Shown here in pieces: positions 1 to 64,000 of a stretch of DNA of 64,000 nucleotides. This DNA is from Clostridium sp. AM58-1XD. Its GTDB lineage: Bacteria; Bacillota; Clostridia; Lachnospirales; Lachnospiraceae. The notes under the pieces were generated by a model that ran no database searches, was not told the origin of the DNA, and saw nothing but the letters and a program-made list of their open reading frames with translations. The DNA lies in the NCBI RefSeq assembly GCF_003464085.1, contig NZ_QSDR01000015.1, positions 52,730 through 116,729 of the forward strand. The letters run 5' to 3'. The position numbers and the translations under genes were made by a program. How positions within the stretch are numbered: the first letter of the stretch is position 1; every line of letters begins with the position of its first letter.

Positions 1-37
1 CTGCAAACCCTATCGTTCTTATCATTTTTAAACTCAT
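1..37 (-). CDS. Possible 5' end of a gene leaving the window
   Basis: On the minus strand an AGAGGTG ribosome-site-like sequence lies a few bases before an ATG at 37, and the frame stays open for twelve codons to the window edge. The peptide is too short to assign to a family. It could equally be a chance start. Confidence 0.25.
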   Translation of the reverse strand, partial: MSLKMIRTIGFA

Positions 38-548
38 ATAACACCTCTGCAATATTTTTTATATTTCCCCAAAATTAAATCCGTTTTATCTCTAGTAAAA
101 ATTACATTTCCGTTTTATTATTACATAATTGTTAAATCATGTTACGTTCTTATTGTAAACTACTTTCTTTTATCCGTCAACCACTTTATTAATTCTTAAT
201 AATTTCCGTCGTTTTCTTTACTTTTTATCGAAAATGCACACAAATATTACAAAAGTGTTACATACATATTTTAAATCTTTTTCATTGTCATGTCTGGCCA
301 GTTTGTGCTACACTTTAATAACCAAGGCAGAATTGCGAAAACATAATCAGCACATCCGCCTGCAAGTATCATGAAGACAAAATAATTTCTGCCCCGGCAT
401 TATAAATGTTTATAATATAAAGGATATTAAGAAAATATAAGATAGGTAATACTCGAAATACTCCGGGCCAGGTTGACCTTTGCAGCATGAAAGGCTGCTG
501 AAGGCTGAATTCTCCGTCCGCATTTATTATTAGAAAGGCGTGTATACC
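38..548. other. AT-rich intergenic region upstream of the Nudix gene
   Basis: About 500 bases without a convincing gene on either strand. It is much more AT-rich than the flanking genes. A TATAAT-like box near 410-418 could serve the Nudix gene, but I see no good -35 box at the right spacing. No terminator, repeat or structured RNA was recognised. Confidence 0.5.
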
Positions 549-1106
549 ATGGCAATTTTACCCTGGAAGCTCCTCAGCTCCAAAACTATAATTAAAGATA
601 AATGGATTGATCTCCATGCAGATTCCTGTCAGCTGCCTGACGGAACTGTAATTGAACCTTTTTATGTAAATCACATTTCTGACTTTGTCGTCGCCGTAGC
701 GGTCACAAAGGATCATGATTTTATCATGATCCGCCAGTACCGGCATGGTACGAAACAGATTCTTCTGGAGCTTCCGGCAGGCTGCACAGAATCTTCTGAT
801 GCAGATTTCGCTGCCGCCGCTGCCAGAGAGCTGCTGGAGGAAACTGGTTTCTCCGGGAATCAGCCGGAATTTTTATGCAAGATCGCTCCGAATGCCACCT
901 GTATCAGTAATTTTGCCCACTGCTATCTGATCACAGGCTGTGAACGCACCTCTGATCAGCTTCTGGATTCGACGGAAGATCTGGAGGTTGTCGTCCTCAC
1001 AGAAGACCAATTAAAAAAAGCCCTGGAAAGCAACGATATCGTTCAGGCCGTTCACGTTGCGGCTCTGTACTACGCTTTCCAAAGGCTTTCTGTTTCCCGT
1101 TCATAA
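549..1106 (+). CDS. Nudix hydrolase, ADP-ribose pyrophosphatase-like
   Basis: A 185-residue protein with the features of ADP-ribose/ADP-sugar pyrophosphatases of the Nudix superfamily. These hydrolyse nucleoside diphosphate sugars to a nucleotide and a sugar phosphate in the cytoplasm. A Nudix box is visible at roughly residues 75-100 (ELPAG, then RELLEETGF), preceded by the QYRHG motif typical of this subgroup. The spacing inside the box is one residue longer than the classical form, so the family is firm but the substrate is not. I chose ATG 549 over GTG 540 because AGAAAGG at 532-538 sits about 10 bases before 549 and directly abuts 540. The gene is monocistronic and convergent with the sugar kinase that follows. 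Confidence 0.85.
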   Translation: MAILPWKLLSSKTIIKDKWIDLHADSCQLPDGTVIEPFYVNHISDFVVAVAVTKDHDFIMIRQYRHGTKQILLELPAGCTESSDADFAAAAARELLEETGFSGNQPEFLCKIAPNATCISNFAHCYLITGCERTSDQLLDSTEDLEVVVLTEDQLKKALESNDIVQAVHVAALYYAFQRLSVSRS

Positions 1107-1139
1107 TGTTCGGGACAGTCCTTATCTTTTTATATGAAC

Positions 1140-2141
1140 TTATCTCTTCTCATACGTTTCCGGTGTATAATGAATCACTCTCGTACCTCCGTTTTCGAAG
1201 CGGAACGGCACATAGAGAAGGTTGGAGAGAGCTTCCTTAACAGCTTCCTGTCTGTCTTCCTCCACGTAGAACAGCAGGAAACCTCCGCCTCCCGCCCCTA
1301 AAAGCTTTCCTCCAAGGGCGCCTGCCTGCATCGCTTTTCCATAAAGGCCGTCGATGGAGTCCGTGGAGATATCACCTGTGATCCCCCGTTTCAGCTTCCA
1401 AGTATAGTCGAGAAGACGTCCAAAATCATTTAAATCCGTCTTCGATGTCAGCACTGCTTCTGCTTCATCAACAAGTTTCAGCATTTCCAGCAGCTGAGCC
1501 TGTTTATCGTGCAGAGCCTGCTGCGTCTTCACTTGAATATCAGAAGAAAATCTGGAAAATCCCGTAAAGAACAAAAGGAGCTTGCTGTTTAACGCTTCCT
1601 TTCTCTCAGGAGAAATGATCACCGGGCTTACCTCGTATCCGTCTGCGCTGAAGTTGATCCTGTTGAGGCCGCCGAAGGAGGCTGCAATCTGATCCTGTAC
1701 GCCGCCGCTTTCCCTGCACAGAACCCGCTCTAAATAAATCGCGTCATCTGCCAGTCTTCGCTTATCCGCATATTTCCCCTTCAGCGCATAGAATGCATTC
1801 AGCATTCCGACTGCAAAAGAGCTGCTGGTTCCAAGGCCGGAACGGGCCGGCAGGTCCGCCTCATATGTCAGTCTGATTTCATGCATGTCCAGCATCTTCA
1901 TCGCCTCGCGGATCGCCGGATGTTCGATCTGATCCACAGATGTCACCCGCTCCGTTTTCGCATAGGACAGTTCCGTCGTATAATCAAAAAATCTGGGAAG
2001 ATGACGTACGTTTACATAACAGTATTTATCAAATGTAGTGGAAATCACCGCACCGCCGTGCTCTTTATAAAAATCAGGAAAATCCGTTCCGCCTCCAAAA
2101 AATGACATGCGGAATGGAGTCTGTGTAATAATCATATCCAT
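1140..2141 (-). CDS. GHMP-family sugar kinase (HddA-like)
   Basis: A 333-residue kinase of the galactokinase/homoserine/mevalonate/phosphomevalonate superfamily. The N-terminus carries the sugar-binding signature FFGGGTDFPDF seen in D-glycero-D-manno-heptose 7-phosphate kinases and related sugar kinases. The ATP-binding loop ARSGLGTSSSFAVG lies near residue 100, and a C-terminal GGKLLGAGGGGFLLF motif is present. The length is normal. The start is supported by AAAGG five bases upstream. The gene lies downstream of the CIS operon but has its own predicted promoter, so a functional link is unproven. The exact sugar (heptose, fucose or other) cannot be read from the sequence. Confidence 0.85.
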   Translation of the reverse strand: MDMIITQTPFRMSFFGGGTDFPDFYKEHGGAVISTTFDKYCYVNVRHLPRFFDYTTELSYAKTERVTSVDQIEHPAIREAMKMLDMHEIRLTYEADLPARSGLGTSSSFAVGMLNAFYALKGKYADKRRLADDAIYLERVLCRESGGVQDQIAASFGGLNRINFSADGYEVSPVIISPERKEALNSKLLLFFTGFSRFSSDIQVKTQQALHDKQAQLLEMLKLVDEAEAVLTSKTDLNDFGRLLDYTWKLKRGITGDISTDSIDGLYGKAMQAGALGGKLLGAGGGGFLLFYVEEDRQEAVKEALSNLLYVPFRFENGGTRVIHYTPETYEKR

Positions 2142-2170
2142 TCTTTCCTTTCTTCACATTTCTAATATGC

Positions 2171-2199
2171 ATTATAATCGGATTTTGACGAAATGTATA
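2171..2199 (-). promoter_or_regulatory. Predicted sigma-A promoter of the GHMP kinase
   Basis: On the minus strand TATACA, a 17-base spacer and a perfect TATAAT lie about 30 bases before the kinase start. The -35 box is weak. It separates the kinase from the CIS operon that ends at 2235. Confidence 0.45.
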
Positions 2200-2234
2200 C
2201 AGGAAAAAATTATTTTGTCCTCCGTCTCCAGGCT

Positions 2235-3740
2235 CTATCCCCGCAGTTCTTCGTCCGTCAGGTTTCGTCCCAGCTTCTGGTAATAACCTCTTATGGCACC
2301 TTTTAGATGCCTGCCGCCTATGGCATTTCCCTCTTCCACCGCCAGATATGCCGCATTCATGATAATCTCCCGTATTCCGCTTCCCGGTATCTCAAATTTT
2401 TCTCCCAGAAAATCAGTCGGCAGACCTTCTTCAATTGGCGCCTCTTTCGGAAACATGGACTTCCACATGATTTTTCTCATGGCGGGGTTCGGAAACGGAA
2501 AACGGACCATAAAGCGGATTCTTCTCTTAAACGCGTCATCCATGTTGTTGATATAATTGGTTGCCAAAATCGATACTCCTTCATAGTCCTCAAAACGTTG
2601 CAGAAGATAGCCGGTCTCCATATTCGCATACCGGTCGTTGGACGTGGTCACGGAAGAACGCTTTGCAAACAGTCCATCGGCTTCGTCGAAAAAGAGCACG
2701 GCATTCTTTCCCTCTGCTTCATGGAAAAGAGAGGATATATTCTTTTCCGTCTCCCCGATATATTTACTGACAATCCTGGAAATATCGATCCGGTACAAAG
2801 GCAGCCCTAGCTCCCTGGCGATCACCTGTGCAGCCATTGTCTTTCCTGTTCCGGGAGGGCCAAAGAAGACTGCCGAAATTCCGTTTCCATAAGGCGACTT
2901 CTTGCCAAAGCCCCACTCTTCACGCACCTTTTTTCTATTTTTTATCTGTGCGCACATATGCCTCATCTGGTCTTTCTGTTCTTCCTCCAAAATCAGATCG
3001 TCCCAGACGTAGCTGCATTTTATCCGGGTAGTCAGGCGCCCCAGTTCTCCCTCTCCGTCTTCCGCCTCCCGTTCCCCCTTTATATAGGAAAAAACATTCT
3101 CTCTGACTGCCAGTACAGCCGACAGCCGTGATTCTTTCCGCTCTCTCTCTTCCGTTTGATCCAGGAGTTCCCATACGCGGCTTTTTTCCGAAAGCCACAG
3201 TTCGCCGCCATAGTCCTCAAACAGGCTGAAAAGTGCCAGTCCCAGGCCTTCTGTCGGCAGTTTTGCCGCTACATTATCCTGAAGATATCCATAGAGACGC
3301 TCATATTTTCTGTCTAAATCGCTACAGAGGGCAACGAAAAACACGATCTGCTCCAATGTATTCAATTCTCTGTCACGTATGAGCCTCCACACCCGGATAT
3401 CCCGGTCTGATTCGATCGAGCAGCCGGCTCTTTTCCGGATATGATTGAGAGCGTATGACAGTTCCTGTTTCTGTCCGTCCCTAATTTCCTTCATCCTGAA
3501 TTCCCGCTCTTTCAGAGCAGAAAGCCTTCGTTCCGTAAGAGCTGCTCCGCACTCCTGCGGTGTGATGACAATGCCCCTCATGTCCAGCCGTTCGTTATTT
3601 GCGTCTTTCCAGTAAAATGCATGTTCCAGACACAGATCCACCATAGACATAATTTCTTCCAGTGCTTCTCTTTCGCAGCAGTATGGCTGAACCGCCTGTT
3701 CTTCATGAAAATAGTCTGCGTATTGTCCCAAATATTCCAT
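2235..3740 (-). CDS. AAA+ ATPase of the contractile injection system (Afp15/Pvc15-like)
   Basis: A 501-residue protein with a C-terminal AAA+ domain. Walker A GPPGTGKT lies near residue 292 and Walker B LFFDEAD near 350. A sensor-1 Asn follows (ATNYINN), then an arginine-rich stretch suitable for an arginine finger. The roughly 250-residue N-terminal part is helical and not recognisable. In Afp/PVC clusters an ATPase of this type is encoded near the end of the operon and is needed for particle assembly. Here it is the last gene of the operon. The start at 3740 is preceded by AGAGG and lies 16 bases after the preceding stop; a longer frame would overlap that gene and has no ribosome site. Confidence 0.85.
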   Translation of the reverse strand: MEYLGQYADYFHEEQAVQPYCCEREALEEIMSMVDLCLEHAFYWKDANNERLDMRGIVITPQECGAALTERRLSALKEREFRMKEIRDGQKQELSYALNHIRKRAGCSIESDRDIRVWRLIRDRELNTLEQIVFFVALCSDLDRKYERLYGYLQDNVAAKLPTEGLGLALFSLFEDYGGELWLSEKSRVWELLDQTEERERKESRLSAVLAVRENVFSYIKGEREAEDGEGELGRLTTRIKCSYVWDDLILEEEQKDQMRHMCAQIKNRKKVREEWGFGKKSPYGNGISAVFFGPPGTGKTMAAQVIARELGLPLYRIDISRIVSKYIGETEKNISSLFHEAEGKNAVLFFDEADGLFAKRSSVTTSNDRYANMETGYLLQRFEDYEGVSILATNYINNMDDAFKRRIRFMVRFPFPNPAMRKIMWKSMFPKEAPIEEGLPTDFLGEKFEIPGSGIREIIMNAAYLAVEEGNAIGGRHLKGAIRGYYQKLGRNLTDEELRG

Positions 3741-3756
3741 ATTCGTTCCTCTGCCC

Positions 3757-6450
3757 TTAATATCTCTCCAGGAAAATGTTCCTTTCTTCCCCGCCGTTCT
3801 GACAGTACCTGTCACACCGGTATGCATAAGACCGGGCTGCCAGATCGTTTTTGCTCTGTCTTAAAACTGCTGCAAATTTCTGTCTTGCTTCATAATAGCG
3901 GCCGGACAGGAAGTCAGACAGAGCTTTTTCAAACAGCTCTGACGTTTCTTCTTTTTCCCGTCTTCCAGGAAGTCCTTCTCCGTCATAGACATCATAAACC
4001 GGCTCCATCCGGTCTTCTTTTTCAATATACACATAGCCCAGCAGCCGGCTGTGGTATGATGTCTTAAAATCCTCCACCTGCTCCGCCAGCGTTCCGGTAA
4101 CGAGAATCTGCGCCCCATATTTTTTTCCAGTCTCCTGAAGGAATTCATTCAGTGAACCCAGTCTGGAAATCGTAGCCACTGCCGTCCTCTGCACCTCCCC
4201 AACGATGCCCACACGAATCTGTCCATAAGACAGAGCCGCACGGCAGTTTCCCCTGTTTTTTTCACAGGCCAGGATCGCGGCATCCAGCGCATTTTTTCCG
4301 CCGTTTTCAAAAAAGGCCGTAATTTCATCTTCTGTAATCTGATCGACGACACCGTTCTTTTCGTTGACAAACGGAATTGTCTGGCGCAGAAACTGATTCA
4401 TTCCGTCATAGATTTCCTGCCCGTCCGCTTTGTGCGTCATCGTTCGAAATCCGCTGTTTTTCATGACTGCAACCGCTGCGGTAAGACTTTTCTGATCTCC
4501 AAGCTGCACGTCGATAATCGTCTTTCTGTTTAAAATCCGAAAAATCTGTTCCGGAACAAACTTTTCATATCCGTCCGCACATTGCTGAATCCAATCCATC
4601 TGTTCTTTTAACCGTTCCGACATCTCATTGAACGCAGCTGTTACACCGGCAATTTCATCATGACCGCAGACTTTCAGCGTCACCCCTAGATTTCCCTCGG
4701 TCATGCTGGATACGGCCCGTTTCAGACGTCCCAGAGGCCGCAGGAAAATAACGAGCAGCAATACGGAAACACCGGCTAACACTGCCATGATGATCCCGAT
4801 CATCAGGTGCACCATCTTCATCTGCTGCTCCATCTGATACAGCACCATTCCAAGGCTCATGCCGCTTTCCATTACGCCCAGCACATGGCTGCTGCTGTCC
4901 TCAATCGGAATGTAGATGACCAGCCAGTTCCCTTCCTGGTCATTATACTCCGCCTGTATCAGCTTTTTTTCTTCCATGGCCTTTTTCATCAGCTCCATCT
5001 GCTGCCGGTCGCGGTAATAGTCCACACGCGCGCCATAATAGCAATCGTCTGCCACAACGTAGCGAAGATTTCCTTCACGCTGCAGGTAAATCCACTGATA
5101 AGATTTTACCGTAATAATATTTTCTTTTCCGCTTTCTCCATCGATTACCGTTCTAAGCGCCTCTTTGGAATTTACGTCCTGCTCCCCGACCGCTCCCAAT
5201 ACCCTTTTATATTCACTTCCGTCTGGAATATCCGTCAGCAGAATGTCGTTCAGGCTGTCCACATCTGCGCTCTTCATTTCAGCTTCTCCAATCATATAGA
5301 GAAGATTATAATCCGAATACACCATCTTTTTTCTGATTCCTTCTTCAATTCTCTGGCTCAGAAAAAAACTTGCCGCAAAAATAGCAGGCAAAAGGATTCC
5401 AAGAAGTTTGACAATAACCGGCATCATATGCATATATCCATAAAAAAACCACATTCCAAAAGCCACGACTGCCTCTGCTGATGCAGCCGCCAGAACAAAC
5501 AGGATTCCGTCAGCAGCCAGAAGACGTACGGACTTATTCAGCGTTTTCCTCAAAAGCAGGCATTGTCCGTTCTCATCAAACCACCCGAATACGCGGTGGT
5601 TTCCATCCATATCGACGCCCGCTGTAAAGCGGCCATACTCATCATACTGAAGCGGCAGGACATCACTGTACTCCAGTCCCTCTGCCGGAATGTCTATATG
5701 ATCCGTATCAAACAGCTTCTTCTCTTCTTCTGTTTCCGTATTCACCATCCAGACGCCGCCGTCGGAAATATCTGTAAAGATGATCTGCCTGTCGCCGAGA
5801 GAAATATGGGCATGGTCATTTTTATCCTCTTCCGTTTCCCACACGTATTCTGTGTCTTCATATATTTTTCCATGATAATCGGTTACAAACAGGATGTCAT
5901 TTGTCAAATCATAATGGACGTCCCTGACATTTCCATATGGTATTGGAATATCCCTTACCTTCACCACAGTTCCGTTCTGGTCCTGACAATAGAATGACGC
6001 CGCCCCTTCGTCCTCAGCGGCATAGTACAGATGTCCGTCCTGTACCTGTACTTTCATCATTTTCTGTTCCGGAAGCGTCCATACCCGCACGAGCTTTCCG
6101 CTGTCAAAATCACATCGGTAAACTGCAGAATCCACAGCCTTGTCTTCCATGGATACGCGGTATCCATATACATACACGCCTCCTTTGGAATCTGATGTCA
6201 GACTGTAATAACTGCTCCACCATTCTCCGTCCAGTTTCTTTTCCCGAATAGAAGCCATTATGGTCCCGCTTTCATCAATATGAAAAAAGTCAAAGTTCTC
6301 CCCTTCATTATCAATTAAATAGAAGCCATCCTCTGCTTTCAGAGCATCGCTGACTCCCTTCAGTGTATACAGACGGTTATGCCACATACCGGCTGCTCCG
6401 GCCAGCAGTGCAAGCATAATCCCTAAAATTCCAGTTATCCAACGCTTCAT
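3757..6450 (-). CDS. Membrane sensor with HAMP and degenerate class III cyclase domain
   Basis: An 897-residue membrane protein. A signal-anchor helix at residues 1-22 precedes a beta-rich region (about 25-310) with repeated strand pairs that could form a propeller. Two or three membrane helices follow at about 313-367, then a second extracytoplasmic sensor region. Next come a membrane helix at about 543-568, a HAMP domain, and a region resembling adenylate/guanylate cyclase catalytic domains (about 640-830). The first metal-binding aspartate expected in the FxDIxGFT motif is replaced (AVMKNSGFRTMT), while the second acidic motif is partly kept (QITEDEITAFFE). It may be a catalytically dead binding or signalling domain. 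The C-terminus looks TPR-like. It lies 12 bases after the PAAR gene, inside the CIS operon. Confidence 0.7.
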   Translation of the reverse strand: MKRWITGILGIMLALLAGAAGMWHNRLYTLKGVSDALKAEDGFYLIDNEGENFDFFHIDESGTIMASIREKKLDGEWWSSYYSLTSDSKGGVYVYGYRVSMEDKAVDSAVYRCDFDSGKLVRVWTLPEQKMMKVQVQDGHLYYAAEDEGAASFYCQDQNGTVVKVRDIPIPYGNVRDVHYDLTNDILFVTDYHGKIYEDTEYVWETEEDKNDHAHISLGDRQIIFTDISDGGVWMVNTETEEEKKLFDTDHIDIPAEGLEYSDVLPLQYDEYGRFTAGVDMDGNHRVFGWFDENGQCLLLRKTLNKSVRLLAADGILFVLAAASAEAVVAFGMWFFYGYMHMMPVIVKLLGILLPAIFAASFFLSQRIEEGIRKKMVYSDYNLLYMIGEAEMKSADVDSLNDILLTDIPDGSEYKRVLGAVGEQDVNSKEALRTVIDGESGKENIITVKSYQWIYLQREGNLRYVVADDCYYGARVDYYRDRQQMELMKKAMEEKKLIQAEYNDQEGNWLVIYIPIEDSSSHVLGVMESGMSLGMVLYQMEQQMKMVHLMIGIIMAVLAGVSVLLLVIFLRPLGRLKRAVSSMTEGNLGVTLKVCGHDEIAGVTAAFNEMSERLKEQMDWIQQCADGYEKFVPEQIFRILNRKTIIDVQLGDQKSLTAAVAVMKNSGFRTMTHKADGQEIYDGMNQFLRQTIPFVNEKNGVVDQITEDEITAFFENGGKNALDAAILACEKNRGNCRAALSYGQIRVGIVGEVQRTAVATISRLGSLNEFLQETGKKYGAQILVTGTLAEQVEDFKTSYHSRLLGYVYIEKEDRMEPVYDVYDGEGLPGRREKEETSELFEKALSDFLSGRYYEARQKFAAVLRQSKNDLAARSYAYRCDRYCQNGGEERNIFLERY

Positions 6451-6462
6451 GAAATCCCTTCT

Positions 6463-6843
6463 CTATTTGACCTGAATATTCTTTACTCCCGGTTCCTGTA
6501 CCTGAATTGTGCCTCCCCAGGCGCACTTAGTCTTAGAATCTCCTGTTGCGGCCGGTTTCCCTCCGATCATCACATGTTTGCTGCCCGGCGACCACGGTTT
6601 GATCGTTACGGGAACGCACGGTGCCTTGGTACCGGCTTTAGCCGCTATTACGGCGATTACAGCCGGATTCTGTTTTGATGAACACATTACGAATGTGGGA
6701 ATATTGATGAACGGTTTCTGATCCTCTACACTGGCGACCGGAAGCCCTGCCATCACTTTTGCCGTTGGAAGCACATTCAGTACACATGGAGCGCTCCCAC
6801 AGGAGCATTTTAAAATTGAACCTGTACGCAGACAATTTGCCAT
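6463..6843 (-). CDS. PAAR-like DUF4280 protein, probable CIS spike tip
   Basis: A 126-residue protein of the DUF4280 PAAR-like family. It has early cysteines (CLRTG, CSCGSAPC), an internal IGGKPAATGDSKTKC segment, and the glycine/proline-rich turns expected of a PAAR cone. PAAR-like proteins cap the spike trimer of contractile systems and can carry effectors. There is no C-terminal toxin extension here. The start has GGGAGG seven bases upstream. It lies between an unknown protein and the cyclase-like sensor, far from the spike gene, in the same operon. Confidence 0.8.
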   Translation of the reverse strand: MANCLRTGSILKCSCGSAPCVLNVLPTAKVMAGLPVASVEDQKPFINIPTFVMCSSKQNPAVIAVIAAKAGTKAPCVPVTIKPWSPGSKHVMIGGKPAATGDSKTKCAWGGTIQVQEPGVKNIQVK

Positions 6844-6902
6844 CGTTTACCTCCCTGTCAGCAGGACCATTGTATGCGCCGCAAAGCCATGCGATGATCC
6901 GG

Positions 6903-7598
6903 TTATTCCATTTCATATATCAATTTATTTGATAAATTCCGCGGAATGAGATAAGCTCCATCTCCATCCACAGCCGTATGGTAAACGAACCTGCATACGG
7001 CTCTGTCCGCCATATAGTTTACCGACAGCTGTTTCCTTAATTGAAAGCGTCTGATTATAGTACCGTCTGAACGCCTTTTTTCATCCGCATATCCTGAATT
7101 GCCCATGAGAAATACAGCTTCTCCTTTTCCATCTGCCTCAATCCATAAGACATCCGGCCATATTTCCAGCCCCCTGGTAAAAACGAGGCTGATGTACGGC
7201 TCTTCTTTTGTTCCTGATTCCGTACGGCAGTCTTCTGCCAGCCATATATTTCCCTCCGTCCCTTCCAGTGGGAGAACGATATCTTCACCGGGTACGCCCG
7301 CTTTTTCTGTCAGAGACATGTCACATTCAGACGGATAAGGGTACTTTGTATTGGGAACCATCCAGATTCTCTGCAATCCGCCCACCGGTACCGGGAATTC
7401 CTGTTCCTGTTTGAAAAAGAAGGGGCTCTCCACAAGAATTTTTCCGGCAGCCTCCCGGCTTTCCCAAAAGATCCAGACCGCCCCCTTTTTCCTTACCGGC
7501 ACCCGGTTATCACATGATGTTACGATAGAAGGGAGCTCCACCGGCTTCATGGTGAATCCGTCAATCAGCTGTACTGCTGTTCCAACTTTTCTGCGCAT
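6903..7598 (-). CDS. Unknown protein of the CIS operon
   Basis: A 231-residue protein I do not recognise. Predicted strands dominate, and there is no signal peptide or membrane helix. The first 75 residues (FTMKPVELPS, WIFWESREAAG, FPVPVGG) look like a small beta-sandwich, possibly of the carboxypeptidase-regulatory or Ig-like kind. The ribosome site AAAGG lies six bases before the ATG. Its place between the DUF4255 cap gene and the PAAR tip gene, with gaps of 34 and 59 bases, argues for a structural or cargo-related role in the injection system. This is inference from position only. Confidence 0.6.
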   Translation of the reverse strand: MRRKVGTAVQLIDGFTMKPVELPSIVTSCDNRVPVRKKGAVWIFWESREAAGKILVESPFFFKQEQEFPVPVGGLQRIWMVPNTKYPYPSECDMSLTEKAGVPGEDIVLPLEGTEGNIWLAEDCRTESGTKEEPYISLVFTRGLEIWPDVLWIEADGKGEAVFLMGNSGYADEKRRSDGTIIRRFQLRKQLSVNYMADRAVCRFVYHTAVDGDGAYLIPRNLSNKLIYEME

Positions 7599-7632
7599 AT
7601 GGTTCCTTTCTCTTTCTACGATGCCCTGTTCT

Positions 7633-8265
7633 TTATTTGAATTCCGGATTGATGTCGATCTCTGTCACGCGCGTAATCTTCCGGCGCGTTTCATTTTCAA
7701 GGCGGACCGGCGATACGCGGTAAAACAGGGAAAGACGATACGATTCCCCGGCCTGCCCCCACATCTTCAGTTTATCATCGATATTCACTCTCAGCGGTTC
7801 AATATGAATTGCCATCGGGTCCGCCTTTTCTGCCGGCCTCAGCGTGCTTTCATCCAATATACAGTAATCACGAAAAATCTCCATAACCTTCATAAGAATC
7901 TTCTGTTCCTCTTCCGCCCGATACTGGATATCCACCTTGGAATAGGCAGCAATCATATAGTAGAGATCCAGATATGTAGGAGGAAACTGTAGTTCCTTTT
8001 CTCCCATACGCATCTGATAATCAGACACGCGGTCACTTTCCTGTACATCATACATCCAGATCATCAGCGACAGATCCCCCCTCTCAGACGGACTGCATAT
8101 ACCCACTTCTTCAAGGCCGGGCAGTATGGAAGGAACCATATGGTCCTGAAGCAGGCTTACCAGAGCTCTGCTCACCGCAGGCACAGCCATATAAGGAGAG
8201 AGCTTTGGAAGCGGCGTCTGGGCCCCTTCTTTTTTCTTCATCCACCATGGAACTTTCATCTCCAT
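7633..8265 (-). CDS. DUF4255 tail terminator/cap protein (Afp16/Pvc16-like)
   Basis: A 210-residue protein of the DUF4255 family. In Afp and PVC this family forms the cap that ends the sheath-tube polymer and sets particle length. The central segment (SLMIWMYDVQESD, then FPPTYLDLYYMIAAYS) matches the family pattern of an N-terminal helix, a short basic loop and a LDLYYLITAYS-like strand. I chose the ATG at 8265 because GGGAGG lies six bases upstream; an ATG 24 bases earlier has no site. It follows the MORN protein by 43 bases. Confidence 0.85.
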   Translation of the reverse strand: MEMKVPWWMKKKEGAQTPLPKLSPYMAVPAVSRALVSLLQDHMVPSILPGLEEVGICSPSERGDLSLMIWMYDVQESDRVSDYQMRMGEKELQFPPTYLDLYYMIAAYSKVDIQYRAEEEQKILMKVMEIFRDYCILDESTLRPAEKADPMAIHIEPLRVNIDDKLKMWGQAGESYRLSLFYRVSPVRLENETRRKITRVTEIDINPEFK

Positions 8266-8308
8266 CTTTTTCCTCCCCGTGATGTCCATTTTGAGCTGCT
8301 TATATAAA

Positions 8309-10186
8309 TCAATACGTCAGATATGCTCCCGGACCGACTTCATCTGCAGGTACGTCTGAAGCTCCTTCTCTTCCCTCTGACTGCCTGCTCTCGTTCTTAT
8401 CATCCTCTCCCTGCTGCACTTGGGAGCCGCCCTTTTCATCCTCTGTCATGTCATCTTCGGAAGCTTCTCTCTGACCGTCCTCTGCTTCGTATTCCTCCTC
8501 GCCGATGTCTTCCGTACCGCTTTCTCCCTGGTTGTCTTCTTCTCCGCTTTCCTCTGCCGGCACTTCCTCGTCCTCTCCTGTAATTTCTTTCAGACGCTTG
8601 TCACGTTCTGCCTTTGCGGCTTCAATCTCCTCAATTGTAGCCGCCAGCTGGCCGCCGCGGAAATTTCCTTCCACGATTACAAGGCCTGTCGCCGTATCAT
8701 AGTACGTACCTGTTCCATGGTACACACCAAGCCTGAATTCTCCCTCGTACCGCAGGGATTCCTTCTCATCGTATTCTTTCCCCGCACCATCATATTTCCC
8801 GCTGCGGAAATTGCCTTCATACTGCAGAAATCCTGTATCTGGATTATATTTTTTTCCCTCTCCTTCGTACAGCCCTTTTACGAAGCTTCCTTCGTAGACC
8901 AGCATTCCTTTTCCAGGGGCGTACTGCTTCCCCTCTCCGTCATAAAGGCCGTTTTTCAATTCCCCATCGTAGATCATCTCTCCGTTCCAATACACACAGC
9001 CTTCTCCGTCATACATGCCGTGGGAAAGCGTTCCGTCATACAGAATTTGTCCCGTCTCATCATACGCAATACCGCTTCCCTCCTCTTTTCCCATGGAAAA
9101 TGTCCCCTGAAAGCTGATCTGTCCGTTCGGATAATAACGTGTTCCGCTGCCCTCATACAGCCCGTCCTGGTATGTGCCTTCATAAATAAGACGGCCGTCC
9201 TGATCCCACTCAGTCCCGAATCCCGTTTTTTTTCCATCCTCCAAAATCCCCGCAAAGACTGTGTTCTCTCCATCCTCAGAAAGCAGCCTCACTTTTCCGC
9301 TGTATCCTAAAGTCTCCGCTGATCGGTCCGCCATCTCTTTTACAAGATACCTGGACTGAATTACAGGAAACACAGTTTTTCTCCACAGAATCGGCGCAAA
9401 AATGATACAGAGTAAAATCAGACACGCGGCAGCCAGCAGCCTTGCGCAGAGTATCAGCTCCTTTTTATGCTGTTTCACCCAGTCTTTAAAGGTACGATCC
9501 TCTTTCTTTTCCTCCTGCACAGCTTCTTCTTTTTCTCTTTCCTCCATAACTGCCGGAAGCAGGCCGACATACTCCTGGTACAGAAGAATCGCCTCGTTGC
9601 CCCCGCCTGCCCCTTCCTGAGCCAGGTACTCTGAAAGGTACGCCTCTATTTCCGGGTAAAGTCCATCCGCTCTTTCCTGTGAAAACAGTGTTTCCAGAAG
9701 CTCTTTCCATGCTTCCCTCAATGTTTTTCCGGAGCTGTCCCATGGCATTCTGTAGTCCAAAAAAACTTCATTATATTCATCTATTTTAATCCGTGTAATG
9801 TCCAGCAGGTCCGCCATATGCTTTTCAGGTATCTGGTAAGCCAGACAGCGTTCCAGCGCCTTTCCGGCTGCGTCGTATCGTTCCCTCCGCCCCATACCGT
9901 GTTCCATAAGGCTGGACAGCCTTTCTCCCGGGTGAGATTGAAACACAAGTATCATCCTGTTTTCTTCCTGAATCGCTTCCTCAAAATCAGAAAATACCGT
10001 ATTCCTTTCTAGCTCCATGACAACAGGAATTAATTCCGGAATCCTGTTCCTTTCCTGCGCTGCAGCGATATCATACAGTTCGGATGAATCCTCCCCGTCT
10101 CTGTATGCCTGGTAATACACCCATCCATTCTTCCCGGCCTGCTCTTCAATTGTCTCATATCGATGTTTTATGCTCTGTATTATCAC
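8309..10186 (-). CDS. Membrane-anchored MORN-repeat protein of the CIS operon
   Basis: A 625-residue protein with three parts. Residues 1-230 are soluble and weakly resemble a degenerate protein-kinase fold (a YxxxEEQAxKNGWVYYQAY start, a later KIDEYNEVFLDYRMPW segment) without catalytic residues. A single membrane helix lies at about 244-267. About nine MORN-like repeats (YEGxxxxGxYEGxGxxY pattern) span about 315-515, followed by a highly acidic Glu/Asp/Ser tail. MORN repeats typically bind lipids or proteins near membranes. The N-terminus is probably cytoplasmic and the MORN array outside, because KHKKE flanks the helix on its N-terminal side. The start is GTG with GGGGG nine bases upstream. 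Such a protein is not a standard Afp/PVC component. Confidence 0.75.
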   Translation of the reverse strand: MIIQSIKHRYETIEEQAGKNGWVYYQAYRDGEDSSELYDIAAAQERNRIPELIPVVMELERNTVFSDFEEAIQEENRMILVFQSHPGERLSSLMEHGMGRRERYDAAGKALERCLAYQIPEKHMADLLDITRIKIDEYNEVFLDYRMPWDSSGKTLREAWKELLETLFSQERADGLYPEIEAYLSEYLAQEGAGGGNEAILLYQEYVGLLPAVMEEREKEEAVQEEKKEDRTFKDWVKQHKKELILCARLLAAACLILLCIIFAPILWRKTVFPVIQSRYLVKEMADRSAETLGYSGKVRLLSEDGENTVFAGILEDGKKTGFGTEWDQDGRLIYEGTYQDGLYEGSGTRYYPNGQISFQGTFSMGKEEGSGIAYDETGQILYDGTLSHGMYDGEGCVYWNGEMIYDGELKNGLYDGEGKQYAPGKGMLVYEGSFVKGLYEGEGKKYNPDTGFLQYEGNFRSGKYDGAGKEYDEKESLRYEGEFRLGVYHGTGTYYDTATGLVIVEGNFRGGQLAATIEEIEAAKAERDKRLKEITGEDEEVPAEESGEEDNQGESGTEDIGEEEYEAEDGQREASEDDMTEDEKGGSQVQQGEDDKNESRQSEGREGASDVPADEVGPGAYLTY

Positions 10187-10201
10187 GGATTACTGCCCCC
10201 A

Positions 10202-11605
10202 TCATTCGTTTACTACGATAAATACAACTGCGCGTACGTCCGGATCCCCTTCGTTCTCTGCGGACACCCGGTAAACACCCGGCTTATTTGGAGCACGGTA
10301 AACGCCGTCTTCATCGATCGTTCCTCCGTCTTCATCCGCCACTTTCCAGAGAATCCTTTTGCTTTCCATATTCACGCATACCACACTCAGTCTGCAGCTT
10401 TCTCTCACCTTCATGGATACCATTCCCGGCTGAATAAAAATCCGCTTTTCCCCCTGCCCGAACTCATTTCTCCGCCTGTTCTTTACAGCAGTCCAGTAGA
10501 CTGTCAGTTCCTTATCATCTGTCTCCTCCAGAAGCCTGGCTCCGATAACAAACGTACCTCTGTCCGGTTTCTGCCTCAGGGCCAATTCCGCCTGAATTCC
10601 CTGGATGCCATAAATAGATTTACTTTCATTCCCGTAATCCGAAAAAATCCTGCTGTCCCCTGATATCAGGCTGTCGTCTGCCTCCTGCTGAAGAAAGATC
10701 TGGGCGACTCCCGTCCCCAGCTTGTGAGGAATCTCAGCGGAAAAATAACACGTTCCTTTTTTCCCTCCTGATTCCAGCTTTATAGTGGCTTTTCCGTCGG
10801 AAAACTGCCAGTCTTCAGAAGAATCCTTCTTATGTTCCCCACCCTGCATACTTTCCGTTTCCTTTTTCCACTGCCGCAGCATTCTCACTTCATCTTCCAG
10901 GAAATGAATTCTGGTTTTTATCCATGGCACACAAGACGTATACTGGTTTCCCGGAAGGTTTTCCACGCGATCGATCATATAGAACGGGCCGGCCTTTACA
11001 AGAAATACCTTGGCCAGATAAACTCCCTGCTGGAAAATTTCCTTATCCGTCTTTTCCGCTCTCTCCTGAAGATAGCGCTTCTCTTTCTCCTGCTCCTCTT
11101 CCCGGCTCTCCTGCTCATCTGACGTCTCCGGCTCATCCCAGCTGTGAGGCTCGTCGTCCGTGACATAAAGCCCATAGCCCTCTTTCATTTTGTTGTATTC
11201 CGTCTCTTCTTCCCTCTGGACGGCGGAGTATGTAATATTCTGAACGGGTTCTGCCGGCCTTTCCTGATACCTTATACAAAGGTAAAGCGTCTCACTGCCT
11301 TCCTCTCTCGTCGCCTCTTCATACCCTTCGATATCAGATAAACGCACGATAGCCGGTGTTTCAACGACAATTTCTCTTCCCGTACAGTCCAGAGCCAGGC
11401 CCATCTCCAGCGAAATACTGTATTCATCCACCTGTATGATCTCCAGCCCTGCCACCGCGCCTACTCCGAATAAATACCGGTTGATCATGCGGCGCTTGTC
11501 ATTTCCATACTGCTGTTCCTGCCTCATATCCTCTGATGTCAGCAATTTTCCATTAAAATACCTGTTTCTGGTAAATGGAATATATGTCAAATTATTCAAT
11601 GTCAT
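10202..11605 (-). CDS. Conserved CIS-associated protein with FNGKLLT motif and Ig-like C-terminus
   Basis: A 467-residue protein. Its N-terminus (RYFNGKLLTSEDMRQEQQY, then NRYLFGVGAVAGLEI) matches a motif I know from uncharacterised proteins encoded in eCIS loci. A charged coiled-coil-like stretch lies at about 150-200. The last 80 residues have the VSMKVRESCRLSV...GVYRAPNKPGVYRVSA pattern of a bacterial Ig-like domain. Its role is unknown; the position after the tail protein I-like gene suggests a baseplate or adhesion component and could place it where a fibre gene normally sits. It overlaps the preceding gene by 14 bases. AGGAGG is only two bases from ATG 11605 and eight from a TTG six bases downstream, so the true start may be 11599. 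Confidence 0.7.
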   Translation of the reverse strand: MTLNNLTYIPFTRNRYFNGKLLTSEDMRQEQQYGNDKRRMINRYLFGVGAVAGLEIIQVDEYSISLEMGLALDCTGREIVVETPAIVRLSDIEGYEEATREEGSETLYLCIRYQERPAEPVQNITYSAVQREEETEYNKMKEGYGLYVTDDEPHSWDEPETSDEQESREEEQEKEKRYLQERAEKTDKEIFQQGVYLAKVFLVKAGPFYMIDRVENLPGNQYTSCVPWIKTRIHFLEDEVRMLRQWKKETESMQGGEHKKDSSEDWQFSDGKATIKLESGGKKGTCYFSAEIPHKLGTGVAQIFLQQEADDSLISGDSRIFSDYGNESKSIYGIQGIQAELALRQKPDRGTFVIGARLLEETDDKELTVYWTAVKNRRRNEFGQGEKRIFIQPGMVSMKVRESCRLSVVCVNMESKRILWKVADEDGGTIDEDGVYRAPNKPGVYRVSAENEGDPDVRAVVFIVVNE

Positions 11606-12581
11606 TTCCTCCTAACACCGCCATGGATACCATCTGCCCCCCGTCCAGCCTTGCCATTTGATACGGCCGGACCACGCTGTTAATTCCCAGATATGTATGT
11701 GCTCCTAATATCGTATAATCCCTGAGGACAACCAGGCGTATCGGAAGCCATGCCGGCCGGCCTTCCTCCACGACCTTAAGCAGAGCGTTATAAGCCTGAT
11801 CCGTAGGTACAACACGCTCCCTGACATATATGGTCAGCAGGGGCGGCCCTTCTGTCTCCTCCCATAAATACGGGCGCTCCCCTGTATAGCATTCTGCCAG
11901 TTCCACCATGCCCGACCACGTACCTCTTTTCCTGTAAACTGCGGCGCCTTCTCTAAAGTACGTTCTTAATGCAGCTTCCTTCCACAGGTGAATATCTTTC
12001 ATATCCAGCCACTCTGCCAGTTCCCGAAAGTCACCGGAATCAGCTGACTTAAGATCGAGCCTGGCAGCGCCTCTGTCAATCCTGCCTTCCATTTCTTCAT
12101 AAATAGTCTGAAATACCGCCAGATACCGTTCCAGAAAGCTCCCTCTTTCCCTGTATGATTCCGGCAGAAACTCTGTCCAGCTTTTTACTCCAAAGAATAT
12201 TTCCGCGGCGTGAATGACCGGCCGGCCGTCGTTATTTCCCCACATATGAAGACAGAACCAGAGATACCGGCCTGTCACACGCGTCAACAGGATGTCCTGT
12301 GGATTCTGTATTTCAGCCCTCTTATACTTTTGGAAAACCCGGTCTGCTTCTCCCGCTTCTTTTTCCTTCCATATCTTTCTAATGCCGTCGATTTCTTCCT
12401 GTTCTGCTGTAAAAATCTCCAGCAGTACCATCATGTTGTCGCCCCGGCTGCATTCCATCGTAAATCGATGCCATTCTGCTTCCGCTTCCCTGCTGTCCAG
12501 TATTCTGGATAGGAACAGTTCCCGCCCGGACCATTTTCCCCTTTGGAAATCCTCCGGTTTATTAAACACAAAATATTTCAT
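11592..12581 (-). CDS. Tail protein I-like baseplate protein
   Basis: A 329-residue protein resembling the phage tail domain proteins (tail protein I / TIGR02242 type) found after baseplate J genes in contractile systems. A central segment (SFLERYLAVFQTIYEEMEGRID, followed by LAEWLDM and a YRKRGTWSGM loop) is the family hallmark. In phage P2 the equivalent gpI joins the baseplate wedge. No repeats or fibre-like collagenous segments are present. The start lies four bases after the preceding stop, so translation is probably coupled. Confidence 0.75.
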   Translation of the reverse strand: MKYFVFNKPEDFQRGKWSGRELFLSRILDSREAEAEWHRFTMECSRGDNMMVLLEIFTAEQEEIDGIRKIWKEKEAGEADRVFQKYKRAEIQNPQDILLTRVTGRYLWFCLHMWGNNDGRPVIHAAEIFFGVKSWTEFLPESYRERGSFLERYLAVFQTIYEEMEGRIDRGAARLDLKSADSGDFRELAEWLDMKDIHLWKEAALRTYFREGAAVYRKRGTWSGMVELAECYTGERPYLWEETEGPPLLTIYVRERVVPTDQAYNALLKVVEEGRPAWLPIRLVVLRDYTILGAHTYLGINSVVRPYQMARLDGGQMVSMAVLGGNDIE

Positions 12582-12585
12582 AAGT

Positions 12586-14463
12586 TCACATCTTTTCTTC
12601 CAAAGGTATGGTGAAGCCGCACTGAATCTCCCTTAATACGGCAGTACCAAAAGGAGGAAAAAGGATATCTCCTTTTTCATTTCTCTTTGCATTTCCAGCC
12701 TCAATTTCCAGAGTCCGAATTTTACTGATTCCTGACAGTCTGTCAATCATACCGTACAATTCCCCATAAGACAGTACCTGTCCAAAATGATGGCTTTCCA
12801 CCCATCGGCCGGCCACAGCCTGCACAGCGCTCCGTCCGTCCTCTTCTCTGATATGGCCTTCCAGCCTGCAGAATATCCGGACAGGATAGAATTTTGGAAC
12901 CTGAAATGATATCCGCGTACCAAGAATGCGTTTTTCTTCCAGAAACCGCCTCGCATTCACACACATAAAATGAAATGGCTCCTTCTTTAGGCACTCCTCC
13001 TGGTCTCCGCCCGTATATGGGCGGATAACGACAGCCATTCTGTTTTCTTTTATATTTTCCCAGTATGCCCTGCAGTCCCTTACTGCGATCCCGGGCATAT
13101 GCTTTATAATATCCTCATAATCTTCGCAGGATACAGCACGGCAGGGACTTTTTTGTTCTTCCGTATATCTTCGGATCCCTTCTTCGGCCGTCTCTTCCTC
13201 AGCTCCGCCTTCGGCAACCATTTCGTTTATTACGGCCGTTCCTTCCGGCAGGTCGTCACACCGGCTGACCGCTCCTGCTTTCACATTTCCATACGCTCCC
13301 CGCGTCCTCTGGGCACAGATGATGCGGATCCTGCCCTCTGGGATTCTTCCATGCCATCCGTCTCCAAAGATCAGGCTGCCCTCCCGGAAGTAGTAGTGAC
13401 AGTCTTTTGGCCCTGAACTGTCAAAATCCTCCATGCGCTCCCATCTCCTCATTTCCATCCTGTCTGTTTCTCTGTTATTGCCGCCGGGAGAAGGGACTTC
13501 CGCTTCAATTGCCAGAGTTTTGGAATACAGTTCCGGCTCTTCCAGTTCTATCACCTGATTGGGAAGTCCATCGGCCAGAATATCTGGAAAACGGTCCAGC
13601 GTCTCTGTCTGAACGGCGCGTATGACCGACATGCTTATTCTGTCGATTACAGGCGCCATAAGGTAACGGTTCTCCCGGAGCCTTATGCATATCTGCGGGC
13701 TCTCTTCGTCCATATCCTCTGAAAGCCGGAAGTAAATCATGCCTGTCTGTATCATCTGATACGTCTCGTCTTTCTCCACCTTTACCGGCAAAAATCCAGA
13801 CCTGGTCCGGTAGGATAGTTCCAGTACCGCTGCCGGGAAAAATCCATACCCGCCATATTCTTGTTCACTCAGCTCTGTAACAGGTTCTGCATCAAAACGG
13901 CCGTCCGGTGCCGAATGAAGGTAAAGACCATACGGTCTGTCTCTTTTAAGAGAGCGCGTCAGAGTCATTGTAAATGTGCTCTTTTCCGATGGTTCTTTTC
14001 CAAAGGGATAGAGAATCATGTTCTTCCCATCCTCTATCCATTTCCCTTCAAGCCTCATAGTTACGGCCATTCTCTTCTTTTCCTCATCCCAGGCTTCTGT
14101 CTCCAGCGCCTTCCATATTTTCCCGACAGCTATCTGCTCCCTCACCGCTTCAAAGCAGACGTCGTCTGCAAAAAATCTGCATCCTCTTTTCACCAGACAG
14201 TCGCTGTCTCCCGATACGGTCACCAGCGTTTCCGCCGGACAGCGCCCCCTTGGCCTGATTCCTAAGAGTTTCAGATATTTTCGCTTCTGCGCTTCGCTGA
14301 TCTGCTCCATCCTGTACTTCTGCACCTGGTCCATGTATGCCATCAGTTCCAGGAGCATAATGCCGGGATCTGACGGATTGTGGTCACTCCATCCAGGATA
14401 TCGTTCCATTATTCTCTTTTTCAGCGCTTCTACCGTATCCTGCCAGCTGTTTTCTGAGATCAT
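12586..14463 (-). CDS. Baseplate J-like protein, large (Afp12-like)
   Basis: A 625-residue baseplate wedge protein. The N-terminus (SWQDTVEALKKRIMERYPGWSDHNPSDPG followed by LLELMAYMDQVQ) is the classical start of the Afp12/gpJ-like wedge proteins: the D-x-x-xPSDPGxxLLEL motif and the helix after it. The C-terminal third (GIAVRDCRAYW, PYTGGDQ, SYGELYGMIDRLSGI) matches gpJ C-terminal features. I chose ATG 14463, with AGGAG eight bases upstream, rather than the GTG nine bases earlier. A shorter paralogue lies directly upstream in the operon, as in Afp11/Afp12. Confidence 0.85.
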   Translation of the reverse strand: MISENSWQDTVEALKKRIMERYPGWSDHNPSDPGIMLLELMAYMDQVQKYRMEQISEAQKRKYLKLLGIRPRGRCPAETLVTVSGDSDCLVKRGCRFFADDVCFEAVREQIAVGKIWKALETEAWDEEKKRMAVTMRLEGKWIEDGKNMILYPFGKEPSEKSTFTMTLTRSLKRDRPYGLYLHSAPDGRFDAEPVTELSEQEYGGYGFFPAAVLELSYRTRSGFLPVKVEKDETYQMIQTGMIYFRLSEDMDEESPQICIRLRENRYLMAPVIDRISMSVIRAVQTETLDRFPDILADGLPNQVIELEEPELYSKTLAIEAEVPSPGGNNRETDRMEMRRWERMEDFDSSGPKDCHYYFREGSLIFGDGWHGRIPEGRIRIICAQRTRGAYGNVKAGAVSRCDDLPEGTAVINEMVAEGGAEEETAEEGIRRYTEEQKSPCRAVSCEDYEDIIKHMPGIAVRDCRAYWENIKENRMAVVIRPYTGGDQEECLKKEPFHFMCVNARRFLEEKRILGTRISFQVPKFYPVRIFCRLEGHIREEDGRSAVQAVAGRWVESHHFGQVLSYGELYGMIDRLSGISKIRTLEIEAGNAKRNEKGDILFPPFGTAVLREIQCGFTIPLEEKM

Positions 14464-14491
14464 TGCCTTCACTCCTGCCCAGCATAGTCTT

Positions 14492-15949
14492 CTATATCGT
14501 CACATGTATTTCGTGTTTTCCGCTTATTGGCAAAATCCACGGGATTGCCGCAGCCTCCCTGATATCAATTTCTTCCTGCCCGTATCCCCGGTCCAAAAAG
14601 GCTGCAATCCTCATCCTTTTTACGTAGCTGATCCCTGGAATTCTCTGTATTTCCTGTCTGATCTGGCTGTATCCCGGAATTTGACCGATCTTCCATCCCG
14701 ACCCGTCTTTTCCGCCCGTAACGGGATCCAGATAAGAGGCCAGCCGCTTCTCAGCCAGGTCAGCCAGCTCCATTCCCCTGCTGAAATCCGCTGCTGCCAG
14801 ATCTGCCTGTATATCAAGCCTTACTCGCCATGCAGCCGTCAAATGAAGCCGCGGATCCTTCCGTTTATCGTATATCTGTTTTGCCCATTTATGGTAACAG
14901 CAGTGCCCTTCCTCCTCATCTGGAATAAAGAACGCCACCAAAATCTCTCCATCTGCCTTCTTCCCCTCTTCTCCATAGCCGGGAAAGCATCTGATCTTTT
15001 CAATATTTCTGAATTCACTCTTTATAACAGCTTCATAGTCGGCAGGTGTTACCGTTTTTTCCTGATGGCGCACTGTCTGCATCTGCCTCTTTCTTTTCTG
15101 TTCTGCCGTTTCACCTTCAATACCGCCGAAACATCCCTCCGGATTCCGTATCTTTGAGACGAATCCGGCGCTTTTTTCCAGCTTCCATTTTCCTCCGGAA
15201 GCTGTATTTGCGTCTTCTCCAGTTTTCTCTGCCCTTATCCCGCCTCCATTGGCAAAAACTGCAAAATAAGTTCCATCTGTTCCATCTTCCGCTGTAATGC
15301 TGATTCTGTATTCCTTCCCCGCTTTACACGGAATTTCTTCCCAATCCCTGTAAGCCGGAAAGCATACAAGCCCGCTGTGCATAAGATTTTCCGTACCATC
15401 AATCACATTCATCGGCTCCCAGCCATTCCTTCCCAGAAACTTCCACCCGTACGTTTTCTTCCTCTCTCTGCTTTGCGTCTCAATCATAAGAAACAGGTTC
15501 ACCGCCTGGCTCGGCCTCTTTCCCTCCAGCAGGATTTCCCAGCCTTCGCTGCTGCGCACGGTCTCTTTCACCCGCCACGGTGCTGCCTGGACATGCTCCT
15601 GAAGCAGATAACTCACCCGTTTTCCATTCTCACATTCCTTCATGACTCTGCTGCCTGCCAAAATCCATGCCTCATCCATTTCCATACTCGCCAGTTCAAA
15701 CACGAGATATCCTTCTGCACATCTCCCTTCCGTACACTCTGAACCCAGCAGGAAAAACAGATTGTCCCTGCGTTTCTTCAGGAATTCATCCCATTTTTCC
15801 TCATTTCCTTCCATTAATTCCAGAAACAGTTCCGCTGCCGCCGTACCTAAATCAGGGGCGTCGGGACTGTATTTCCATTCCGGCACATAGGAATCGGCCA
15901 GTTCCTTTAATCTCTCTGTATAACAGCTCCCGCCATCCGGCCCTTTCAC
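14492..15949 (-). CDS. Baseplate J-like protein, small (Afp11-like)
   Basis: A 485-residue baseplate wedge protein. It begins with a short helical segment (YTERLKELADSYVPEW, then SPDAPDLGTAAAELFLELME) equivalent to the N-terminus of the larger J-like protein that follows. It ends with gpJ-like elements (VTPADYEAVIKSEF, IQRIPGISYVKRM). Afp11 and Afp12 homologues form the heterotrimeric wedge of the baseplate. The predicted start is GTG 15949, with an AAGGAAGG ribosome site about eight bases upstream. The 54-base gap to the gp25 gene is one of the larger spacings in the operon. Confidence 0.8.
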   Translation of the reverse strand: MKGPDGGSCYTERLKELADSYVPEWKYSPDAPDLGTAAAELFLELMEGNEEKWDEFLKKRRDNLFFLLGSECTEGRCAEGYLVFELASMEMDEAWILAGSRVMKECENGKRVSYLLQEHVQAAPWRVKETVRSSEGWEILLEGKRPSQAVNLFLMIETQSRERKKTYGWKFLGRNGWEPMNVIDGTENLMHSGLVCFPAYRDWEEIPCKAGKEYRISITAEDGTDGTYFAVFANGGGIRAEKTGEDANTASGGKWKLEKSAGFVSKIRNPEGCFGGIEGETAEQKRKRQMQTVRHQEKTVTPADYEAVIKSEFRNIEKIRCFPGYGEEGKKADGEILVAFFIPDEEEGHCCYHKWAKQIYDKRKDPRLHLTAAWRVRLDIQADLAAADFSRGMELADLAEKRLASYLDPVTGGKDGSGWKIGQIPGYSQIRQEIQRIPGISYVKRMRIAAFLDRGYGQEEIDIREAAAIPWILPISGKHEIHVTI

Positions 15950-16003
15950 GGCTTCACCTTCCTTCTGCTGCCCATTTCTCTTCGGCTCCTTCCCTTACAT
16001 GGT

Positions 16004-16417
16004 CTAATACCGGAGTCCCTCTTCCAGATAGAATGGGTATACCAGGTTATATGGATTGTTTGTCGAACGCACCACGTAATTGATCTCTACCTGCACGCAG
16101 CGATCCGCTTCCTTTCGTCCCGGCGTTTTCACGCGGACTTCAATATCCCGAATTCGCGGTTCCCATAAAATGAGCGCTTCTTTTACCGCTGCCTCCATCT
16201 CGCTTCTTACACGAAAGTCCGGAATTTCAAAGAGATATTCGTAAATACGGCAGCCGAATTCCGGACGCATAACGCGTTCTCCTGGCCTGGTAGAGAGAAT
16301 AATTCCTATGGACTCTCTGATTTTATCTTCTCCGGAAGCTTCCATGATCTTTCCGCTTACACGGTCTGCCTCAATCGGAAATTCCCATCCCGTTCCCAGA
16401 AAATCATATACCCCCAT
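16004..16417 (-). CDS. Baseplate gp25/gpW-like protein (Afp9-like)
   Basis: A 137-residue protein of the gp25 lysozyme-like baseplate family. It joins sheath and baseplate and starts sheath polymerisation. The conserved core is plain: GTGWEFPIE, then ESIGIILSTRPGERVMRPEFG, the family signature including the EPR-type triad later (LILWEPRIRD). The length is normal for eCIS and T6SS TssE-type proteins. AGGAGG lies upstream of the ATG, which is 12 bases past the spike gene's stop. Confidence 0.92.
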   Translation of the reverse strand: MGVYDFLGTGWEFPIEADRVSGKIMEASGEDKIRESIGIILSTRPGERVMRPEFGCRIYEYLFEIPDFRVRSEMEAAVKEALILWEPRIRDIEVRVKTPGRKEADRCVQVEINYVVRSTNNPYNLVYPFYLEEGLRY

Positions 16418-16429
16418 ATTCCCTTCCTC

Positions 16430-17206
16430 CTAATTCAGATTCAGCATTTTGCCTTTCACATTCAAGATTCCGCCTGCTTCTACCGTCATGTTGGCGCTCG
16501 TTTTTATCTCTCCCATATCACCCGATACGGAAAGCTGTTTCCCCTTAATCTCCGTTTTCCCCGATCCTTCCATGGCGACCTGACCGCTCTTCATCTCCAG
16601 CTTTTTATCGGGGCTGATGGTGACATTGTCTCCCGTGACAGAAACATCCCCCCCTGCGATAGTGATATTGTCCTCCACCGTCACCTTTTCATTAATCACT
16701 GTTTTTCCCATAACAGTAACAAGCTCTTCTTCGACAACCACCTTTTCTTTTCCGTTGATTTTCAGAATGATTTTATTAGCCGCCTCAATCTCCAGTACCT
16801 TTTCTTCCTCCCCGTCCGTCATTGATATGATATTCGTACCGTCCGGATTGGATAGGGACAGCTTTTTCAAAGACTCGTCGATCAGAATTTTAAATCCCGC
16901 TTTTGTCTGGATCAGCTTCTTATCGTTATTCTCATCAGCCGTGTCCTCCGATATGGCATTGACCGTATGAAGCAAGCTGCCGAGAACTACCGGATTGGTT
17001 CTCTTTCCGCCCAGAAAGCCTACGATTACCTCGCTTCCGATCTCAGGGAGCATGTATACTCCATAACCCGGCCCTGCATATGGAACCGTTACAGGAATCC
17101 AGCCTGTCACCATAACGCCCTTTTCCCCAACCGGATATTCTACCTTCACTCTACCCTTGTTCTCCTCATCCCAGTTCTCCTTGACAATTGCAGCCAACAG
17201 TTCCAC
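16430..17206 (-). CDS. gpV/VgrG-type spike protein
   Basis: A 258-residue spike protein. The N-terminal OB-fold (IVKENWDEENKGRVKVEYP, then PGYGVYMLPEIGSEVIVGF) is that of phage baseplate gpV/gp5 and VgrG. From about residue 150 onward there are short regular strands (KVTVEDNITIAGGDVSV and similar, period about 8) that fit the triple beta-helix needle. It works with the gpD-like hub encoded just before it; together they equal VgrG. I prefer GTG 17206: AAAGGAG lies seven bases upstream and the start clears the preceding stop by 19 bases. An upstream ATG at 17260 would overlap the hub gene. Confidence 0.88.
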   Translation of the reverse strand: MELLAAIVKENWDEENKGRVKVEYPVGEKGVMVTGWIPVTVPYAGPGYGVYMLPEIGSEVIVGFLGGKRTNPVVLGSLLHTVNAISEDTADENNDKKLIQTKAGFKILIDESLKKLSLSNPDGTNIISMTDGEEEKVLEIEAANKIILKINGKEKVVVEEELVTVMGKTVINEKVTVEDNITIAGGDVSVTGDNVTISPDKKLEMKSGQVAMEGSGKTEIKGKQLSVSGDMGEIKTSANMTVEAGGILNVKGKMLNLN

Positions 17207-17225
17207 TGCTGTTCTCCTTTCATCT

Positions 17226-18281
17226 TTAGCCTCCCAGTTCGACCGTCGTCGTAAAGCCATTCTCTGAGTTCATCTCATGGATGACTCCCCGGATATAATA
17301 GAGGCCGTTCCATCCCGGAACCACATCGTCGATCTTCAATGTCTTTCCGATTTCCATATCCGGTAGTCCATCCGTAGTCTTCACTGTGCCTGAAACGGAC
17401 TCCCACGCTTTTCTGGCTGCCCAGGAGGCAGCTAAAGCCGTGGCCTCCTCCTGGGTTTTCATTCCGTCCGAGGCAATCGTTTCCGTCAAAGCCGAAACGG
17501 ACGAATCCAGCCGGCTGCCTTTGGCCGTCTGGCTGGCCGTCACTGCCCCGTGATCTTTGTCCATAGCCGTAATCTGTATTTTTCTGTGTAGAAATTTTTT
17601 TGTAATATTTATGGAATTAAGGCCGGCTCCCGGTTTCAGCTCCAGAATTTCAGCCTGGGAGGAGTCATGTTTCTCATAGCAGGCCTTTCCGGCGCTGATA
17701 TAGAATTCCCAGTCCGGCCGTACTTCGTCGATCAGCTGCCTCATGATAAATTCAAAATCCGACTCCCACTGATGTAGCAGACAGGCGTTAGAATCGTCTT
17801 CTCCTGAAGACGACGTACAAAGCCCGCTGTAAGGCGCCATGATTTGTGAAAATGCATCGCTGTATCCCGTACAATCCAGAATCCGTATCCGTTCTCCCGA
17901 CTCTTGCAAAAGCTTCCCTGCATCTGAGGCAGTCACCTGGAATACAAAGCCGTTTTCCTGTGTCAAAACGGCCTTTACCTCATCAGCATATCCTTTAAAT
18001 ACTGTTTTTAATGAAGAGCCATATCCCAGCTTGATTTCCACGCTGCTTCCCGGCAGCAGACCGTCCATAACCGCAGATTCTGCCGAATGATTCGTCACAT
18101 TGTAACAGCCGCCGACCGTAAAGCTTGCTTCTCCCGGACGGCCGATTCCCACCGAAGTCTTGATATCGCTTACACTGCATCCCCAGTCATCCTTCACGTC
18201 CTTACCGCCGATCAGGATGCTGCCGGCCGGAACCATAAAGCCGTCATACTTCTTGCGAAGAGACGCATACGTATCTCCCAT
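17226..18281 (-). CDS. gpD-like hub protein (Afp8 N-terminal type)
   Basis: A 351-residue protein similar to phage late control protein D, the hub that carries the spike. The features are an early ILIGGKDVKDDW segment, SVEIKLGYGSSLKTVFKGYADEV (the first beta-barrel), the FEFIMRQLIDEVRPDWEFYIS helix typical of gpD, and a C-terminal DMEIGKTLKIDDVVPGWNGLYYIRGV strand pair. In Afp8 hub and spike are fused; here they are two adjacent genes, as in P2 phage. There is a weak ribosome site before ATG 18281. Confidence 0.85.
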   Translation of the reverse strand: MGDTYASLRKKYDGFMVPAGSILIGGKDVKDDWGCSVSDIKTSVGIGRPGEASFTVGGCYNVTNHSAESAVMDGLLPGSSVEIKLGYGSSLKTVFKGYADEVKAVLTQENGFVFQVTASDAGKLLQESGERIRILDCTGYSDAFSQIMAPYSGLCTSSSGEDDSNACLLHQWESDFEFIMRQLIDEVRPDWEFYISAGKACYEKHDSSQAEILELKPGAGLNSINITKKFLHRKIQITAMDKDHGAVTASQTAKGSRLDSSVSALTETIASDGMKTQEEATALAASWAARKAWESVSGTVKTTDGLPDMEIGKTLKIDDVVPGWNGLYYIRGVIHEMNSENGFTTTVELGG

Positions 18282-18329
18282 CCGCCATTTCTCACCTGCT
18301 TTCTCTGTAATCTATCTGTCTTTCATAAA

Positions 18330-18989
18330 CTATTCCTCTTTTAGGGCCGGCACTTTCAGAACGCATCCCGGTCTTATGTCAAGAGGATTCTGTATTCCGT
18401 TCGCCTCGGCAATCAGCTTCCATTTTTCACAGTCGTCATATTCCTCATAAGCGATTTTCCACAGGCTGCTCCCTTGAATCACCGTCCTGTATTTTGTCCG
18501 GTCCGGTGAACTTTTCGGCTGAGCCTTATTGTCCGCCTCTGAAGATATGGAAGAAATCGTCAGATCTATTTTTGCCCTCAGGGGCATACCGTCGATGCCG
18601 AAATATGTAAATGTCTGGTTTAAAGAAGTTACCATTCCTTTAAAATTTAAATTTCCCCAGGAAAAGGACACGGCAGGAGGCCGGTGCTGGTCGCCGTCCA
18701 CGTCCGTCAGCTTGACGACGTCGTCCGTATATTCCGTAACCGCCTGATAATATCCTTCGCTGTCAGGAATCGACGTATCAAAATACAGGGAAAGGGAAAG
18801 TTCCCTTCCCTCCCCCTCCACATACTGCAGATCCTGCGTATTTTTTTCTTTGTCCGAATTCCTCGCGTATTTCGTCGTACATCGGATCGTATACTCCGCC
18901 GGATTAAACATACAGGTAATCGTTTTGTCCTCCGTTATTTTGTCCTTCTTGTATACGATGATCCTGGCCTTTTGAAGCTCGCCCGGCAA
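18330..18989 (-). CDS. LysM-domain tail/baseplate protein (Afp7-like)
   Basis: A 219-residue protein. An N-terminal domain (CMFNPAEYTIRCTTKYAR) typical of the contractile injection system tube-baseplate adaptors is followed at about 165-215 by a LysM domain (YRTVIQGSSLWKIAYEEY, then WKLIAEANGI and RPGCVLKVP). Afp7 and phage gp53 homologues link the tube to the hub; the LysM has a structural role rather than extracellular glycan binding. The start codon is TTG, supported by AGGAGG seven bases upstream and the absence of a better in-frame start. Confidence 0.85.
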   Translation of the reverse strand: MPGELQKARIIVYKKDKITEDKTITCMFNPAEYTIRCTTKYARNSDKEKNTQDLQYVEGEGRELSLSLYFDTSIPDSEGYYQAVTEYTDDVVKLTDVDGDQHRPPAVSFSWGNLNFKGMVTSLNQTFTYFGIDGMPLRAKIDLTISSISSEADNKAQPKSSPDRTKYRTVIQGSSLWKIAYEEYDDCEKWKLIAEANGIQNPLDIRPGCVLKVPALKEE

Positions 18990-19030
18990 AAGACCGCCTC
19001 CTCTCCGTTTCCTGCAGCGGCCAGATGACC

Positions 19031-19450
19031 TTATGAGCTTCTGGTCAGCCCGTTATGGATGATTTCAATTTTTTCAATCAATACCTCATGTCCCATGGCG
19101 TCGAGTCCACCTGTTTCTATTTTTGAAACTATGCCGTAAGGAACGGTATATGTTCTCGCTGATTCAGCGCCGTCCAGAACGATCACAATGAGATTATTCA
19201 CTTTGCTTCCCACAGACAGCTCCAGTTCTCCAAGCTCCGATTTCCCATTCCCCGTCCGGATTCCCCGTTCCAGGATCAGAACCTCCTGTTTCGACTTCTG
19301 CTTTGGAAGGAAGACGGGCCCCCAGTTTCTCCCGCCTTCCGCAATAATCTCGTATTCCTGTTCTTCCGATAATCCACTGACTCTTGCAAAGCCGTAGCTC
19401 ACGCCGTCCATCTGAACGGCAAAATCATAATTGACCGCCAGTTTTCCCAT
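19031..19450 (-). CDS. Second tube protein (Afp5-like)
   Basis: A 139-residue protein of the gp19/TIGR02241 tail tube fold: LAVNYDFAVQMDGVSYGFARVSGLSEE at the start, and a C-terminal HEVLIEKIEIIHNGL strand. It diverges from the main tube protein encoded just upstream and matches the Afp5-type tube initiator, which sits between baseplate hub and main tube. GAGG lies before the ATG. It is 15 bases from the preceding gene. Confidence 0.85.
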   Translation of the reverse strand: MGKLAVNYDFAVQMDGVSYGFARVSGLSEEQEYEIIAEGGRNWGPVFLPKQKSKQEVLILERGIRTGNGKSELGELELSVGSKVNNLIVIVLDGAESARTYTVPYGIVSKIETGGLDAMGHEVLIEKIEIIHNGLTRSS

Positions 19451-19465
19451 CCTGTCACCTCACGG

Positions 19466-19891
19466 TTACTCTACTGTCATTCCTTCGTGAACCAGCTCCA
19501 GAGATTCGATCGCAATCTCGTTCGACGTAGCGTTGAAATCCGGCGCCGTGTACTTGGTCGGCCACGCTTTCGTGATATGCCAAGCCAGCACCTTTTCATA
19601 TTTTTCATCCACAAGGGTAATCACGACTTCTTTCTGCTTAACTTCCCCTGTCAGGCCAATCACAATCCAGTCGTAAAATGCCTTTCCTGTAATCACGCCC
19701 TTCTTCAACGTCACGTTGCTGTACTTCCTCAGGCCCGCCACTTTCATGGGCGTCTCTGTCTTCATATTGCCTTCCCTGTATTCAATCGGATCGATTGACG
19801 CGTCCAGGCCGGAAACCTCCGAAAATCCGCCTGCATCTGCATTGTCGATCGTCACCTGAAAACGAAATTTTGGTTTTGGATAACCTTCCAT
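19466..19891 (-). CDS. Main inner tube protein (Afp1-like)
   Basis: A 141-residue tail tube protein of the T4 gp19/TIGR02241 family: KFRFQVTIDNADAGGFSEVS and SGLDASIDPIEYREGN at the start, LKKGVITGKAFYDWI in the centre, and a final NEIAIESLELVHEGM. These motifs are highly characteristic of eCIS tube proteins. It polymerises into the inner tube that is propelled when the sheath contracts. AGGAGG is correctly spaced before the ATG. It follows the sheath gene by 50 bases. Confidence 0.93.
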   Translation of the reverse strand: MEGYPKPKFRFQVTIDNADAGGFSEVSGLDASIDPIEYREGNMKTETPMKVAGLRKYSNVTLKKGVITGKAFYDWIVIGLTGEVKQKEVVITLVDEKYEKVLAWHITKAWPTKYTAPDFNATSNEIAIESLELVHEGMTVE

Positions 19892-19941
19892 GTTTTACCT
19901 CCTGTCTGTCATTGCCTCCCGTTTCTCTATAAGAATACCGC

Positions 19942-21675
19942 CTATTGTGCATCTCCCGTTTTCTGTGTAATGCGGAAGATTACGAACTCAGCCGGCTTCA
20001 CCGGAGCAACCCCGATAATACAGATCAGACGTCCGTTATCGATGTCGTCCTGGGACATGGTATCGCGCCCGACGTTGACGAAAAACGCCTCGTCCGTGGA
20101 TGTGCCCGCCAGTGATCCGTTCCTCCACAATGTAGTGAGGAAGAGTTCGATCGTCCGTTTGATGCGGATCCACAGCACCTCGTCATTCGGCTCAAAGACA
20201 GCCCAGTTTGTATTGGCTTTAATGGATTCCTCGATAAATATGAACAGACGGCGGACGTTGACGTATTTCCAGCTACCGTCGCTGCTGACCGTCCTGGCTC
20301 CCCATACCCTGATGCCCTGTCCCGGAAATGCACGGATCAGATTGACTCCCTTCGGATTCAGAATATCCTGTTCCCCTTTGTTAAACTGGACGTCCAGCCC
20401 TACACAGGCTCGCACTACTTCGTTGGCAGGCGCCTTATGGACGCCTCTCTGCGTATCGGAGCGGGCATAAATCCCTATAACGGACCCGGACGGCGGTATC
20501 GCAATATTCTTCCTGTCAAGAGGGTCGAATACAATGAGCCACGGATGGTAAAGAGCCGCATAGGTGGAATCGAACATGTTTCTGTGGTTTTCAATATCCT
20601 GTACTTTATGGGCGCCCTGAGGCACATCCAGCACGGCAAACCGGCTGGCCAGATTCTCACAGTGGGCTACGAGTGACAGCTGGACATTGGGGTCCGTGAC
20701 TCCTGGAACCGACATGATGGACACCACATCGTTATCTACAAATGCCTGAATTCCCGTTCTCTTTCCTGCGCCGTTGTCAACGCCTATGTAATCGGCCGGC
20801 CCCGCTGCCAGCGCATTGCCGTTGCTGCCGCCCGACAGTTCTACGGAAGCGACAGCAGCCTCTGCAGGCGCCAGCTGGGCAAACGGAGGAACGGCAGTCT
20901 CCGGCTCCGCCCCAGCTGCCTCAACAGCGATCATATCGGACTTGGCCATCTTCTTTTCCACAAAATTGGGAGCTGCGATGTTAAAGGACATGTTGTCATA
21001 ACTCTCCACGATGTCTTCATACCGTACTTCCATATTGAATTCACACGTAGTCAGAACCTTGTCCGGCAGAAGCTGCCGGTCCGTCACATCGCCCTCCAGA
21101 GGCGAATCAAATGATATGATATTGTCCTGACTCTTTGTGATTTTTCTGTATATAATATTTTCTCCGTCTGTAAACGCAGCAATATCACCGGACAGGAATC
21201 CCGAACCGTTCTTTACATTGTAGCTTGTCCCTTTTTCCGTCTCCAGTACTTCCAGAATCTGAGTCTTTGCCTTGCTCGCCGGAGTAATCAAAATTCGTAT
21301 GCTGTTTCCCCACAGGCCTGGATTTTTAGCTTTCATCGTCAGCCTGGGCGCATCCTGAAATAAAACGGCTCCTTTTGCACACGCCGCGTCTCCCGGCGCC
21401 ACTCGCATCACAAAGCACCTGGAACCGCCGTTGATGAAGAAATGCTCCACCGCATATGCCAGGAAACGATAGTCGCCGTACTCGTTCGCCGGAAGATAAC
21501 CGCCGTAGATCCGCCGGAAATCAGAAAAGTTCGTTACCAGCTGGGGAAGTCCTTCTACAGGACCTCTTTCTGCCATCCCTATGAAGCCCGCTGTGCTCGT
21601 CCCGACGCCTTCCATCGGTTTCGGTCCGGAATCAAATTCCTCCACGTATACACCAGGTGACAAATACTCTGCCAT
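19942..21675 (-). CDS. Contractile tail sheath protein
   Basis: A 577-residue sheath protein. The N-terminus (YLSPGVYVEEFDSGPKPMEG, then GVGTSTAGFIG) is the universal sheath start. The C-terminal domain with WGARTVSSDGSWKYVNVRRL, FEPNDEVLWIRIKRTIELFL and PAEFVIFRITQ is the conserved sheath core that interacts with the tube. A variable surface domain rich in alanine lies around residues 225-310. Only one sheath gene is present, while Afp has three. AGGAGG lies eight bases before the ATG. It is the second gene of the operon. Confidence 0.95.
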   Translation of the reverse strand: MAEYLSPGVYVEEFDSGPKPMEGVGTSTAGFIGMAERGPVEGLPQLVTNFSDFRRIYGGYLPANEYGDYRFLAYAVEHFFINGGSRCFVMRVAPGDAACAKGAVLFQDAPRLTMKAKNPGLWGNSIRILITPASKAKTQILEVLETEKGTSYNVKNGSGFLSGDIAAFTDGENIIYRKITKSQDNIISFDSPLEGDVTDRQLLPDKVLTTCEFNMEVRYEDIVESYDNMSFNIAAPNFVEKKMAKSDMIAVEAAGAEPETAVPPFAQLAPAEAAVASVELSGGSNGNALAAGPADYIGVDNGAGKRTGIQAFVDNDVVSIMSVPGVTDPNVQLSLVAHCENLASRFAVLDVPQGAHKVQDIENHRNMFDSTYAALYHPWLIVFDPLDRKNIAIPPSGSVIGIYARSDTQRGVHKAPANEVVRACVGLDVQFNKGEQDILNPKGVNLIRAFPGQGIRVWGARTVSSDGSWKYVNVRRLFIFIEESIKANTNWAVFEPNDEVLWIRIKRTIELFLTTLWRNGSLAGTSTDEAFFVNVGRDTMSQDDIDNGRLICIIGVAPVKPAEFVIFRITQKTGDAQ

Positions 21676-21708
21676 AATCTGTACCTCCTCTTTCGTTTTT
21701 TCTTTATA

Positions 21709-22068
21709 CTACCGGAATTTATCTGCCTCCGCTTCCAAAGCCGGATCATCATTCAACGGCATCCCTTTAATACTTCCGGTCGCTCTCACTCTTCCCTTCT
21801 TCTGCTGGACGACGTGACCCAGCTCATGGGGGATCACATGCTCCTTTCCCGGTGCCACAAAAATCTGATTTCCCTGGGTATACGCCAAAGCCTGCACCTG
21901 AGCCGGCCTGGAGGAATTCAGGTGAACACCTACATCAGCCATTGGAACACCACTCTTCTTTTCAGCTCTCTGAACCATTTCCAGGATACTCTGATTTCCT
22001 GCTGCCGCATAAGATGGACCAGACTGCTCAGCCTGCCGCTCTCTGGTGATCTCCGAATCCTTTTCCAT
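21709..22068 (-). CDS. Stand-alone DUF4157 (eCIS core) protein
   Basis: A 119-residue protein of the DUF4157 family, the domain most often linked to eCIS loci. It shows a zinc-metallopeptidase HExxH motif (IPHELGHVVQQ, about residue 80) preceded by VHLNSSRPAQVQALAYTQGN and followed by the downstream glutamate region (DPALEAEADKF). In many eCIS effectors this domain is fused to a C-terminal toxin; here nothing follows it. ATG 22068 has a strong AAAGGAGGGGGAG site. An upstream ATG in the same frame would place the start inside the leader and terminator. It is the first gene of the CIS operon. Confidence 0.88.
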   Translation of the reverse strand: MEKDSEITRERQAEQSGPSYAAAGNQSILEMVQRAEKKSGVPMADVGVHLNSSRPAQVQALAYTQGNQIFVAPGKEHVIPHELGHVVQQKKGRVRATGSIKGMPLNDDPALEAEADKFR

Positions 22069-22111
22069 AAACTCCCCCTCCTTTATCATGAAATCACTTT
22101 TTTTAGGGTAT

Positions 22112-22150
22112 AAAAAAGAGCAGACTCTTCTATTCATAGAATCTGCTCTT
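22112..22150 (-). terminator. Intrinsic terminator inside the CIS leader
   Basis: On the minus strand AGAGCAGA pairs with TCTGCTCT around an internal TTCTAT/ATAGAA pairing and is followed directly by TTTTTTAT. Only about 40 bases separate it from the start codon of the first CIS gene, including the ribosome site, so there is no room for a promoter after it. The operon must therefore be read through it. Confidence 0.75.
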
Positions 22151-22169
22151 AAACGTGTGATACTCATAT

Positions 22170-22188
22170 GCAGCGGAAATTCCGCTGC
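22170..22188. promoter_or_regulatory. Perfect palindrome in the CIS leader
   Basis: A 19-base perfect inverted repeat, arms GCAGCGGAA and TTCCGCTGC around a central A. It lies 20 bases upstream of the leader terminator in the direction of transcription. It could be a protein operator or an RNA hairpin that competes with neighbouring structures. Confidence 0.55.
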
Positions 22189-22401
22189 GGTCCCCACCTG
22201 GTCCAATATGGAAACACTAAGCTGTTACACTTTATGGTTTCGACTCTATCGGATATTATCCAATACTGGATATTTAGCAATTTCAGCGTATCATACAGGC
22301 GGAGAATTGTCAATCTTTTTTGTGCATTTCGCATAATCAATCATATCTTTTTCTTTTTTATATATACAATTTATCCATAATGATAACTTTCAAATAACAA
22401 A

Positions 22402-23412
22402 TCAGACCACATAGCCGTGATGGCGGGCGATCCATTCCATATAATCTTCGAATGCTTCTTTCAGGCCGTACTGAGGCCGGTATCCCGTATCCTCCTGCAG
22501 CCGTTCCAATGCCATCGGCGCGTTATCTGAATCCTGGTTGATTTTGAGGTTAACCGTCTCTTTCTCTTCTGCAATGCAGAAGGAAAATTGTGGAAACCGT
22601 TTCTGCAGCATGGCACACCACTCTGACATTGTCCAGCGTTTACCGGAAGACACTGGATAGACGTCATAATGCAGTTCTTCTGCTTCCAGCAGCCGTATGA
22701 CAGCTTCCGCCAGTTCCGGCCCGTAAATCCATTCCCCTCTGCCGTTTCTGGATAAGCATGCCTTCTTCCCTTTCCTGGCCATTGCCGTTGTCTGATAAGG
22801 AAGGCTCATATGGGACCGTACCCCGCTGTAATGTTCCCATGGACCAAATACATCGCCGATCCGCACCGCGCAGCCTGCGATATGAAACAGTTCTTTATAT
22901 CGAAGGAATATTCTTTCTGCTGTAAATTTAGAGATTTCGTATAGAGAAACGGGATCAGCCATACTTTCGCCTTCTATAAGCGGCTCTTTCTGAAAAGCAG
23001 TTTTTCCATAAGCGGAAATGGAGCCCAGCATGAGAAACCGGCCGGGGACCTTCTGATCAATATATGCCTTCAGCGCACTGGCCGTCCCCAGACAGTTTAC
23101 TTTAATCACCATTTCTCCGCTTTCCGCCTCCATTTCAGCTCCAGGAGTGATGGCGGCTGCGTGGATGATATCCGTGATCTCCTCTTCCTTTATTATTCTT
23201 TTTAACAGTTCTGTGTCCAGAATATCGCCGCAGTAAACAGTCAGCTTTCCATGACCGCCTTTCATCTCTCCGGTATATTTTTCTTCCGGAGGCTTTATGT
23301 CAAACAACACTGTATCTGCCCCTCTTTCAAGAAGCCCGCTGCAGATATTCATTCCCACAAAGCCTGCTCCGCCTGTCACAAGTACTCTTTTTTCAGATCT
23401 TTTGCTATTCAT
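22402..23412 (-). CDS. NAD-dependent epimerase/dehydratase
   Basis: A 336-residue extended short-chain dehydrogenase. The Rossmann motif VLVTGGAGFVG lies at residues 9-19, and the active site SAYGK...YEISKF (YxxxK) near 150-165. Members epimerise or dehydrate nucleotide sugars or oxidise sugars; the substrate is not readable. ATG 23412 has AGGAGG eight bases upstream. A longer frame starts at 23460 with an ATGA overlap of the hydantoinase stop, so translational coupling from there is the alternative. It is the last gene of the third ABC cassette and likely acts on the imported compound. Confidence 0.82.
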   Translation of the reverse strand: MNSKRSEKRVLVTGGAGFVGMNICSGLLERGADTVLFDIKPPEEKYTGEMKGGHGKLTVYCGDILDTELLKRIIKEEEITDIIHAAAITPGAEMEAESGEMVIKVNCLGTASALKAYIDQKVPGRFLMLGSISAYGKTAFQKEPLIEGESMADPVSLYEISKFTAERIFLRYKELFHIAGCAVRIGDVFGPWEHYSGVRSHMSLPYQTTAMARKGKKACLSRNGRGEWIYGPELAEAVIRLLEAEELHYDVYPVSSGKRWTMSEWCAMLQKRFPQFSFCIAEEKETVNLKINQDSDNAPMALERLQEDTGYRPQYGLKEAFEDYMEWIARHHGYVV

Positions 23413-23456
23413 TTCCTCCGCCTCCTGATTCAGGTACTTCATGCATTTGACGTGAT

Positions 23457-24833
23457 TCATCTGATTATTGGCGCAAAACGTTTCATCAATTCACCCCGGA
23501 ATCCGGAATCTACATATTTTCCGTTAAAAATCACGAAATTTCCTCTCACGATTGTATGTATGACTTTTCCTGTTATCTCCATTCCTTCAAACGGTGAAAA
23601 GTCAGTAACCATATGGTGGTTCGCCGCCGTATGGGTATACCTGCATTTCGGGTCGATCACGGCCAGATCCGCGTCACTTCCCACTGCGATGATGCCTTTC
23701 CTCGGATACAGTCCCATCAGTCTGGCCGTATTGGCAGACGTCAGTTCTACAAATCTGTTTACCGTAATCCTGTTTTTCATCACACCTTCTGAAAACAGAA
23801 CGATCCCCCTGTTCTCAATCGTGGGCAGTCCATTGGGAATGTCGGGAAAATAACCGGCGTGAACACGTTTCTGTTTTGATGAGTAGTCCGTGTGGTCGCT
23901 GTTAATGATATCCACAAGGCCATTTTCTACCAGCTTCCACAATCCCTCCCGTTCCTCTTCCGAGCGCAGAGGCGGACTGCACACATAATTACAGCCGTCT
24001 TCTCCTTTGTATTTTTCCTCCGTCAGCGTCAGGTAATGAGGGCACACTTCTGCGAAAACAGGAAGATCACGGCGGGCTTTTTCCAGCAGCTTTCCAGCCC
24101 GTCCTGTCGTCATATGAGCGAATATAACTGGGGTTCCCGTCTCTCTTACCATAGCGGTGATTCCGTACATCGCTTCCAATTCCGTAATCGGCGGTCTGGA
24201 TTTTGCATGATCCCAGGGCGTCGTTCTGCCGGAGCTGACCGCATCGGCAATATTCCGTTCAACCATGTCGGCACTTTCTGCATGAATCAGGGCCATCGCA
24301 TTTTCCTCTGCCGCAATTTTCAGCATCTCATATATTCCTGACTTTTCCAGCATCAGGGAATCCCTGTATACAGTAAACATTTTTACAGACGGAAAACCGC
24401 TCTGAATAATTTCCCGTACCTCTCCATAAAACTGGCTGCTTGCTTTATTTATGCACGGATGAAACGAGTAGTCTACCACACAGTTTCCCTTTGCCTCATT
24501 CAGCTTTCTCTCAAATGCCGCGGCCGGTGTTTCTCCCTCTTTGAGAAATGAAAAGTCCACGACAGATGTCGTTCCCCCATACGCGGCGGCAATCGTTCCT
24601 GAATAATAATTGTCCAGAGAATTAAATTCTTTTCCAGTGGAAGCAATATGTGCGTGAGAATCGATCATTCCCGGAACCACGTACATGCCGTCTGCGTCGA
24701 TTACCTCTTTCGCCTCTGCAAACTGCTCTGCCTTCCCCAACGCCGCAATTGTTCCGTCTTTGACCGCCACATCCACATGTTCGGATTTGTCCGCATTAAC
24801 AACCAATCCGTTTTTAATAATAAAATCAAGCAT
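23457..24833 (-). CDS. Dihydropyrimidinase/hydantoinase-like amidohydrolase
   Basis: A 458-residue cyclic amidohydrolase. Metal ligands of the superfamily are visible: HAH in GMIDSHAHI (near residue 60), the probably carboxylated lysine in SVKMF (about 150), His in ALIHAES and CPHYLTLT, and the catalytic Asp in NSDHTDY (about 310). The family opens cyclic amide rings such as hydantoin, dihydropyrimidines or allantoin. AAGGAGGGGC lies before the ATG. It sits between the epimerase and a sugar-type binding protein, so the cassette may import a ring-containing nucleoside or glycoconjugate and open it. That substrate idea is inference. Confidence 0.85.
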   Translation of the reverse strand: MLDFIIKNGLVVNADKSEHVDVAVKDGTIAALGKAEQFAEAKEVIDADGMYVVPGMIDSHAHIASTGKEFNSLDNYYSGTIAAAYGGTTSVVDFSFLKEGETPAAAFERKLNEAKGNCVVDYSFHPCINKASSQFYGEVREIIQSGFPSVKMFTVYRDSLMLEKSGIYEMLKIAAEENAMALIHAESADMVERNIADAVSSGRTTPWDHAKSRPPITELEAMYGITAMVRETGTPVIFAHMTTGRAGKLLEKARRDLPVFAEVCPHYLTLTEEKYKGEDGCNYVCSPPLRSEEEREGLWKLVENGLVDIINSDHTDYSSKQKRVHAGYFPDIPNGLPTIENRGIVLFSEGVMKNRITVNRFVELTSANTARLMGLYPRKGIIAVGSDADLAVIDPKCRYTHTAANHHMVTDFSPFEGMEITGKVIHTIVRGNFVIFNGKYVDSGFRGELMKRFAPIIR

Positions 24834-24860
24834 GCTGCCCCTCCTTATTTTTAATTGAAA

Positions 24861-24977
24861 GAGGGTGTTGCAAAAAAGGAAAAAGTATTGCCATCGCTAC
24901 CAGATGTAGTGACTTAGCCACTGCCTGGAACGAAATCTGGTATCGATGGCATGTCTGATTTTACTTTTGCAACACCC
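24861..24977 (+). repeat. Structured palindromic repeat, copy 1
   Basis: A 117-base palindromic element between the hydantoinase and binding-protein genes. Outer arms GGGTGTTGCAAAA and TTTTGCAACACCC flank an inner stem (TGCCATCG...TACCAGA with TCTGGTA...CGATGGCA). The stem encloses a small hairpin AGTG/CACT and the conserved string CTGGAACGAAA. Three other copies occur in the window at 29782, 40452 and 46505 with different but still complementary stems. Confidence 0.85.
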
Positions 24978-24999
24978 GCCTGATCTGCCTTAAAGGAAA

Positions 25000-26104
25000 T
25001 TATTTCTTAATTTCCACGTATTTCACAGGCTGGCTGTCCGCCCAGTTGACCCAGTCGTCGTCCACGTTATCGCTTCCGATAAACAGGCAAGGAATCTCCA
25101 TATTTGGCTTCTCCAGTTTTCCTTCTTCCAGAAGCTTGTACATATTCTGAACCAGAACCTTATTGATCGTAGAAACCATCTGGCCGCCGTTCCAACTGCC
25201 TCGCCGGATTTAATCAGTTCACATACCTCGTCCGATCCGTCTACTCCCACGATATTAACCTGGCCTGTAAGGCCGGCTGTTTTAACTGCTGACGCAACGC
25301 CCTGCGCGTTCGGGTCCTGGAAGCACCATGCTCCTGTAATATCAGGATCGGCAATGAGGAAATTGCTCATAACTTCAAAACATTTGTCCACCGTATGGGC
25401 CCCGTCTTCCACATTGACAATTTCAATATCCGGGTACTTCTCCTTCAGACAGTCATCACGTCCTGCCGCTCTCTGGCTGGCTACAGGATTGGTGCTGTTA
25501 TGGAACACTACCATTTTTCCCTTACCGCCCATGGCCTCTCCCAATGCATTCATAGCAAGATATCCCGCCTCATGGTTATCCGCCATAATCGTCATATCCG
25601 CGATTTCCATATTTGCCGTACTCTCCACGAGAATACACGGAATCCCTGCATCCACAATCTTCTGTACCGCTGCGCAGCTGCCTTCATAATCAATGGGCGT
25701 CAGGATAATCACATCGTATCCCTGGGTAATACAATCCTCCACGATAGACAACTCTCTCGTCACGTCCTGATTGCTGTCAAATGTAGTAACTTTGTCTTCC
25801 GGGTGAAGCTCTGCAACGTATTTTTCCAGGTATTCCTTGTTGGTTACAAAGTATGGAATCGTCAGGGTTTTTGTAATGAGGGCGATCTCCATAGGTTCCC
25901 TCTCTTTGTCCTTAGCACCCTGGGATTCTTCGCCGCCCGTATCTGTTTTCTCCTTTGTCTCCGCTGCCGTTTCCACAGACGTCTCAGCCGCTTTTTCCGT
26001 CTTCTCCGCCTCCGTGGCTCCTGACGATCCGCTGCCACAACCGGCTGCGGCCATTGCCGTTACCAGTACAAGTGCCATTAAGTTGATAATCTCTTTTTCA
26101 TCAT
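25000..26104 (-). pseudogene. Sugar-type ABC substrate-binding lipoprotein with two frameshifts
   Basis: A periplasmic-binding-protein-like lipoprotein of the ribose type (RbsB). The expected start ATGATGAAAAAG at 26104 has AAGGAGG upstream, but the frame closes after eight codons; one base missing near 26078 would join it to the lipoprotein signal (VLVTAMAAAGCGSG) and mature domain. The main frame then runs to about 25193, where the reading shifts: the expected C-terminus (NGGQMVSTINKV ... KYVEIKK, stop at 25000) is in another frame. All family segments are present, so this is either a recent pseudogene or two base-calling errors. It heads no operon itself but follows its permease gene. Confidence 0.8.
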
Positions 26105-26136
26105 AGTTCCTCCTTTTTTGTTTATATTGTGATCGG

Positions 26137-27183
26137 TTACGCTTGATCGGTCCCCGAAAAAGCTCCTTTTGTCCTCCTCTTTTTCTCCTTATTTTTATTC
26201 CTTTTTTTCTTATTCCCTTTCTTCACATATGTATCCACCAGAACCGCTGCGATAATGACAACCCCCTGGGCAATGTACTGGTAATAGTAATCCAGCTTCA
26301 GCAGGTTCATAACGTTGTTGATTACTCCCATAATCAGGGCGCCTATAAATGTTCCTCCGATCGTACCCGTACCTCCCGTAAAGCTTACGCCTCCCACAAC
26401 TGCGGCAGCGATCGCCGTCGTCTCATATCCGTTAGCTGCCGTCGGCTGCCCGGACGAAACTCTGGAAGCCAGAATAATACCTGCCAGCCCGGCCAGCACA
26501 CCGCTCAGCGTATAAACGACGATCAGGCATTTTCTCACATTAATTCCCGAATGTTCCGCCGCTTCCGAGTTGCCGCCGATCGCATACACATGCCTTCCGA
26601 ACCGTGTCCTGGCCAGCAGCACCCACATAATAAAATAAATAATAATCATTAAAACGACGGCATATGGAAGCTCAAAGACCATTTTCTCCGCCGAATTATA
26701 GAACTTCCAGCTTCCCGCTCCGATCTTTACAAATGCCTGGTTGGATACCATGATCGGTTTTCCCTCCGTGAACAGATATGCAAGCCCTCTCACCGCCATC
26801 TGGGTGGACAGCGTAATGATAAACGGAGGAACGTCCGTATATGCTACCAGAAGTCCGTTTGCAAGCCCGAAAATCAGGCTGACGATCAATGCGATCATCA
26901 TGCCGGTCTGAATCCCCATTCCCCATTCGGAACATGCTACTGCAAAAATACATCCGGACGCCGCGCAGACCGAGCCTACGGAAAGATCAATTCCGCCTGT
27001 CAAAAGGACGAGCGCCAGCGAAAGAGCCAGAATACCGCTCACACTGATCTGTCTCAGGATATTGACAAAGTTGCTCACCTGCAGAAAATTAGGCGCCATG
27101 AAGCTTGTAACAGCACACAGCACTACAAGCCCGATCAGAATGCCATAGTGCAAAGAAAAATACTTTTTCACCGCGTTTTTCAT
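26137..27183 (-). CDS. Ribose-type ABC transporter permease
   Basis: A 348-residue membrane protein of the RbsC/CUT2 permease family with about nine to ten helices. Family motifs are SGILALSLALVLLTGGIDLSVG, ending in the GGIDLSVG signature, and VVGGVSFTGGTGTIGGTFIG near the C-terminus. The C-terminal 30 residues are unusually lysine/arginine-rich. Its ATG overlaps the ATPase stop by one base (TAATG), so translation is coupled. It forms one importer with the ATPase upstream and the broken binding protein downstream. Confidence 0.9.
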   Translation of the reverse strand: MKNAVKKYFSLHYGILIGLVVLCAVTSFMAPNFLQVSNFVNILRQISVSGILALSLALVLLTGGIDLSVGSVCAASGCIFAVACSEWGMGIQTGMMIALIVSLIFGLANGLLVAYTDVPPFIITLSTQMAVRGLAYLFTEGKPIMVSNQAFVKIGAGSWKFYNSAEKMVFELPYAVVLMIIIYFIMWVLLARTRFGRHVYAIGGNSEAAEHSGINVRKCLIVVYTLSGVLAGLAGIILASRVSSGQPTAANGYETTAIAAAVVGGVSFTGGTGTIGGTFIGALIMGVINNVMNLLKLDYYYQYIAQGVVIIAAVLVDTYVKKGNKKKRNKNKEKKRRTKGAFSGTDQA

Positions 27184-28679
27184 TATTCATTCCTCCCTGT
27201 TGCATATTTCATAATTCCCGGCTGGGTCAGCTCTTCCGCTACCGAATCCAGTACGGTCATAATTCTGCCTTCATGCATGACAGCGACCCGGCTGGACAAA
27301 TTTATGATCTCAGGAAGATCCGAAGAAATCAGTATGATGGATATCCCCTGTTCCGCCAGTTTGAACATCAGGTCATAGATTTCCGCCTTAGCACCTACAT
27401 CGATTCCTCTTGTCGGCTCATCCATAATCAGAATCTCCGGTTTGGTAGCCAGCCATTTTGAGATGACAATCTTCTGCTGATTTCCTCCGCTCAGGCTTCC
27501 CGCCTCCTGCTCTGTATCCGCCATCTTTATAGACAGGCTGTTTTTGTATGTATTGATAATGTCGTCTTCTTTTTTTCTGTCAATAAACGGTCCTTTTATA
27601 AATTCTCTCAGCACAGTCAGAGTCAGATTGAAACCGACGCTGTTCATCAATACGAGACCAGCCTTTTTACGGTCTTCAGGGACCAGGGCGATATGCGCCC
27701 TTATGGCGTCCTGAGGCCGCTTTATTACAACCTTCTCCCCTTTCATAAAAAGTTCCCCTGAATCCAGTTCATCCAGGCCAAATATGGCCCTTGCAAGTTC
27801 CGTCCGCCCCGCTCCCACCAGACCGGACAATCCCAGAATCTCCCCCTTTCTCAGAGATATGCTCACATCCTTCAGCTTACTGTTTCTGAAATTCTTCACT
27901 TCCAGAACCACTTCTTTTCCCACCGGCTTGTTCTGAGAATACAGCTTTTCCAAAGGCCGCCCTACCATGAGTTCAATCAGCTCATCTTCCGTCGTTTCCT
28001 GTATTTTTTTAGTAGCTATATACTGGCCGTCGCGCAGTACGGTCACTCTGTCTCCAATCTCAAAGGTTTCGTTCATCCGATGTGAAACATAAATAACCAC
28101 GACTCCTTTTGCAGTCAGCGACCGTATCGTCTGAAACAGCGCCTGAACTTCTTTTTCCGTCAGGCTGGCCGTCGCCTCATCCAGAATCAGAATCTTCGCA
28201 TCCACGGACAATGCCCCGGCAATCTCTACCATCTGCTGCTGTGCAATGGAAAGCTCCGAAACCATCATGGAAGCATCAACATCCATATCCAGACTATCAA
28301 GCAGAAACTGGGCTTTCCTCTCCATCTCTTTAAAATCTACCAGCAGCCCCTTTGTGATCTCTCTTCCTCTGTAAATATTTTCCGCTATTGTCAAATCTTG
28401 ACAAAGGTGTATTTCTTGATATATCATAGAGATACCATATTGTATTGCGTCGACAGGATGTTTTACGTGGATTTCTTTTCCGTCAATAAAAATCTGTCCT
28501 GTATCCGCTTGGTGATTTCCAGTCAAAATCTTCAGAAGTGTCGACTTCCCTGCACCATTTTCCCCCATTAAAACGTGCACTTCTCCTGAAAAACAATCCA
28601 TGCTGAAATTCTGTAATGCCTGTACGCCTGAAAAGGACTTGCTGACATTCTTAACACTTAAGGTTGCTTTATCTGACAT
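27183..28679 (-). CDS. Ribose-type ABC transporter ATPase (two fused domains)
   Basis: A 498-residue RbsA/MglA-type ATPase with two nucleotide-binding domains. The first has Walker A GENGAGKST and LSIAQQQMVEIAGAL, with ILDEATASL. The second has GLVGAGRTE, the signature LSGGNQQK and IMDEPTRGIDVGAK. Such proteins energise CUT2 importers for pentoses, galactose, autoinducer-2 or nucleosides. It is the first gene of cassette 3 and is transcribed divergently from the GntR-type regulator. Confidence 0.92.
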   Translation of the reverse strand: MSDKATLSVKNVSKSFSGVQALQNFSMDCFSGEVHVLMGENGAGKSTLLKILTGNHQADTGQIFIDGKEIHVKHPVDAIQYGISMIYQEIHLCQDLTIAENIYRGREITKGLLVDFKEMERKAQFLLDSLDMDVDASMMVSELSIAQQQMVEIAGALSVDAKILILDEATASLTEKEVQALFQTIRSLTAKGVVVIYVSHRMNETFEIGDRVTVLRDGQYIATKKIQETTEDELIELMVGRPLEKLYSQNKPVGKEVVLEVKNFRNSKLKDVSISLRKGEILGLSGLVGAGRTELARAIFGLDELDSGELFMKGEKVVIKRPQDAIRAHIALVPEDRKKAGLVLMNSVGFNLTLTVLREFIKGPFIDRKKEDDIINTYKNSLSIKMADTEQEAGSLSGGNQQKIVISKWLATKPEILIMDEPTRGIDVGAKAEIYDLMFKLAEQGISIILISSDLPEIINLSSRVAVMHEGRIMTVLDSVAEELTQPGIMKYATGRNE

Positions 28680-28708
28680 GTGATCACGACCTTTCTGTAT
28701 GATTTGTC

Positions 28709-28734
28709 TGTCGACAATCCGTTGACTGTCGACA
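28709..28734. promoter_or_regulatory. Paired TGTCGACA operator candidate
   Basis: Two copies of the perfect palindrome TGTCGACA, at 28709-28716 and 28727-28734, lie in the divergent gap between the ATPase and the GntR-type regulator. Their spacing of 18 bases places them on nearly the same helix face. They are good candidates for the regulator's binding site. Confidence 0.55.
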
Positions 28735-28790
28735 GCTTGGGCTTTAAATTAATTCATGTATAATAATACATGAAAACTAGGAGGAAAATA

Positions 28791-29436
28791 ATGGATTCGA
28801 TCGAGAAAAAACTGCCGTATCATATTCAGGCATACAACCTGATTAAAAATGACATTTTAAATCACAGGCTGCTTGGAGGGGATAAAATTAATGAAAGTAC
28901 TCTGTCGCGTGTCTTTAAAATCAGCCGCAGCCCTGTCCGTGAAGCGCTGCGCATGCTGGAGCGGGATAAGCTACTTGTAAACTCTCCTTATGGCTGATCG
29001 TCAATCCTCTGCCGACTGCCGATATCAGGGAGCTGTACGTAAGCCGCATGATGATTGAATCCTTCGCAGCAAAGCTGGCGGCAGAAACCATCACTCAGGA
29101 ACACCTGGCTTATCTGTCCACTTGCATTGGCCTTGCAGAAGAAGCCCAGGCCCAGGGAAATGTGCGGAGCTACTGAATCATAATACAAACTTTCACGAAT
29201 TAATTGTATCTTTATGCGGGAACAGTTTCATACAGAACTTTCACGATATTAACAGAAACCTGATTATTTTGTCCCGTTCCAATGAACTCTTCCACCGCAG
29301 TGATGCCGATTATTCATCGGAACACCGCCAGATTCTGGAAGCTCTGCGCAGTCACGACGGCTCTTTGGCCGAATCCCGCATGCGCGTACACATTCAAAAC
29401 GATCTGGATTACTATCTGGAACACGTAAACAAATAA
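28791..29436 (+). pseudogene. GntR/FadR-family regulator with two frameshifts
   Basis: The N-terminal winged-helix domain (LPYHIQAYNLIKNDI, ISRSPVREALRMLERD) is typical GntR. The frame closes at 28997; shifting at about 28990 recovers LIVNPLPTADIRELYVSR and a second shift near 29165 recovers AELLNHNTNFHELI and the rest of an FCD ligand-binding domain ending at 29436. All segments are present in the right order, so the gene was recently intact or was mis-sequenced at two points. AGGAGG precedes ATG 28791. It would control the divergent ABC cassette. Confidence 0.8.
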
Positions 29437-29497
29437 TTCAAATTCAATAGAAGATTACGTTTATGTTATAAACAAGGTCTTTCCTGAAAAGGAAAAA

Positions 29498-29531
29498 GGG
29501 GGCTGAAAGTCATTTTCAGCGCCTTTTCTTC
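29498..29531 (+). terminator. Intrinsic terminator after the GntR gene
   Basis: GGCTGAAA pairs with TTTCAGC(G)CC around a short loop, followed by TTTTCTTCTT. It lies about 60 bases after the regulator's stop, on the plus strand. Confidence 0.65.
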
Positions 29532-29781
29532 TTCACCGGCAGCTGACGGCCGTTTATACTGCCTGCGGTCGTGATGGGCACTGAATCGCATATGTTCGAG
29601 TCCGGTGCCTTTTATTTTGTCTTAATTATAAGTCCCTTCAACCATCTTTGTCAAACTATTCTTACTAATTATGTATATTTTCAGCATATACTTGCATTAT
29701 CATCGACCGTCGACAGCTATTTTTGTGCAGTTTTTATACTTTTCCATATTTTTTTATCTTTCGTTTGGTTATTAATTATTT

Positions 29782-29900
29782 GAGGGCGTTGCAAAAGTCG
29801 AATCCGTATTGCCGCCGATACCAGATTTCGTTCCAGGCAGTAGCCAAGTCACTACATCTGGTATCGGCGGCAATGCTCTATTTCTTTTTGCAACATCCTC
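29782..29900 (-). repeat. Structured palindromic repeat, copy 2
   Basis: A 119-base copy in opposite orientation to copy 1. The outer arms are GAGGGCGTTGCAAAA and TTTTTGCAACATCCTC. The stem TTGCCGCCGATACCAGA pairs with TCTGGTATCGGCGGCAA, a different sequence from copy 1 but equally complementary. The core TTCGTTCCAGGCAGT...CACT is conserved as the reverse complement. It lies in the roughly 570-base gap between the regulator and the amidohydrolase. Confidence 0.88.
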
Positions 29901-29938
29901 AACAAATTGCGGAATTTCAATTCGGCGAACATGAGAGA

Positions 29939-29973
29939 GGCCGTTTTACAGTCTCTGAAACTGCAAAACGGCC
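29939..29973. terminator. Strong hairpin, probable terminator
   Basis: GGCCGTTTTACAG pairs with CTGCAAAACGGCC around a 9-base loop. On the plus strand a T-rich tail (CATTTCGTTTTATTTTA) follows. It lies 30 bases past the stop of the minus-strand amidohydrolase and could end transcription from either side. Confidence 0.55.
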
Positions 29974-30005
29974 CATTTCGTTTTATTTTATTATCTGCTT
30001 TCCAG

Positions 30006-30968
30006 CTAACATGATCCCACTTTTCCAAACCAGACCTTGTCTGCCGTCCTTCCCAGTACGTCTTCCATCTCCTCATCCGTAAGAAAATCGCTGTGTCTCG
30101 TAAAGCAGGTCACATGCTGTTCATACGTACATGCTCTCAGTACAGTCGGCGCATCGCTTCCCCACATCAGGCGTCCGATTGCCCCCTGTTCCTTTACGGT
30201 GCGTACCACATTCTGCATGGATGGGTAAGGATACTCGTCAAAACCACTGACCATCATTGGTATCCCCGACAAGTCAAACCAGACATTTTCATTGTATTCC
30301 AGAATTGACAGCGTCTTTTTCAGGCAGTTATAGTTTCTGTCCCTGTGTTCTTCCGGATCCCATAAGCGGCTGACCCCCAGATGGGGAATGATTATTTTCA
30401 GCTCCGGATACCGTCTGGCCACCTCCAGCATTTGATCAATAGGGTAATCGTATACGCCCTTTCCCCACCCCATATCAATCACAAAATATCGGTCGTATTT
30501 GAGGATTTCCTCGAATACAAAGCTATTTTCAGGCGCCGTCATATCAAATGGAATATCCGGAGCTTCAAACTTGAGCCCCTTATATCCATATTCTCCCAGG
30601 CACAGTCCGGCTGTTTCCAAATAGGATTTTTTATCCTGTGGATTCGGAATTCCCACCGTCACATATTTGTCGGGATTCTTTGATATAATTTCGTTAATAT
30701 ATTCATACTGCTCCCCGTAGCACGGCGTCTGCAGGAGAACCGCTTTATCAAATCCCAGCAGCTCTTCATATCGCTGCAGCACCTCGATCTGGCAGCTGCA
30801 ATCTGCAAATTCCGGCGGAAGGAACTGAATCACTTCGTCTCCGATTTTCGTCTGTCCCCAGCTCAGAGCCTTATTCGTCATTGTGTCGAACCGTCTTCCG
30901 TCCAGTTTCTCCCACACATGGCCGTGAGCTTCGATAAACAGCATGTCTTTTCCTCTTACATGTATCAT
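30006..30968 (-). CDS. Amidohydrolase-2 family metal-dependent hydrolase
   Basis: A 320-residue TIM-barrel hydrolase of the amidohydrolase_2 type. Visible metal/active-site elements are HxH in EAHGHVW (residues 13-19), a central LKFEAPDIPFD, His in IIPHLGVSRLWDP (about 200) and the catalytic Asp in LMWGSDAPT. These enzymes hydrolyse lactones or decarboxylate ring acids; the substrate is unknown. The start MIHVRG is conserved in the close paralogue at 50380, which supports 30968 over the internal ATG at 30944. It is the last gene of ABC cassette 1, so it likely acts on the imported substrate. Confidence 0.85.
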   Translation of the reverse strand: MIHVRGKDMLFIEAHGHVWEKLDGRRFDTMTNKALSWGQTKIGDEVIQFLPPEFADCSCQIEVLQRYEELLGFDKAVLLQTPCYGEQYEYINEIISKNPDKYVTVGIPNPQDKKSYLETAGLCLGEYGYKGLKFEAPDIPFDMTAPENSFVFEEILKYDRYFVIDMGWGKGVYDYPIDQMLEVARRYPELKIIIPHLGVSRLWDPEEHRDRNYNCLKKTLSILEYNENVWFDLSGIPMMVSGFDEYPYPSMQNVVRTVKEQGAIGRLMWGSDAPTVLRACTYEQHVTCFTRHSDFLTDEEMEDVLGRTADKVWFGKVGSC

Positions 30969-31004
30969 TTCTGCACGTTCCTCTCTGTTGCTTTTCTTAT
31001 TTTT

Positions 31005-32066
31005 TTACTGCCATTCCAGATACGTTTTTGCATTTTCTGCAGTTACTACATCACATCCCGTATTAATGACACGTTCAACATCTTCTCCCGCCATATACTT
31101 CTCAATGGCATCCACAACCATACGTCCCATCGTCGCCGGCTTCTGGGCGATCGTTACATCGATGGTTCCTTCCAGCACCTTCTGGGCTGCATCCGGCTGG
31201 CCGTCGAATCCGCAGACCTTTACCTGCTCTTTCTTATTGGCTGCTTCCACTGCCTGCCCCGCTCCAATTGCCATCATGTCATCTACCGCAAAAATGCCGG
31301 CCAGGTTCGGATACGCTGTTAAGAAATTTTCTGCTACCGTCATACCCTGTGACAGATCACCGTTTGCATAATCGCTTGTAACTACTTCAACGTCAGGATA
31401 CTCTGCAATTGCTTCCATAAATCCTTTGTATCTCTGTGTCGTCGCATCGTTTCCGGCAGCGCCGTCTACAATGGCAACCTGGCCTTTTACATTTTCTCCG
31501 AACCACTTGGCTGCAATCTTTCCACCTTCAAAGTTATCGGTCCCGATATATGTAACATAATTGCTTTCATCCGCTCCTGAGTCCACCAGGAATACAGGAA
31601 TTCCCTTGGAATCCGCTTTATTGATTACATCTACAATCGCCGTTTTGTCGCACGGTCCCAAAACGAGTGCGTCTACGTTTGCCTCTACAAAGGCTTCCGC
31701 TATACTCACCTGTTTATCTACTTCCGTCGATGCATCCGGCGCATTGCACTTGAATTCGAATCCAGCTTCTGCTGCAGCCTCTTCCATCGCATCCCGGATT
31801 GCTACGAAATAGGGATTTCCCAGCTGCTTCGGCACGAATGCGATGACTTTTTTCTTTCCCGTGTCTTCCTTTTCGCCGGATTGTGCCTTTTCTCCAGCCG
31901 CTTCCGTCTGTTCAGCTTCCGTCTCTTTTTTCTCCGTGCTCTCCTGTGTCTTTTCTGCGGTCTGCGCCGCCGTCTCCTTTCCCGATCCCGGACCGCTGCA
32001 CCCTGCTGCCGCCAATGCCATTGCTGCTGCCAACCCCACTGCTAATACCTTTCTCATTCTTGCCAT
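31005..32066 (-). CDS. Ribose-type ABC substrate-binding lipoprotein
   Basis: A 353-residue type I periplasmic-binding protein (RbsB-like). The lipoprotein signal ends AAAGCSGPG with the cysteine at about residue 23. A Glu/Lys/Ala/Thr-rich linker of about 40 residues precedes the folded domain, which begins KKVIAFVPKQLGNPYF. Later motifs are ADSKGIPVFLVDSG and AGIFAVDDMMAIGAGQAVE. It is anchored outside the membrane and delivers substrate to the permease encoded directly upstream. AAGGAGG precedes the ATG. Confidence 0.9.
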   Translation of the reverse strand: MARMRKVLAVGLAAAMALAAAGCSGPGSGKETAAQTAEKTQESTEKKETEAEQTEAAGEKAQSGEKEDTGKKKVIAFVPKQLGNPYFVAIRDAMEEAAAEAGFEFKCNAPDASTEVDKQVSIAEAFVEANVDALVLGPCDKTAIVDVINKADSKGIPVFLVDSGADESNYVTYIGTDNFEGGKIAAKWFGENVKGQVAIVDGAAGNDATTQRYKGFMEAIAEYPDVEVVTSDYANGDLSQGMTVAENFLTAYPNLAGIFAVDDMMAIGAGQAVEAANKKEQVKVCGFDGQPDAAQKVLEGTIDVTIAQKPATMGRMVVDAIEKYMAGEDVERVINTGCDVVTAENAKTYLEWQ

Positions 32067-32081
32067 GTTTTTTTCCTCCTT

Positions 32082-33056
32082 TTATTTTTTAGCTGCCAGC
32101 CTTCTCCTGGTAACATCCAGTGAAACTGCACAGACAATAATGAGTCCCAATACAATCTGTGTAAAAAAGCTTCCTACGCCTAAAAGTACCAAACCGTTTC
32201 GGATAACCGCTATGATAACCGCGCCGATCAGCGTACCGAAAATTCCGCCTTCTCCTCCTGAAATACTTGTTCCTCCGATAACAACGGCTGCTATCGCTTC
32301 CATTTCGTAACTCTGTCCGGCCGTAGGCTGTGCTGCACTCAGCCTGGACAAATAAACCATTGCCGCCATGCCGATACAGATTCCTGAAATGATATATACT
32401 TTAATCAGGTTCTTTTCCACTTTTACGCCGGAAAGCCGGGCCGTGGCCTCATTGGAACCGATAGCGAATATATACCTTCCTGTTGCCGTATGGCTTAGAA
32501 TGATATAAGCAATGATGCCGATAGCCAGGAATATGTAAACAGGCACCGGAATACCGGCCAGAAACCCCTGTCCGATAAATTTAAAGTTTTCATGTTTGAC
32601 TGCAACCTGAGTTGAATTCGTTATGTACAAGGTGAATCCTCTGACTACATACATGGAGCCAAGCGTCATAATAAAAGCAGGTATTTTTACAAAAGCGATC
32701 ACGATTCCGTTGATTAGTCCGACCGCCGCCCCTGTCATGACAGCCGCCAGAATACCCAGCCACATATTTCCTGTTCCGTTTATTGTCAGACAGCCGGTTA
32801 CGCAGCACAGGGCCAGCAGAGAGCCTTGAGACAGGTCGATTCCCCCTGTAATGATAACAAATGTCATTCCTACCCCCATGATGGCGTATACAGCCGCCTG
32901 GCGGAGAACCTGCATAATATTGTCGACGCTCATAAATGTTTCCGTAAATACTGAAAGGAAAATTATAATTATGATAAGCGGAAGCAACGACCCAAATCCT
33001 GAAATCCCCGTAATTTTCTTCCATCCCCACTCTTTTTCTGAAATCTTTTTATTCAT
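32082..33056 (-). CDS. Ribose-type ABC transporter permease
   Basis: A 324-residue CUT2 permease. Family motifs are IMGVGMTFVIITGGIDLSQG and a C-terminal VVIGGTSISGGEGGIFGT segment. I prefer ATG 33056 with AGGAGG five bases upstream over GTG 33059. Its start overlaps the ATPase gene's end by eight bases, indicating coupled translation. Confidence 0.9.
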   Translation of the reverse strand: MNKKISEKEWGWKKITGISGFGSLLPLIIIIIFLSVFTETFMSVDNIMQVLRQAAVYAIMGVGMTFVIITGGIDLSQGSLLALCCVTGCLTINGTGNMWLGILAAVMTGAAVGLINGIVIAFVKIPAFIMTLGSMYVVRGFTLYITNSTQVAVKHENFKFIGQGFLAGIPVPVYIFLAIGIIAYIILSHTATGRYIFAIGSNEATARLSGVKVEKNLIKVYIISGICIGMAAMVYLSRLSAAQPTAGQSYEMEAIAAVVIGGTSISGGEGGIFGTLIGAVIIAVIRNGLVLLGVGSFFTQIVLGLIIVCAVSLDVTRRRLAAKK

Positions 33057-34562
33057 CACGGCCTCCTAACGCATAGTACATAATATTTTCCTGTGTAGCT
33101 TCTTTCCTGTCTATTATCTTCTTAATTGACCCTTCATGAAATACGGCTATCCTGTCACAGATTCCAAGTATTTCCGGAAGTTCCGACGAAATCACAATTA
33201 CGGCGTTTCCTCCTGACACCAGGTCGTTGATAATCCCATAAATTTCGCTCTTGGCTCCAACATCGATTCCTCTGGTCGGTTCGTCGAAAATATAAATGCT
33301 GGATTTGGCACACAGCCATTTTGCAAATACCACCTTCTGCTGATTTCCCCCTGACAAAAACTTTACCTGTTTATCAGAAGAGGTGGTTTTTATATGCAGC
33401 TGATCCGTGTAATGGTCCACTGCCTCCCCTTCCCGTTTCCCGCTCAAAAGAAATTTTCCCTTCATACTGCCAAGTGACGAGAACACGATATTCCAGGCGA
33501 TGCTTTTGTTCAGCACGAGTCCTTCTTCTTTTCTATTTTCCGGAAGCAGTCCGATTCCGGCTTTAATCGCTTCGTGCGGAGAGCGTATGTTGACTTGTCT
33601 GCCGTCAATCAATATCTGACCGCCGGTCCGCCTGAGACTCCGAATACCGCCTTTGCCGTCTCCGACCTGCCTGCGCCCACGAGACCGGAAAATCCTAGCA
33701 CTTCACCCCTTTTCACCTGAAAGCTCACATCTTGAACCAGTCCCGGAACAGTAATATTTTTCGCTTCCAGAAGAACATCCCCAATGACAGCTTTCCTTTT
33801 AGGGAACTGTTCGTCCAGAGGTCTGCCTACGATATAGGAAATGATGTTCTCAATCTCCATCGCGCGCACGTCTTCGATGCGGACGACAAATTTACCATCT
33901 CTGAGAACGGTTCCGCTGTTGCCGATCTGCTTGATCTCCTCCATCCGATGGGAAATATAAATAAATGTAACGCCTTTTTTCTGCATTCTCCGTATGATAG
34001 AAAAGAGATTATCGATTTCCTTATCAGACAGGGACGAGGTCGGCTCATCCAGAATTACAATCTGTGGATTCTGAGAAAATACTTTTACGATCTCTACCAG
34101 CTGCTGCCCCGCTACGGTCAGTTTCTTTACTCTGATGTCCGGGTCCAGTTCCACCCCTAGCTCCTGTCCCCACCGAATGGTTTCTGACCTCATTTTTTTC
34201 CAGTCCACCAGGCCTGACCTGTTTTTAATTTCCCTCGTCAGAAAAATATTTTCTGCTACCGTCATATGAGGCACAAGGCTGTTTTCCTGAAAAACCGTAC
34301 CGATATTTAACTTCCTGGCCTCCCTGATATCACAGACGTTTACCCGTTCTCCGTTGATCAGAATTTCCCCTTCTTCCGCATGGTATACGCCTGTCAAAAT
34401 TTTCATAAGGGTTGATTTTCCTGCTCCGTTTTCCCCCAGAATGCAGTGCACTTCTCCCCTATTGATAAAAAAAGAAACATCTTCAAGAACCTTTACCCCT
34501 GAAAACTGTTTTGTAATATGCCGAAATTCCACAATCGGCCTTTCCTTCCCCTGGTCTCCCAA
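33049..34562 (-). pseudogene. Ribose-type ABC ATPase interrupted by a frameshift
   Basis: A two-domain RbsA-type ATPase: first domain GENGAGKSTLMKILTG and VAGQQLVEIVKVFS, second domain LSGGNQQKVVFAKWL and FDEPTRGIDVGAK. The frame breaks near 33634 inside the second domain's start. One base missing before CTCAGG explains it, since the other frame continues LRRTGGQILIDGRQV. Both halves are otherwise full length. The start may be TTG 34562 or, more likely, GTG 34532 with GGAAAGG six bases upstream. If the shift is real, cassette 1 cannot transport. Confidence 0.85.
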
Positions 34563-34591
34563 TCAGACACACCCTTTCTCTCGTTAAAGTC

Positions 34592-34617
34592 GTTAAGTTA
34601 ATCGTTTGACTAACTTT
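34592..34617. promoter_or_regulatory. LacI-type operator before ABC cassette 1
   Basis: The string AAGTTAATCGTTTGACT, within a larger imperfect palindrome GTTAAG...CTAACTTT, lies about 30 bases before the ATPase gene. The same 17-base string recurs in front of the LacI gene at 35844. The centre AAACGATTAA (reverse strand) is the A-AACG-TT pattern of LacI-family sites. Confidence 0.75.
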
Positions 34618-34651
34618 AATTTTAGCAAAGACACCGAAATGTCTTTGCTTT

Positions 34652-35707
34652 TTATGTTTCTGATATTTCTTTTATTTCCTTTGTAGACCCTCTGATTATA
34701 ATCTGATGAGGAAAAACAATCTTCTTTTTCTCCGGCTCCTGTTCATTCATCAGAGCCAGAAGCAGCTTCATCGCCTCTTTCCCCATCTCATATTTCGGCT
34801 GATCAATCGTCGTCAGGGACGGCTCCATAATACTGCCCATATAGATATTGTCAAATCCCATCACGCTGATATCTTCCGGAATCCGGATCCCCCTTCTTTT
34901 CCAATAGCTGATACATTCGACTGCCAGCAGATCTCCCGGTATCACCAGAACAGCCGTATATCGGTCAATATCCTTCCTGACTTCTTCTGCCAGCCTGTCT
35001 GCCGCCTCATCGATAAAATCAAAGGAATCTGTACGGTAAATCATATCTTCTGTAACCTTCAGTCCCAGATCTTTCATCGCCTGTCTGTAGCCGCGCTCCC
35101 GGTCGTTGATAATGTTGAGACTCCACCTGGAAGCAATCAGGGCAATTTTCCTGTGGCCCTGGCTGTACAGCATCTGCACACAACTGTAGGCTGCCTGATA
35201 GTTGTCGATCGTAACACACGGCCATGTACCTTCAAAATCACACCGGTCGATCTTTACTACTTGAATTCCCGATTTCTTCAATTTCTTTAAAATGGTGTCT
35301 TCCTTTTCTCCCGCCTCATAAATTCCGCAGATGATAACCCCGGCTACTCTCATAGACGACAGCGTCTGCGCCGCAAACGTCTCGGCTGCCAACTGATTAT
35401 CGCTGTTAAACAGAATGACATTATATCCATTGGCCTTTCCCTCATCCATGACCCCTTTTGTCATCTCTGAATAGAAGTGGTTCGTAATATTGGGTATAAT
35501 CAGTCCCACAATGGATGAGTCCTTTCCCTTCAGCAGCTGCGCATTGATATCCGGCTGATAATTCAGCCTTTCCGCTATTTCCTGAATCTTCCGGACAGTC
35601 TCCACAGAAACCCTGGTTCCTGATTTTCCACTCAGTACAAGGGACACGGTTGCAACCGACACTTCTGCTTCTGAAGCGATATCTTTCATGGTCACATGTC
35701 TTTTCAT
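34652..35707 (-). CDS. LacI-family transcriptional repressor of ABC cassette 1
   Basis: A 351-residue LacI-type repressor. An N-terminal helix-turn-helix (TMKDIASEAEVSVATVSLVL) and hinge (LNYQPDINAQLLKG) precede a periplasmic-binding-like sensor (VGLIIPNITNHFYSEM; IPEDISVMGFDN). The start at 35707 has AAAGGGGG upstream. Matching operators before its own gene and before the ABC genes imply control of both. The effector is presumably the imported sugar or a product. Confidence 0.92.
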   Translation of the reverse strand: MKRHVTMKDIASEAEVSVATVSLVLSGKSGTRVSVETVRKIQEIAERLNYQPDINAQLLKGKDSSIVGLIIPNITNHFYSEMTKGVMDEGKANGYNVILFNSDNQLAAETFAAQTLSSMRVAGVIICGIYEAGEKEDTILKKLKKSGIQVVKIDRCDFEGTWPCVTIDNYQAAYSCVQMLYSQGHRKIALIASRWSLNIINDRERGYRQAMKDLGLKVTEDMIYRTDSFDFIDEAADRLAEEVRKDIDRYTAVLVIPGDLLAVECISYWKRRGIRIPEDISVMGFDNIYMGSIMEPSLTTIDQPKYEMGKEAMKLLLALMNEQEPEKKKIVFPHQIIIRGSTKEIKEISET

Positions 35708-35843
35708 GAATTCCCCCTTTAGTTCCGGTGTCCTCATCACTCCAGACATCGTAATCTGCCGTTCTTTCTCTGCGGCTTCTTTCTGAATCACTCCTTCCAC
35801 AAGTGTGCCCTCGGGATATTTCTTACGAATGATTCGGCAAGCC

Positions 35844-35900
35844 GGTTAAGTTAATCGTTTGACTTAACCTGAGTATATCATTTTTGCCGGTTTTTGTCAA
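35844..35900 (-). promoter_or_regulatory. Promoter and operator of the LacI gene
   Basis: On the minus strand TTGACA (35895-35900), 17 bases and TATACT (35872-35877) form a near-consensus sigma-A promoter. A palindromic operator with arms GGTTAAGT and ACTTAACC follows directly at 35844-35869, over the transcription start. This is classical autorepression geometry and shares its core with 34592. Confidence 0.82.
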
Positions 35901-35925
35901 TACAAAGCTCTTTCTTTTATACAAT

Positions 35926-36378
35926 TTACCCTATTTCCTCTACTGCCTTATCCAGAAAAACTTCCCCGTCTAAATGTTCCAGCTCATGGCAAAAGCATTT
36001 TGCCATCTCGTCTTCTCCTGTAATCAGAACTTCTTCCCCGTATTCATTCAGCGCCTGTATGGTCACTTTCTGCGGACGTATAATCTTAACAAACCGGTCT
36101 GGAAAACTGAGACAGCCTTCTATGCATTCCTGTACACCGCTGCAGCCGACGATCTGTGGATTTACTAATTTCAAATAATAACCGCAGTAATCAATTACGA
36201 CCAGCCGCTTCAATATCCCCACCTGATTGGCAGCCAGTGCAGCTCCGTTTTCTGTATGGTGCAGCGTTTCCATCATATCGTCGAGAAGCTGTCTGACCTT
36301 ATCATCCACTGATTTTATCTCTTTGCACTTCTTGCGCAAAATAGGATCATCGTCATATCTAATATTTCTGATTGCCAT
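35926..36378 (-). CDS. def: Peptide deformylase
   Basis: A 150-residue peptide deformylase, which removes the formyl group from new protein N-termini in the cytoplasm. All three motifs are present: GAALAANQVG (motif 1), EGCLSFP (motif 2, metal Cys) and CHELEHLDG (motif 3, HExxH). Motif 3 has Cys for the usual Gln and Glu for the usual Asp, as in divergent clostridial enzymes. ATG 36378 has GGGGGG upstream and overlaps the XRE gene by 20 bases. It may be a second deformylase rather than the housekeeping one, given the regulator-linked context. Confidence 0.88.
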   Translation of the reverse strand: MAIRNIRYDDDPILRKKCKEIKSVDDKVRQLLDDMMETLHHTENGAALAANQVGILKRLVVIDYCGYYLKLVNPQIVGCSGVQECIEGCLSFPDRFVKIIRPQKVTIQALNEYGEEVLITGEDEMAKCFCHELEHLDGEVFLDKAVEEIG

Positions 36379-36613
36379 TCTTATCCCCCCTGCTGCTGTC
36401 AGCCCTGGATCGTCTCTCACTCTCTTCAAATAAAAAAACTTCTTCAATCGGGCAGCCGAACACATGTGAAATATCATATGCCAGCCAGATCGAAGGTTCG
36501 AACTTCTCCGTTTCGATCGCATTGATCGCCTGTCTCGAAGCTCCTACCATTTCACCCAACTGTTCCTGCGTCAGCCCGCTTTTTTCCCGCAGCTCTCTAA
36601 TCCTGTTTTTCAT
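36359..36613 (-). CDS. XRE-family small transcriptional regulator
   Basis: An 84-residue protein consisting almost wholly of a Cro/CI helix-turn-helix (KNRIRELREKSGLTQEQLG, ASRQAINAIETEKFEPS) and the CPIEEVFLFEE tail common to Firmicute regulators of this size. ATG 36613 has AGGAG 11 bases upstream. It overlaps the deformylase gene, so both are co-translated. Two copies of a palindrome at its promoter suggest autoregulation. Confidence 0.88.
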   Translation of the reverse strand: MKNRIRELREKSGLTQEQLGEMVGASRQAINAIETEKFEPSIWLAYDISHVFGCPIEEVFLFEESERRSRADSSRGDKNGNQKY

Positions 36614-36633
36614 TGTAGCACAGTCTCCTATAT

Positions 36634-36694
36634 GTAATGTTAACCTTACTTTCAATATCAGTATAATCTTCCTTTCATGTAATGTCAACCTTAC
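36634..36694 (-). promoter_or_regulatory. Promoter with two operators for XRE-def
   Basis: On the minus strand TTGACA (36683-36688), 17 bases and TATACT (36660-36665) form a strong promoter. Two near-identical sites of the form GTAAGGTTRACATTAC lie at 36679-36694, over the -35 box, and at 36634-36649, just downstream of the start. Each is an inverted repeat (GTAA...TTAC), spaced 45 bases apart. Confidence 0.82.
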
Positions 36695-36850
36695 ATTATC
36701 CGAAAGCCGCCGCTTAAAATCCGCCAAGCCGGGTTTTTACGCCGTCTTTCCTATGTAACAACAAAGGACAGCGCCCCATCATCAATTCCTGCCGTTTGAT
36801 GACTGTGACGCTGTTCCCTATTTCAACTCCATACCCCGTTTTATATCCCC

Positions 36851-38095
36851 CTACTGCTTGTCGGAACTCTCCTCGCCCGTTTCAGAAGAAGAGCTGCTGC
36901 CCGAATTCTCCTCTTTATCCGCCGAAGAGCTGCTCTTGCTGTCTTCACTTTCGGAGGAAGAATGACTTCCTGATCCCTCGGTCTTCTCTGAAGAGGAGCT
37001 GCCAGATTCACCAGCGTTTCCGCCGCCTGACGATGTGCCGTTCTCTTTATTGTTTGAACCTTCCATGGCAGAACTGCTGCTTCCTGATCCCGTCTCTGTA
37101 CCAGCTTCGCTGCCGGAAGAGCCTGTATGATCCTTCGAACCGCTACTCGTATGACCGGTATTATCTGCTCCTGTGCTGTTTTCGGATGAGTTTCCCGAAC
37201 CGGAAATTTCCTCCTGACCGCCTTCAGCACCGCCGGACGTATCCGCTGTGCCTCCGGAGCCGGAAACCGGTTCCCCTGTCCCCGTATCCGTATTCGTTCC
37301 ACCTCCTGATCCTTCCGGATTCTGTATGCCCGAACCGCCGGATAGAATCTGATCAATGGCATCTCCCGCGCCGGAGCTGCCTGTTTTATCTTCTGTTTCT
37401 GTTACGGTTCCTGTCACCTTTCCGTCTGTTCCGTCCTGTGCGGCTCCATTTAAATCAACGGAAGAACCTGCACCATTTTCCGTCGTTCCGTTTTCTGACG
37501 TTCCTGTTTCTGATGTTCCGCCCTGGCTGCTTAATCCACCGTTTCCTTTATCCAATATACTCTGATCCGCCACGCCACTACTTTCCACTACAACTTCTGA
37601 CGGCGTCGCCTCAGACGGAGTTGCTACCGGCGGCTCATAATTTTCAATTACTTCATATACCGCTATAAATTCCGTATCTCTATAAAGTTGGATTTCTGTT
37701 GGATCCACAATCGTCTTTCCATCCAGGCTCCACCCCATAAACACTTTATATCCTGCTTCTTCTCTCAGGGAATAGGTGCCGATCCCATCCTCCAAAGGAA
37801 CCTCATCCATATATTCATATGGTGTACATTCCGGCGTCTCCATAACGCTCTGTCCTTCATACACGCTGGCGGTCCCTACCAGACTGCCGTCATCATCCAG
37901 AAACATAGCCTTCACTTCTGCTGCCACCTGGACGCTGATCGTTCCGTGGATCACCGTGGAATATCTGGAAAATGTCACGCTCGTCAGTCCCATACTGGCG
38001 ACTCCCAGATAGAACAACCAAAGAGTGAGGGGCGTCCCGCTTTTTTTCTTTTGTTTCTGATCTTCTTCCTGCTTTTTCCTGAAAAAAACCGGCAT
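36851..38095 (-). CDS. Cell-surface protein with Ser/Gly-rich low-complexity tail
   Basis: A 414-residue protein. A basic N-terminus and one hydrophobic segment (LWLFYLGVASMGLTSV, about 24-40) lead to TFSRYSTVIHGTISVQVA, a sequence like the ends of SipW-dependent TasA/camelysin signal peptides. A small folded part (about 60-150) is followed by about 250 residues dominated by Ser, Gly, Thr, Glu and Asn repeats. There is no sortase motif or second membrane helix. AAGGGGG lies before the ATG. As a neighbour of a SipW-type peptidase it is a probable exported matrix or wall-spanning protein. Confidence 0.65.
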   Translation of the reverse strand: MPVFFRKKQEEDQKQKKKSGTPLTLWLFYLGVASMGLTSVTFSRYSTVIHGTISVQVAAEVKAMFLDDDGSLVGTASVYEGQSVMETPECTPYEYMDEVPLEDGIGTYSLREEAGYKVFMGWSLDGKTIVDPTEIQLYRDTEFIAVYEVIENYEPPVATPSEATPSEVVVESSGVADQSILDKGNGGLSSQGGTSETGTSENGTTENGAGSSVDLNGAAQDGTDGKVTGTVTETEDKTGSSGAGDAIDQILSGGSGIQNPEGSGGGTNTDTGTGEPVSGSGGTADTSGGAEGGQEEISGSGNSSENSTGADNTGHTSSGSKDHTGSSGSEAGTETGSGSSSSAMEGSNNKENGTSSGGGNAGESGSSSSEKTEGSGSHSSSESEDSKSSSSADKEENSGSSSSSETGEESSDKQ

Positions 38096-38218
38096 CCTCC
38101 TTCCCCCTTCTTGCTTTCAATGTTGTGATATGAAAGACGCTGCCTTATTCTCCTTTGCAGCACCCTCATATTATCTATGGATCAGTCCGCGTTTTACAAA
38201 TATCGATCGTGTCGTATA

Positions 38219-38725
38219 TTATATGTTCTGTGACACTGCCCTCTTTCTCCGCCAATTAGGCATTTCTACAAGTAGAATCAGAATAACGATCATTACAAAT
38301 ATTCCCAGAGACGATTTTAAGAACAGGACAACATTTCCGAGATATGGGATCACAAGTCTGACCTTGCCGTAAATCCCATCCTCTCTGACCGCCTTTCCGT
38401 CAGGAGCATTGTTGGCATCCCCTTTTGTCAGATAGCCGTTTTCCTGCTCCTCTACGATTCTATGGGTGATAAATGCTCCCTGGTCTGCATAAGTAACGAT
38501 ATCGCCTGCCGTGTATCCATGTTGCTTATGGATAATAAGGCTGTCTCCAGGAGAAAATTCCGGCTCCATACTTCCCGACAAAACGGTAATCATGGAATAC
38601 CCAAACAGGGAAGGCAGTTCTTCTTTGTAAACAATGCGTTTTACGAGTAAAATACCGTTCATTGCAATTATGGCCACCAGGCATACCATCAGAAATCCCT
38701 GAAGCCATCGTCCGATCCGTCTCAT
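38219..38725 (-). CDS. SipW-type signal peptidase I
   Basis: A 168-residue ER-type signal peptidase. Membrane helices lie at about 9-28 and 135-155. The catalytic serine is in VLSGSMEPEFSPGD (about residue 50), the His replacing the bacterial Lys is in AFITHRIVEE (about 87), and the Asp motif is TKGDANNAPD. SipW-type enzymes process TasA-like matrix proteins. AAGGAGAG precedes the ATG. This intact copy may serve the two large surface proteins flanking it. Confidence 0.9.
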   Translation of the reverse strand: MRRIGRWLQGFLMVCLVAIIAMNGILLVKRIVYKEELPSLFGYSMITVLSGSMEPEFSPGDSLIIHKQHGYTAGDIVTYADQGAFITHRIVEEQENGYLTKGDANNAPDGKAVREDGIYGKVRLVIPYLGNVVLFLKSSLGIFVMIVILILLVEMPNWRRKRAVSQNI

Positions 38726-38738
38726 GTCTTATCTCTCC

Positions 38739-40379
38739 TTACGATATCACTTGCTCAATCTCTATAGTCACAATCACCTGATACTCCAGATTGGCGGCTG
38801 AACCAATTTTCGTATCCAGGGCGTCATTTCCCCCCTCATAAAGCCACTGCCATTCCAGCAGATACTCCTTCTGCTCCCCGGAATCCAATGTTACGGATTT
38901 GGCCGACAGCTGGTCTGACGTCAGCCACTCATTCTGGCCGCCGCATAAAAACTTATTGTCTGATTTTAACCGGTATCTAAGCGGGATCAGAAGCTGGCCT
39001 GCCGGAGCAGATATTTTCATTCTGTATGCCACTTTATAGGTATTTCCGTTGCTCACCAGAAATTCATAACTTCCTTTTGATCCGGGCAGCAGTTTTCTGT
39101 CCGCTCCTACCCCCGTTCTGTCAGCAAACAGGCTGATTGCCGTATTCTGCGTCCACACAGGTCCTCCCTTTTCCTCTACATCTACATTCAGGGGCTCTGC
39201 CGGCTCCGTTGGTTTTGTAGGCTCAGTTGGCGGCTCGGTTGGCTCTGTGGGTGTTGGATCCGTCGGCTCCGGTTCCGTTGGTTCTGTAGGGCTGGTCGGT
39301 TTCGTCGGCTCGGTTGGCGATGGGTCTGTGGGATCTGGTTTTGTAGGTTTTGTGGGTTCCGTCGGAGGCGGATTCGTCGGCTCCGGCTGGGTTGGCTCCG
39401 TTTGTGTCGGTTTCGTCGGGTCCGGTCTTGTAGGACTGGTTGGCCTGTTACCGGAAGAAGAGCCTGAACCAGAACTGTTGTTATCCCCCTGTATTCCCTG
39501 ATTCGTTCCCTCTGTTGCCTTTTCGTTATTTTGCGTCTGTTCTTCTGTTCCCTGTACTTCGGAAGGCTGCGCCTCTGACTCCGGAGCTGCCGTATCATTA
39601 ACAGCTAACTGGCCGCTTTCCAACTGGCCGGTCATGCCGCCTGGCGTCTCTTGCTGCAGATCCTCCTCTTTTCTTTCTTCTCCCTGAATGTTCCCTTCAT
39701 CCAGCAATCCTTCTCCCGATTCCGGAACATCGTCCCTTTCATTTTCTCCTGCCCCCTGGTCGTCACCCGTCTTTCTTCCGGAAGCGTCCGTATTGCTTAT
39801 ATTCCCACCGCTTCTCGTATAGACCTCAGGTTCAACGGTCATTCCCTTATCATCGTCCACAATTATGTGAATCTGTACTTCTATGACATTTTCAGAAATA
39901 TTCAGCTGGTATGCAGCCGAGCTTCCCCCTGTCACCTGGCCTGATTTTACTCCGGCCGTTCTGTCAATATTAATTTCGATCTCGCCCTCAATCTGACCTG
40001 CGTCGTCCAGCATAGCCAGATTGTGTTTTCCAATTTCAACGTCTTTAAAATGAAAAACCCCTTCCGAATCTGTTGTGGTTCGCTTGGGGTCACTGTGTAA
40101 CTCGATCAGCCGGTTGGCACACGGCGTCCCATCCGTATAAAAAATTCTGCCCCCGAAATCGATCCTGTTCGGATCCACCGTTTCACTCTCCGGCGACAAC
40201 ACGATGGTATCCAGCATCTGACCCAGCCGGTGATCCGTGGCCCTTCCAATATGAGTTCCTGCGAGAAATGACGAAATCGATACAAACAGAAGAAGAATCG
40301 GAAGGAAAATCCACAAATTTCGATTGCTGCGGCCGTTCTTGCGGCCGTCTTTATATGATTGATTACCAGCCTTCGGCAT
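38739..40379 (-). CDS. Surface protein with Pro/Thr/Glu repeat stalk
   Basis: A 546-residue exported protein. A signal-anchor helix (LWIFLPILLLFVSISSFLAG, about 21-40) is followed by a beta-rich domain resembling carboxypeptidase-regulatory/Cna-B folds (FYTDGTPCANRLIELHSDP, GVFHFKDVEIGKHNL). An acidic Gln/Glu linker follows, then about 85 residues of PTEPTKPT-type repeats, and a C-terminal TasA-like beta domain (SLFADRTGVG ... KLLPGSKGSYEFLVSN). The stalk-like repeat suggests spanning of the cell wall. The start at 40379 has AAGGG upstream; an ATG 24 bases earlier lacks a site. Confidence 0.7.
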   Translation of the reverse strand: MPKAGNQSYKDGRKNGRSNRNLWIFLPILLLFVSISSFLAGTHIGRATDHRLGQMLDTIVLSPESETVDPNRIDFGGRIFYTDGTPCANRLIELHSDPKRTTTDSEGVFHFKDVEIGKHNLAMLDDAGQIEGEIEINIDRTAGVKSGQVTGGSSAAYQLNISENVIEVQIHIIVDDDKGMTVEPEVYTRSGGNISNTDASGRKTGDDQGAGENERDDVPESGEGLLDEGNIQGEERKEEDLQQETPGGMTGQLESGQLAVNDTAAPESEAQPSEVQGTEEQTQNNEKATEGTNQGIQGDNNSSGSGSSSGNRPTSPTRPDPTKPTQTEPTQPEPTNPPPTEPTKPTKPDPTDPSPTEPTKPTSPTEPTEPEPTDPTPTEPTEPPTEPTKPTEPAEPLNVDVEEKGGPVWTQNTAISLFADRTGVGADRKLLPGSKGSYEFLVSNGNTYKVAYRMKISAPAGQLLIPLRYRLKSDNKFLCGGQNEWLTSDQLSAKSVTLDSGEQKEYLLEWQWLYEGGNDALDTKIGSAANLEYQVIVTIEIEQVIS

Positions 40380-40451
40380 GTGTATACTTCCCTTCTGTTG
40401 CATTCATACGGTAATTTGTTGCTCGATGGCTTATGTTCAGCCTCCGGCAGA

Positions 40452-40568
40452 GGGGGGTGCGAAATATACGGCCAGCATTGTAAATGATACCGGATTCCGT
40501 TCCAGGCAGTGGCCAAGTCACTCCATCCGGTATCATTTACAATGCTTTGTTCTATTTTATCGCAACCG
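40452..40568 (-). repeat. Structured palindromic repeat, copy 3
   Basis: A copy in the same orientation as copy 2. The stem AGCATTGTAAATGATACCGGA pairs with its complement (TCCGGTATCATTTACAATGCT) around a core whose reverse complement is GAGTGACTTGGCCACT then GCCTGGAACGGAA. The outer arms are weaker (GGGGTGCGAAATA and TTTATCGCAACCGC). It lies between the TasA-like gene and the repeat-stalk protein. Confidence 0.85.
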
Positions 40569-40577
40569 CTTCTGCCC

Positions 40578-40608
40578 GGGGCTGAACCGCGGGATGCGGT
40601 TCGGCCCG
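40578..40608 (-). other. GC-rich hairpin after the TasA-like gene
   Basis: GGGCTGAACCGC pairs with GCGGTTCGGCCC around GGGAT. There is no T-run on the minus strand, so it is more likely an mRNA-stabilising or partial-stop hairpin behind the TasA-like gene than a full terminator. Confidence 0.55.
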
Positions 40609-40639
40609 GAAATTATTATCTCATAATAAATAGCTTTGA

Positions 40640-41206
40640 TTATGGAGTTATGTCAGCAGCTTTCCCCTGAGTTGCAACCATTGATATTGTGTAATCTGCA
40701 GTTTTTCCTGCCATGGCAACCTCTGCATCGCTATCAGCACCAGCAGGAAGTTCCCAGAATAAGGAAACATCCTTATTCATATCAGTACCCGTTGCACTAT
40801 ATTCTACATCAGCTGTCAAACCATCTGCAGGAATTTCTGTAGTGCGCGCAGCGTCAGAATAGAACTTCATTCCATCTAAAGTTCCGCCATCAGCTTTTGT
40901 CACTTTAATCGTGTATGTGTATCCAACTTCTGCATCCTGTCCATAAATTTTAATATCAATCTGGCCTTTATCACCTGGTAAAATTCTGTCAGCCTTATCA
41001 GCAGATCCCTGCAAATTCATTGTCACATCCTTTAAACTTGTTCCGTCCTTATCATTGAATGCAACCTTCCACTCAGCAACCGTTGCCTTTGCTGTCCCTG
41101 TTGTACTCGTTACATACTTTGCGAACGTTCCGCCTACCAAACTGGCCGTTACAAGTGTTAAAACTACTGCTGCTGCTCCTACTTTTGCGAAAATACTCTT
41201 CTTCAT
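40640..41206 (-). CDS. TasA/camelysin-like exported matrix protein
   Basis: A 188-residue protein with a SipW-type signal peptide (KKSIFAKVGAAAVVLTLVT followed by GGTFAKYVTSTTGTA) and a compact beta-sandwich after it (ATVAEWKVAFND, RILPGDKGQIDIKI, VGYTYTIKVT). TasA-like proteins assemble into extracellular fibres in Bacillus biofilms; this is the most fibre-like member here. The gene follows its signal peptidase by 66 bases, with GGAAAGAGGG upstream of the ATG. Confidence 0.8.
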   Translation of the reverse strand: MKKSIFAKVGAAAVVLTLVTASLVGGTFAKYVTSTTGTAKATVAEWKVAFNDKDGTSLKDVTMNLQGSADKADRILPGDKGQIDIKIYGQDAEVGYTYTIKVTKADGGTLDGMKFYSDAARTTEIPADGLTADVEYSATGTDMNKDVSLFWELPAGADSDAEVAMAGKTADYTISMVATQGKAADITP

Positions 41207-41272
41207 TACTTTTCCCTCTTTCCTTTTAATTTTATATAATTTTTAAATTACATTCGATTAACGTTGCGACTG

Positions 41273-41874
41273 TCAGCCTTTTTCTGCTTTCAGGCGTTCC
41301 AGCTCGATTTCCAGTTCTCTCGTTCTGGAAACATCCCTGCGGTCCTGCAGTCTTCTCCGGATCACATCCCAGAGGATAAACAGTACCAGCGGGCATACTA
41401 CAAACAGAATCATTCCGGTAGTCGTCTGCATGAACATCGCCAGATTACCGGCTCCTGCAAGCCTCTTACAGTAAATTCCTTCCACATCCTCCGGCCTTAC
41501 CGAAGTCTGATCCGGGCTGTCGTTGGCATCGCCTGAGTAATGTAACGCGTCTCGCCGTTTTCCGTCGTCACGTCGATAATTCTATGTGTGATAACCGCTG
41601 TGCCGCTCTTGTAAGCGATCACATCTCCAGTCTTCAGGTTTGCCGAATCTGCTTCCTTCACAAATACCATATCGCCCGTCATGATGCTCGGTTCCATGGA
41701 GCCGGACAGTACGATAAACGGCTTGTATCCCATGAAATCCGGTACTGCTGTCGGATTCGTATAGGATTTAACAATCAATGTGACGTTAATCAGCAGAAGC
41801 GGAATGAAAATCACACAGAGTACAATACCGACGGCCCCCATGATCTTCTGCATCCAAGTATCCTTTTTCCCCAT
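41273..41874 (-). pseudogene. SipW-type signal peptidase with one-base frameshift
   Basis: The N-terminal part contains a membrane helix, the Ser motif IVLSGSMEPSIMTGD and the His motif AVITHRIIDV. At about 41538 the frame breaks in a G run: CAGGC should be CAGGGC, after which GDANDSPDQTSVRPEDV continues in the other frame through the second membrane helix to 41273. The shift removes the Asp motif and the C-terminal anchor. It is the first gene after the c-di-GMP riboswitch. It could be a sequencing error or a real loss, with the second SipW at 38219 as possible backup. Confidence 0.85.
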
Positions 41875-42030
41875 ATCTTATTCATCTCCTTTCCTCTATC
41901 ATATGATGAATCTGCAGGCTTGTCACAGCGACCGGAAAACGCTGTTTACCAGCCGCAGACTGTACTTCATCCGTCTTGTCTGCGCGCCTCGCAGAAGTTA
42001 TGCAGTCTTATTCTATAAGATTAAGACCAC

Positions 42031-42064
42031 AAAAAGGCAACCCTGAATCCAATCAGAGTTGCCT
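42031..42064 (-). terminator. Intrinsic terminator of the riboswitch
   Basis: On the minus strand AGGCAACTCTGATT pairs with (AAT)CAGGGTTGCC and is followed by TTTTTGTG. It lies between the c-di-GMP aptamer and the SipW gene and is the likely expression platform. Confidence 0.85.
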
Positions 42065-42137
42065 GAACTTTGCATAAACGCACCTTGAGCGTGCACTACA
42101 CGAACCGAATAAAAATGTCCTCATCCCAGAACATTCC

Positions 42138-42222
42138 TATGGGGGCAACTGGCTGTCATATCATCTCTGATTTAGACCCTTTAGCTTTGCGTCGCTGATT
42201 TTCATCAGTTTTGCCAAATATG
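42138..42222 (-). promoter_or_regulatory. Cyclic-di-GMP-I (GEMM) riboswitch aptamer
   Basis: On the minus strand the signature runs TTTGGCAAAACTGATGAAAA, then GCGACGCAAAGC, GGGTCTAA and a closing AGCCAGTTGCC that pairs with the 5' GGCAA. These are the conserved elements of the GEMM/c-di-GMP-I class: the GACGCAAAGC core, the GGNCUAA segment and the tetraloop GAAA. Ligand binding would act on the terminator about 75 bases downstream. It controls the SipW/TasA-like operon, fitting c-di-GMP control of matrix production. Confidence 0.88.
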
Positions 42223-42236
42223 TAATTTACGTTTAC

Positions 42237-42269
42237 AGTATAGCTTACCAAGTGCAACTGAAGTGCAAC
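42237..42269 (-). promoter_or_regulatory. Promoter with 11-bp direct repeats, SARP-type
   Basis: On the minus strand two copies of GTTGCACTT, spaced exactly 11 bases, end seven bases before TATACT (42237-42242). No proper -35 box exists. SARP-type activators bind 11-bp-period direct repeats about 8 bases upstream of the -10, so this promoter fits activation by the adjacent SARP-like response regulator. The riboswitch begins shortly after the predicted start. Confidence 0.65.
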
Positions 42270-42508
42270 CTTTCATGCTAAATTATCCGTTTTTTCAAAA
42301 TAAATACCAGGGAATTTCTTCCATTTTCTTCCCGATTAGTTATTTAAAAATATAATGATGTCAGGGACAAATGGCAGCGGCACCACATTTGAGTTCTGTC
42401 ACCCAAAGCTTACAGCTCTGCCGAATTATAGGAAGCTGTATAGGCAGCTGTTTCAGAAATTTTATCCTCTCACTGCCTGACGGAGCAGGAAACGAACTTC
42501 CCGACAAG

Positions 42509-42556
42509 AAAAAAGTCCTCAGATAACGGTATCTATGCTCCTTCCGTAATCTGAGG
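42509..42556 (-). terminator. Terminator of the response regulator operon
   Basis: CCTCAGATTACGG pairs with CCGTTATCTGAGG (one mismatch) on the minus strand, followed by ACTTTTTTC. It lies about 40 bases past the response regulator stop. Confidence 0.8.
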
Positions 42557-42594
42557 ATTTTCTTCTGTTCGTATTGCAAATCACCTGATATCAT

Positions 42595-43392
42595 TTAATA
42601 TTCAGAAGCCATATTCTGCAGCCTGGCATTCGTTTCCTCCGCCCAGCTGTATTCAAACATATACTCGTCTTCATAGCGGTACTGAGAATTCTTTCGATCC
42701 TTCATATATTCAAAATAATCGCACAGTACCTCTTTGTCCCTGATGTAGCATACCCCTCTGTGGTTACAGAATACGTCGGGTACACCGTGTTCTTCCATGA
42801 CTGTATGAATTCCAATCACCGCTTTCCTGTAAAGCGCCTTCACGCGGCTGTCGTAATCCTTTTCCGGCCAAAGCTTATCCACGGCTTCCTCCATCGATAC
42901 CTCGCCGCCCATATGATCCACACAGAGCGCCAGCAGTTCCTTACTCTTTGCATTGGAAAAGTTCACCAGCTGGTCGTCAATAAATACGTTAAAACGCCCG
43001 AAGGTTCTGAAAAATATCCGCTTCTTCTGCCCTTTCGAAAGGAGCCTGGCCCTCGTGAGGGCATCCATGATGTCCTCACGGCTGTACGGCTTGAATACGT
43101 AATAATCCCCTTTCATCTTCAGCGCATCCAGGACATAATCGCTGTAGCCGCTGACAAAGATAATAACCATGTTTTTATTAATCTCCCTCAGCTTTTTTGC
43201 CAGCTCAATCCCATTCATCTGCGGCATTTCAATATCCAGAAGTGCAAAATCCACCGGATTCCCAGAGGCATATTCCAGCGCTTCCAGTGGATTTGTAAAC
43301 CTTCCAACCAGCTCAATTTCCTCTACCTGCGAACATTCCAGCTCAAATTGACGCATGGAAAGTTCTTCGTCGTCAACTACAATCGTTTTCAT
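42595..43392 (-). CDS. Response regulator with SARP-like DNA-binding domain
   Basis: A 265-residue regulator. The receiver domain at residues 1-120 has acidic DDEE, phosphorylatable Asp in FALLDIEMPQMNG, Ser in IFVSGYSD and Lys in VFKPYS. From about 125 a winged-helix of the SARP/OmpR kind follows (FFRTFGRFNVFIDDQLV, NAKSKELLALCVDHMG, LWPEKD), as in Lachnospiraceae two-component systems. It is encoded 68 bases after the LytS-like kinase. It is a strong candidate to bind the direct repeats at 42250-42269. Confidence 0.88.
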   Translation of the reverse strand: MKTIVVDDEELSMRQFELECSQVEEIELVGRFTNPLEALEYASGNPVDFALLDIEMPQMNGIELAKKLREINKNMVIIFVSGYSDYVLDALKMKGDYYVFKPYSREDIMDALTRARLLSKGQKKRIFFRTFGRFNVFIDDQLVNFSNAKSKELLALCVDHMGGEVSMEEAVDKLWPEKDYDSRVKALYRKAVIGIHTVMEEHGVPDVFCNHRGVCYIRDKEVLCDYFEYMKDRKNSQYRYEDEYMFEYSWAEETNARLQNMASEY

Positions 43393-43460
43393 ACTACATT
43401 CCCCATTTCTAATACGTTCTGAATCATACGCAATATCATTTCTTTTACAATCACATGCGG

Positions 43461-45264
43461 CTATTCGGCTGCCTTTTTCTTCGGCAGGATAACAACTGCT
43501 CTCGTGCCTTTTTCCGGAATACTGGAAATCTCCAGTCGGGCGTCCGCTATTTTTTCCAACCGGAACTGGATATTTTTAAGACCTGCCGAATTTCTGGGCG
43601 CTTCCGCGCTTGTATCAAAACCAGCGCCGTTATCCAGCACCTCGATCACATAACAGGTATCTTCTTCAAAGCTGTGGACTTTTACCGTACCTATTCCGCT
43701 CTTTCCTCTGATTCCATGTTTAATTGCGTTTTCCACAAGCGGCTGCACCGTCAGCGGCGGAACGAGAAAATCATCGGCCTCAATATGATATACCAGAGAC
43801 AGTTTGTCTCCAAAACGCAGCTTTTCGATACCGCAGTAGTTTTTTATATGCTCCAGTTCTCTGGAAAACGGGATCATTCCATCCTGGCCGATGGAATCGA
43901 TATTTGCCCTCAGATACTTTGAAAAATCATATACCAGGTCATACGCTTTATCCGGATCAATTTTAATCAGTGTTCTCACCGAGCTCAATGTATTATAGAT
44001 AAAATGGGGCTGGATCTGGCTGATCATCAGCCTCAGCCTGGAATTCTGCAGTTCCTGTCCTACGCGTATCGCCTCTTCCCGCCTGTTTCTGGAATCCATG
44101 ATCAGAGCAGCAGCCAGGCAGCTAATGTATACAAACAGGCCAAAACGCAGAAAGCTTCCGCTCATCATGTATTCCAGCCTGTAGTATAGATACACTTCGA
44201 CTGCAATCGCACACGTGAGCAGGATCATTCCCACGCACTCAAGTTTAAAATCAAGGCTGACCGGCTTCTCTTTATAAAAGCGATGTATAATGATCGCGCT
44301 CAGTGTAATCACCATTATAAAAAAGCAGATGTGTGTTATCCACACAGATTCCGCAAAGTCTACTTTATCCGTAAGCTGAAGCGTGACTGAAATGAAGAAA
44401 TTCGCAGAGAACAGATAACAGAGGCTTCTCAGATACGGACTGTATCTTTTAGGGAACCGGTGCAGAAGATAGACCAGGTATGCAACCGGGCTGAGCATAG
44501 CCATAATATAGCGTGTCAAAGACGACGAAAATCCACTGTTCCAGATGATATCCGGAAATTCCACCTCGCTCATCATCCATATGGAGGAAAGCACGATAAA
44601 TATCCCAAGGCACCTTACCGTACAGATATTCGTAAGCATTTTTCTCAGAAAAACAGAACTGATGATAATTGCCAGGCCTATGGTAAAAAAACACCCCGCA
44701 GATCATAAACTGAGGGATATATTTATGCAGCAGATAAGAAGACAGCTGCAGGGAATCGCCAATCCATATTGGTGACAGCATTCCCGACGCGCTCCGGTAA
44801 GGCGAGCTGATCTTCAGCGTCACCTCCTGTCCCGTATATTCGATCGGAATCCGCACCAGATTCCAGTGGCTCGGAGCAGCCTTTCCGAAAGGTCTTGTAC
44901 CGGATGAATCATATCGGTACAAAAGAGTACTTCCGGAACTGACTTCCACTGTCGAAAACATCGTATGGAAACAGATGGAATAGGGGATGTCTTCTGATTT
45001 CGGCAGCGTATTTTTCAGTTCAATCACTTCTGACGGAGCGGCATCCACTTTAAAAGGCATGGATATGATTCCCCTGTCTTCTCCGCTCAGAATCAGAGTC
45101 CAGCCGGAAGAAAAGTTCACAGGCGGGGAGCCGTTTACCAGCTTCTCCGCCTGTGCATCGAACTGTCTGTTTCCGGCCCATAAAATAATTGACAATGCTG
45201 CTATCATTGCTGTCAGAAACAATATATATGCTGTTCTGTTATCCTTGTTCTCTTCATCGAACAT
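43461..45264 (-). pseudogene. LytS-like sensor histidine kinase with a frameshift in a T run
   Basis: An N-terminal helix and a roughly 150-residue extracellular domain are followed by seven helices (7TMR-DISM-like). A LytS-type kinase core comes next: phosphoacceptor His in IQPHFIYNTLSS, N-box VENAIKHGI, G-box DNGAGFD. At about 44686-44692 seven T residues (minus strand) break the frame; six would restore VFFTIGLAII. Both halves are otherwise complete. The extra T may be a sequencing error, a mutation, or a slippage switch. It pairs with the downstream response regulator. Confidence 0.85.
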
Positions 45265-45386
45265 TTCCTAATCCTGCCTATATAGTATTTTGTATCGTAT
45301 CATAATATTTTGTCTAGTAAATATTTCGTCTGTTCCGCTAATCGCAGCCCAGGGCGCGAGTTCATCTGCCCATTTGCCAGAAAATC

Positions 45387-45467
45387 TCAGGTTCCCTCTG
45401 CCTGGTCTGGCCCGGATTCATGAGCCTGCTGACTCTTGCTCTCGTCTTTTCTTTCGGAACGGTTCAT
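45387..45467 (-). CDS. Possible leader peptide upstream of the kinase
   Basis: A 26-codon ORF (MNRSERKDESKSQQAHESG at the start) with AAGGGGGC before its ATG lies in the about 240-base leader between the predicted kinase promoter and the kinase gene. It is strongly hydrophilic and has no known relatives that I recognise. It may be a regulatory leader peptide or a chance ORF. Confidence 0.25.
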   Translation of the reverse strand: MNRSERKDESKSQQAHESGPDQAEGT

Positions 45468-45506
45468 GCCCTGCCCCCTTCGTACACATAAACACCTGTT
45501 AATTTC

Positions 45507-45535
45507 ACTATACCAAACAGCCTTATAAATTTCAA
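45507..45535 (-). promoter_or_regulatory. Predicted promoter of the kinase-regulator pair
   Basis: On the minus strand TTGAAA, 17 bases and TATAGT lie about 240 bases before the kinase start. This leaves a long leader with no recognised riboswitch. Confidence 0.5.
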
Positions 45536-45578
45536 GGGACTTCTGTAAAAGGATGCCGGCATTGAACCGTTCCGCAGA

Positions 45579-46474
45579 TTAAAAAACGATCTCTTCTACC
45601 ACCCGTTTTTCAATTCCGAATCTCATTGTCACGAGAGGGTCTACGATCTGGCATACCTGGATGTCCGCAAACTGAGACAGCAGAATCATGATTTCATAAT
45701 CAGAATATCGTTTTGTCCTCTTACGAAGAATTCCATCATACCCTGAACCGCTTTATGGCCGGCCTCTTCCATGGTGCTGCAGGATGCCACCGTATACCAC
45801 ATATCCTCCGTCTCGATCACCGGCCACATCTCTTCCCGGCCTTTTACAACCTCCAGCTTCAGCTGAATCTCTCCGGACACTTCCAGGCCGCAGACGATTT
45901 CCCCGTCTCCCTGGTAAGCATGAATGTCGCCGGCCACTACGAGGCCACCTTCTACCTGGACAGGTACATAAAATACGCTCCCTTTCGTCAGCACTTTACA
46001 ATCCATATTGCCTCCGAACCTGCCGGGAAACATGGTGCTGATCTTCTCTGTCGGAGCCAGGCCAAGGCAGCCCGGGAAGGGACGCAGTTTGACCTTATTG
46101 CCGAATATATCCGCTTCATCGCCTTCTATTGGTATTTTTATAACCTGTTCCTCGCAGACATAAGGCGCGAACCCCTTTAAAACAAGGTTGTCATTCACTA
46201 CCATTGTAGCATGGGAGGACCCTACCCGTACATCTTCAATTGTAATTTTCATCGTATCCCCGGGCAGAGCTTCTTTCACATATACCGGACCGTTCAGGGG
46301 ATTCAGGGCAAAGCCTGCCATATCTCTTCCCACGCTGCTCGTCTCATCAGGCAAACGGTCATTGTATGTATCCATACACTGAAATACCACGCTTTCTCCC
46401 GAATTTACCTGCATTGCCACCTGATTGTAAGGGCTGTAATAATGTACCTGATATTTTTTATCTACTGTTTTCAT
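45579..46474 (-). pseudogene. Acetamidase/formamidase-family amidase with a frameshift
   Basis: An FmdA/AmdA-family amidase, which releases ammonia from short amides. Family motifs are VYVKEALPGDTMKITIEDV, GCLGLAPTEK, GGNMDCKVL and VVAGDIHAYQGDGE. Near 45715 one base is missing after GTAAGAGG. The expected C-terminus (RYSDYEIMILLSQFADIQV, then CQIVDPLVTM) continues in the next frame to a stop at 45579. The visible frame instead ends early with an unrelated tail. The start at 46474 has GGAGAAGGG upstream. It is the last gene of cassette 2. Confidence 0.85.
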
Positions 46475-46504
46475 TTGATCCCTTCTCCTATTCCAAGAAA
46501 AACA

Positions 46505-46572
46505 CATTACGCCCGATGCCAGACGGAGCGGCTCAACCGCTGCTTTAGAACAAATCTGGTATCGGGCGTATC
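46505..46572 (+). repeat. Structured palindromic repeat, copy 4 (core)
   Basis: The stem TACGCCCGAT(G)CCAGA pairs with TCTGG(T)ATCGGGCGTA. Inside, AGCG/CGCT replaces the AGTG/CACT of copy 1, a compensatory change, and the AGAACAAA string matches GGAACGAAA. The orientation equals copy 1. Outer arms are degenerate. It lies between the binding-protein gene and the amidase. Confidence 0.78.
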
Positions 46573-46645
46573 TGTCATTTTAATTTTTCCACGCCTGCGG
46601 CAGCTACCCGTTTATCGCTCTTATTCAGCCGGGTAATACAGCCGG

Positions 46646-47710
46646 TCAGCTATAATACTTATCCAGATATTCCTGGACATTGTCTTTATTTACTTCTTCA
46701 AAATCACTGTATACGTCCTCATGGGTATCCGCCTCGGATTCCACCATGTCAACCAGCACATTGTACGTATTTGTTGCCTGTTTTACGTAGTTGTAGAACA
46801 TGGAAACGTCCAGGCTTCCCTCTTTGATGTATTCCATCGCGTCCTTTGTACCGTCTACACCGCAGACATGAATCTTGCCCAGCATGTCACGTGCCTTGAT
46901 CGCTTCTACAGCTCCAAGAGCCATATTGTCATTCAGTGCGAGAACTACATTAATCTTGTCTCCGTATGCCTGAAGCCAGTCTTCCATCAGAGCCATGCCT
47001 TCCTCACGTTCCCAGTTTGCTGTTTTAGAAGCCAGGATGGTTACGTCCGGACGTTTCTCTGCAAACACTTCTTTAATTCCCTGAATACGGTCCAGACTGT
47101 TGGCTCCGCCTGCCTGCCCTTCCATAATCACTACGTTTCCGTTTTCAGGGAGCACGGTACATGCCCACTCTGCCATCTGCCTTCCGCAGTTTACGTTTGA
47201 TCCGCCTACATAGACGAAATCTTCTTCCGGAGCTGCAATGGGATTAACGAAATCAATCAGCGGAATTCCTGCTGCCTGGCACGCTTCCACGCACGGTACG
47301 CAGCCGTTCGTATCACTGGATGACATGACAATGTAATCACACCCCTGGGAAATAAAACTTTCGATCTGTGACAGCTGGATGCTGGAATCCATTTCCGCTC
47401 CCACGAACGACGCTTCCCAGTCCGGCTGATTCTCCGCAATCAGCTGCTCCAGATAATCCGCAACCATTTTTGTAAACGTATCCGTGTCCGCACAGTTGGA
47501 AACGCCGATTTTCACCTTTTTCTTTTCGGATGCTTCCTGCTTCTCCTCTTTTTCCTCTCCTTTTTTCTCCTCTGCCGTCTCTTCCTTCTTTTCTTTTGCA
47601 GCCTCTGCCTTTGTCTCTGCAGGTGCCTGCGTCTCTTTTGGCTTAGAGCTGCACGCCCCCATGGAAAGGATTAATGATGCCGCCAGCAGTGTCCCCAATA
47701 CTTTTTTCAT
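46646..47710 (-). CDS. Ribose-type ABC substrate-binding lipoprotein
   Basis: A 354-residue binding protein. The lipoprotein signal has the cysteine at about residue 21 (LSMGACSSKP), a long Glu/Lys/Ala linker follows, and the type I fold starts KKVKIGVSNCADTDTF. Later motifs are YIVMSSSDTNGCVP, AAGIPLIDFVNP and VVLALNDNMALGAVEAI. ATG 47710 with AAGGAGG upstream is preferred over an in-frame ATG 36 bases earlier. It works with the broken permease and the intact ATPase upstream. Confidence 0.9.
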   Translation of the reverse strand: MKKVLGTLLAASLILSMGACSSKPKETQAPAETKAEAAKEKKEETAEEKKGEEKEEKQEASEKKKVKIGVSNCADTDTFTKMVADYLEQLIAENQPDWEASFVGAEMDSSIQLSQIESFISQGCDYIVMSSSDTNGCVPCVEACQAAGIPLIDFVNPIAAPEEDFVYVGGSNVNCGRQMAEWACTVLPENGNVVIMEGQAGGANSLDRIQGIKEVFAEKRPDVTILASKTANWEREEGMALMEDWLQAYGDKINVVLALNDNMALGAVEAIKARDMLGKIHVCGVDGTKDAMEYIKEGSLDVSMFYNYVKQATNTYNVLVDMVESEADTHEDVYSDFEEVNKDNVQEYLDKYYS

Positions 47711-47770
47711 ATAGTTTTTCCTCCTTGTTTTCGTGTTTTTCATCATTTTCCTGATGCCCCTGTTTTTCCC

Positions 47771-48786
47771 CTATGATTTTTGAATTAATTCTTTTGTCTT
47801 ATAATCCACGATCACCGCCCCTACGATAATGAGTCCTCTGATAACCATCTGCCAATAGGTACTGATTCCTTTTAAATTCAGGATATTGTTCAGAATAGCA
47901 ATAATACAGCAGCCGATAAATGTTCCGCTCAGCTTTCCGCTCCCTCCCATCAGACTGGTTCCGCCGACAACACATGCCGATATGGCGTCAAATTCATAGT
48001 TCTGAGCGCCCTGAGGCTGCCCGGAATTCATTCTTGACATCAGGATTACTCCTGAAATGGCTGCCAGTATGCCAATCATCAGATAGGAACGGAAAATAAC
48101 GGCTTTTGTTTTATTCCGGAAGCTTTCGCTGCCTGGATATTGCCCCCTGTTGCATATGTATAGCGCCCGAATCTGGTTTTATTAAGCAGTGTGGAGCAGA
48201 ATATAAACACCAGAACCATGATCCATATCGGCAGCGGTATGTCGCCGATTAACGGTATATTCAGGTGAAACAGGGTATTGATCGATCCCTGGCCCAACAC
48301 CTTAAATCCGTCTCCCATGCCTGAAACCGGCTGCCCGTTTGTTACAAGATAAACGGTTCCCCTTGCGATTGTCTGCATGGCAAACGTCATAATAAATGCC
48401 GGAATTGCCGTCCGTACGATAATAAAACCGCTGATACATCCGCAGCCTGCCCCTACAAGAATTCCAGCTCCTATTCCCATAACTGCGGATCCCGTTTTTG
48501 CCCAGACGATTGCCGTACAGCAGCCTGCCAGCGCCATGACGGAACCGACAGACAAGTCGATCATTCCCAATATCAATACAAATGTCATGCCGCATGCGCT
48601 GATTGCCGTAATAGACATAAGACGCAGAACATTCATAAGATTATCTTTTGTACAGAAAGCTTCACTGGCCAGACATGAGATCCCGAACATAACGATAAAA
48701 ATCACAAACATACCGTACGATGTGTAAAGATTTGCCAGCTTCCGCTTATTGTCTATGCTTAGTATTGACGAAGTACCCTTCTCCAT
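47771..48786 (-). pseudogene. Ribose-type ABC permease with a frameshift
   Basis: A CUT2 permease: FVLILGMIDLSVGSVMALAG in the N-terminal part, and VVGGTSLMGGSGKLSGTFIG in the C-terminal part. The frame breaks at about 48115 in an A run: one missing A turns IKTKAVIFRSYLMIGILA into an early stop. Both parts together are full length (about 338 residues). If real, cassette 2 has no working permease. Confidence 0.85.
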
Positions 48787-48848
48787 TTCATCACTTCCTC
48801 CGCTTTTGAGTCGCTTATTTTACCAAATGCCCCCGTAATTCCACCGTC

Positions 48849-50351
48849 TCAGAGAAGATAATTTGCGATTGCACAGTGCATGATCTTTTCCTGAGTCGCT
48901 TCTTCTCTCGTAAACTCTCCCGTAAGCTTCCCCTGGCTCATCACGTAAATCCTGTCGCATATGCCCAGCAGCTCCGGTATTTCAGAAGAAATGACAATGA
49001 CCGCCAGCCCTTCTTTCGCCATCTCGCCGATCATTTTATAGATCTCATATTTTGCGCCTACATCGATCCCTCGCGTCGGCTCGTCCAGTATCATCACCTT
49101 CAGATCGTGAAGAAGCCATTTTGCCAGGACCACCTTCTGCTGATTGCCGCCGCTGAGATTGGAAACGTTCTGCTCCGCCGAGGCCATTTTCACCTTCATC
49201 TTATCTGTCATCGACTTTACGAGAGACAATTCCCGTTTTCTGTTCAGGAGGCCTCTTTCTATAATCTGATCCATATTCGGCAGCATGACATTCTCCCGTA
49301 TGCTTCTGCATAAAACGAGCCCTTCCATTTTTCTGTCTTCACTGGCCAGAGCAACTCCTCTGTTAATCGCATCGCCCGGATGGCGGATGTTTATCTCTTC
49401 CCCATCGAGATAAACGGTTCCGGAATCCCGTAAATCCAGACCGAATATGGTCCTCATAATTTCCGTTCTGCCTGCTCCGACCAATCCGGAAAATCCCAGA
49501 ATTTCCCCTCTCCTGGCATAAAACGATATATCCTCAAAGGCTCCTTTCTTTGAAAGGTTTTTTGTCTCCAGCATGATATCCCCAATTGCTGAGTCCATTT
49601 TCGGGTAGACATTTGTCAGTTCACGCCCTACCATCTCTGTGATAATCCGCTCCATGGTATAACTGCATTTTGGTCCTGTGCTGATTTTCTCCCCATCCCG
49701 CATAACCGTTATTTCATCAGCAATCTGAAATACCTCATCCAGTTTATGGGTAATATAAATAATCCCGATTCCTTTTTCCTTCAGTCTGCCGATTTCCCGG
49801 AAAAGAATCTCAATTTCACTGTCTGAAAGGGAAGAAGTCGGTTCATCCATGATTACAAGCGCCGCATCTCTGGAAACAGCTTTTACCATTTCCACCATCT
49901 GCATGTCGGCTACCGTCAGCGCCGCCATCTTGCTCTTCGCCCGAAACCGGCCCCCCATGTCCTGAATCAGAATCTCCGTATCCTCTTCCATTTTTTTATA
50001 ATCCACCATACCAAATTTCGTCAGAGGCTCCCGTCCCAGAAATATATTTTCCGCAACGGTGAGCTCCAGCACAGGGCTCAGTTCCTGCTGTATCATGGAG
50101 ACGCCCATTTTCAGCCCTTCTGCCGGGGTCAGGTTTCTGATCTCCCGTCCTTTAAAATGGTATTCTCCCTTTTCCAGGCTATAGATTCCGCATATAATCT
50201 TCATTAATGTGGATTTTCCCGCCCCGTTTTCTCCCAGCAGGGCGTGAACCATTCCTGCTTTTACAGACAAATCAACATGATTTAATGCTGTCACACCTAA
50301 AAATTCTTTATGGATATTGTGGAGTTCGACAATAGTTTCCGTATCTGCCAT
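48849..50351 (-). CDS. Ribose-type ABC transporter ATPase (two fused domains)
   Basis: A 500-residue RbsA-type ATPase: first domain Walker A GENGAGKST, TVADMQMVEMVKAVS and IMDEPTSSLSD; second domain GLVGAGRTE, LSGGNQQKVVLAKWL and LDEPTRGIDVGAK. It is intact, unlike its counterpart in cassette 1. GGAGG lies before the ATG. It follows the amidohydrolase by 28 bases. Confidence 0.93.
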   Translation of the reverse strand: MADTETIVELHNIHKEFLGVTALNHVDLSVKAGMVHALLGENGAGKSTLMKIICGIYSLEKGEYHFKGREIRNLTPAEGLKMGVSMIQQELSPVLELTVAENIFLGREPLTKFGMVDYKKMEEDTEILIQDMGGRFRAKSKMAALTVADMQMVEMVKAVSRDAALVIMDEPTSSLSDSEIEILFREIGRLKEKGIGIIYITHKLDEVFQIADEITVMRDGEKISTGPKCSYTMERIITEMVGRELTNVYPKMDSAIGDIMLETKNLSKKGAFEDISFYARRGEILGFSGLVGAGRTEIMRTIFGLDLRDSGTVYLDGEEINIRHPGDAINRGVALASEDRKMEGLVLCRSIRENVMLPNMDQIIERGLLNRKRELSLVKSMTDKMKVKMASAEQNVSNLSGGNQQKVVLAKWLLHDLKVMILDEPTRGIDVGAKYEIYKMIGEMAKEGLAVIVISSEIPELLGICDRIYVMSQGKLTGEFTREEATQEKIMHCAIANYLL

Positions 50352-50379
50352 ATCGCCTCATCGCCTCCAATCGTATCTG

Positions 50380-51324
50380 CTATTTTTCGAACCAGACCTT
50401 TTGTGCTGTCCTTCCAAGGATGTCCTCCAACTCATCATCAGAAAGGAAATCGCAGTGTTTTGTGATGCAGTCTATATGCTGCTGATATGTACATCCCTTG
50501 AGTACGGTCGGCATGTCGCTCCCCCACATCAGACGCCCGATCGCTCCCTGTTCTTTCACGGTCTTCACTGCGCCGGCGATCGACGGATACGGGTACTCAT
50601 CAAATTCTCCTACAATAATCGGAAGCCCGGAGAGATCAAACCACACATTTTCATTGAGATTAAGAATCGACAACGTTTTTTTCAGAAATTCATAATTCTT
50701 ATGCTCGTCCGGATCCCACAAATGGCTGATCCCCAGATGGGGCAGAATAATTTTCAGCTGAGGATATCTTCTGGCGATCTCCAGCATGCTGTCGATCGGA
50801 TAATCATACGGTCCTTTTCCCCATCCCATGTCCATCATAAAATATGCATCGTACTTCATGATTTCTTCATAGACAAACGCATTCTCCGGCGCTGTCATGT
50901 CAAAGGGAATATCCGGAGCTTCAAATTTCAGTGCTTTATAACCATATTCCCCCAAACAAAGCCTGGCTGTTTCCAGATATTCTTCTTTTACCTGCGGATT
51001 CGGCACCCCTACCGAAACGTATCTGTCAGGATATTTCTTTAAAATACTGTTAATATATTCATACTGTTCCCCATAGCACGGCGTCTGCAGAAGCACCACC
51101 TTGTCAAATCCCAGAATCTCCTCGTACCTCTGCATTACTTCGATCGGACAGCGGCAGTCTGCATATTCCGGCGGCAGAAACTGTTCTACTTCACCGGCAA
51201 TTAACGTCTGCCCGTAACTGATCGGCGTATTTGTCCCCGTGTCAAAACGCCTGCCGTGAATCTTGTCCCACACATGGCCGTGGGCCTCGATAAACAGCAT
51301 ATCCCTTCCCCTTACGTGAATCAC
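50380..51324 (-). CDS. Amidohydrolase-2 family hydrolase, paralogue
   Basis: A 314-residue TIM-barrel hydrolase that is closely similar over its full length to the protein at 30006-30968: HVRGRDMLFIEAHGHVW, ILPHLGISHLWDPDEH, LMWGSDMPT. GTG 51324 is chosen because GGAGG lies seven bases upstream and the resulting start matches that of the paralogue; the longer frame from 51351 lacks support. In this cassette the hydrolase sits between LacI and the ATPase, while in cassette 1 it is last, so the cassettes were rearranged after duplication. Confidence 0.88.
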   Translation of the reverse strand: MIHVRGRDMLFIEAHGHVWDKIHGRRFDTGTNTPISYGQTLIAGEVEQFLPPEYADCRCPIEVMQRYEEILGFDKVVLLQTPCYGEQYEYINSILKKYPDRYVSVGVPNPQVKEEYLETARLCLGEYGYKALKFEAPDIPFDMTAPENAFVYEEIMKYDAYFMMDMGWGKGPYDYPIDSMLEIARRYPQLKIILPHLGISHLWDPDEHKNYEFLKKTLSILNLNENVWFDLSGLPIIVGEFDEYPYPSIAGAVKTVKEQGAIGRLMWGSDMPTVLKGCTYQQHIDCITKHCDFLSDDELEDILGRTAQKVWFEK

Positions 51325-51385
51325 TTTGTTTCCTCCTTCTCCATTTTGCAAATCTTAATGGAATCTTGCAATCATTGATATGATC

Positions 51386-52465
51386 CTATCCCATCTTTTT
51401 TACAGAATCCTTCATAAGGACTTCGTAATTTAATATAATGCTGTTTTGATGCGCCTGCCTTCCACCGATAATCGAACATAGCATATCCACCGCCGCTTCC
51501 CCCATAGCAAATTTCGGCTGATAAACAGTAGACAGCTTCGGTGTCATATAATCCCCCATATAAATGCCGTCGAATCCTGTCAGGCTCAGTTCTTCCGGTA
51601 TCTTCACCCCCCTCTTTAAAAATTCCTGCATACATTCGATTGCAAACACATCAGATCGTGCAACAAACAGCGCTGATACTTCTCCTATATACTTCATAAA
51701 CTCGTCAACGACCTTAACCGCGTTGTCGTGAGACGTATCATCTACAAAAAACATGATGTTCTCGTCGATTTCCAGCCCAAGATCCTTCATCGCGTGACGA
51801 TATCCCCGTTTTCTTTCATTCAGCGTGTGAAGGCTCTGTTCCATGCCGATAAAACCGATTTTTTTATGGCCCAGTTCCGCCAGATGTTCAACCATTTCAT
51901 AAGCGGCCCTGTAGTTGTCAATTCCCACATATGGGATATTTCCAATGGAAGCATAGCGGTCGACCTGCACAATCGGCAGTTTATCCGCCTGTATGCTTTT
52001 CAAAAGCTCATATTCTCCCTGTTCCTGTTCATAAACGCCGCTGACGATGATACCGGCCACCTTTGCCGCCCTCAGTGTATCAATGGAGGCGATTTCATTT
52101 TTATAATTCTCATCTGAATCAAACAGCATCACGTTATAGCCCAGCTGCGTGGCTCTCCTCGCTATCCCCTTTGCCAGCTCCGGATAGAAATGGTTGGAGA
52201 GATCGGGAATAATCAGCCCGATGGTTGATGAACTCCTTCCCTTTAGTGTCTGTGCGTTGATGTCCGGAAGATAATGGAGCTGCCGGGCGACTTCCCTGAC
52301 CTTCTGTTCCGTCTTTTCTGAAACCCTTCTCCTCGTCTGTGTCGCCTGATTCTCACTGGAGATACCATTTAGTACGATAGAAGCTGTAGCTACTGATACG
52401 CCGGCCGCCACGGCTACATCTCTCAATGTGACTCTCTTTTTTTCAATTTCTACTTCCTTTTTCAT
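51386..52465 (-). CDS. LacI-family transcriptional repressor of ABC cassette 2
   Basis: A 359-residue LacI-type repressor: helix-turn-helix VTLRDVAVAAGVSVATASIV, hinge LHYLPDINAQTLKG, sensor VGLI-type start (IGLIIPDLSNHFYPELAKG) and IPEELSLTGFDGIYMGDYM. It is related to the cassette 1 repressor (shared PDINAQ.LKG hinge). It is the first gene of a six-gene operon with hydrolase, ATPase, permease, binding protein and amidase. The start has a weak ribosome site. Confidence 0.92.
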   Translation of the reverse strand: MKKEVEIEKKRVTLRDVAVAAGVSVATASIVLNGISSENQATQTRRRVSEKTEQKVREVARQLHYLPDINAQTLKGRSSSTIGLIIPDLSNHFYPELAKGIARRATQLGYNVMLFDSDENYKNEIASIDTLRAAKVAGIIVSGVYEQEQGEYELLKSIQADKLPIVQVDRYASIGNIPYVGIDNYRAAYEMVEHLAELGHKKIGFIGMEQSLHTLNERKRGYRHAMKDLGLEIDENIMFFVDDTSHDNAVKVVDEFMKYIGEVSALFVARSDVFAIECMQEFLKRGVKIPEELSLTGFDGIYMGDYMTPKLSTVYQPKFAMGEAAVDMLCSIIGGRQAHQNSIILNYEVLMKDSVKKMG

Positions 52466-52493
52466 CTTTTTTTCATAGCCCTTCTTCCATTTA

Positions 52494-52507
52494 GTTATAC
52501 GTATAAC
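52494..52507. promoter_or_regulatory. Perfect palindrome upstream of LacI gene 2
   Basis: GTTATACGTATAAC, a 14-base perfect palindrome with a central CG as in LacI-family sites, lies 29 bases before the repressor start. It is a possible second operator. Confidence 0.5.
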
Positions 52508-52593
52508 CTTTTATTTTTTACTAATTTGCTGATATATACGAAATATTCCACAAATTAGTTCCAGCATTTCCTATTCAATTGTGTTATTTTATC

Positions 52594-52648
52594 TTAAACG
52601 TTTAACTATCTTTTGTTTCAGTTTATACTATTTGTCGTTTTTTGTCAA
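52594..52648 (-). promoter_or_regulatory. Promoter and operator of cassette 2
   Basis: On the minus strand TTGACA (52643-52648), 17 bases and TAAACT (52620-52625, within TATAAACT) form a good promoter. A perfect TTAAACGTTTAA palindrome (52594-52605), typical of LacI-family operators, lies about 15 bases downstream of the -10 box. This fits autorepression of the operon. Confidence 0.72.
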
Positions 52649-52728
52649 TAGGATTGTTTTATTTTTGTTTATTCTTTCCAAAGCACCTGAAAGTGAATAC
52701 AAAAATCCAATAAAGACTGCATGAAAAA

Positions 52729-52822
52729 AGTCAGGCAAGTCAAATTTTCAAAACCGAATTTCACCTTTCGAGCGCCTGCCCATGTTCAAAAATCCGATTT
52801 TAAATACTTGACTTACTTGACT
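52729..52822. repeat. Imperfect inverted repeat between cassette 2 and the defence genes
   Basis: AGTCAGGCAAGTCAA and TTGACTTACTTGACT are inverted with two mismatches at the ends of a 94-base segment. Further partial complementarity (ACCGAATTT against AAATCCGAT-like sequence) lies inside. It may be a terminator-like hairpin or a small mobile remnant. The rest of the gap 52649-52928 shows nothing else. Confidence 0.45.
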
Positions 52823-52928
52823 ATATGGGCCTTTCCCCAATTTTTTCGCTTTCCGCTGCTTTTTCTCGCTAATCTTCTTTTTCTTTTTAAGCGATTTTAC
52901 AGTACATTCTGGCAAATGATACTTAGCC

Positions 52929-54209
52929 TTAATTATGTTTCACTACATCATATGTCATTTTAGCCAACAGCTCTTTTCCAAAGTTTTCCTCAGAAAGACT
53001 TGTTCCATAAAGGATCCTGTTCTGTTCCTCTTCTGACATCACCAGGCCTTTCGTTAACAGCCTTGACAGGTATCTGCCGTACGCTCCCGATATATTAAAT
53101 CGTTTCCACAAGATCTCTTTGATGTCCTCTTTGTGATACTGGTAAATTTCGTTCAGCCGGAACATCTCTATATTATTCCTGATCCGTTCCTCAATATCCC
53201 TGGGCTGTCCCGGCTGTATCTTCCATTCCAGGTTAAACTTCATGTTTCTCCCCGCACTGGCTTCAGTATTTTCGTAATCCAATGTCAGAATACAACTGTC
53301 ATTGAATCCTCTGATCGTCGGAAAAAGGATCTTTTTCGTACTTGTCCATTTAAATATCTGGTTACAGGGCTTACAGCATGGCATAAGGTTCCACAGGGAC
53401 ATGGAAAACAGCTGATAAATATCTTTCAGGTACAAGTGGTCCAGGTCTCCCAGATAGCGGCTCCTTCCGTCATCAAAAGGCTGTATATACTGGCGGTTAC
53501 AGTAAGGGCATACAGAGACATCCATCTTCCTGACCAGGCCGCCGCGGATATCCCCCGGTATATAATCATAGGCAAAGACTTTTTTTATCTTTTCATTCAG
53601 TTCTTCCAGCCTGCGGCAGGCCGCCTTATACAGCCGGCCAAATTCCGAAAAATTCTTCGCGTAATCATCTGCCTTTTTTCCCTCCACTGCCATCAGACGA
53701 TCCAGCTCCTCACCGGAAAACTTGATTATAAACGCCTTCCTCTCCATTTTATACCATGATTTTATTCCACTTTTCCCGCTGCTTTTACTTCCGATTATAC
53801 CTCCAATCTTTCCGCCACTTAGGCCGCCGCCCGACTTCAGTTCTTTCACAAAAAGGCTGTAAAAGGCCGTAAAATCGCAAAGCTTTCCATATTCCTTAAT
53901 CCAGTCATACTTTTTCTCCAGACCGCCCCGTTCCAGAAAAAGGATGTCGCATATTTCATCATCCTTTAAATAAGATAAACGTTCTTCGATGGCGGGCGGC
54001 GTAGAAGAAACCGGTACGGTTGGAGGAAATGAAGCAGTATACACAGCAGGAGAAGGAGGAAGTGAAGCCCCGGACAAAGTTCCCGATAATGTTGGTGATG
54101 GAGGCAGACTCTTTTTCAGGTCATCTGCATGCGCCCTGATTATAGGTAGTATTTTGCTTTTATACCAGTTTTTTATTGAAGTGGAACGAGTATATGTGAC
54201 CCCTACCAT
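52929..54209 (-). CDS. HNH endonuclease-type protein, partner of the ATPase
   Basis: A 426-residue protein. Near residues 230-275 it has a zinc-ribbon HNH nuclease: CPYCNRQY, GDLDHLYLK, LWNLMPCCKPCN. This is the arrangement seen in PtuB-like and retron-associated HNH proteins. The N-terminal 200 residues are unusual: a Pro/Ser/Thr-rich segment (about 35-75) and a Gly/Ser/Lys-rich insertion (about 130-155), each next to a copy of IKxWYK. Its ATG overlaps the ATPase gene's end by seven bases, with AGGAGG upstream. The pair likely forms a two-gene phage-defence module in which the ATPase controls the nuclease; this is inference by analogy with Septu. Confidence 0.75.
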   Translation of the reverse strand: MVGVTYTRSTSIKNWYKSKILPIIRAHADDLKKSLPPSPTLSGTLSGASLPPSPAVYTASFPPTVPVSSTPPAIEERLSYLKDDEICDILFLERGGLEKKYDWIKEYGKLCDFTAFYSLFVKELKSGGGLSGGKIGGIIGSKSSGKSGIKSWYKMERKAFIIKFSGEELDRLMAVEGKKADDYAKNFSEFGRLYKAACRRLEELNEKIKKVFAYDYIPGDIRGGLVRKMDVSVCPYCNRQYIQPFDDGRSRYLGDLDHLYLKDIYQLFSMSLWNLMPCCKPCNQIFKWTSTKKILFPTIRGFNDSCILTLDYENTEASAGRNMKFNLEWKIQPGQPRDIEERIRNNIEMFRLNEIYQYHKEDIKEILWKRFNISGAYGRYLSRLLTKGLVMSEEEQNRILYGTSLSEENFGKELLAKMTYDVVKHN

Positions 54210-56392
54210 AATTGCCTCCTGAGTGTATGGATTTTTCTCTCCAGCCCTTCCCGGATGATCGGTTCATCGATAATTTGGATTTTCACTTCCAGACGATGCA
54301 GCTGCTGTTTCTCTTTTACAAATGCTTCCTTGTTATAAAATTTATTTCTGTCATCGTCCTGATCCTGCCGCCTGTACCGTGCTACTCTTCTATGTCCCAG
54401 CTTCTCTTCACTCCACTTGCCCTTCAGGCTGGCTTTCTGCCCTGTCTCCTGGATGGTTTTTCTGTTTTCCTTCTTTTTATTCTCTATGCGGTCTTCCAGC
54501 CTCCCCAGCTCTTCCATAATGCCATCGACATACGTTTCTGCGAATGCTCCGAAAGGTGACTCCACAAAAAAGCTGTCCAGTAGAATGTCGTTTATATTAC
54601 TCATAAATCCATAGGCAGCTTTGCTCTGTACTGTATACCCGTCCCTGCATTCCAGGCAGCAAATATTCTCCTTTGGCACGTCCGACAAAAGAAGGGGCGA
54701 ATGGGTCGCCATAATAATCTGGTACTGGTAATCCGAAAATGGCTCTGTCTGCAGAAGTTCCGTCAGATTCTTGATAAACTGCCTGGACCACTCCGGATGG
54801 AAACGCTCGTCCGGCTCATCTAAGAGCAGGATACAGGTATCCCCCTTCGAATACGCGCTATTTCTCAGGATACCGGAATATAGCGAGGCATACAGCCCAA
54901 TAAAACGAATCTCTCCGGAGCTGAGATTTTCTACCGATACCCGCAGAAATGCCTCATGGTTCAGCGTATGGCTTTCCTTTTGGTTTCTGTCATAGACCTT
55001 CATAAATGGAATCAGGAAATTCTCCTGGCATTCCTTCAACGGGACCGATACCAACTCTCCCCTTTCAAAGTATGGTTCCGGTATCTGTTCAATTGCCCTG
55101 CAAAAATCCTCTGCCAGCCGATAGTCTTCCGAATCCAGCAGCATGCCGGAGTCATAGTTTTCTTCATATTCTACCTTCAGCAGTTCTTTCAGGAAGGCCA
55201 GAAGGTATCCTTTCCTGTATTCATATCTGGCTTCGGCTCCATTTCCGGCTTCATCCGGCTCCTGGTATTTGATTTTACTGGGAACCTGTTTTCGAATTAA
55301 AAGAGTTCCCAGAACATTTTCCAGGTATTTAATTACCATACACTGACGGAAGGTGTATTCCTCTTCCTGCTGATAATTCTTTTTCATATAGGCGCTGATT
55401 TGAGGGATTGGCATAGAAAGCAGCTTCTGATCTTCTCCATAGATCAGCCGGCCGACGCTGAATTTGACTTTCCGGTCCGCCTGTGCGGCATAGTCTATAG
55501 TTTCAGGCGCTGCGGAATCGTAGGCCTGCTCCTTTTCCCTCAAACGGTCTGACAGCTGAATACGTATTTTGACCGCCGATGGAACGCTGGCAATCTTCTC
55601 TTCCATTTCCCGGTTATGTACCGCATCGTACAGATATCTGCAGACACCTGCATAATCCGGCTCTCCTATGTAGGTCCGGCGGAACATAAATCCCAGCCCC
55701 CCGTCTTCCATCCTCCTGCTGTTGGAAGAATACCATGGCGCCGGCGTCTGGATATGGTAGGATAAGTAAAGCAGGTGGTTTAACGGATTACTCTTTATAC
55801 ACTTACTTTCAATATACTTCTTTTCAATATGCTTCTTTTTAATATCGTCCTCGATAGAGTTTCCGCCGGATTGTTCGAAAAACTCGCCCGGCATGTCTAG
55901 TTCCTGCAAAGCCTGTATACTCCCCGGTACAATATCCTGTTTATTAAAATCATACTGAAATCCCACCGAATAATGGTGCTGAAGCCACATGCCGGATGTT
56001 TGGGACCGATCCAGCAGCTCCGGACCATATCCTTCTGCAGCAAATGTATCGCCCGCCAGATGATACAGCGCAAACCATGTATGGCCGGTCTCGGCTGACG
56101 GCCAGTTTCTGTCACTATAGGGCGGAAATTCATCCTGCCGGTCTTCCCGCTTCATCCCTAAGAGGTTCAGGATCGTAGACTTCCCGCAGCCGTTTCTCCC
56201 GACAATCAGATTCAGGGATTTAATATTTACGCCGAAAATGGGGAAAATGGGGGCTGACTGGGATGATTTCTTTGTTATATGCAGACGATGAGATATTTCG
56301 TCGTATTGTATGGCGAAGTCGGTGGAAAAAGGAAAGCCCTGGGATTCGATGCAGCGGGATAGGTGGGCGATGTAGAGATAGATGAGACACAT
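54203..56392 (-). CDS. AAA/ABC-type ATPase of a Septu-like defence pair
   Basis: A 729-residue SMC/RecF-like ATPase. Walker A is VGRNGCGKST (about residue 65), the ABC signature VENLSSGEIRF (about 485), Walker B ILLLDEPDERFHPEW (about 520) and the switch His MATHSPLLLSD (about 563). The long middle region is coiled-coil-poor and variable. The C-terminus is basic and charged. ATG 56392 has AAGGAGG eight bases upstream; the longer frame starting at 56425 has none. Length and gene pairing with an HNH protein resemble PtuA of Septu, though OLD-like ATPases are an alternative family. Confidence 0.78.
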   Translation of the reverse strand: MCLIYLYIAHLSRCIESQGFPFSTDFAIQYDEISHRLHITKKSSQSAPIFPIFGVNIKSLNLIVGRNGCGKSTILNLLGMKREDRQDEFPPYSDRNWPSAETGHTWFALYHLAGDTFAAEGYGPELLDRSQTSGMWLQHHYSVGFQYDFNKQDIVPGSIQALQELDMPGEFFEQSGGNSIEDDIKKKHIEKKYIESKCIKSNPLNHLLYLSYHIQTPAPWYSSNSRRMEDGGLGFMFRRTYIGEPDYAGVCRYLYDAVHNREMEEKIASVPSAVKIRIQLSDRLREKEQAYDSAAPETIDYAAQADRKVKFSVGRLIYGEDQKLLSMPIPQISAYMKKNYQQEEEYTFRQCMVIKYLENVLGTLLIRKQVPSKIKYQEPDEAGNGAEARYEYRKGYLLAFLKELLKVEYEENYDSGMLLDSEDYRLAEDFCRAIEQIPEPYFERGELVSVPLKECQENFLIPFMKVYDRNQKESHTLNHEAFLRVSVENLSSGEIRFIGLYASLYSGILRNSAYSKGDTCILLLDEPDERFHPEWSRQFIKNLTELLQTEPFSDYQYQIIMATHSPLLLSDVPKENICCLECRDGYTVQSKAAYGFMSNINDILLDSFFVESPFGAFAETYVDGIMEELGRLEDRIENKKKENRKTIQETGQKASLKGKWSEEKLGHRRVARYRRQDQDDDRNKFYNKEAFVKEKQQLHRLEVKIQIIDEPIIREGLERKIHTLRRQLW

Positions 56393-56436
56393 GAAGGGAG
56401 CCTCCTTAAAAGTTCTTTTTATCATTTGCTGTATGA

Positions 56437-56465
56437 ATTATATCATGATAAATATAACTTGTATA
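56437..56465 (-). promoter_or_regulatory. Predicted promoter of the ATPase-HNH pair
   Basis: On the minus strand TATACA, 17 bases and a perfect TATAAT lie about 45 bases before the ATPase start. The -35 box is weak. Confidence 0.5.
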
Positions 56466-56692
56466 GAAAAACAGGTCGGTGATGGTAAAATTTCAGATTT
56501 TTTAGGAATCCATGTTTTTTATAACGACAATATCAGGAAAAACTATGATATACTGTCCTTAGAGTGGACATTATGTTATGCGCATAACGGTTTCTGCGTC
56601 CACTGCAGAAAGCCGGGCGCTAAGTTCCACCGGAGGCTCATGGCCGCGCAGCGGTTATGATGTAGCGTCTTTAAATTGAAAGGGGGAGGATT

Positions 56693-56850
56693 ATGACTAG
56701 TACTTTTAACTTAGGGAAGATAAAAACGGTGACATCATGCTTTTAAGCGTAAGCACCCAGGCGGGCTATTTATCCACTACTGTTTTAAAAGACGACAACG
56801 ATTATAACGATTTATATATCAACCTGGCGTCCTGGTTTCCAAAACCATAA
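56693..56850 (+). pseudogene. Small gene upstream of the DUF6765-like gene, apparent frameshift
   Basis: ATG 56693 has a strong AAAGGGGGAGG site but its frame stops after 17 codons. One extra G in the GGG at 56713-56715 would give a continuous 52-residue protein: MTSTFNLGEDKNGDIMLLS joined to VSTQAGYLSTTVLKDDNDYN and ending in FPKP at 56850. The internal ATG 56737 gives the 37-residue C-terminal part in frame but has no ribosome site. No family is recognised. It ends 72 bases before the next gene and is probably co-transcribed with it. Confidence 0.55.
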
Positions 56851-56922
56851 TGCCGTCAGCAAGCGTTTTTATGGTTTGCCAAGGTTGATTTTTGTTCATA
56901 ACACTGAATAAAGGAGGCGCAA

Positions 56923-58092
56923 ATGGATTTTAATTTTCATTACTGCACAGTTAAGGTTTTGGCACGGAAGGCCGGCTTTTCGGAGGAAGACAGCCAGCTG
57001 CTGGCGTCTTACTCACAGTTTGTAGATGATTTTGACACCTATCGCGATCTTCATTTTACGGAAGTGCCGGAATATGCCCGCCATCTGGCAACAGAAGGCC
57101 CTCTATATTATACGTTTCACCCTGTAACTACGGGATTTAACAGCTTGCTCCTCGATTATCCCAGGCTGCTGACATTAGAAAATCAGAAGAAGATTACCGT
57201 GCCTTTCCATTTTATTCCCTTTAACAGCCTGGCTACGATCCCCCGTACAGACCGCGCACGGTACAGAACCCAGCCTTCATATATCGGTGACAGTTCAATG
57301 ATCTCTGATTTGATGATCCAAGCCCGGAACTATTACTTAGCCAGTGGACAGACTCGAAAATATAAAATCTGCATTGGACTGCTGCTGCATATCTTCGCAG
57401 ACACTTACGCCCATCAGTATTTTTCAGGATTTAGCGGATGGGAAAACGAGGCTAAGCTGTCCCTCTGCATAAACAATGAAAATGAAGTGAATATCACCAG
57501 TAGTCAAATACCAGCTGTATCCTTTCCCCTAGGGCACGCTTCTATCTTACATGCGCCAGATCTCACCTGCGCCAGATTTAACGTGGAGCTTAAAATGAGT
57601 GCAAACAGCACCGAACCGCTGGACTATCAACGAAGCAATACATACGACTTCTGCCAGGCGGCCAGAAATATATTGGATTACCTTTTGAGCCTGCAGAAAA
57701 GGGATCCTATATCCACGGATGACTGGCGGGCGATGATCCCGAGACTGACACAGGGATTTTTCACCGGATTAGAATCCAATAGAAAAAAACTGATGGAGCA
57801 TTGGTTTACCCTCTATCCGGATATCGGATTTCATTACGATAAAAATGATATGTATTATGATTTCTTCTCCGTCCCTGAAGACGTCTGCCGCGGAACCGGC
57901 ATGTCGGAGACAGAAGTTATCGACCAGATTATCCAGAATCCTGTCGCAAAGGAAACAGACGCCCCAATCCTGTTATCAGCCAAAAACGAGGCTTTCTTCC
58001 AATATAACGTATTGGCACATTCTGTTCGTTATCGCGTAAATTATGGATTTAGGGTTGCGGGTGGAAGTAAGGACATCGGCGCGGTGTTGTGA
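56923..58092 (+). CDS. DUF6765-like protein with HxxADTxAHQ motif
   Basis: A 389-residue protein that I recognise as DUF6765-like. The N-terminus is MDFNFHYCTVKVLARKAGFS, and a central LLHIFADTYAHQYFSGFSG (about residues 155-172) resembles the His/Asp metal-binding pattern of zinc-dependent phospholipase C-like and nuclease S1-like folds. A further YNVLAHSVRYRVNYG lies near the end. There is no signal peptide, so a cytoplasmic or phage-defence/toxin role is possible but unproven. AAGGAGG lies seven bases before the ATG. It is downstream of, and divergent from, the ATPase-HNH pair. Confidence 0.7.
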   Translation: MDFNFHYCTVKVLARKAGFSEEDSQLLASYSQFVDDFDTYRDLHFTEVPEYARHLATEGPLYYTFHPVTTGFNSLLLDYPRLLTLENQKKITVPFHFIPFNSLATIPRTDRARYRTQPSYIGDSSMISDLMIQARNYYLASGQTRKYKICIGLLLHIFADTYAHQYFSGFSGWENEAKLSLCINNENEVNITSSQIPAVSFPLGHASILHAPDLTCARFNVELKMSANSTEPLDYQRSNTYDFCQAARNILDYLLSLQKRDPISTDDWRAMIPRLTQGFFTGLESNRKKLMEHWFTLYPDIGFHYDKNDMYYDFFSVPEDVCRGTGMSETEVIDQIIQNPVAKETDAPILLSAKNEAFFQYNVLAHSVRYRVNYGFRVAGGSKDIGAVL

Positions 58093-58263
58093 TCCCCCAT
58101 AAGAGTCAGATGCATATCCAGAAATGGCCGAATGTCATCCATCACTGCAGGTGAATCGCTTAAGTACTGGGTAAGAGTAACGCTTAGCATAATTAAAAAC
58201 CAAATATAGAACTGACCTTTTTATTATGATACAATATAATAAAATAGTATTGGAGGGGGTTTC

Positions 58264-58713
58264 ATGAGGCATTCTAATATTAAGCGACGTTTAGCATTAA
58301 TTGAGTCGAATAAGACGGCACATATAGACCATCGCAAATTGGTAAAACATCGTAGATTGGTAAAACCTGCTTTTATATATTTAACAGTAGTTAGAGGGCT
58401 CCGAAAAACCAATCTTACTATCCTCGCTTCAGAACTTCCTCCTTTAGAGTCAATCGGGAAGCACAATGTCAACATTCTTGGATTCAAAAAAAATACTTGT
58501 GTACGAATTTCAATTTCTCCCTCAGTTGCTAATGCTATAATAGTAAAATATCAAAGCGATATCAATGTGTCTAGCATTCGGACAAACCTTGTTGTTACTA
58601 TTAAACGCAATGAAAATTTTAAAATCACTCCCATTACAGGTGGCAGGCGTCCGCCACGTTTACCTGGCGAAAGGAAAATTACAGGAGGTGGTTTAAATTA
58701 TAGATCTTTCTAA
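58264..58713 (+). CDS. Unknown basic protein in an AT-rich segment
   Basis: A 149-residue protein with no recognised domain. It is rich in Lys, Arg and Ile, with a basic N-terminus (RHSNIKRRLALIESNKTAH) and a C-terminal Gly/Arg/Pro tail (TPITGGRRPPRLPGERK). A GGAGG lies upstream of the ATG, and a TATAAT-like box is close by in the AT-rich leader. Its codon use is clearly more AT-rich than the CIS operon, suggesting acquisition. The next gene overlaps or abuts its end, so they are probably one operon. Confidence 0.55.
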   Translation: MRHSNIKRRLALIESNKTAHIDHRKLVKHRRLVKPAFIYLTVVRGLRKTNLTILASELPPLESIGKHNVNILGFKKNTCVRISISPSVANAIIVKYQSDINVSSIRTNLVVTIKRNENFKITPITGGRRPPRLPGERKITGGGLNYRSF

Positions 58714-58717
58714 GATA

Positions 58718-59316
58718 TTGCCACTTTTTATGTGGAATATTATTTATGGATATTGTATTATAAAAATATACCACTTTGTAACTTTAAAACGTAACTCAAA
58801 CAATATAGAACATGTTCTTATTAATTCTTTTGTTGTAGGATTTCTGGTTGATTATTTTACTAATATTGCAGAGGATATTTTTAAAAAATCACGATACAGC
58901 CTGTATGGATTTTATGTTTTTCCTCTTTATTAGCCTATAGTATTGCAAAAATATTGCATAACAACAATATGATTTATCAGCTATGCGATTTATTAAAAAT
59001 CAGTAATAGCCTGAATGATTATATTTGGGACGATTTAATTGATTGGAAAAATCCAACAAAGCTATGTGTTCACTATCCCAATAGAATAATTGAAGGGTAT
59101 ATCCATTTTACAGAAAACTATAGTAACGTTCCCTCTTTATCTCTTGCAGGCTATGTGATTAAAGACAGTTCCGGACAAATATTGATTGATAATCGACATA
59201 CGGAAAATAAAGTGATTTTTATTGAATTGGATAAATCAGAGTATGTTGAAATTGAATATTACGATAAAAGTTCTATGTGCATTGATATAAAGACATTAGC
59301 GAGTAATAATCATTAA
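58718..59316 (+). pseudogene. DUF6338-like membrane protein with a frameshift
   Basis: Two frames together give a roughly 200-residue membrane protein like the DUF6338 family. N-terminal helices (PLFMWNIIYGYCIIKIYHF, LINSFVVGFLVDYF) run to about 58920, where one T missing from a T run would join them to LLAYSIAKILHNNN. The soluble C-terminal domain follows (DDLIDWKNPTKLCVHYPNR, SLSLAGYVIKDSSG, FIELDKSEYVEIEYYDKS). The start is uncertain: TTG 58718, or an ATT at 58697 eight bases after GGAGG. Confidence 0.6.
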
Positions 59317-59461
59317 CTACTCAATATCCTTTATGAAAAATAGCCAGCTCAATAGGTATTATTCTTTACCGCCATTACTACATAGTGCAGCCGGTAACAG
59401 TCTCTCTCCTGCGTTATACCAGAAGAAGAAAATCACACTAGAAAAGGTTCGGTATTTAAAA

Positions 59462-60667
59462 ATGGAAATCACCAAAAAAGCGCTATTAGTAACCACCGTA
59501 AGTGGTTTTATCCCTCAATTTGAAATGAATAATGTCCGTCTTCTGCAAAAAATGGGGTATGAGGTTCATTATGCCTCTAATTATCATACACCTTCTTATG
59601 GTACTGATAATCACCGTTTGGACGGAACCGGTATTATACGCCACCAAATCGATTTCGTTCGCAGTCCATTTAAAGTCAAAAACATAACTGTTTATCGGCA
59701 ATTACGGGATCTTATGCGTAAAGAACATTTTGATTTAGTCCATTGCCACACACCAATGGGCGGCGTCATGGCCCGTCTTGCCGCACACGCGACTCATACC
59801 GCCCCTGTTATTTATACAGCCCATGGTTTTCACTTTTTTAAGGGAGCTTCGCTTATCAACTGGTTGTGTTATTACCCAATGGAATGGTTTTTATCCCGAT
59901 ATACCGATCAGCAAATCTGTATTAATCAAGAAGATTACGAGAGGGCTAAAGGATCATTTCACGCTGCAAACGTAGACTATGTCTCCGGAGTTGGTATTGA
60001 TCACAAAAAGATTCCGGCCCGAAATGAACTTCTGATTCAGAAGAAAAAGCAGAATTTAGGCTTTCCTTCAGATAAGCTAATTCTATTGTCTTCCGGAGAA
60101 TTAATAAAGAGAAAGAATCACGAGACCGTTATCCGGGCAATTTCAGAAATCAAAAAAAGACATCAGGATAATCCTGATGTTTCTGTTGATATGCTCTATG
60201 TAATATGTGGCCACGGAAAATTAAACGATTACTTGAAAAAGCTCGTTCAGGAACTTCATGTCGAAGATATTGTCACCTTTCTCGGATACAGAGAAGACAT
60301 GATGGACATTTATCAGACTGCGGATATCTTTGTATTTCCTTCTTATCAGGAAGGGCTACCGATGTCCCTCCTGGAAGCAATGGCCAATGGACTTCCAGTC
60401 ATATGTTCCGACATCCGCGGAAGCAGAGATCTGATGGGGTGTCCACTGTCAGAAACAGGCGATTTGGAAATCTGCCAAGGCGGCATTATGGTGAAAAAGG
60501 CGGATCATGGTGAAGCATATTGTGAGGCGATCCAGTATTTATTCGATAATAAAACGACTTTGCGGAAACTCGGGGAAGCGAATGCTTTAAGGAGCAGGGA
60601 TTTCAGTATAGAGGTAGTGAGTAAGATGATGGAGAGGGTGTATGGGAGGATGGGGGACAAGCATTAA
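59462..60667 (+). CDS. Family 4 glycosyltransferase
   Basis: A 401-residue GT-B glycosyltransferase of family 4, which transfers sugar from a nucleotide sugar in capsule or polysaccharide synthesis. Motifs are MGYEVHYASNYH, DLVHCHTPMGGVMARLAA, SSGELIKRKNHETVIRA, VTFLGYREDMMDIYQTADIF and the EX7E motif in FPSYQEGLPMSLLEAMANG. I chose ATG 59462 because typical members start just before this point; the in-frame extension to 59333 is uncharacteristic. The predicted ribosome site is weak. The stop codon lies inside a convergent terminator. Confidence 0.88.
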   Translation: MEITKKALLVTTVSGFIPQFEMNNVRLLQKMGYEVHYASNYHTPSYGTDNHRLDGTGIIRHQIDFVRSPFKVKNITVYRQLRDLMRKEHFDLVHCHTPMGGVMARLAAHATHTAPVIYTAHGFHFFKGASLINWLCYYPMEWFLSRYTDQQICINQEDYERAKGSFHAANVDYVSGVGIDHKKIPARNELLIQKKKQNLGFPSDKLILLSSGELIKRKNHETVIRAISEIKKRHQDNPDVSVDMLYVICGHGKLNDYLKKLVQELHVEDIVTFLGYREDMMDIYQTADIFVFPSYQEGLPMSLLEAMANGLPVICSDIRGSRDLMGCPLSETGDLEICQGGIMVKKADHGEAYCEAIQYLFDNKTTLRKLGEANALRSRDFSIEVVSKMMERVYGRMGDKH

Positions 60668-60692
60668 GAACTAATAATTCTTAATGCTTGTC
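60656..60692. terminator. Bidirectional terminator containing two stop codons
   Basis: A perfect 15-base inverted repeat (GACAAGCATTAAGAA and TTCTTAATGCTTGTC) around a 7-base loop. The stop codons of the glycosyltransferase (60665-60667) and of the convergent lipid kinase (60664-60666) overlap inside its left arm. Confidence 0.8.
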
Positions 60693-61547
60693 TGCAATTG
60701 CTTATTTCAATTTTTTGTGCTGCTCCACCAAATTCCCCATCCAGTGTCCACTCCATTAAATCTGATTCTACCTTTAGATTACCTGTTTGTATGTAAATAA
60801 ACATCTTTTCCTCATAAATTTTTTGGCCAAGTAAGCTGACTATTATCTGCTGTAACTCATTCAGACTTTGAGGCGTTCTAATTAACAAAACTTCAAATAA
60901 ACCATCATCCAAAACTACATCTTGACTTACCGGATTCTTGAAGCCACCTATTGATAATGAATTCATTACTAAACCAATACAAAATTCGCCCTTCTCAATT
61001 TTTCCATCATATACAATTGTTAAGGAATATGATTTAATATCCGTCACTTTTTGTATTCCCTTTAGAAGATACGCAAAATGGCCAAGTATATTTTTAGTCC
61101 ACTGCGGCGTTGAATAGGATACTTCGGCCAAACTTCCAAAAGCAGCTACATATACAAAATACTGGTCATTAAACTTCCCGATATCGATCCTCCGTTCAGC
61201 GCTCATGCAGCTTTGCTTTAATATTTCTGTAAAGTCTGAACTAAATCCCAATGTACGGGCAAAATCATTGGTAGAACCCACGGGGAGATATCCAATTGGT
61301 AAGTCGCACCCTATTTCCATGCATCGGGAAATAACGTTATTTAGTGTACCATCACCACCAGCGCATATTAAAAGATCGAGGTATTTATTTCGAACTTTAG
61401 AATTTCTCTTAATTCATATGATGTTCCTGTAGGCAATGCTGTCACTAGATATCCTTCTTTAGTATAAAACTCGATAATAGAATAAATACGATTTACGATC
61501 TGCGCTTTACCTGCAACTGGGTTAAAAACAAACAATAGTTTTTTCAC
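60664..61547 (-). pseudogene. Diacylglycerol kinase-family lipid kinase with a frameshift
   Basis: A DagK/YegS-like lipid kinase of about 294 residues. The N-terminus KKLLFVFNPVAGKAQI (GTG 61547, GGAG nine bases upstream) is in one frame. At about 61390 one base missing in an A run shifts the frame, and YLDLLICAGGDGTLNNVI, the nucleotide-binding GGDGT motif, continues in the other. The rest (GYLPVGSTNDFARTLG, FVYVAAFGSLAEVSY, a C-terminal domain of beta strands) is intact. Without the joined N-terminus the enzyme would be inactive. Confidence 0.85.
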
Positions 61548-61603
61548 TATGTATTACTCCATTATAATGTATTTTTGATTATTACAAGGATCTGCTAAAT
61601 AAA

Positions 61604-62142
61604 GTAAACGCTCAATAGCCAGTACCTTGTCCACAACTGAAACTCATGGCATAATTACTCCATAGTTTAAAGTATAAAAAGTTGAGTACTAAACTTTTTA
61701 TTCTCTCTACAAGGAGGTTAGTACCATGAAAACCAAGGCAAAATTAGTTGCCGAATCTGTTCGTTTGAAACAATGGAGTCAACAGATCCGTGAATGTCAA
61801 AACTGTCCTGTCGGCTTGACAAAGAATGACTGGTGCTGGCTGCAGGGAATTACAAAAGCTAACCACTATTATCGACTACGCCGCGGCCGCCAGGCAGTGC
61901 TAAACTACACAGCAGAAGAAAACTAAAGTCGCAAACAGATCCTTGACTTTGTGGAGCTTCCCGCATCGGCTGGCTGTTTGTCTCCGGTAATACCTAATAA
62001 ATAGACAATGTCGGAAAAGTCAGCTGCATAGATTGTTATCTGTGGAAATAATGGTATTGCAATTGATGTTTTCCCTGAAACATCACCAGAGCGCATAACT
62101 GTGACCCAACAATTTTCAAGGTACTGGCTATTGAGCGTTTAC
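61604..62142 (+). mobile_element. Defective IS66-family element
   Basis: A 539-base element bounded by perfect 26-base inverted repeats (left 61604-61629 starting GTAAACGCTCAATAGCC, right 62117-62142 its exact complement). Inside lies an IS66-type TnpA remnant; the tnpB and tnpC genes of full IS66 elements (about 2.5 kb) are absent. I could not find a matching 8-base target duplication: the flanks TAAATAAA and TCTTTAAC differ. The element would need a transposase from a complete copy elsewhere. Confidence 0.78.
61726..61926 (+). CDS. Truncated IS66 accessory protein TnpA
   Basis: A 66-residue protein matching the N-terminal half of IS66 TnpA: KLVAESVRLKQWSQQIRECQ, NDWCWLQGITKANHYYRLRR. Full proteins are about 120-140 residues. 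Degenerate continuation (FVELPASAG in another frame near 61950) shows that the C-terminal part decayed. AAGGAGG precedes the ATG. It is not expected to support transposition alone. Confidence 0.8.
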   Translation: MKTKAKLVAESVRLKQWSQQIRECQNCPVGLTKNDWCWLQGITKANHYYRLRRGRQAVLNYTAEEN

Positions 62143-62368
62143 TCTTTAACTTTCATCAGCAAAGGATTATATGTGACCACTACCTTGTAATGCCTATATA
62201 CTAATTACCAGAAAAATTAGTTAACACAAAAATAGTATTCAATAATAGGCCTTTTTAAAAAATGTTATTTATAGCTTTTATCACAAGTAAATAATTCGAT
62301 GGAGTTACTTTACCGTATAATTTTCACATTCTTAAGAGGAAACTTATTTCCACAACATAACAAAATAA

Positions 62369-63304
62369 TCAACTTTTTTCTTGATATGAAATAAACTCCC
62401 TCTCAATAAAAATGGGCCTATTTTTTACTTCAATATGAACTCTTGCTAAATATTCACCGAGTACGCCTAATACAGTCAATTGAATTCCCCCCATTAAAAG
62501 AATTAGTACGATAATTGTTGGATATCCTGGAACTTCAATCCCCAAAATTATTTTTTGACCTATAACAACTAACATATATATTAATGCTAATACTGAAGTA
62601 ATTCCTCCTAACATAGTTGCAATTTTTAATGGAACTGTCGAAAATGATACTATTCCTTCTACTGCATATCTAAAGAGTTTTCTAAATGACCATGATGATT
62701 GTCCAGCATTTCTTTCGGCTACTTCATATGGCCTGTAATATACATTAAAACCCACCCATGAAAATATCCCTTTTGAAAACCTAAAATTTTCTTCTAGCCT
62801 TAAAATTGCATCAACAACAGGTCTCCTAAACGTCCGAAAGTCACTAGCCCCTTTATAGAACTCTACTTCGCTCATGGAATTAATTAATTTATAGAAGACA
62901 TCTTTAAATGCCTTTAAAATCCTTCCTTCTTTTCTTGCTTCCTGATATGCTGCAACTTCATCATACTCATGGTTATGATCCAAAAAATCAACCATCTCTT
63001 TTACTACTTCTATTGGCTGCTGCAAATCAGCATCTATTATTGTTACATATTCTCCAACAGATTTTTTTAGCCCTGCAAACATTGCTGCTTCCTTTCCAAA
63101 ATTACGTGAAAAGTTAATAATAACAAGATTATCCTTACACTCTTGAAATAGATCTTTCAATACCTTTATAGTATTATCCTTGCTACCATCATTTATATAT
63201 ATAATCTCATATTCAATTTCACATAAAATTTCTTTTACTTTTTCATAAAACACACGAACATTAGCCTCTTCATTATAACATGGTACAACCAATGACAGTT
63301 TCAT
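62369..63304 (-). CDS. GtrB/DPM1-like family 2 glycosyltransferase
   Basis: A 311-residue polyprenyl-phosphate glycosyltransferase. The GT-A domain has LSLVVPCYNEEANVRVFYEK, IIYINDGSKDNTI, the DXD-like VTIIDADLQQP and a QSSWSFRKLFRYA segment. Two C-terminal helices follow (about 230-255 and 265-290) and a GEYLARVHIEVKNRP end typical of GtrB. It makes lipid-linked sugars used outside the membrane. ATG 63304 has AAAGGAG upstream, although 13 bases away. It lies 53 bases after the YfhO-like gene's stop, in one operon. Confidence 0.9.
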   Translation of the reverse strand: MKLSLVVPCYNEEANVRVFYEKVKEILCEIEYEIIYINDGSKDNTIKVLKDLFQECKDNLVIINFSRNFGKEAAMFAGLKKSVGEYVTIIDADLQQPIEVVKEMVDFLDHNHEYDEVAAYQEARKEGRILKAFKDVFYKLINSMSEVEFYKGASDFRTFRRPVVDAILRLEENFRFSKGIFSWVGFNVYYRPYEVAERNAGQSSWSFRKLFRYAVEGIVSFSTVPLKIATMLGGITSVLALIYMLVVIGQKIILGIEVPGYPTIIVLILLMGGIQLTVLGVLGEYLARVHIEVKNRPIFIEREFISYQEKS

Positions 63305-63357
63305 TCGTTTTTTTTCACTCCTTTTCGGATATATAATATAAAGAAAGAATATTATAC

Positions 63358-64000
63358 TTATATAGATATAACCGTACCTAATTTCAAATAAGGCAACTGA
63401 TATATCAACTTCACACTGTTTTCTCCTTGTTCCACTGGTAGCATAATTAGAGCATTGCAACCCGTTTTAATATTAACTCTTTTACCATTGACATATGCTT
63501 TCCATCCACGTTCATTTGGTATAGTTAACAAGATATTCCCGTCTTCTTCAACTGTAATCCTTCCCTCCACATTTCCATCAGAAAAATGAGAAACTTCAAA
63601 TGCATTATTTTTCAAATAAGTTATCACATCTTGAAACATCCCCATATCCAATCTGTAAAATACAGGATGTACCTGGTTTTCACCTACTAACGATTGGTGT
63701 CTAAAGGATATTGTATGCTCATCTGAAGCCTTCCCTATGTTAAATACCCTATAGCTTAACCACCTTTGGTAGTTGCAACGATAGATCCCATCAATGTGCA
63801 GTTCTACATCCTGATTATCTACATCTGCTAAACCATAGACTAAATCATTCCATGGCGTTTTATCTATAATATAATCTATCTTCCCATTTTCTTCTATAAC
63901 CTGATAATATATAGGTTCAAATAGCCTTATTTCTTCCCCTAATATATTCGAATATATTGCATTTTGGAATTCAAAATTATTATTATTTATTTGTATAAAA
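63358..64000 (-). CDS. YfhO-like membrane glycosyltransferase-type protein, C-terminal part
   Basis: The frame is open from the window edge to a stop at 63358; the N-terminus is outside. The visible 213 residues contain an extracellular beta-rich domain (TPWNDLVYGLADVD, ISFRHQSLVGENQV) and the C-terminal signature of YfhO-like proteins: ILLTIPNERGWKAYVNGK, then ALIMLPVEQGENSVKLIY. YfhO proteins act with GtrB-type transferases in glycosylating lipoteichoic acid or surface polymers, consistent with the neighbouring gene. Confidence reflects the partial sequence. Confidence 0.75.
   Translation of the reverse strand, partial: FIQINNNNFEFQNAIYSNILGEEIRLFEPIYYQVIEENGKIDYIIDKTPWNDLVYGLADVDNQDVELHIDGIYRCNYQRWLSYRVFNIGKASDEHTISFRHQSLVGENQVHPVFYRLDMGMFQDVITYLKNNAFEVSHFSDGNVEGRITVEEDGNILLTIPNERGWKAYVNGKRVNIKTGCNALIMLPVEQGENSVKLIYQLPYLKLGTVISI

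Follow-up and report, generated by a model that had tools for sequence, protein, structure and literature searches.

Is the contractile injection system (CIS) encoded in this locus a free or released particle, or an injector that works while attached to the membrane of the cell that makes it? Contractile weapons docked on a membrane are familiar above all from Gram-negative bacteria; haloarchaea joined them in 2024. We analysed a stretch of 64,000 nucleotides, called the window here, and followed by computation its gene content, predicted folds, the loss of catalytic residues, co-inheritance and the absence of a tape-slot protein. With a probability of roughly 0.6, we propose that the locus encodes a contractile injector used while docked on its producer's cytoplasmic membrane, like a type VI secretion system (T6SS), in a Clostridia-type bacterium.

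Our reading of the window's open reading frames (ORFs) placed 18 intact ORFs, all in one direction, between 2235 and 22206. They are given below from 22206 down to 2235, with the evidence for each.

21709..22206, minus strand: small stand-alone eCIS_core (DUF4157-type) protein with a HELGH motif at residue 127 (Pfam PF13699, E 1.5e-9)
19942..21675, minus strand: sheath, Cis2 (Pfam sheath domains; best solved match 9ezm, E 3.1e-133)
19466..19891, minus strand: inner tube A (gp19 family, E 5.3e-43)
19031..19450, minus strand: inner tube B (gp19 family, E 3e-13)
18990..19030, minus strand: 41-bp gap at the tape-slot position between tube B and LysM genes (slot filled by a gene in 26 of 29 operons read)
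18330..18989, minus strand: tube-baseplate adaptor with LysM, Cis7-like (CIS_tube, E 1.7e-40; LysM, E 5.8e-5)
17226..18281, minus strand: hub (Phage_GPD, E 7.8e-5, below cut-off; gene order)
16430..17260, minus strand: spike (Phage_base_V, E 3.9e-21)
16004..16417, minus strand: gp25-like wedge protein, Cis9 (GPW_gp25, E 3.5e-25)
14492..15949, minus strand: J1 wedge protein, shortened (TIGR02243, E 1.2e-17, below cut-off)
12586..14472, minus strand: J2 wedge protein (Baseplate_J, E 6.7e-9; TIGR02243, E 2.8e-48)
11592..12581, minus strand: CIS12-family homologue, 'tail protein I' (CIS12_fam, E 1e-31, below cut-off)
10202..11605, minus strand: CIS13-family homologue in fibre position, shortened (CIS13_fam, E 9.4e-30, below cut-off; predicted model; hydropathy)
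8309..10186, minus strand: pseudokinase-helix-MORN fusion, proposed docking hub (Pfam MORN, predicted fold, hydropathy)
7633..8289, minus strand: cap or tail terminator, Pvc16-like (Pvc16_N, E 5.5e-27)
6903..7598, minus strand: 231-aa protein between cap and PAAR (position only)
6463..6843, minus strand: DUF4280/PAAR-like spike tip (E 3.7e-26)
3757..6450, minus strand: four-helix HAMP receptor with a dead class III cyclase domain (HAMP, E 3.7e-10)
2235..3827, minus strand: AAA+ ATPase with a winged-helix domain, Cis15-like (AAA, E 1.9e-27; WHD, E 1.6e-10; GPPGTGKT and VLFFDE motifs)

A preliminary description of this DNA had reported 18 tightly spaced minus-strand genes carrying the CIS core, and both the spacing and the parts list proved correct. 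The first six genes, from eCIS_core to the hub, lie only 15-50 bp apart, which leaves no room among these tail genes for a plug or a tape measure, and the HAMP receptor and AAA genes overlap by 71 bases. The sheath, both gp19 tubes, the CIS_tube/LysM adaptor, spike, gp25, J2, the Pvc16_N cap, the DUF4280/PAAR tip, and the AAA+, HAMP, MORN and eCIS_core proteins scored above the Pfam cut-offs; J1 and the hub scored below them. NCBIfam placed 'tail protein I' in CIS12_fam and both J proteins in TIGR02243, and among these three only J2 passed the curated cut-off. With sheath, tube, LysM adaptor, hub/spike, gp25, J-type wedges and cap all in one cluster, the locus belongs to the contractile injection system superfamily, and it has the AAA+ ATPase and eCIS_core-type protein of an eCIS (Afp/PVC type). 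It shares with Afp/PVC the sheath, tubes, LysM adaptor, baseplate, Pvc16-type cap, AAA+ ATPase and eCIS_core protein, but the window has neither a tape-slot protein nor a long fibre, and membrane proteins are encoded inside the operon. Unlike canonical T6SS (i-iii), no Tss-type membrane complex Pfam family was detected among the 18 genes.

The lack of a large toxin, also remarked on before, holds for the 18 genes by Pfam. No toxin domain was seen in the eCIS_core protein (21709..22206), which is perhaps a loader or a protease rather than cargo; small stand-alone eCIS_core proteins lacking a toxin part recur close to the sheath gene or the AAA gene, namely in the window, L014, G036, G346 and G202 (one such gene is at operon position 692-1243 of L138). 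The 231-aa protein has no family in Pfam or NCBIfam and no relative among solved structures, and four profile-matching relatives share its position between cap and PAAR. We considered the ATPase as a defence-system gene and dropped this idea, its PADLOC matches being AAA families only. Distant from the CIS operon, at 54203-56425, the window encodes a protein of 740 aa whose AAA_21/AAA_15 domains are of the OLD/AbiEii kind, possibly a defence gene.

The fibre position is not empty, contrary to the preliminary description, which had overlooked a CIS13-family homologue there (10202-11605). Residues 11-179 match the NCBIfam CIS13_fam model (E 9.4e-30, 104 bits against a cut-off of 370), the predicted structure has a C-terminal Ig-like fold and hydropathy gives no membrane helix. 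No long fibre was found among the 18 genes. As a candidate crown protein the CIS13 homologue matched only 7b5h_AA by sequence (E 0.052) and gave short or poor matches by fold; because these matches are weak, we claim no crown protein.

Directly after it, at 8309..10186, comes what had been described as a MORN-repeat membrane protein. The repeats and the membrane helix stand, but the protein is really a fusion of a predicted cytoplasmic pseudokinase domain (residues 1-~215), one membrane helix (244-262) and MORN repeats, with an acidic tail. The N-domain has a protein-kinase fold in the predicted model, with the TraF N-domain among its fold matches; since the family profile matched kinases among the sequences of solved structures only at E 0.008 and above, the pseudokinase identity rests on the predicted fold. 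The catalytic Asp is kept in 0 of 21 sequences, the loop Asn in 9 and the Asp of the DFG position in one, that of the window, which we count against our preferred explanation. A cytoplasmic N-domain followed by one membrane helix is indicated by hydropathy and charge only. For the MORN protein the N-in orientation is favoured in 17 of 27 rows, with 7 ties and 3 against. A protein search with the N-part returned only the protein itself, and its relatives were found later through DNA loci and profiles. The 22 pseudokinase members gave no match to the YukC/EssB-type Pfam family at E up to 10; EssB/YukC structures were not among the best 50 fold matches listed, which excludes nothing.

The other membrane protein, encoded at 3757..6450 and earlier called a cyclase-like sensor, is a HAMP receptor with cyclase homology, but its cyclase domain has lost the catalytic residues. 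It has four helices, two extracellular domains, a HAMP domain and a class III cyclase domain. The family profile matches CyaB (E 1.2e-19) and the homologue of L044 matches PF00211, while the window receptor alone has no Pfam cyclase match. Across 16 rows the first metal Asp and the Arg are never kept, the second metal Asp is kept once and the transition-state Asn twice; the window receptor keeps an Asp at the second metal position, and this too we count against the preferred explanation. In G068 (L196) the HAMP receptor gene is in several pieces (341, 555 and 111 aa), and splits resembling it in L015, L019, L020 and L045 are real splits, frameshifts or variants.

To follow these genes in relatives, we drew on a species-genome scan with an alignment of J2 relatives (at least 471 confirmed loci, the best 80 used), on regions from 33 sheath-bearing genomes read to the contig limits, and on a viral scan (17 loci, of use for gene orders only). 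Clostridia-type operons usually run from the sheath through tube A, a 123-aa protein, tube B, a slot protein whose length varies, LysM adaptor, hub, spike, gp25, J1, J2, CIS12, CIS13, a one-helix protein of ~300 aa, a one-helix MORN protein of about 400-800 aa, cap, a protein of ~250 aa and PAAR to the HAMP receptor; the AAA gene lies either before or after this series. The 123-aa protein, often with a CPHCG motif and present for example in L138 and L134, is missing only in the window and L014 among operons with tube B and LysM visible. Large proteins, some starting with a P-loop motif, lie directly upstream of the sheath in L138 (operon position 1961-3844), L134 and L185, and none does in the window; the one upstream of the L014 sheath looks, by its sequence, like a SARP/BTAD-type regulator. 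A typical Clostridia-type operon also occurs in a locus titled Muribaculaceae (L064, G007), as either a misbinned contig or a transfer.

In Clostridia-type loci the membrane genes are inherited together with the CIS. Of the 42 such loci within the best 80, 31 extend 4.5 kb or more beyond the CIS13 gene; 26 of these 31 have the pseudokinase, 29 MORN and 25 HAMP. The corresponding numbers are 0, 9 and 4 for the 20 eligible Bacilli loci (of 24), and none of the three genes was present in the four eligible loci (of 14) from other phyla. We then turned to 397 genomes, a sample of one family, that of the L014 genome, in which the sheath was found in 22 at E 1e-200 and in 44 at 1e-60. The pseudokinase was counted as the union of two profiles (23 genomes each), the second built from six more distant members and recovering 14 sheath genomes missed by the first. 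It occurred in 37 genomes. All of these belong to the 44 with a sheath, and the remaining 353 gave no hit (p 2.1e-45, without regard to kinship). The pseudokinase gene adjoins the CIS13 gene in all 34 cases placed, 21 by reading the neighbourhood and 13 by coordinates (gaps of 5-117 bp), a count that leaves out G377 (contigs split), G006 and G090. Six genomes with sheaths 51-55% identical have the order CIS13, pseudokinase, HAMP receptor, MORN, followed further on in four of them by large one-helix proteins and, after these, cap, PAAR and sheath. At least one large one-helix protein with a signal-like start (about 580-1240 aa) lies beside this four-gene module in L190-L195; in sequence these proteins look remotely TolC-like.

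The seven sheath genomes with no pseudokinase match are G020, G060, G247, G267, G356, G373 and G392. Five of them also gave no CIS13 match, two of these having an orphan sheath only. The orphans (L155:13725-16000 in G267 and L161:14270-16000 in G373) are intact genes with products 66-68% identical to the window sheath and lie beside exopolysaccharide-type genes, that of G267 accompanied by a tube gene; neither genome gave a CIS13 or pseudokinase match in the search. Against docking we count these seven of 44 genomes, the pseudokinase-free Bacilli relatives (0 of 20), the weaker topology support for the MORN protein, the missing YukC/EssB Pfam match in 22 members, and Paenibacillus eCIS reported to have true receptor-binding fibres.

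Next, we compared the locus with known systems. Of the 21 solved sheath sequences that gave a match, 9ezm came first, a kinship judged against solved structures only. It follows from the molecule name of this entry, and from the topic of the paper naming it, that 9ezm is the sheath of the Halogeometricum borinquense archaeal T6SS. According to that paper, this system is bound to the cytoplasmic membrane, contact-dependent and docked in the extended state; its cluster is reported without cis6, cis14 and cis19 (plug, tape measure and crown), its Cis11 is nearest to Bacillota, and its authors suspect attachment by Cis12 and Cis13, possibly via a membrane protein (PMC11566945). On the same partial text, the two clusters share two J/Cis11-type genes, Cis12- and Cis13-type proteins, an ATPase, a cap and DUF4157-type proteins, and the window likewise lacks the plug and the tape measure (PMC11566945). 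The anchors differ: the putative six-helix Hbor_38620, known by its description, in the archaeon, and here the pseudokinase-MORN protein plus the HAMP pseudocyclase receptor (PMC11566945). The envelope and the host domain differ as well.

Two further systems have a membrane protein at the same side of the baseplate or position in the operon. The Anabaena CIS is, according to the sections of the report consulted, intracellular and anchored to thylakoids via the CIS13/CIS12 side of the baseplate, with the anchoring helix on Cis13 itself; here, in contrast, the CIS13 homologue has no helix and separate membrane proteins follow it (PMC8894136). Streptomyces CisA is described as a one-helix membrane protein in the fibre position that is needed for firing and absent from purified particles. 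The window protein resembles it in its single helix, its predicted cytoplasmic N-part and its gene directly after the baseplate genes, but the N-part of CisA is disordered and its outside domain is solute-binding-like, whereas here a folded pseudokinase and MORN repeats are predicted and there is a second receptor (PMC12237407).

CisA also lends itself to another reading of the locus, in which the CIS would be free in the cytoplasm or released, its membrane proteins would only sense stress and lead to late recruitment, firing or lysis, and it would be undocked before the signal. Such late recruitment has been proposed for CisA, going by the partial text just cited (PMC12237407), and a HAMP receptor would suit a stress or ligand sensor. 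We nevertheless regard this alternative as somewhat unlikely: the usual Clostridia-type operon has three membrane proteins rather than one, the pseudokinase gene lies beside the CIS13 gene in 34 of 34 cases, and the nearest solved sheath comes from a system that, in the excerpts seen, is docked when extended (PMC11566945).

For the docked injector that we prefer, the closest parallels to the hub are EssB/YukC of T7SSb and TraF of the pIP501 T4SS, which the available parts of two papers describe as assembly hubs of single-membrane bacteria made of a cytoplasmic pseudokinase and one helix (PMC12599244, PMC13037476). The window protein has the same two elements and the TraF N-domain fold match, but no sequence-family link, an outside part made of MORN repeats and a CIS as the partner machine (PMC12599244, PMC13037476, as far as their accessible text goes). 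By analogy with the archaeal T6SS, Anabaena Cis13, CisA, EssB/YukC and TraF, we assign the role of docking hub to the pseudokinase-MORN protein and that of receiver of a firing signal to the HAMP protein.

Docking, topology, signal flow, target, contact-dependence and length control are inferred, and the injector would work as follows. It would sit on the inner face of the cytoplasmic membrane, with the pseudokinase-helix-MORN protein as its docking hub. The dead kinase domain, in the cytoplasm, would grip the baseplate by way of its neighbours CIS13, CIS12 and the J proteins, the one helix would span the membrane and the MORN rod would point towards the wall. The extracellular domains of the HAMP receptor would sense an outside signal, and the cyclase domain, making no nucleotide, would pass it to the hub or baseplate as permission to fire. 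The sheath would be assembled in the window's system without a tape-slot protein, so its length would have to be set by other means, which may be the cap, subunit supply or cell width.

How the tail length is set leads back to the tape-measure slot. The preliminary description had seen no tape measure, and within the window this is confirmed: the gap between tube B and LysM is 41 bp, and comparing every reading frame in the 64 kb with the tape-slot families from relatives gave no match (best E 0.12). It had further taken the missing tape measure as a sign of membrane linkage, and this fails. A gene fills the slot in 26 of the 29 operons with both tube B and LysM visible, so its absence cannot mark membrane docking, and we rejected the equation of the two, given that the pseudokinase is present both with and without a slot protein. 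That description would have been shaken by homologous loci with a tape measure and a fibre; the relatives do have the slot protein, and this leaves the membrane proteins untouched. Its membrane-linked, possibly contact-type CIS does receive strong, if indirect, support: the membrane genes pass on together with the CIS, and the sheath's best solved match is that of a membrane-bound archaeal T6SS. The slot protein also gives some weight to late recruitment of an undocked particle, since particles that assemble freely have a tape measure and the slot protein may be one.

The slot protein measures 172-371 aa in 12 operons and 732-1606 aa in 14. Most of the long ones contain little Pro and Gly, the short ones all finish in HLE(K/R)xRRG, a profile of the short form also matches some long ones (E 7e-14 to 2e-5), and Pfam gave one member a sub-threshold tape-measure match; from its place and make-up we infer that the slot protein is a ruler. 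The slot is empty in the window, L014 and G397. A tape measure lying in another part of the host genome, or diverged beyond recognition, is unlikely in our judgement, and would be compatible with docking. The window search covered 64 kb of the host genome, the slot protein varies widely in length (172-1606 aa) and shows weak family links; on the other hand, the window gave no match, the whole genomes of L014 and G397 gave none in a search that matched 5 of 6 control genomes (all of the short form, with G346 missed and two matches weak), and all 26 operons with a slot protein carry its gene between tube B and LysM.

Pseudokinase and MORN repeats form one protein in all three slot-less loci (the L014 contig ends within the MORN part) and in none of the 18 that have a slot protein and in which the pseudokinase gene can be seen (p 7.5e-4; the count excludes G013 and G014, which gave no pseudokinase, as well as operons truncated at a contig end). 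The two genes are also separate in four further operons (G068, G346, G100 and G333). In the sheath tree the three slot-less loci require two separate changes, L014 and G397 being one pair, and the coupling of slot loss to fusion is only a correlation across these two events.

The window differs from its relatives in other ways as well. Its sheath is 70-74% identical to those of ten relatives and tube A 53-61% identical to those of up to ten, with 24-53% for hub, spike, gp25, J1, J2 and CIS12, and residue blocks are missing from J1 (349 and 88), J2 (77), CIS13 (about 106) and AAA (about 93). Extra domains of Anabaena Cis11 form a cage, as the partial text of that report has it (PMC8894136), and our guess is that the missing J1 block is their counterpart. 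The missing blocks could be taken for erosion, together with the loss of the slot and 123-aa proteins, in a CIS that is decaying, and the sheath tree does group the window (92/90 support) with the two orphan sheaths whose operons are otherwise lost. We find decay highly unlikely, since the 18 genes all have open frames and lie close together, the cores, the ATPase motifs and the sheath's similarity to relatives are kept, and L014 and G397 also lack the slot protein, yet have full-length baseplate genes where visible. The best reading is that the window is a streamlined member of the group that lacks the slot protein.

We searched open-access literature for contractile injection with MORN, with pseudokinase, and with Clostridia, Lachnospiraceae or Bacillota, and did not find the combination within this scope; the pseudokinase search returned nothing, and the papers returned for MORN were, by their titles and abstracts, unrelated to it. 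The accessible text of one survey does not mention Clostridi-, Lachnospir-, Firmicutes or Bacillota (PMC12210884), and that of another does not mention MORN, Clostridi- or transmembrane (PMC8213781).

Finally, we put forward, as a tentative idea that goes beyond docking itself, that Bacillota own a type-VI-like machine built on a pseudokinase hub of the T7SS/T4SS type, in which the cyclase would be a mechanical relay and the fused hub of slot-less lineages would seed and limit the tail. Docking by itself would already mean a third such machine in single-membrane bacteria whose membrane hub is a dead kinase, and it would provide a marker gene from which the mode of action could be predicted by sequence. 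The occurrence of long, short and no slot proteins beside sheaths ~70% identical offers a natural series on the setting of tail length, and cultured relatives exist (L003, Cuneatibacter sp. NSJ-177, which has the module, is an isolate record), which makes these points directly testable. If docked, the injector would be the counterpart of the type VI secretion system for single-membrane gut bacteria, and its presence in Lachnospiraceae-type bacteria would bring such weapons to a very common group of the animal gut.
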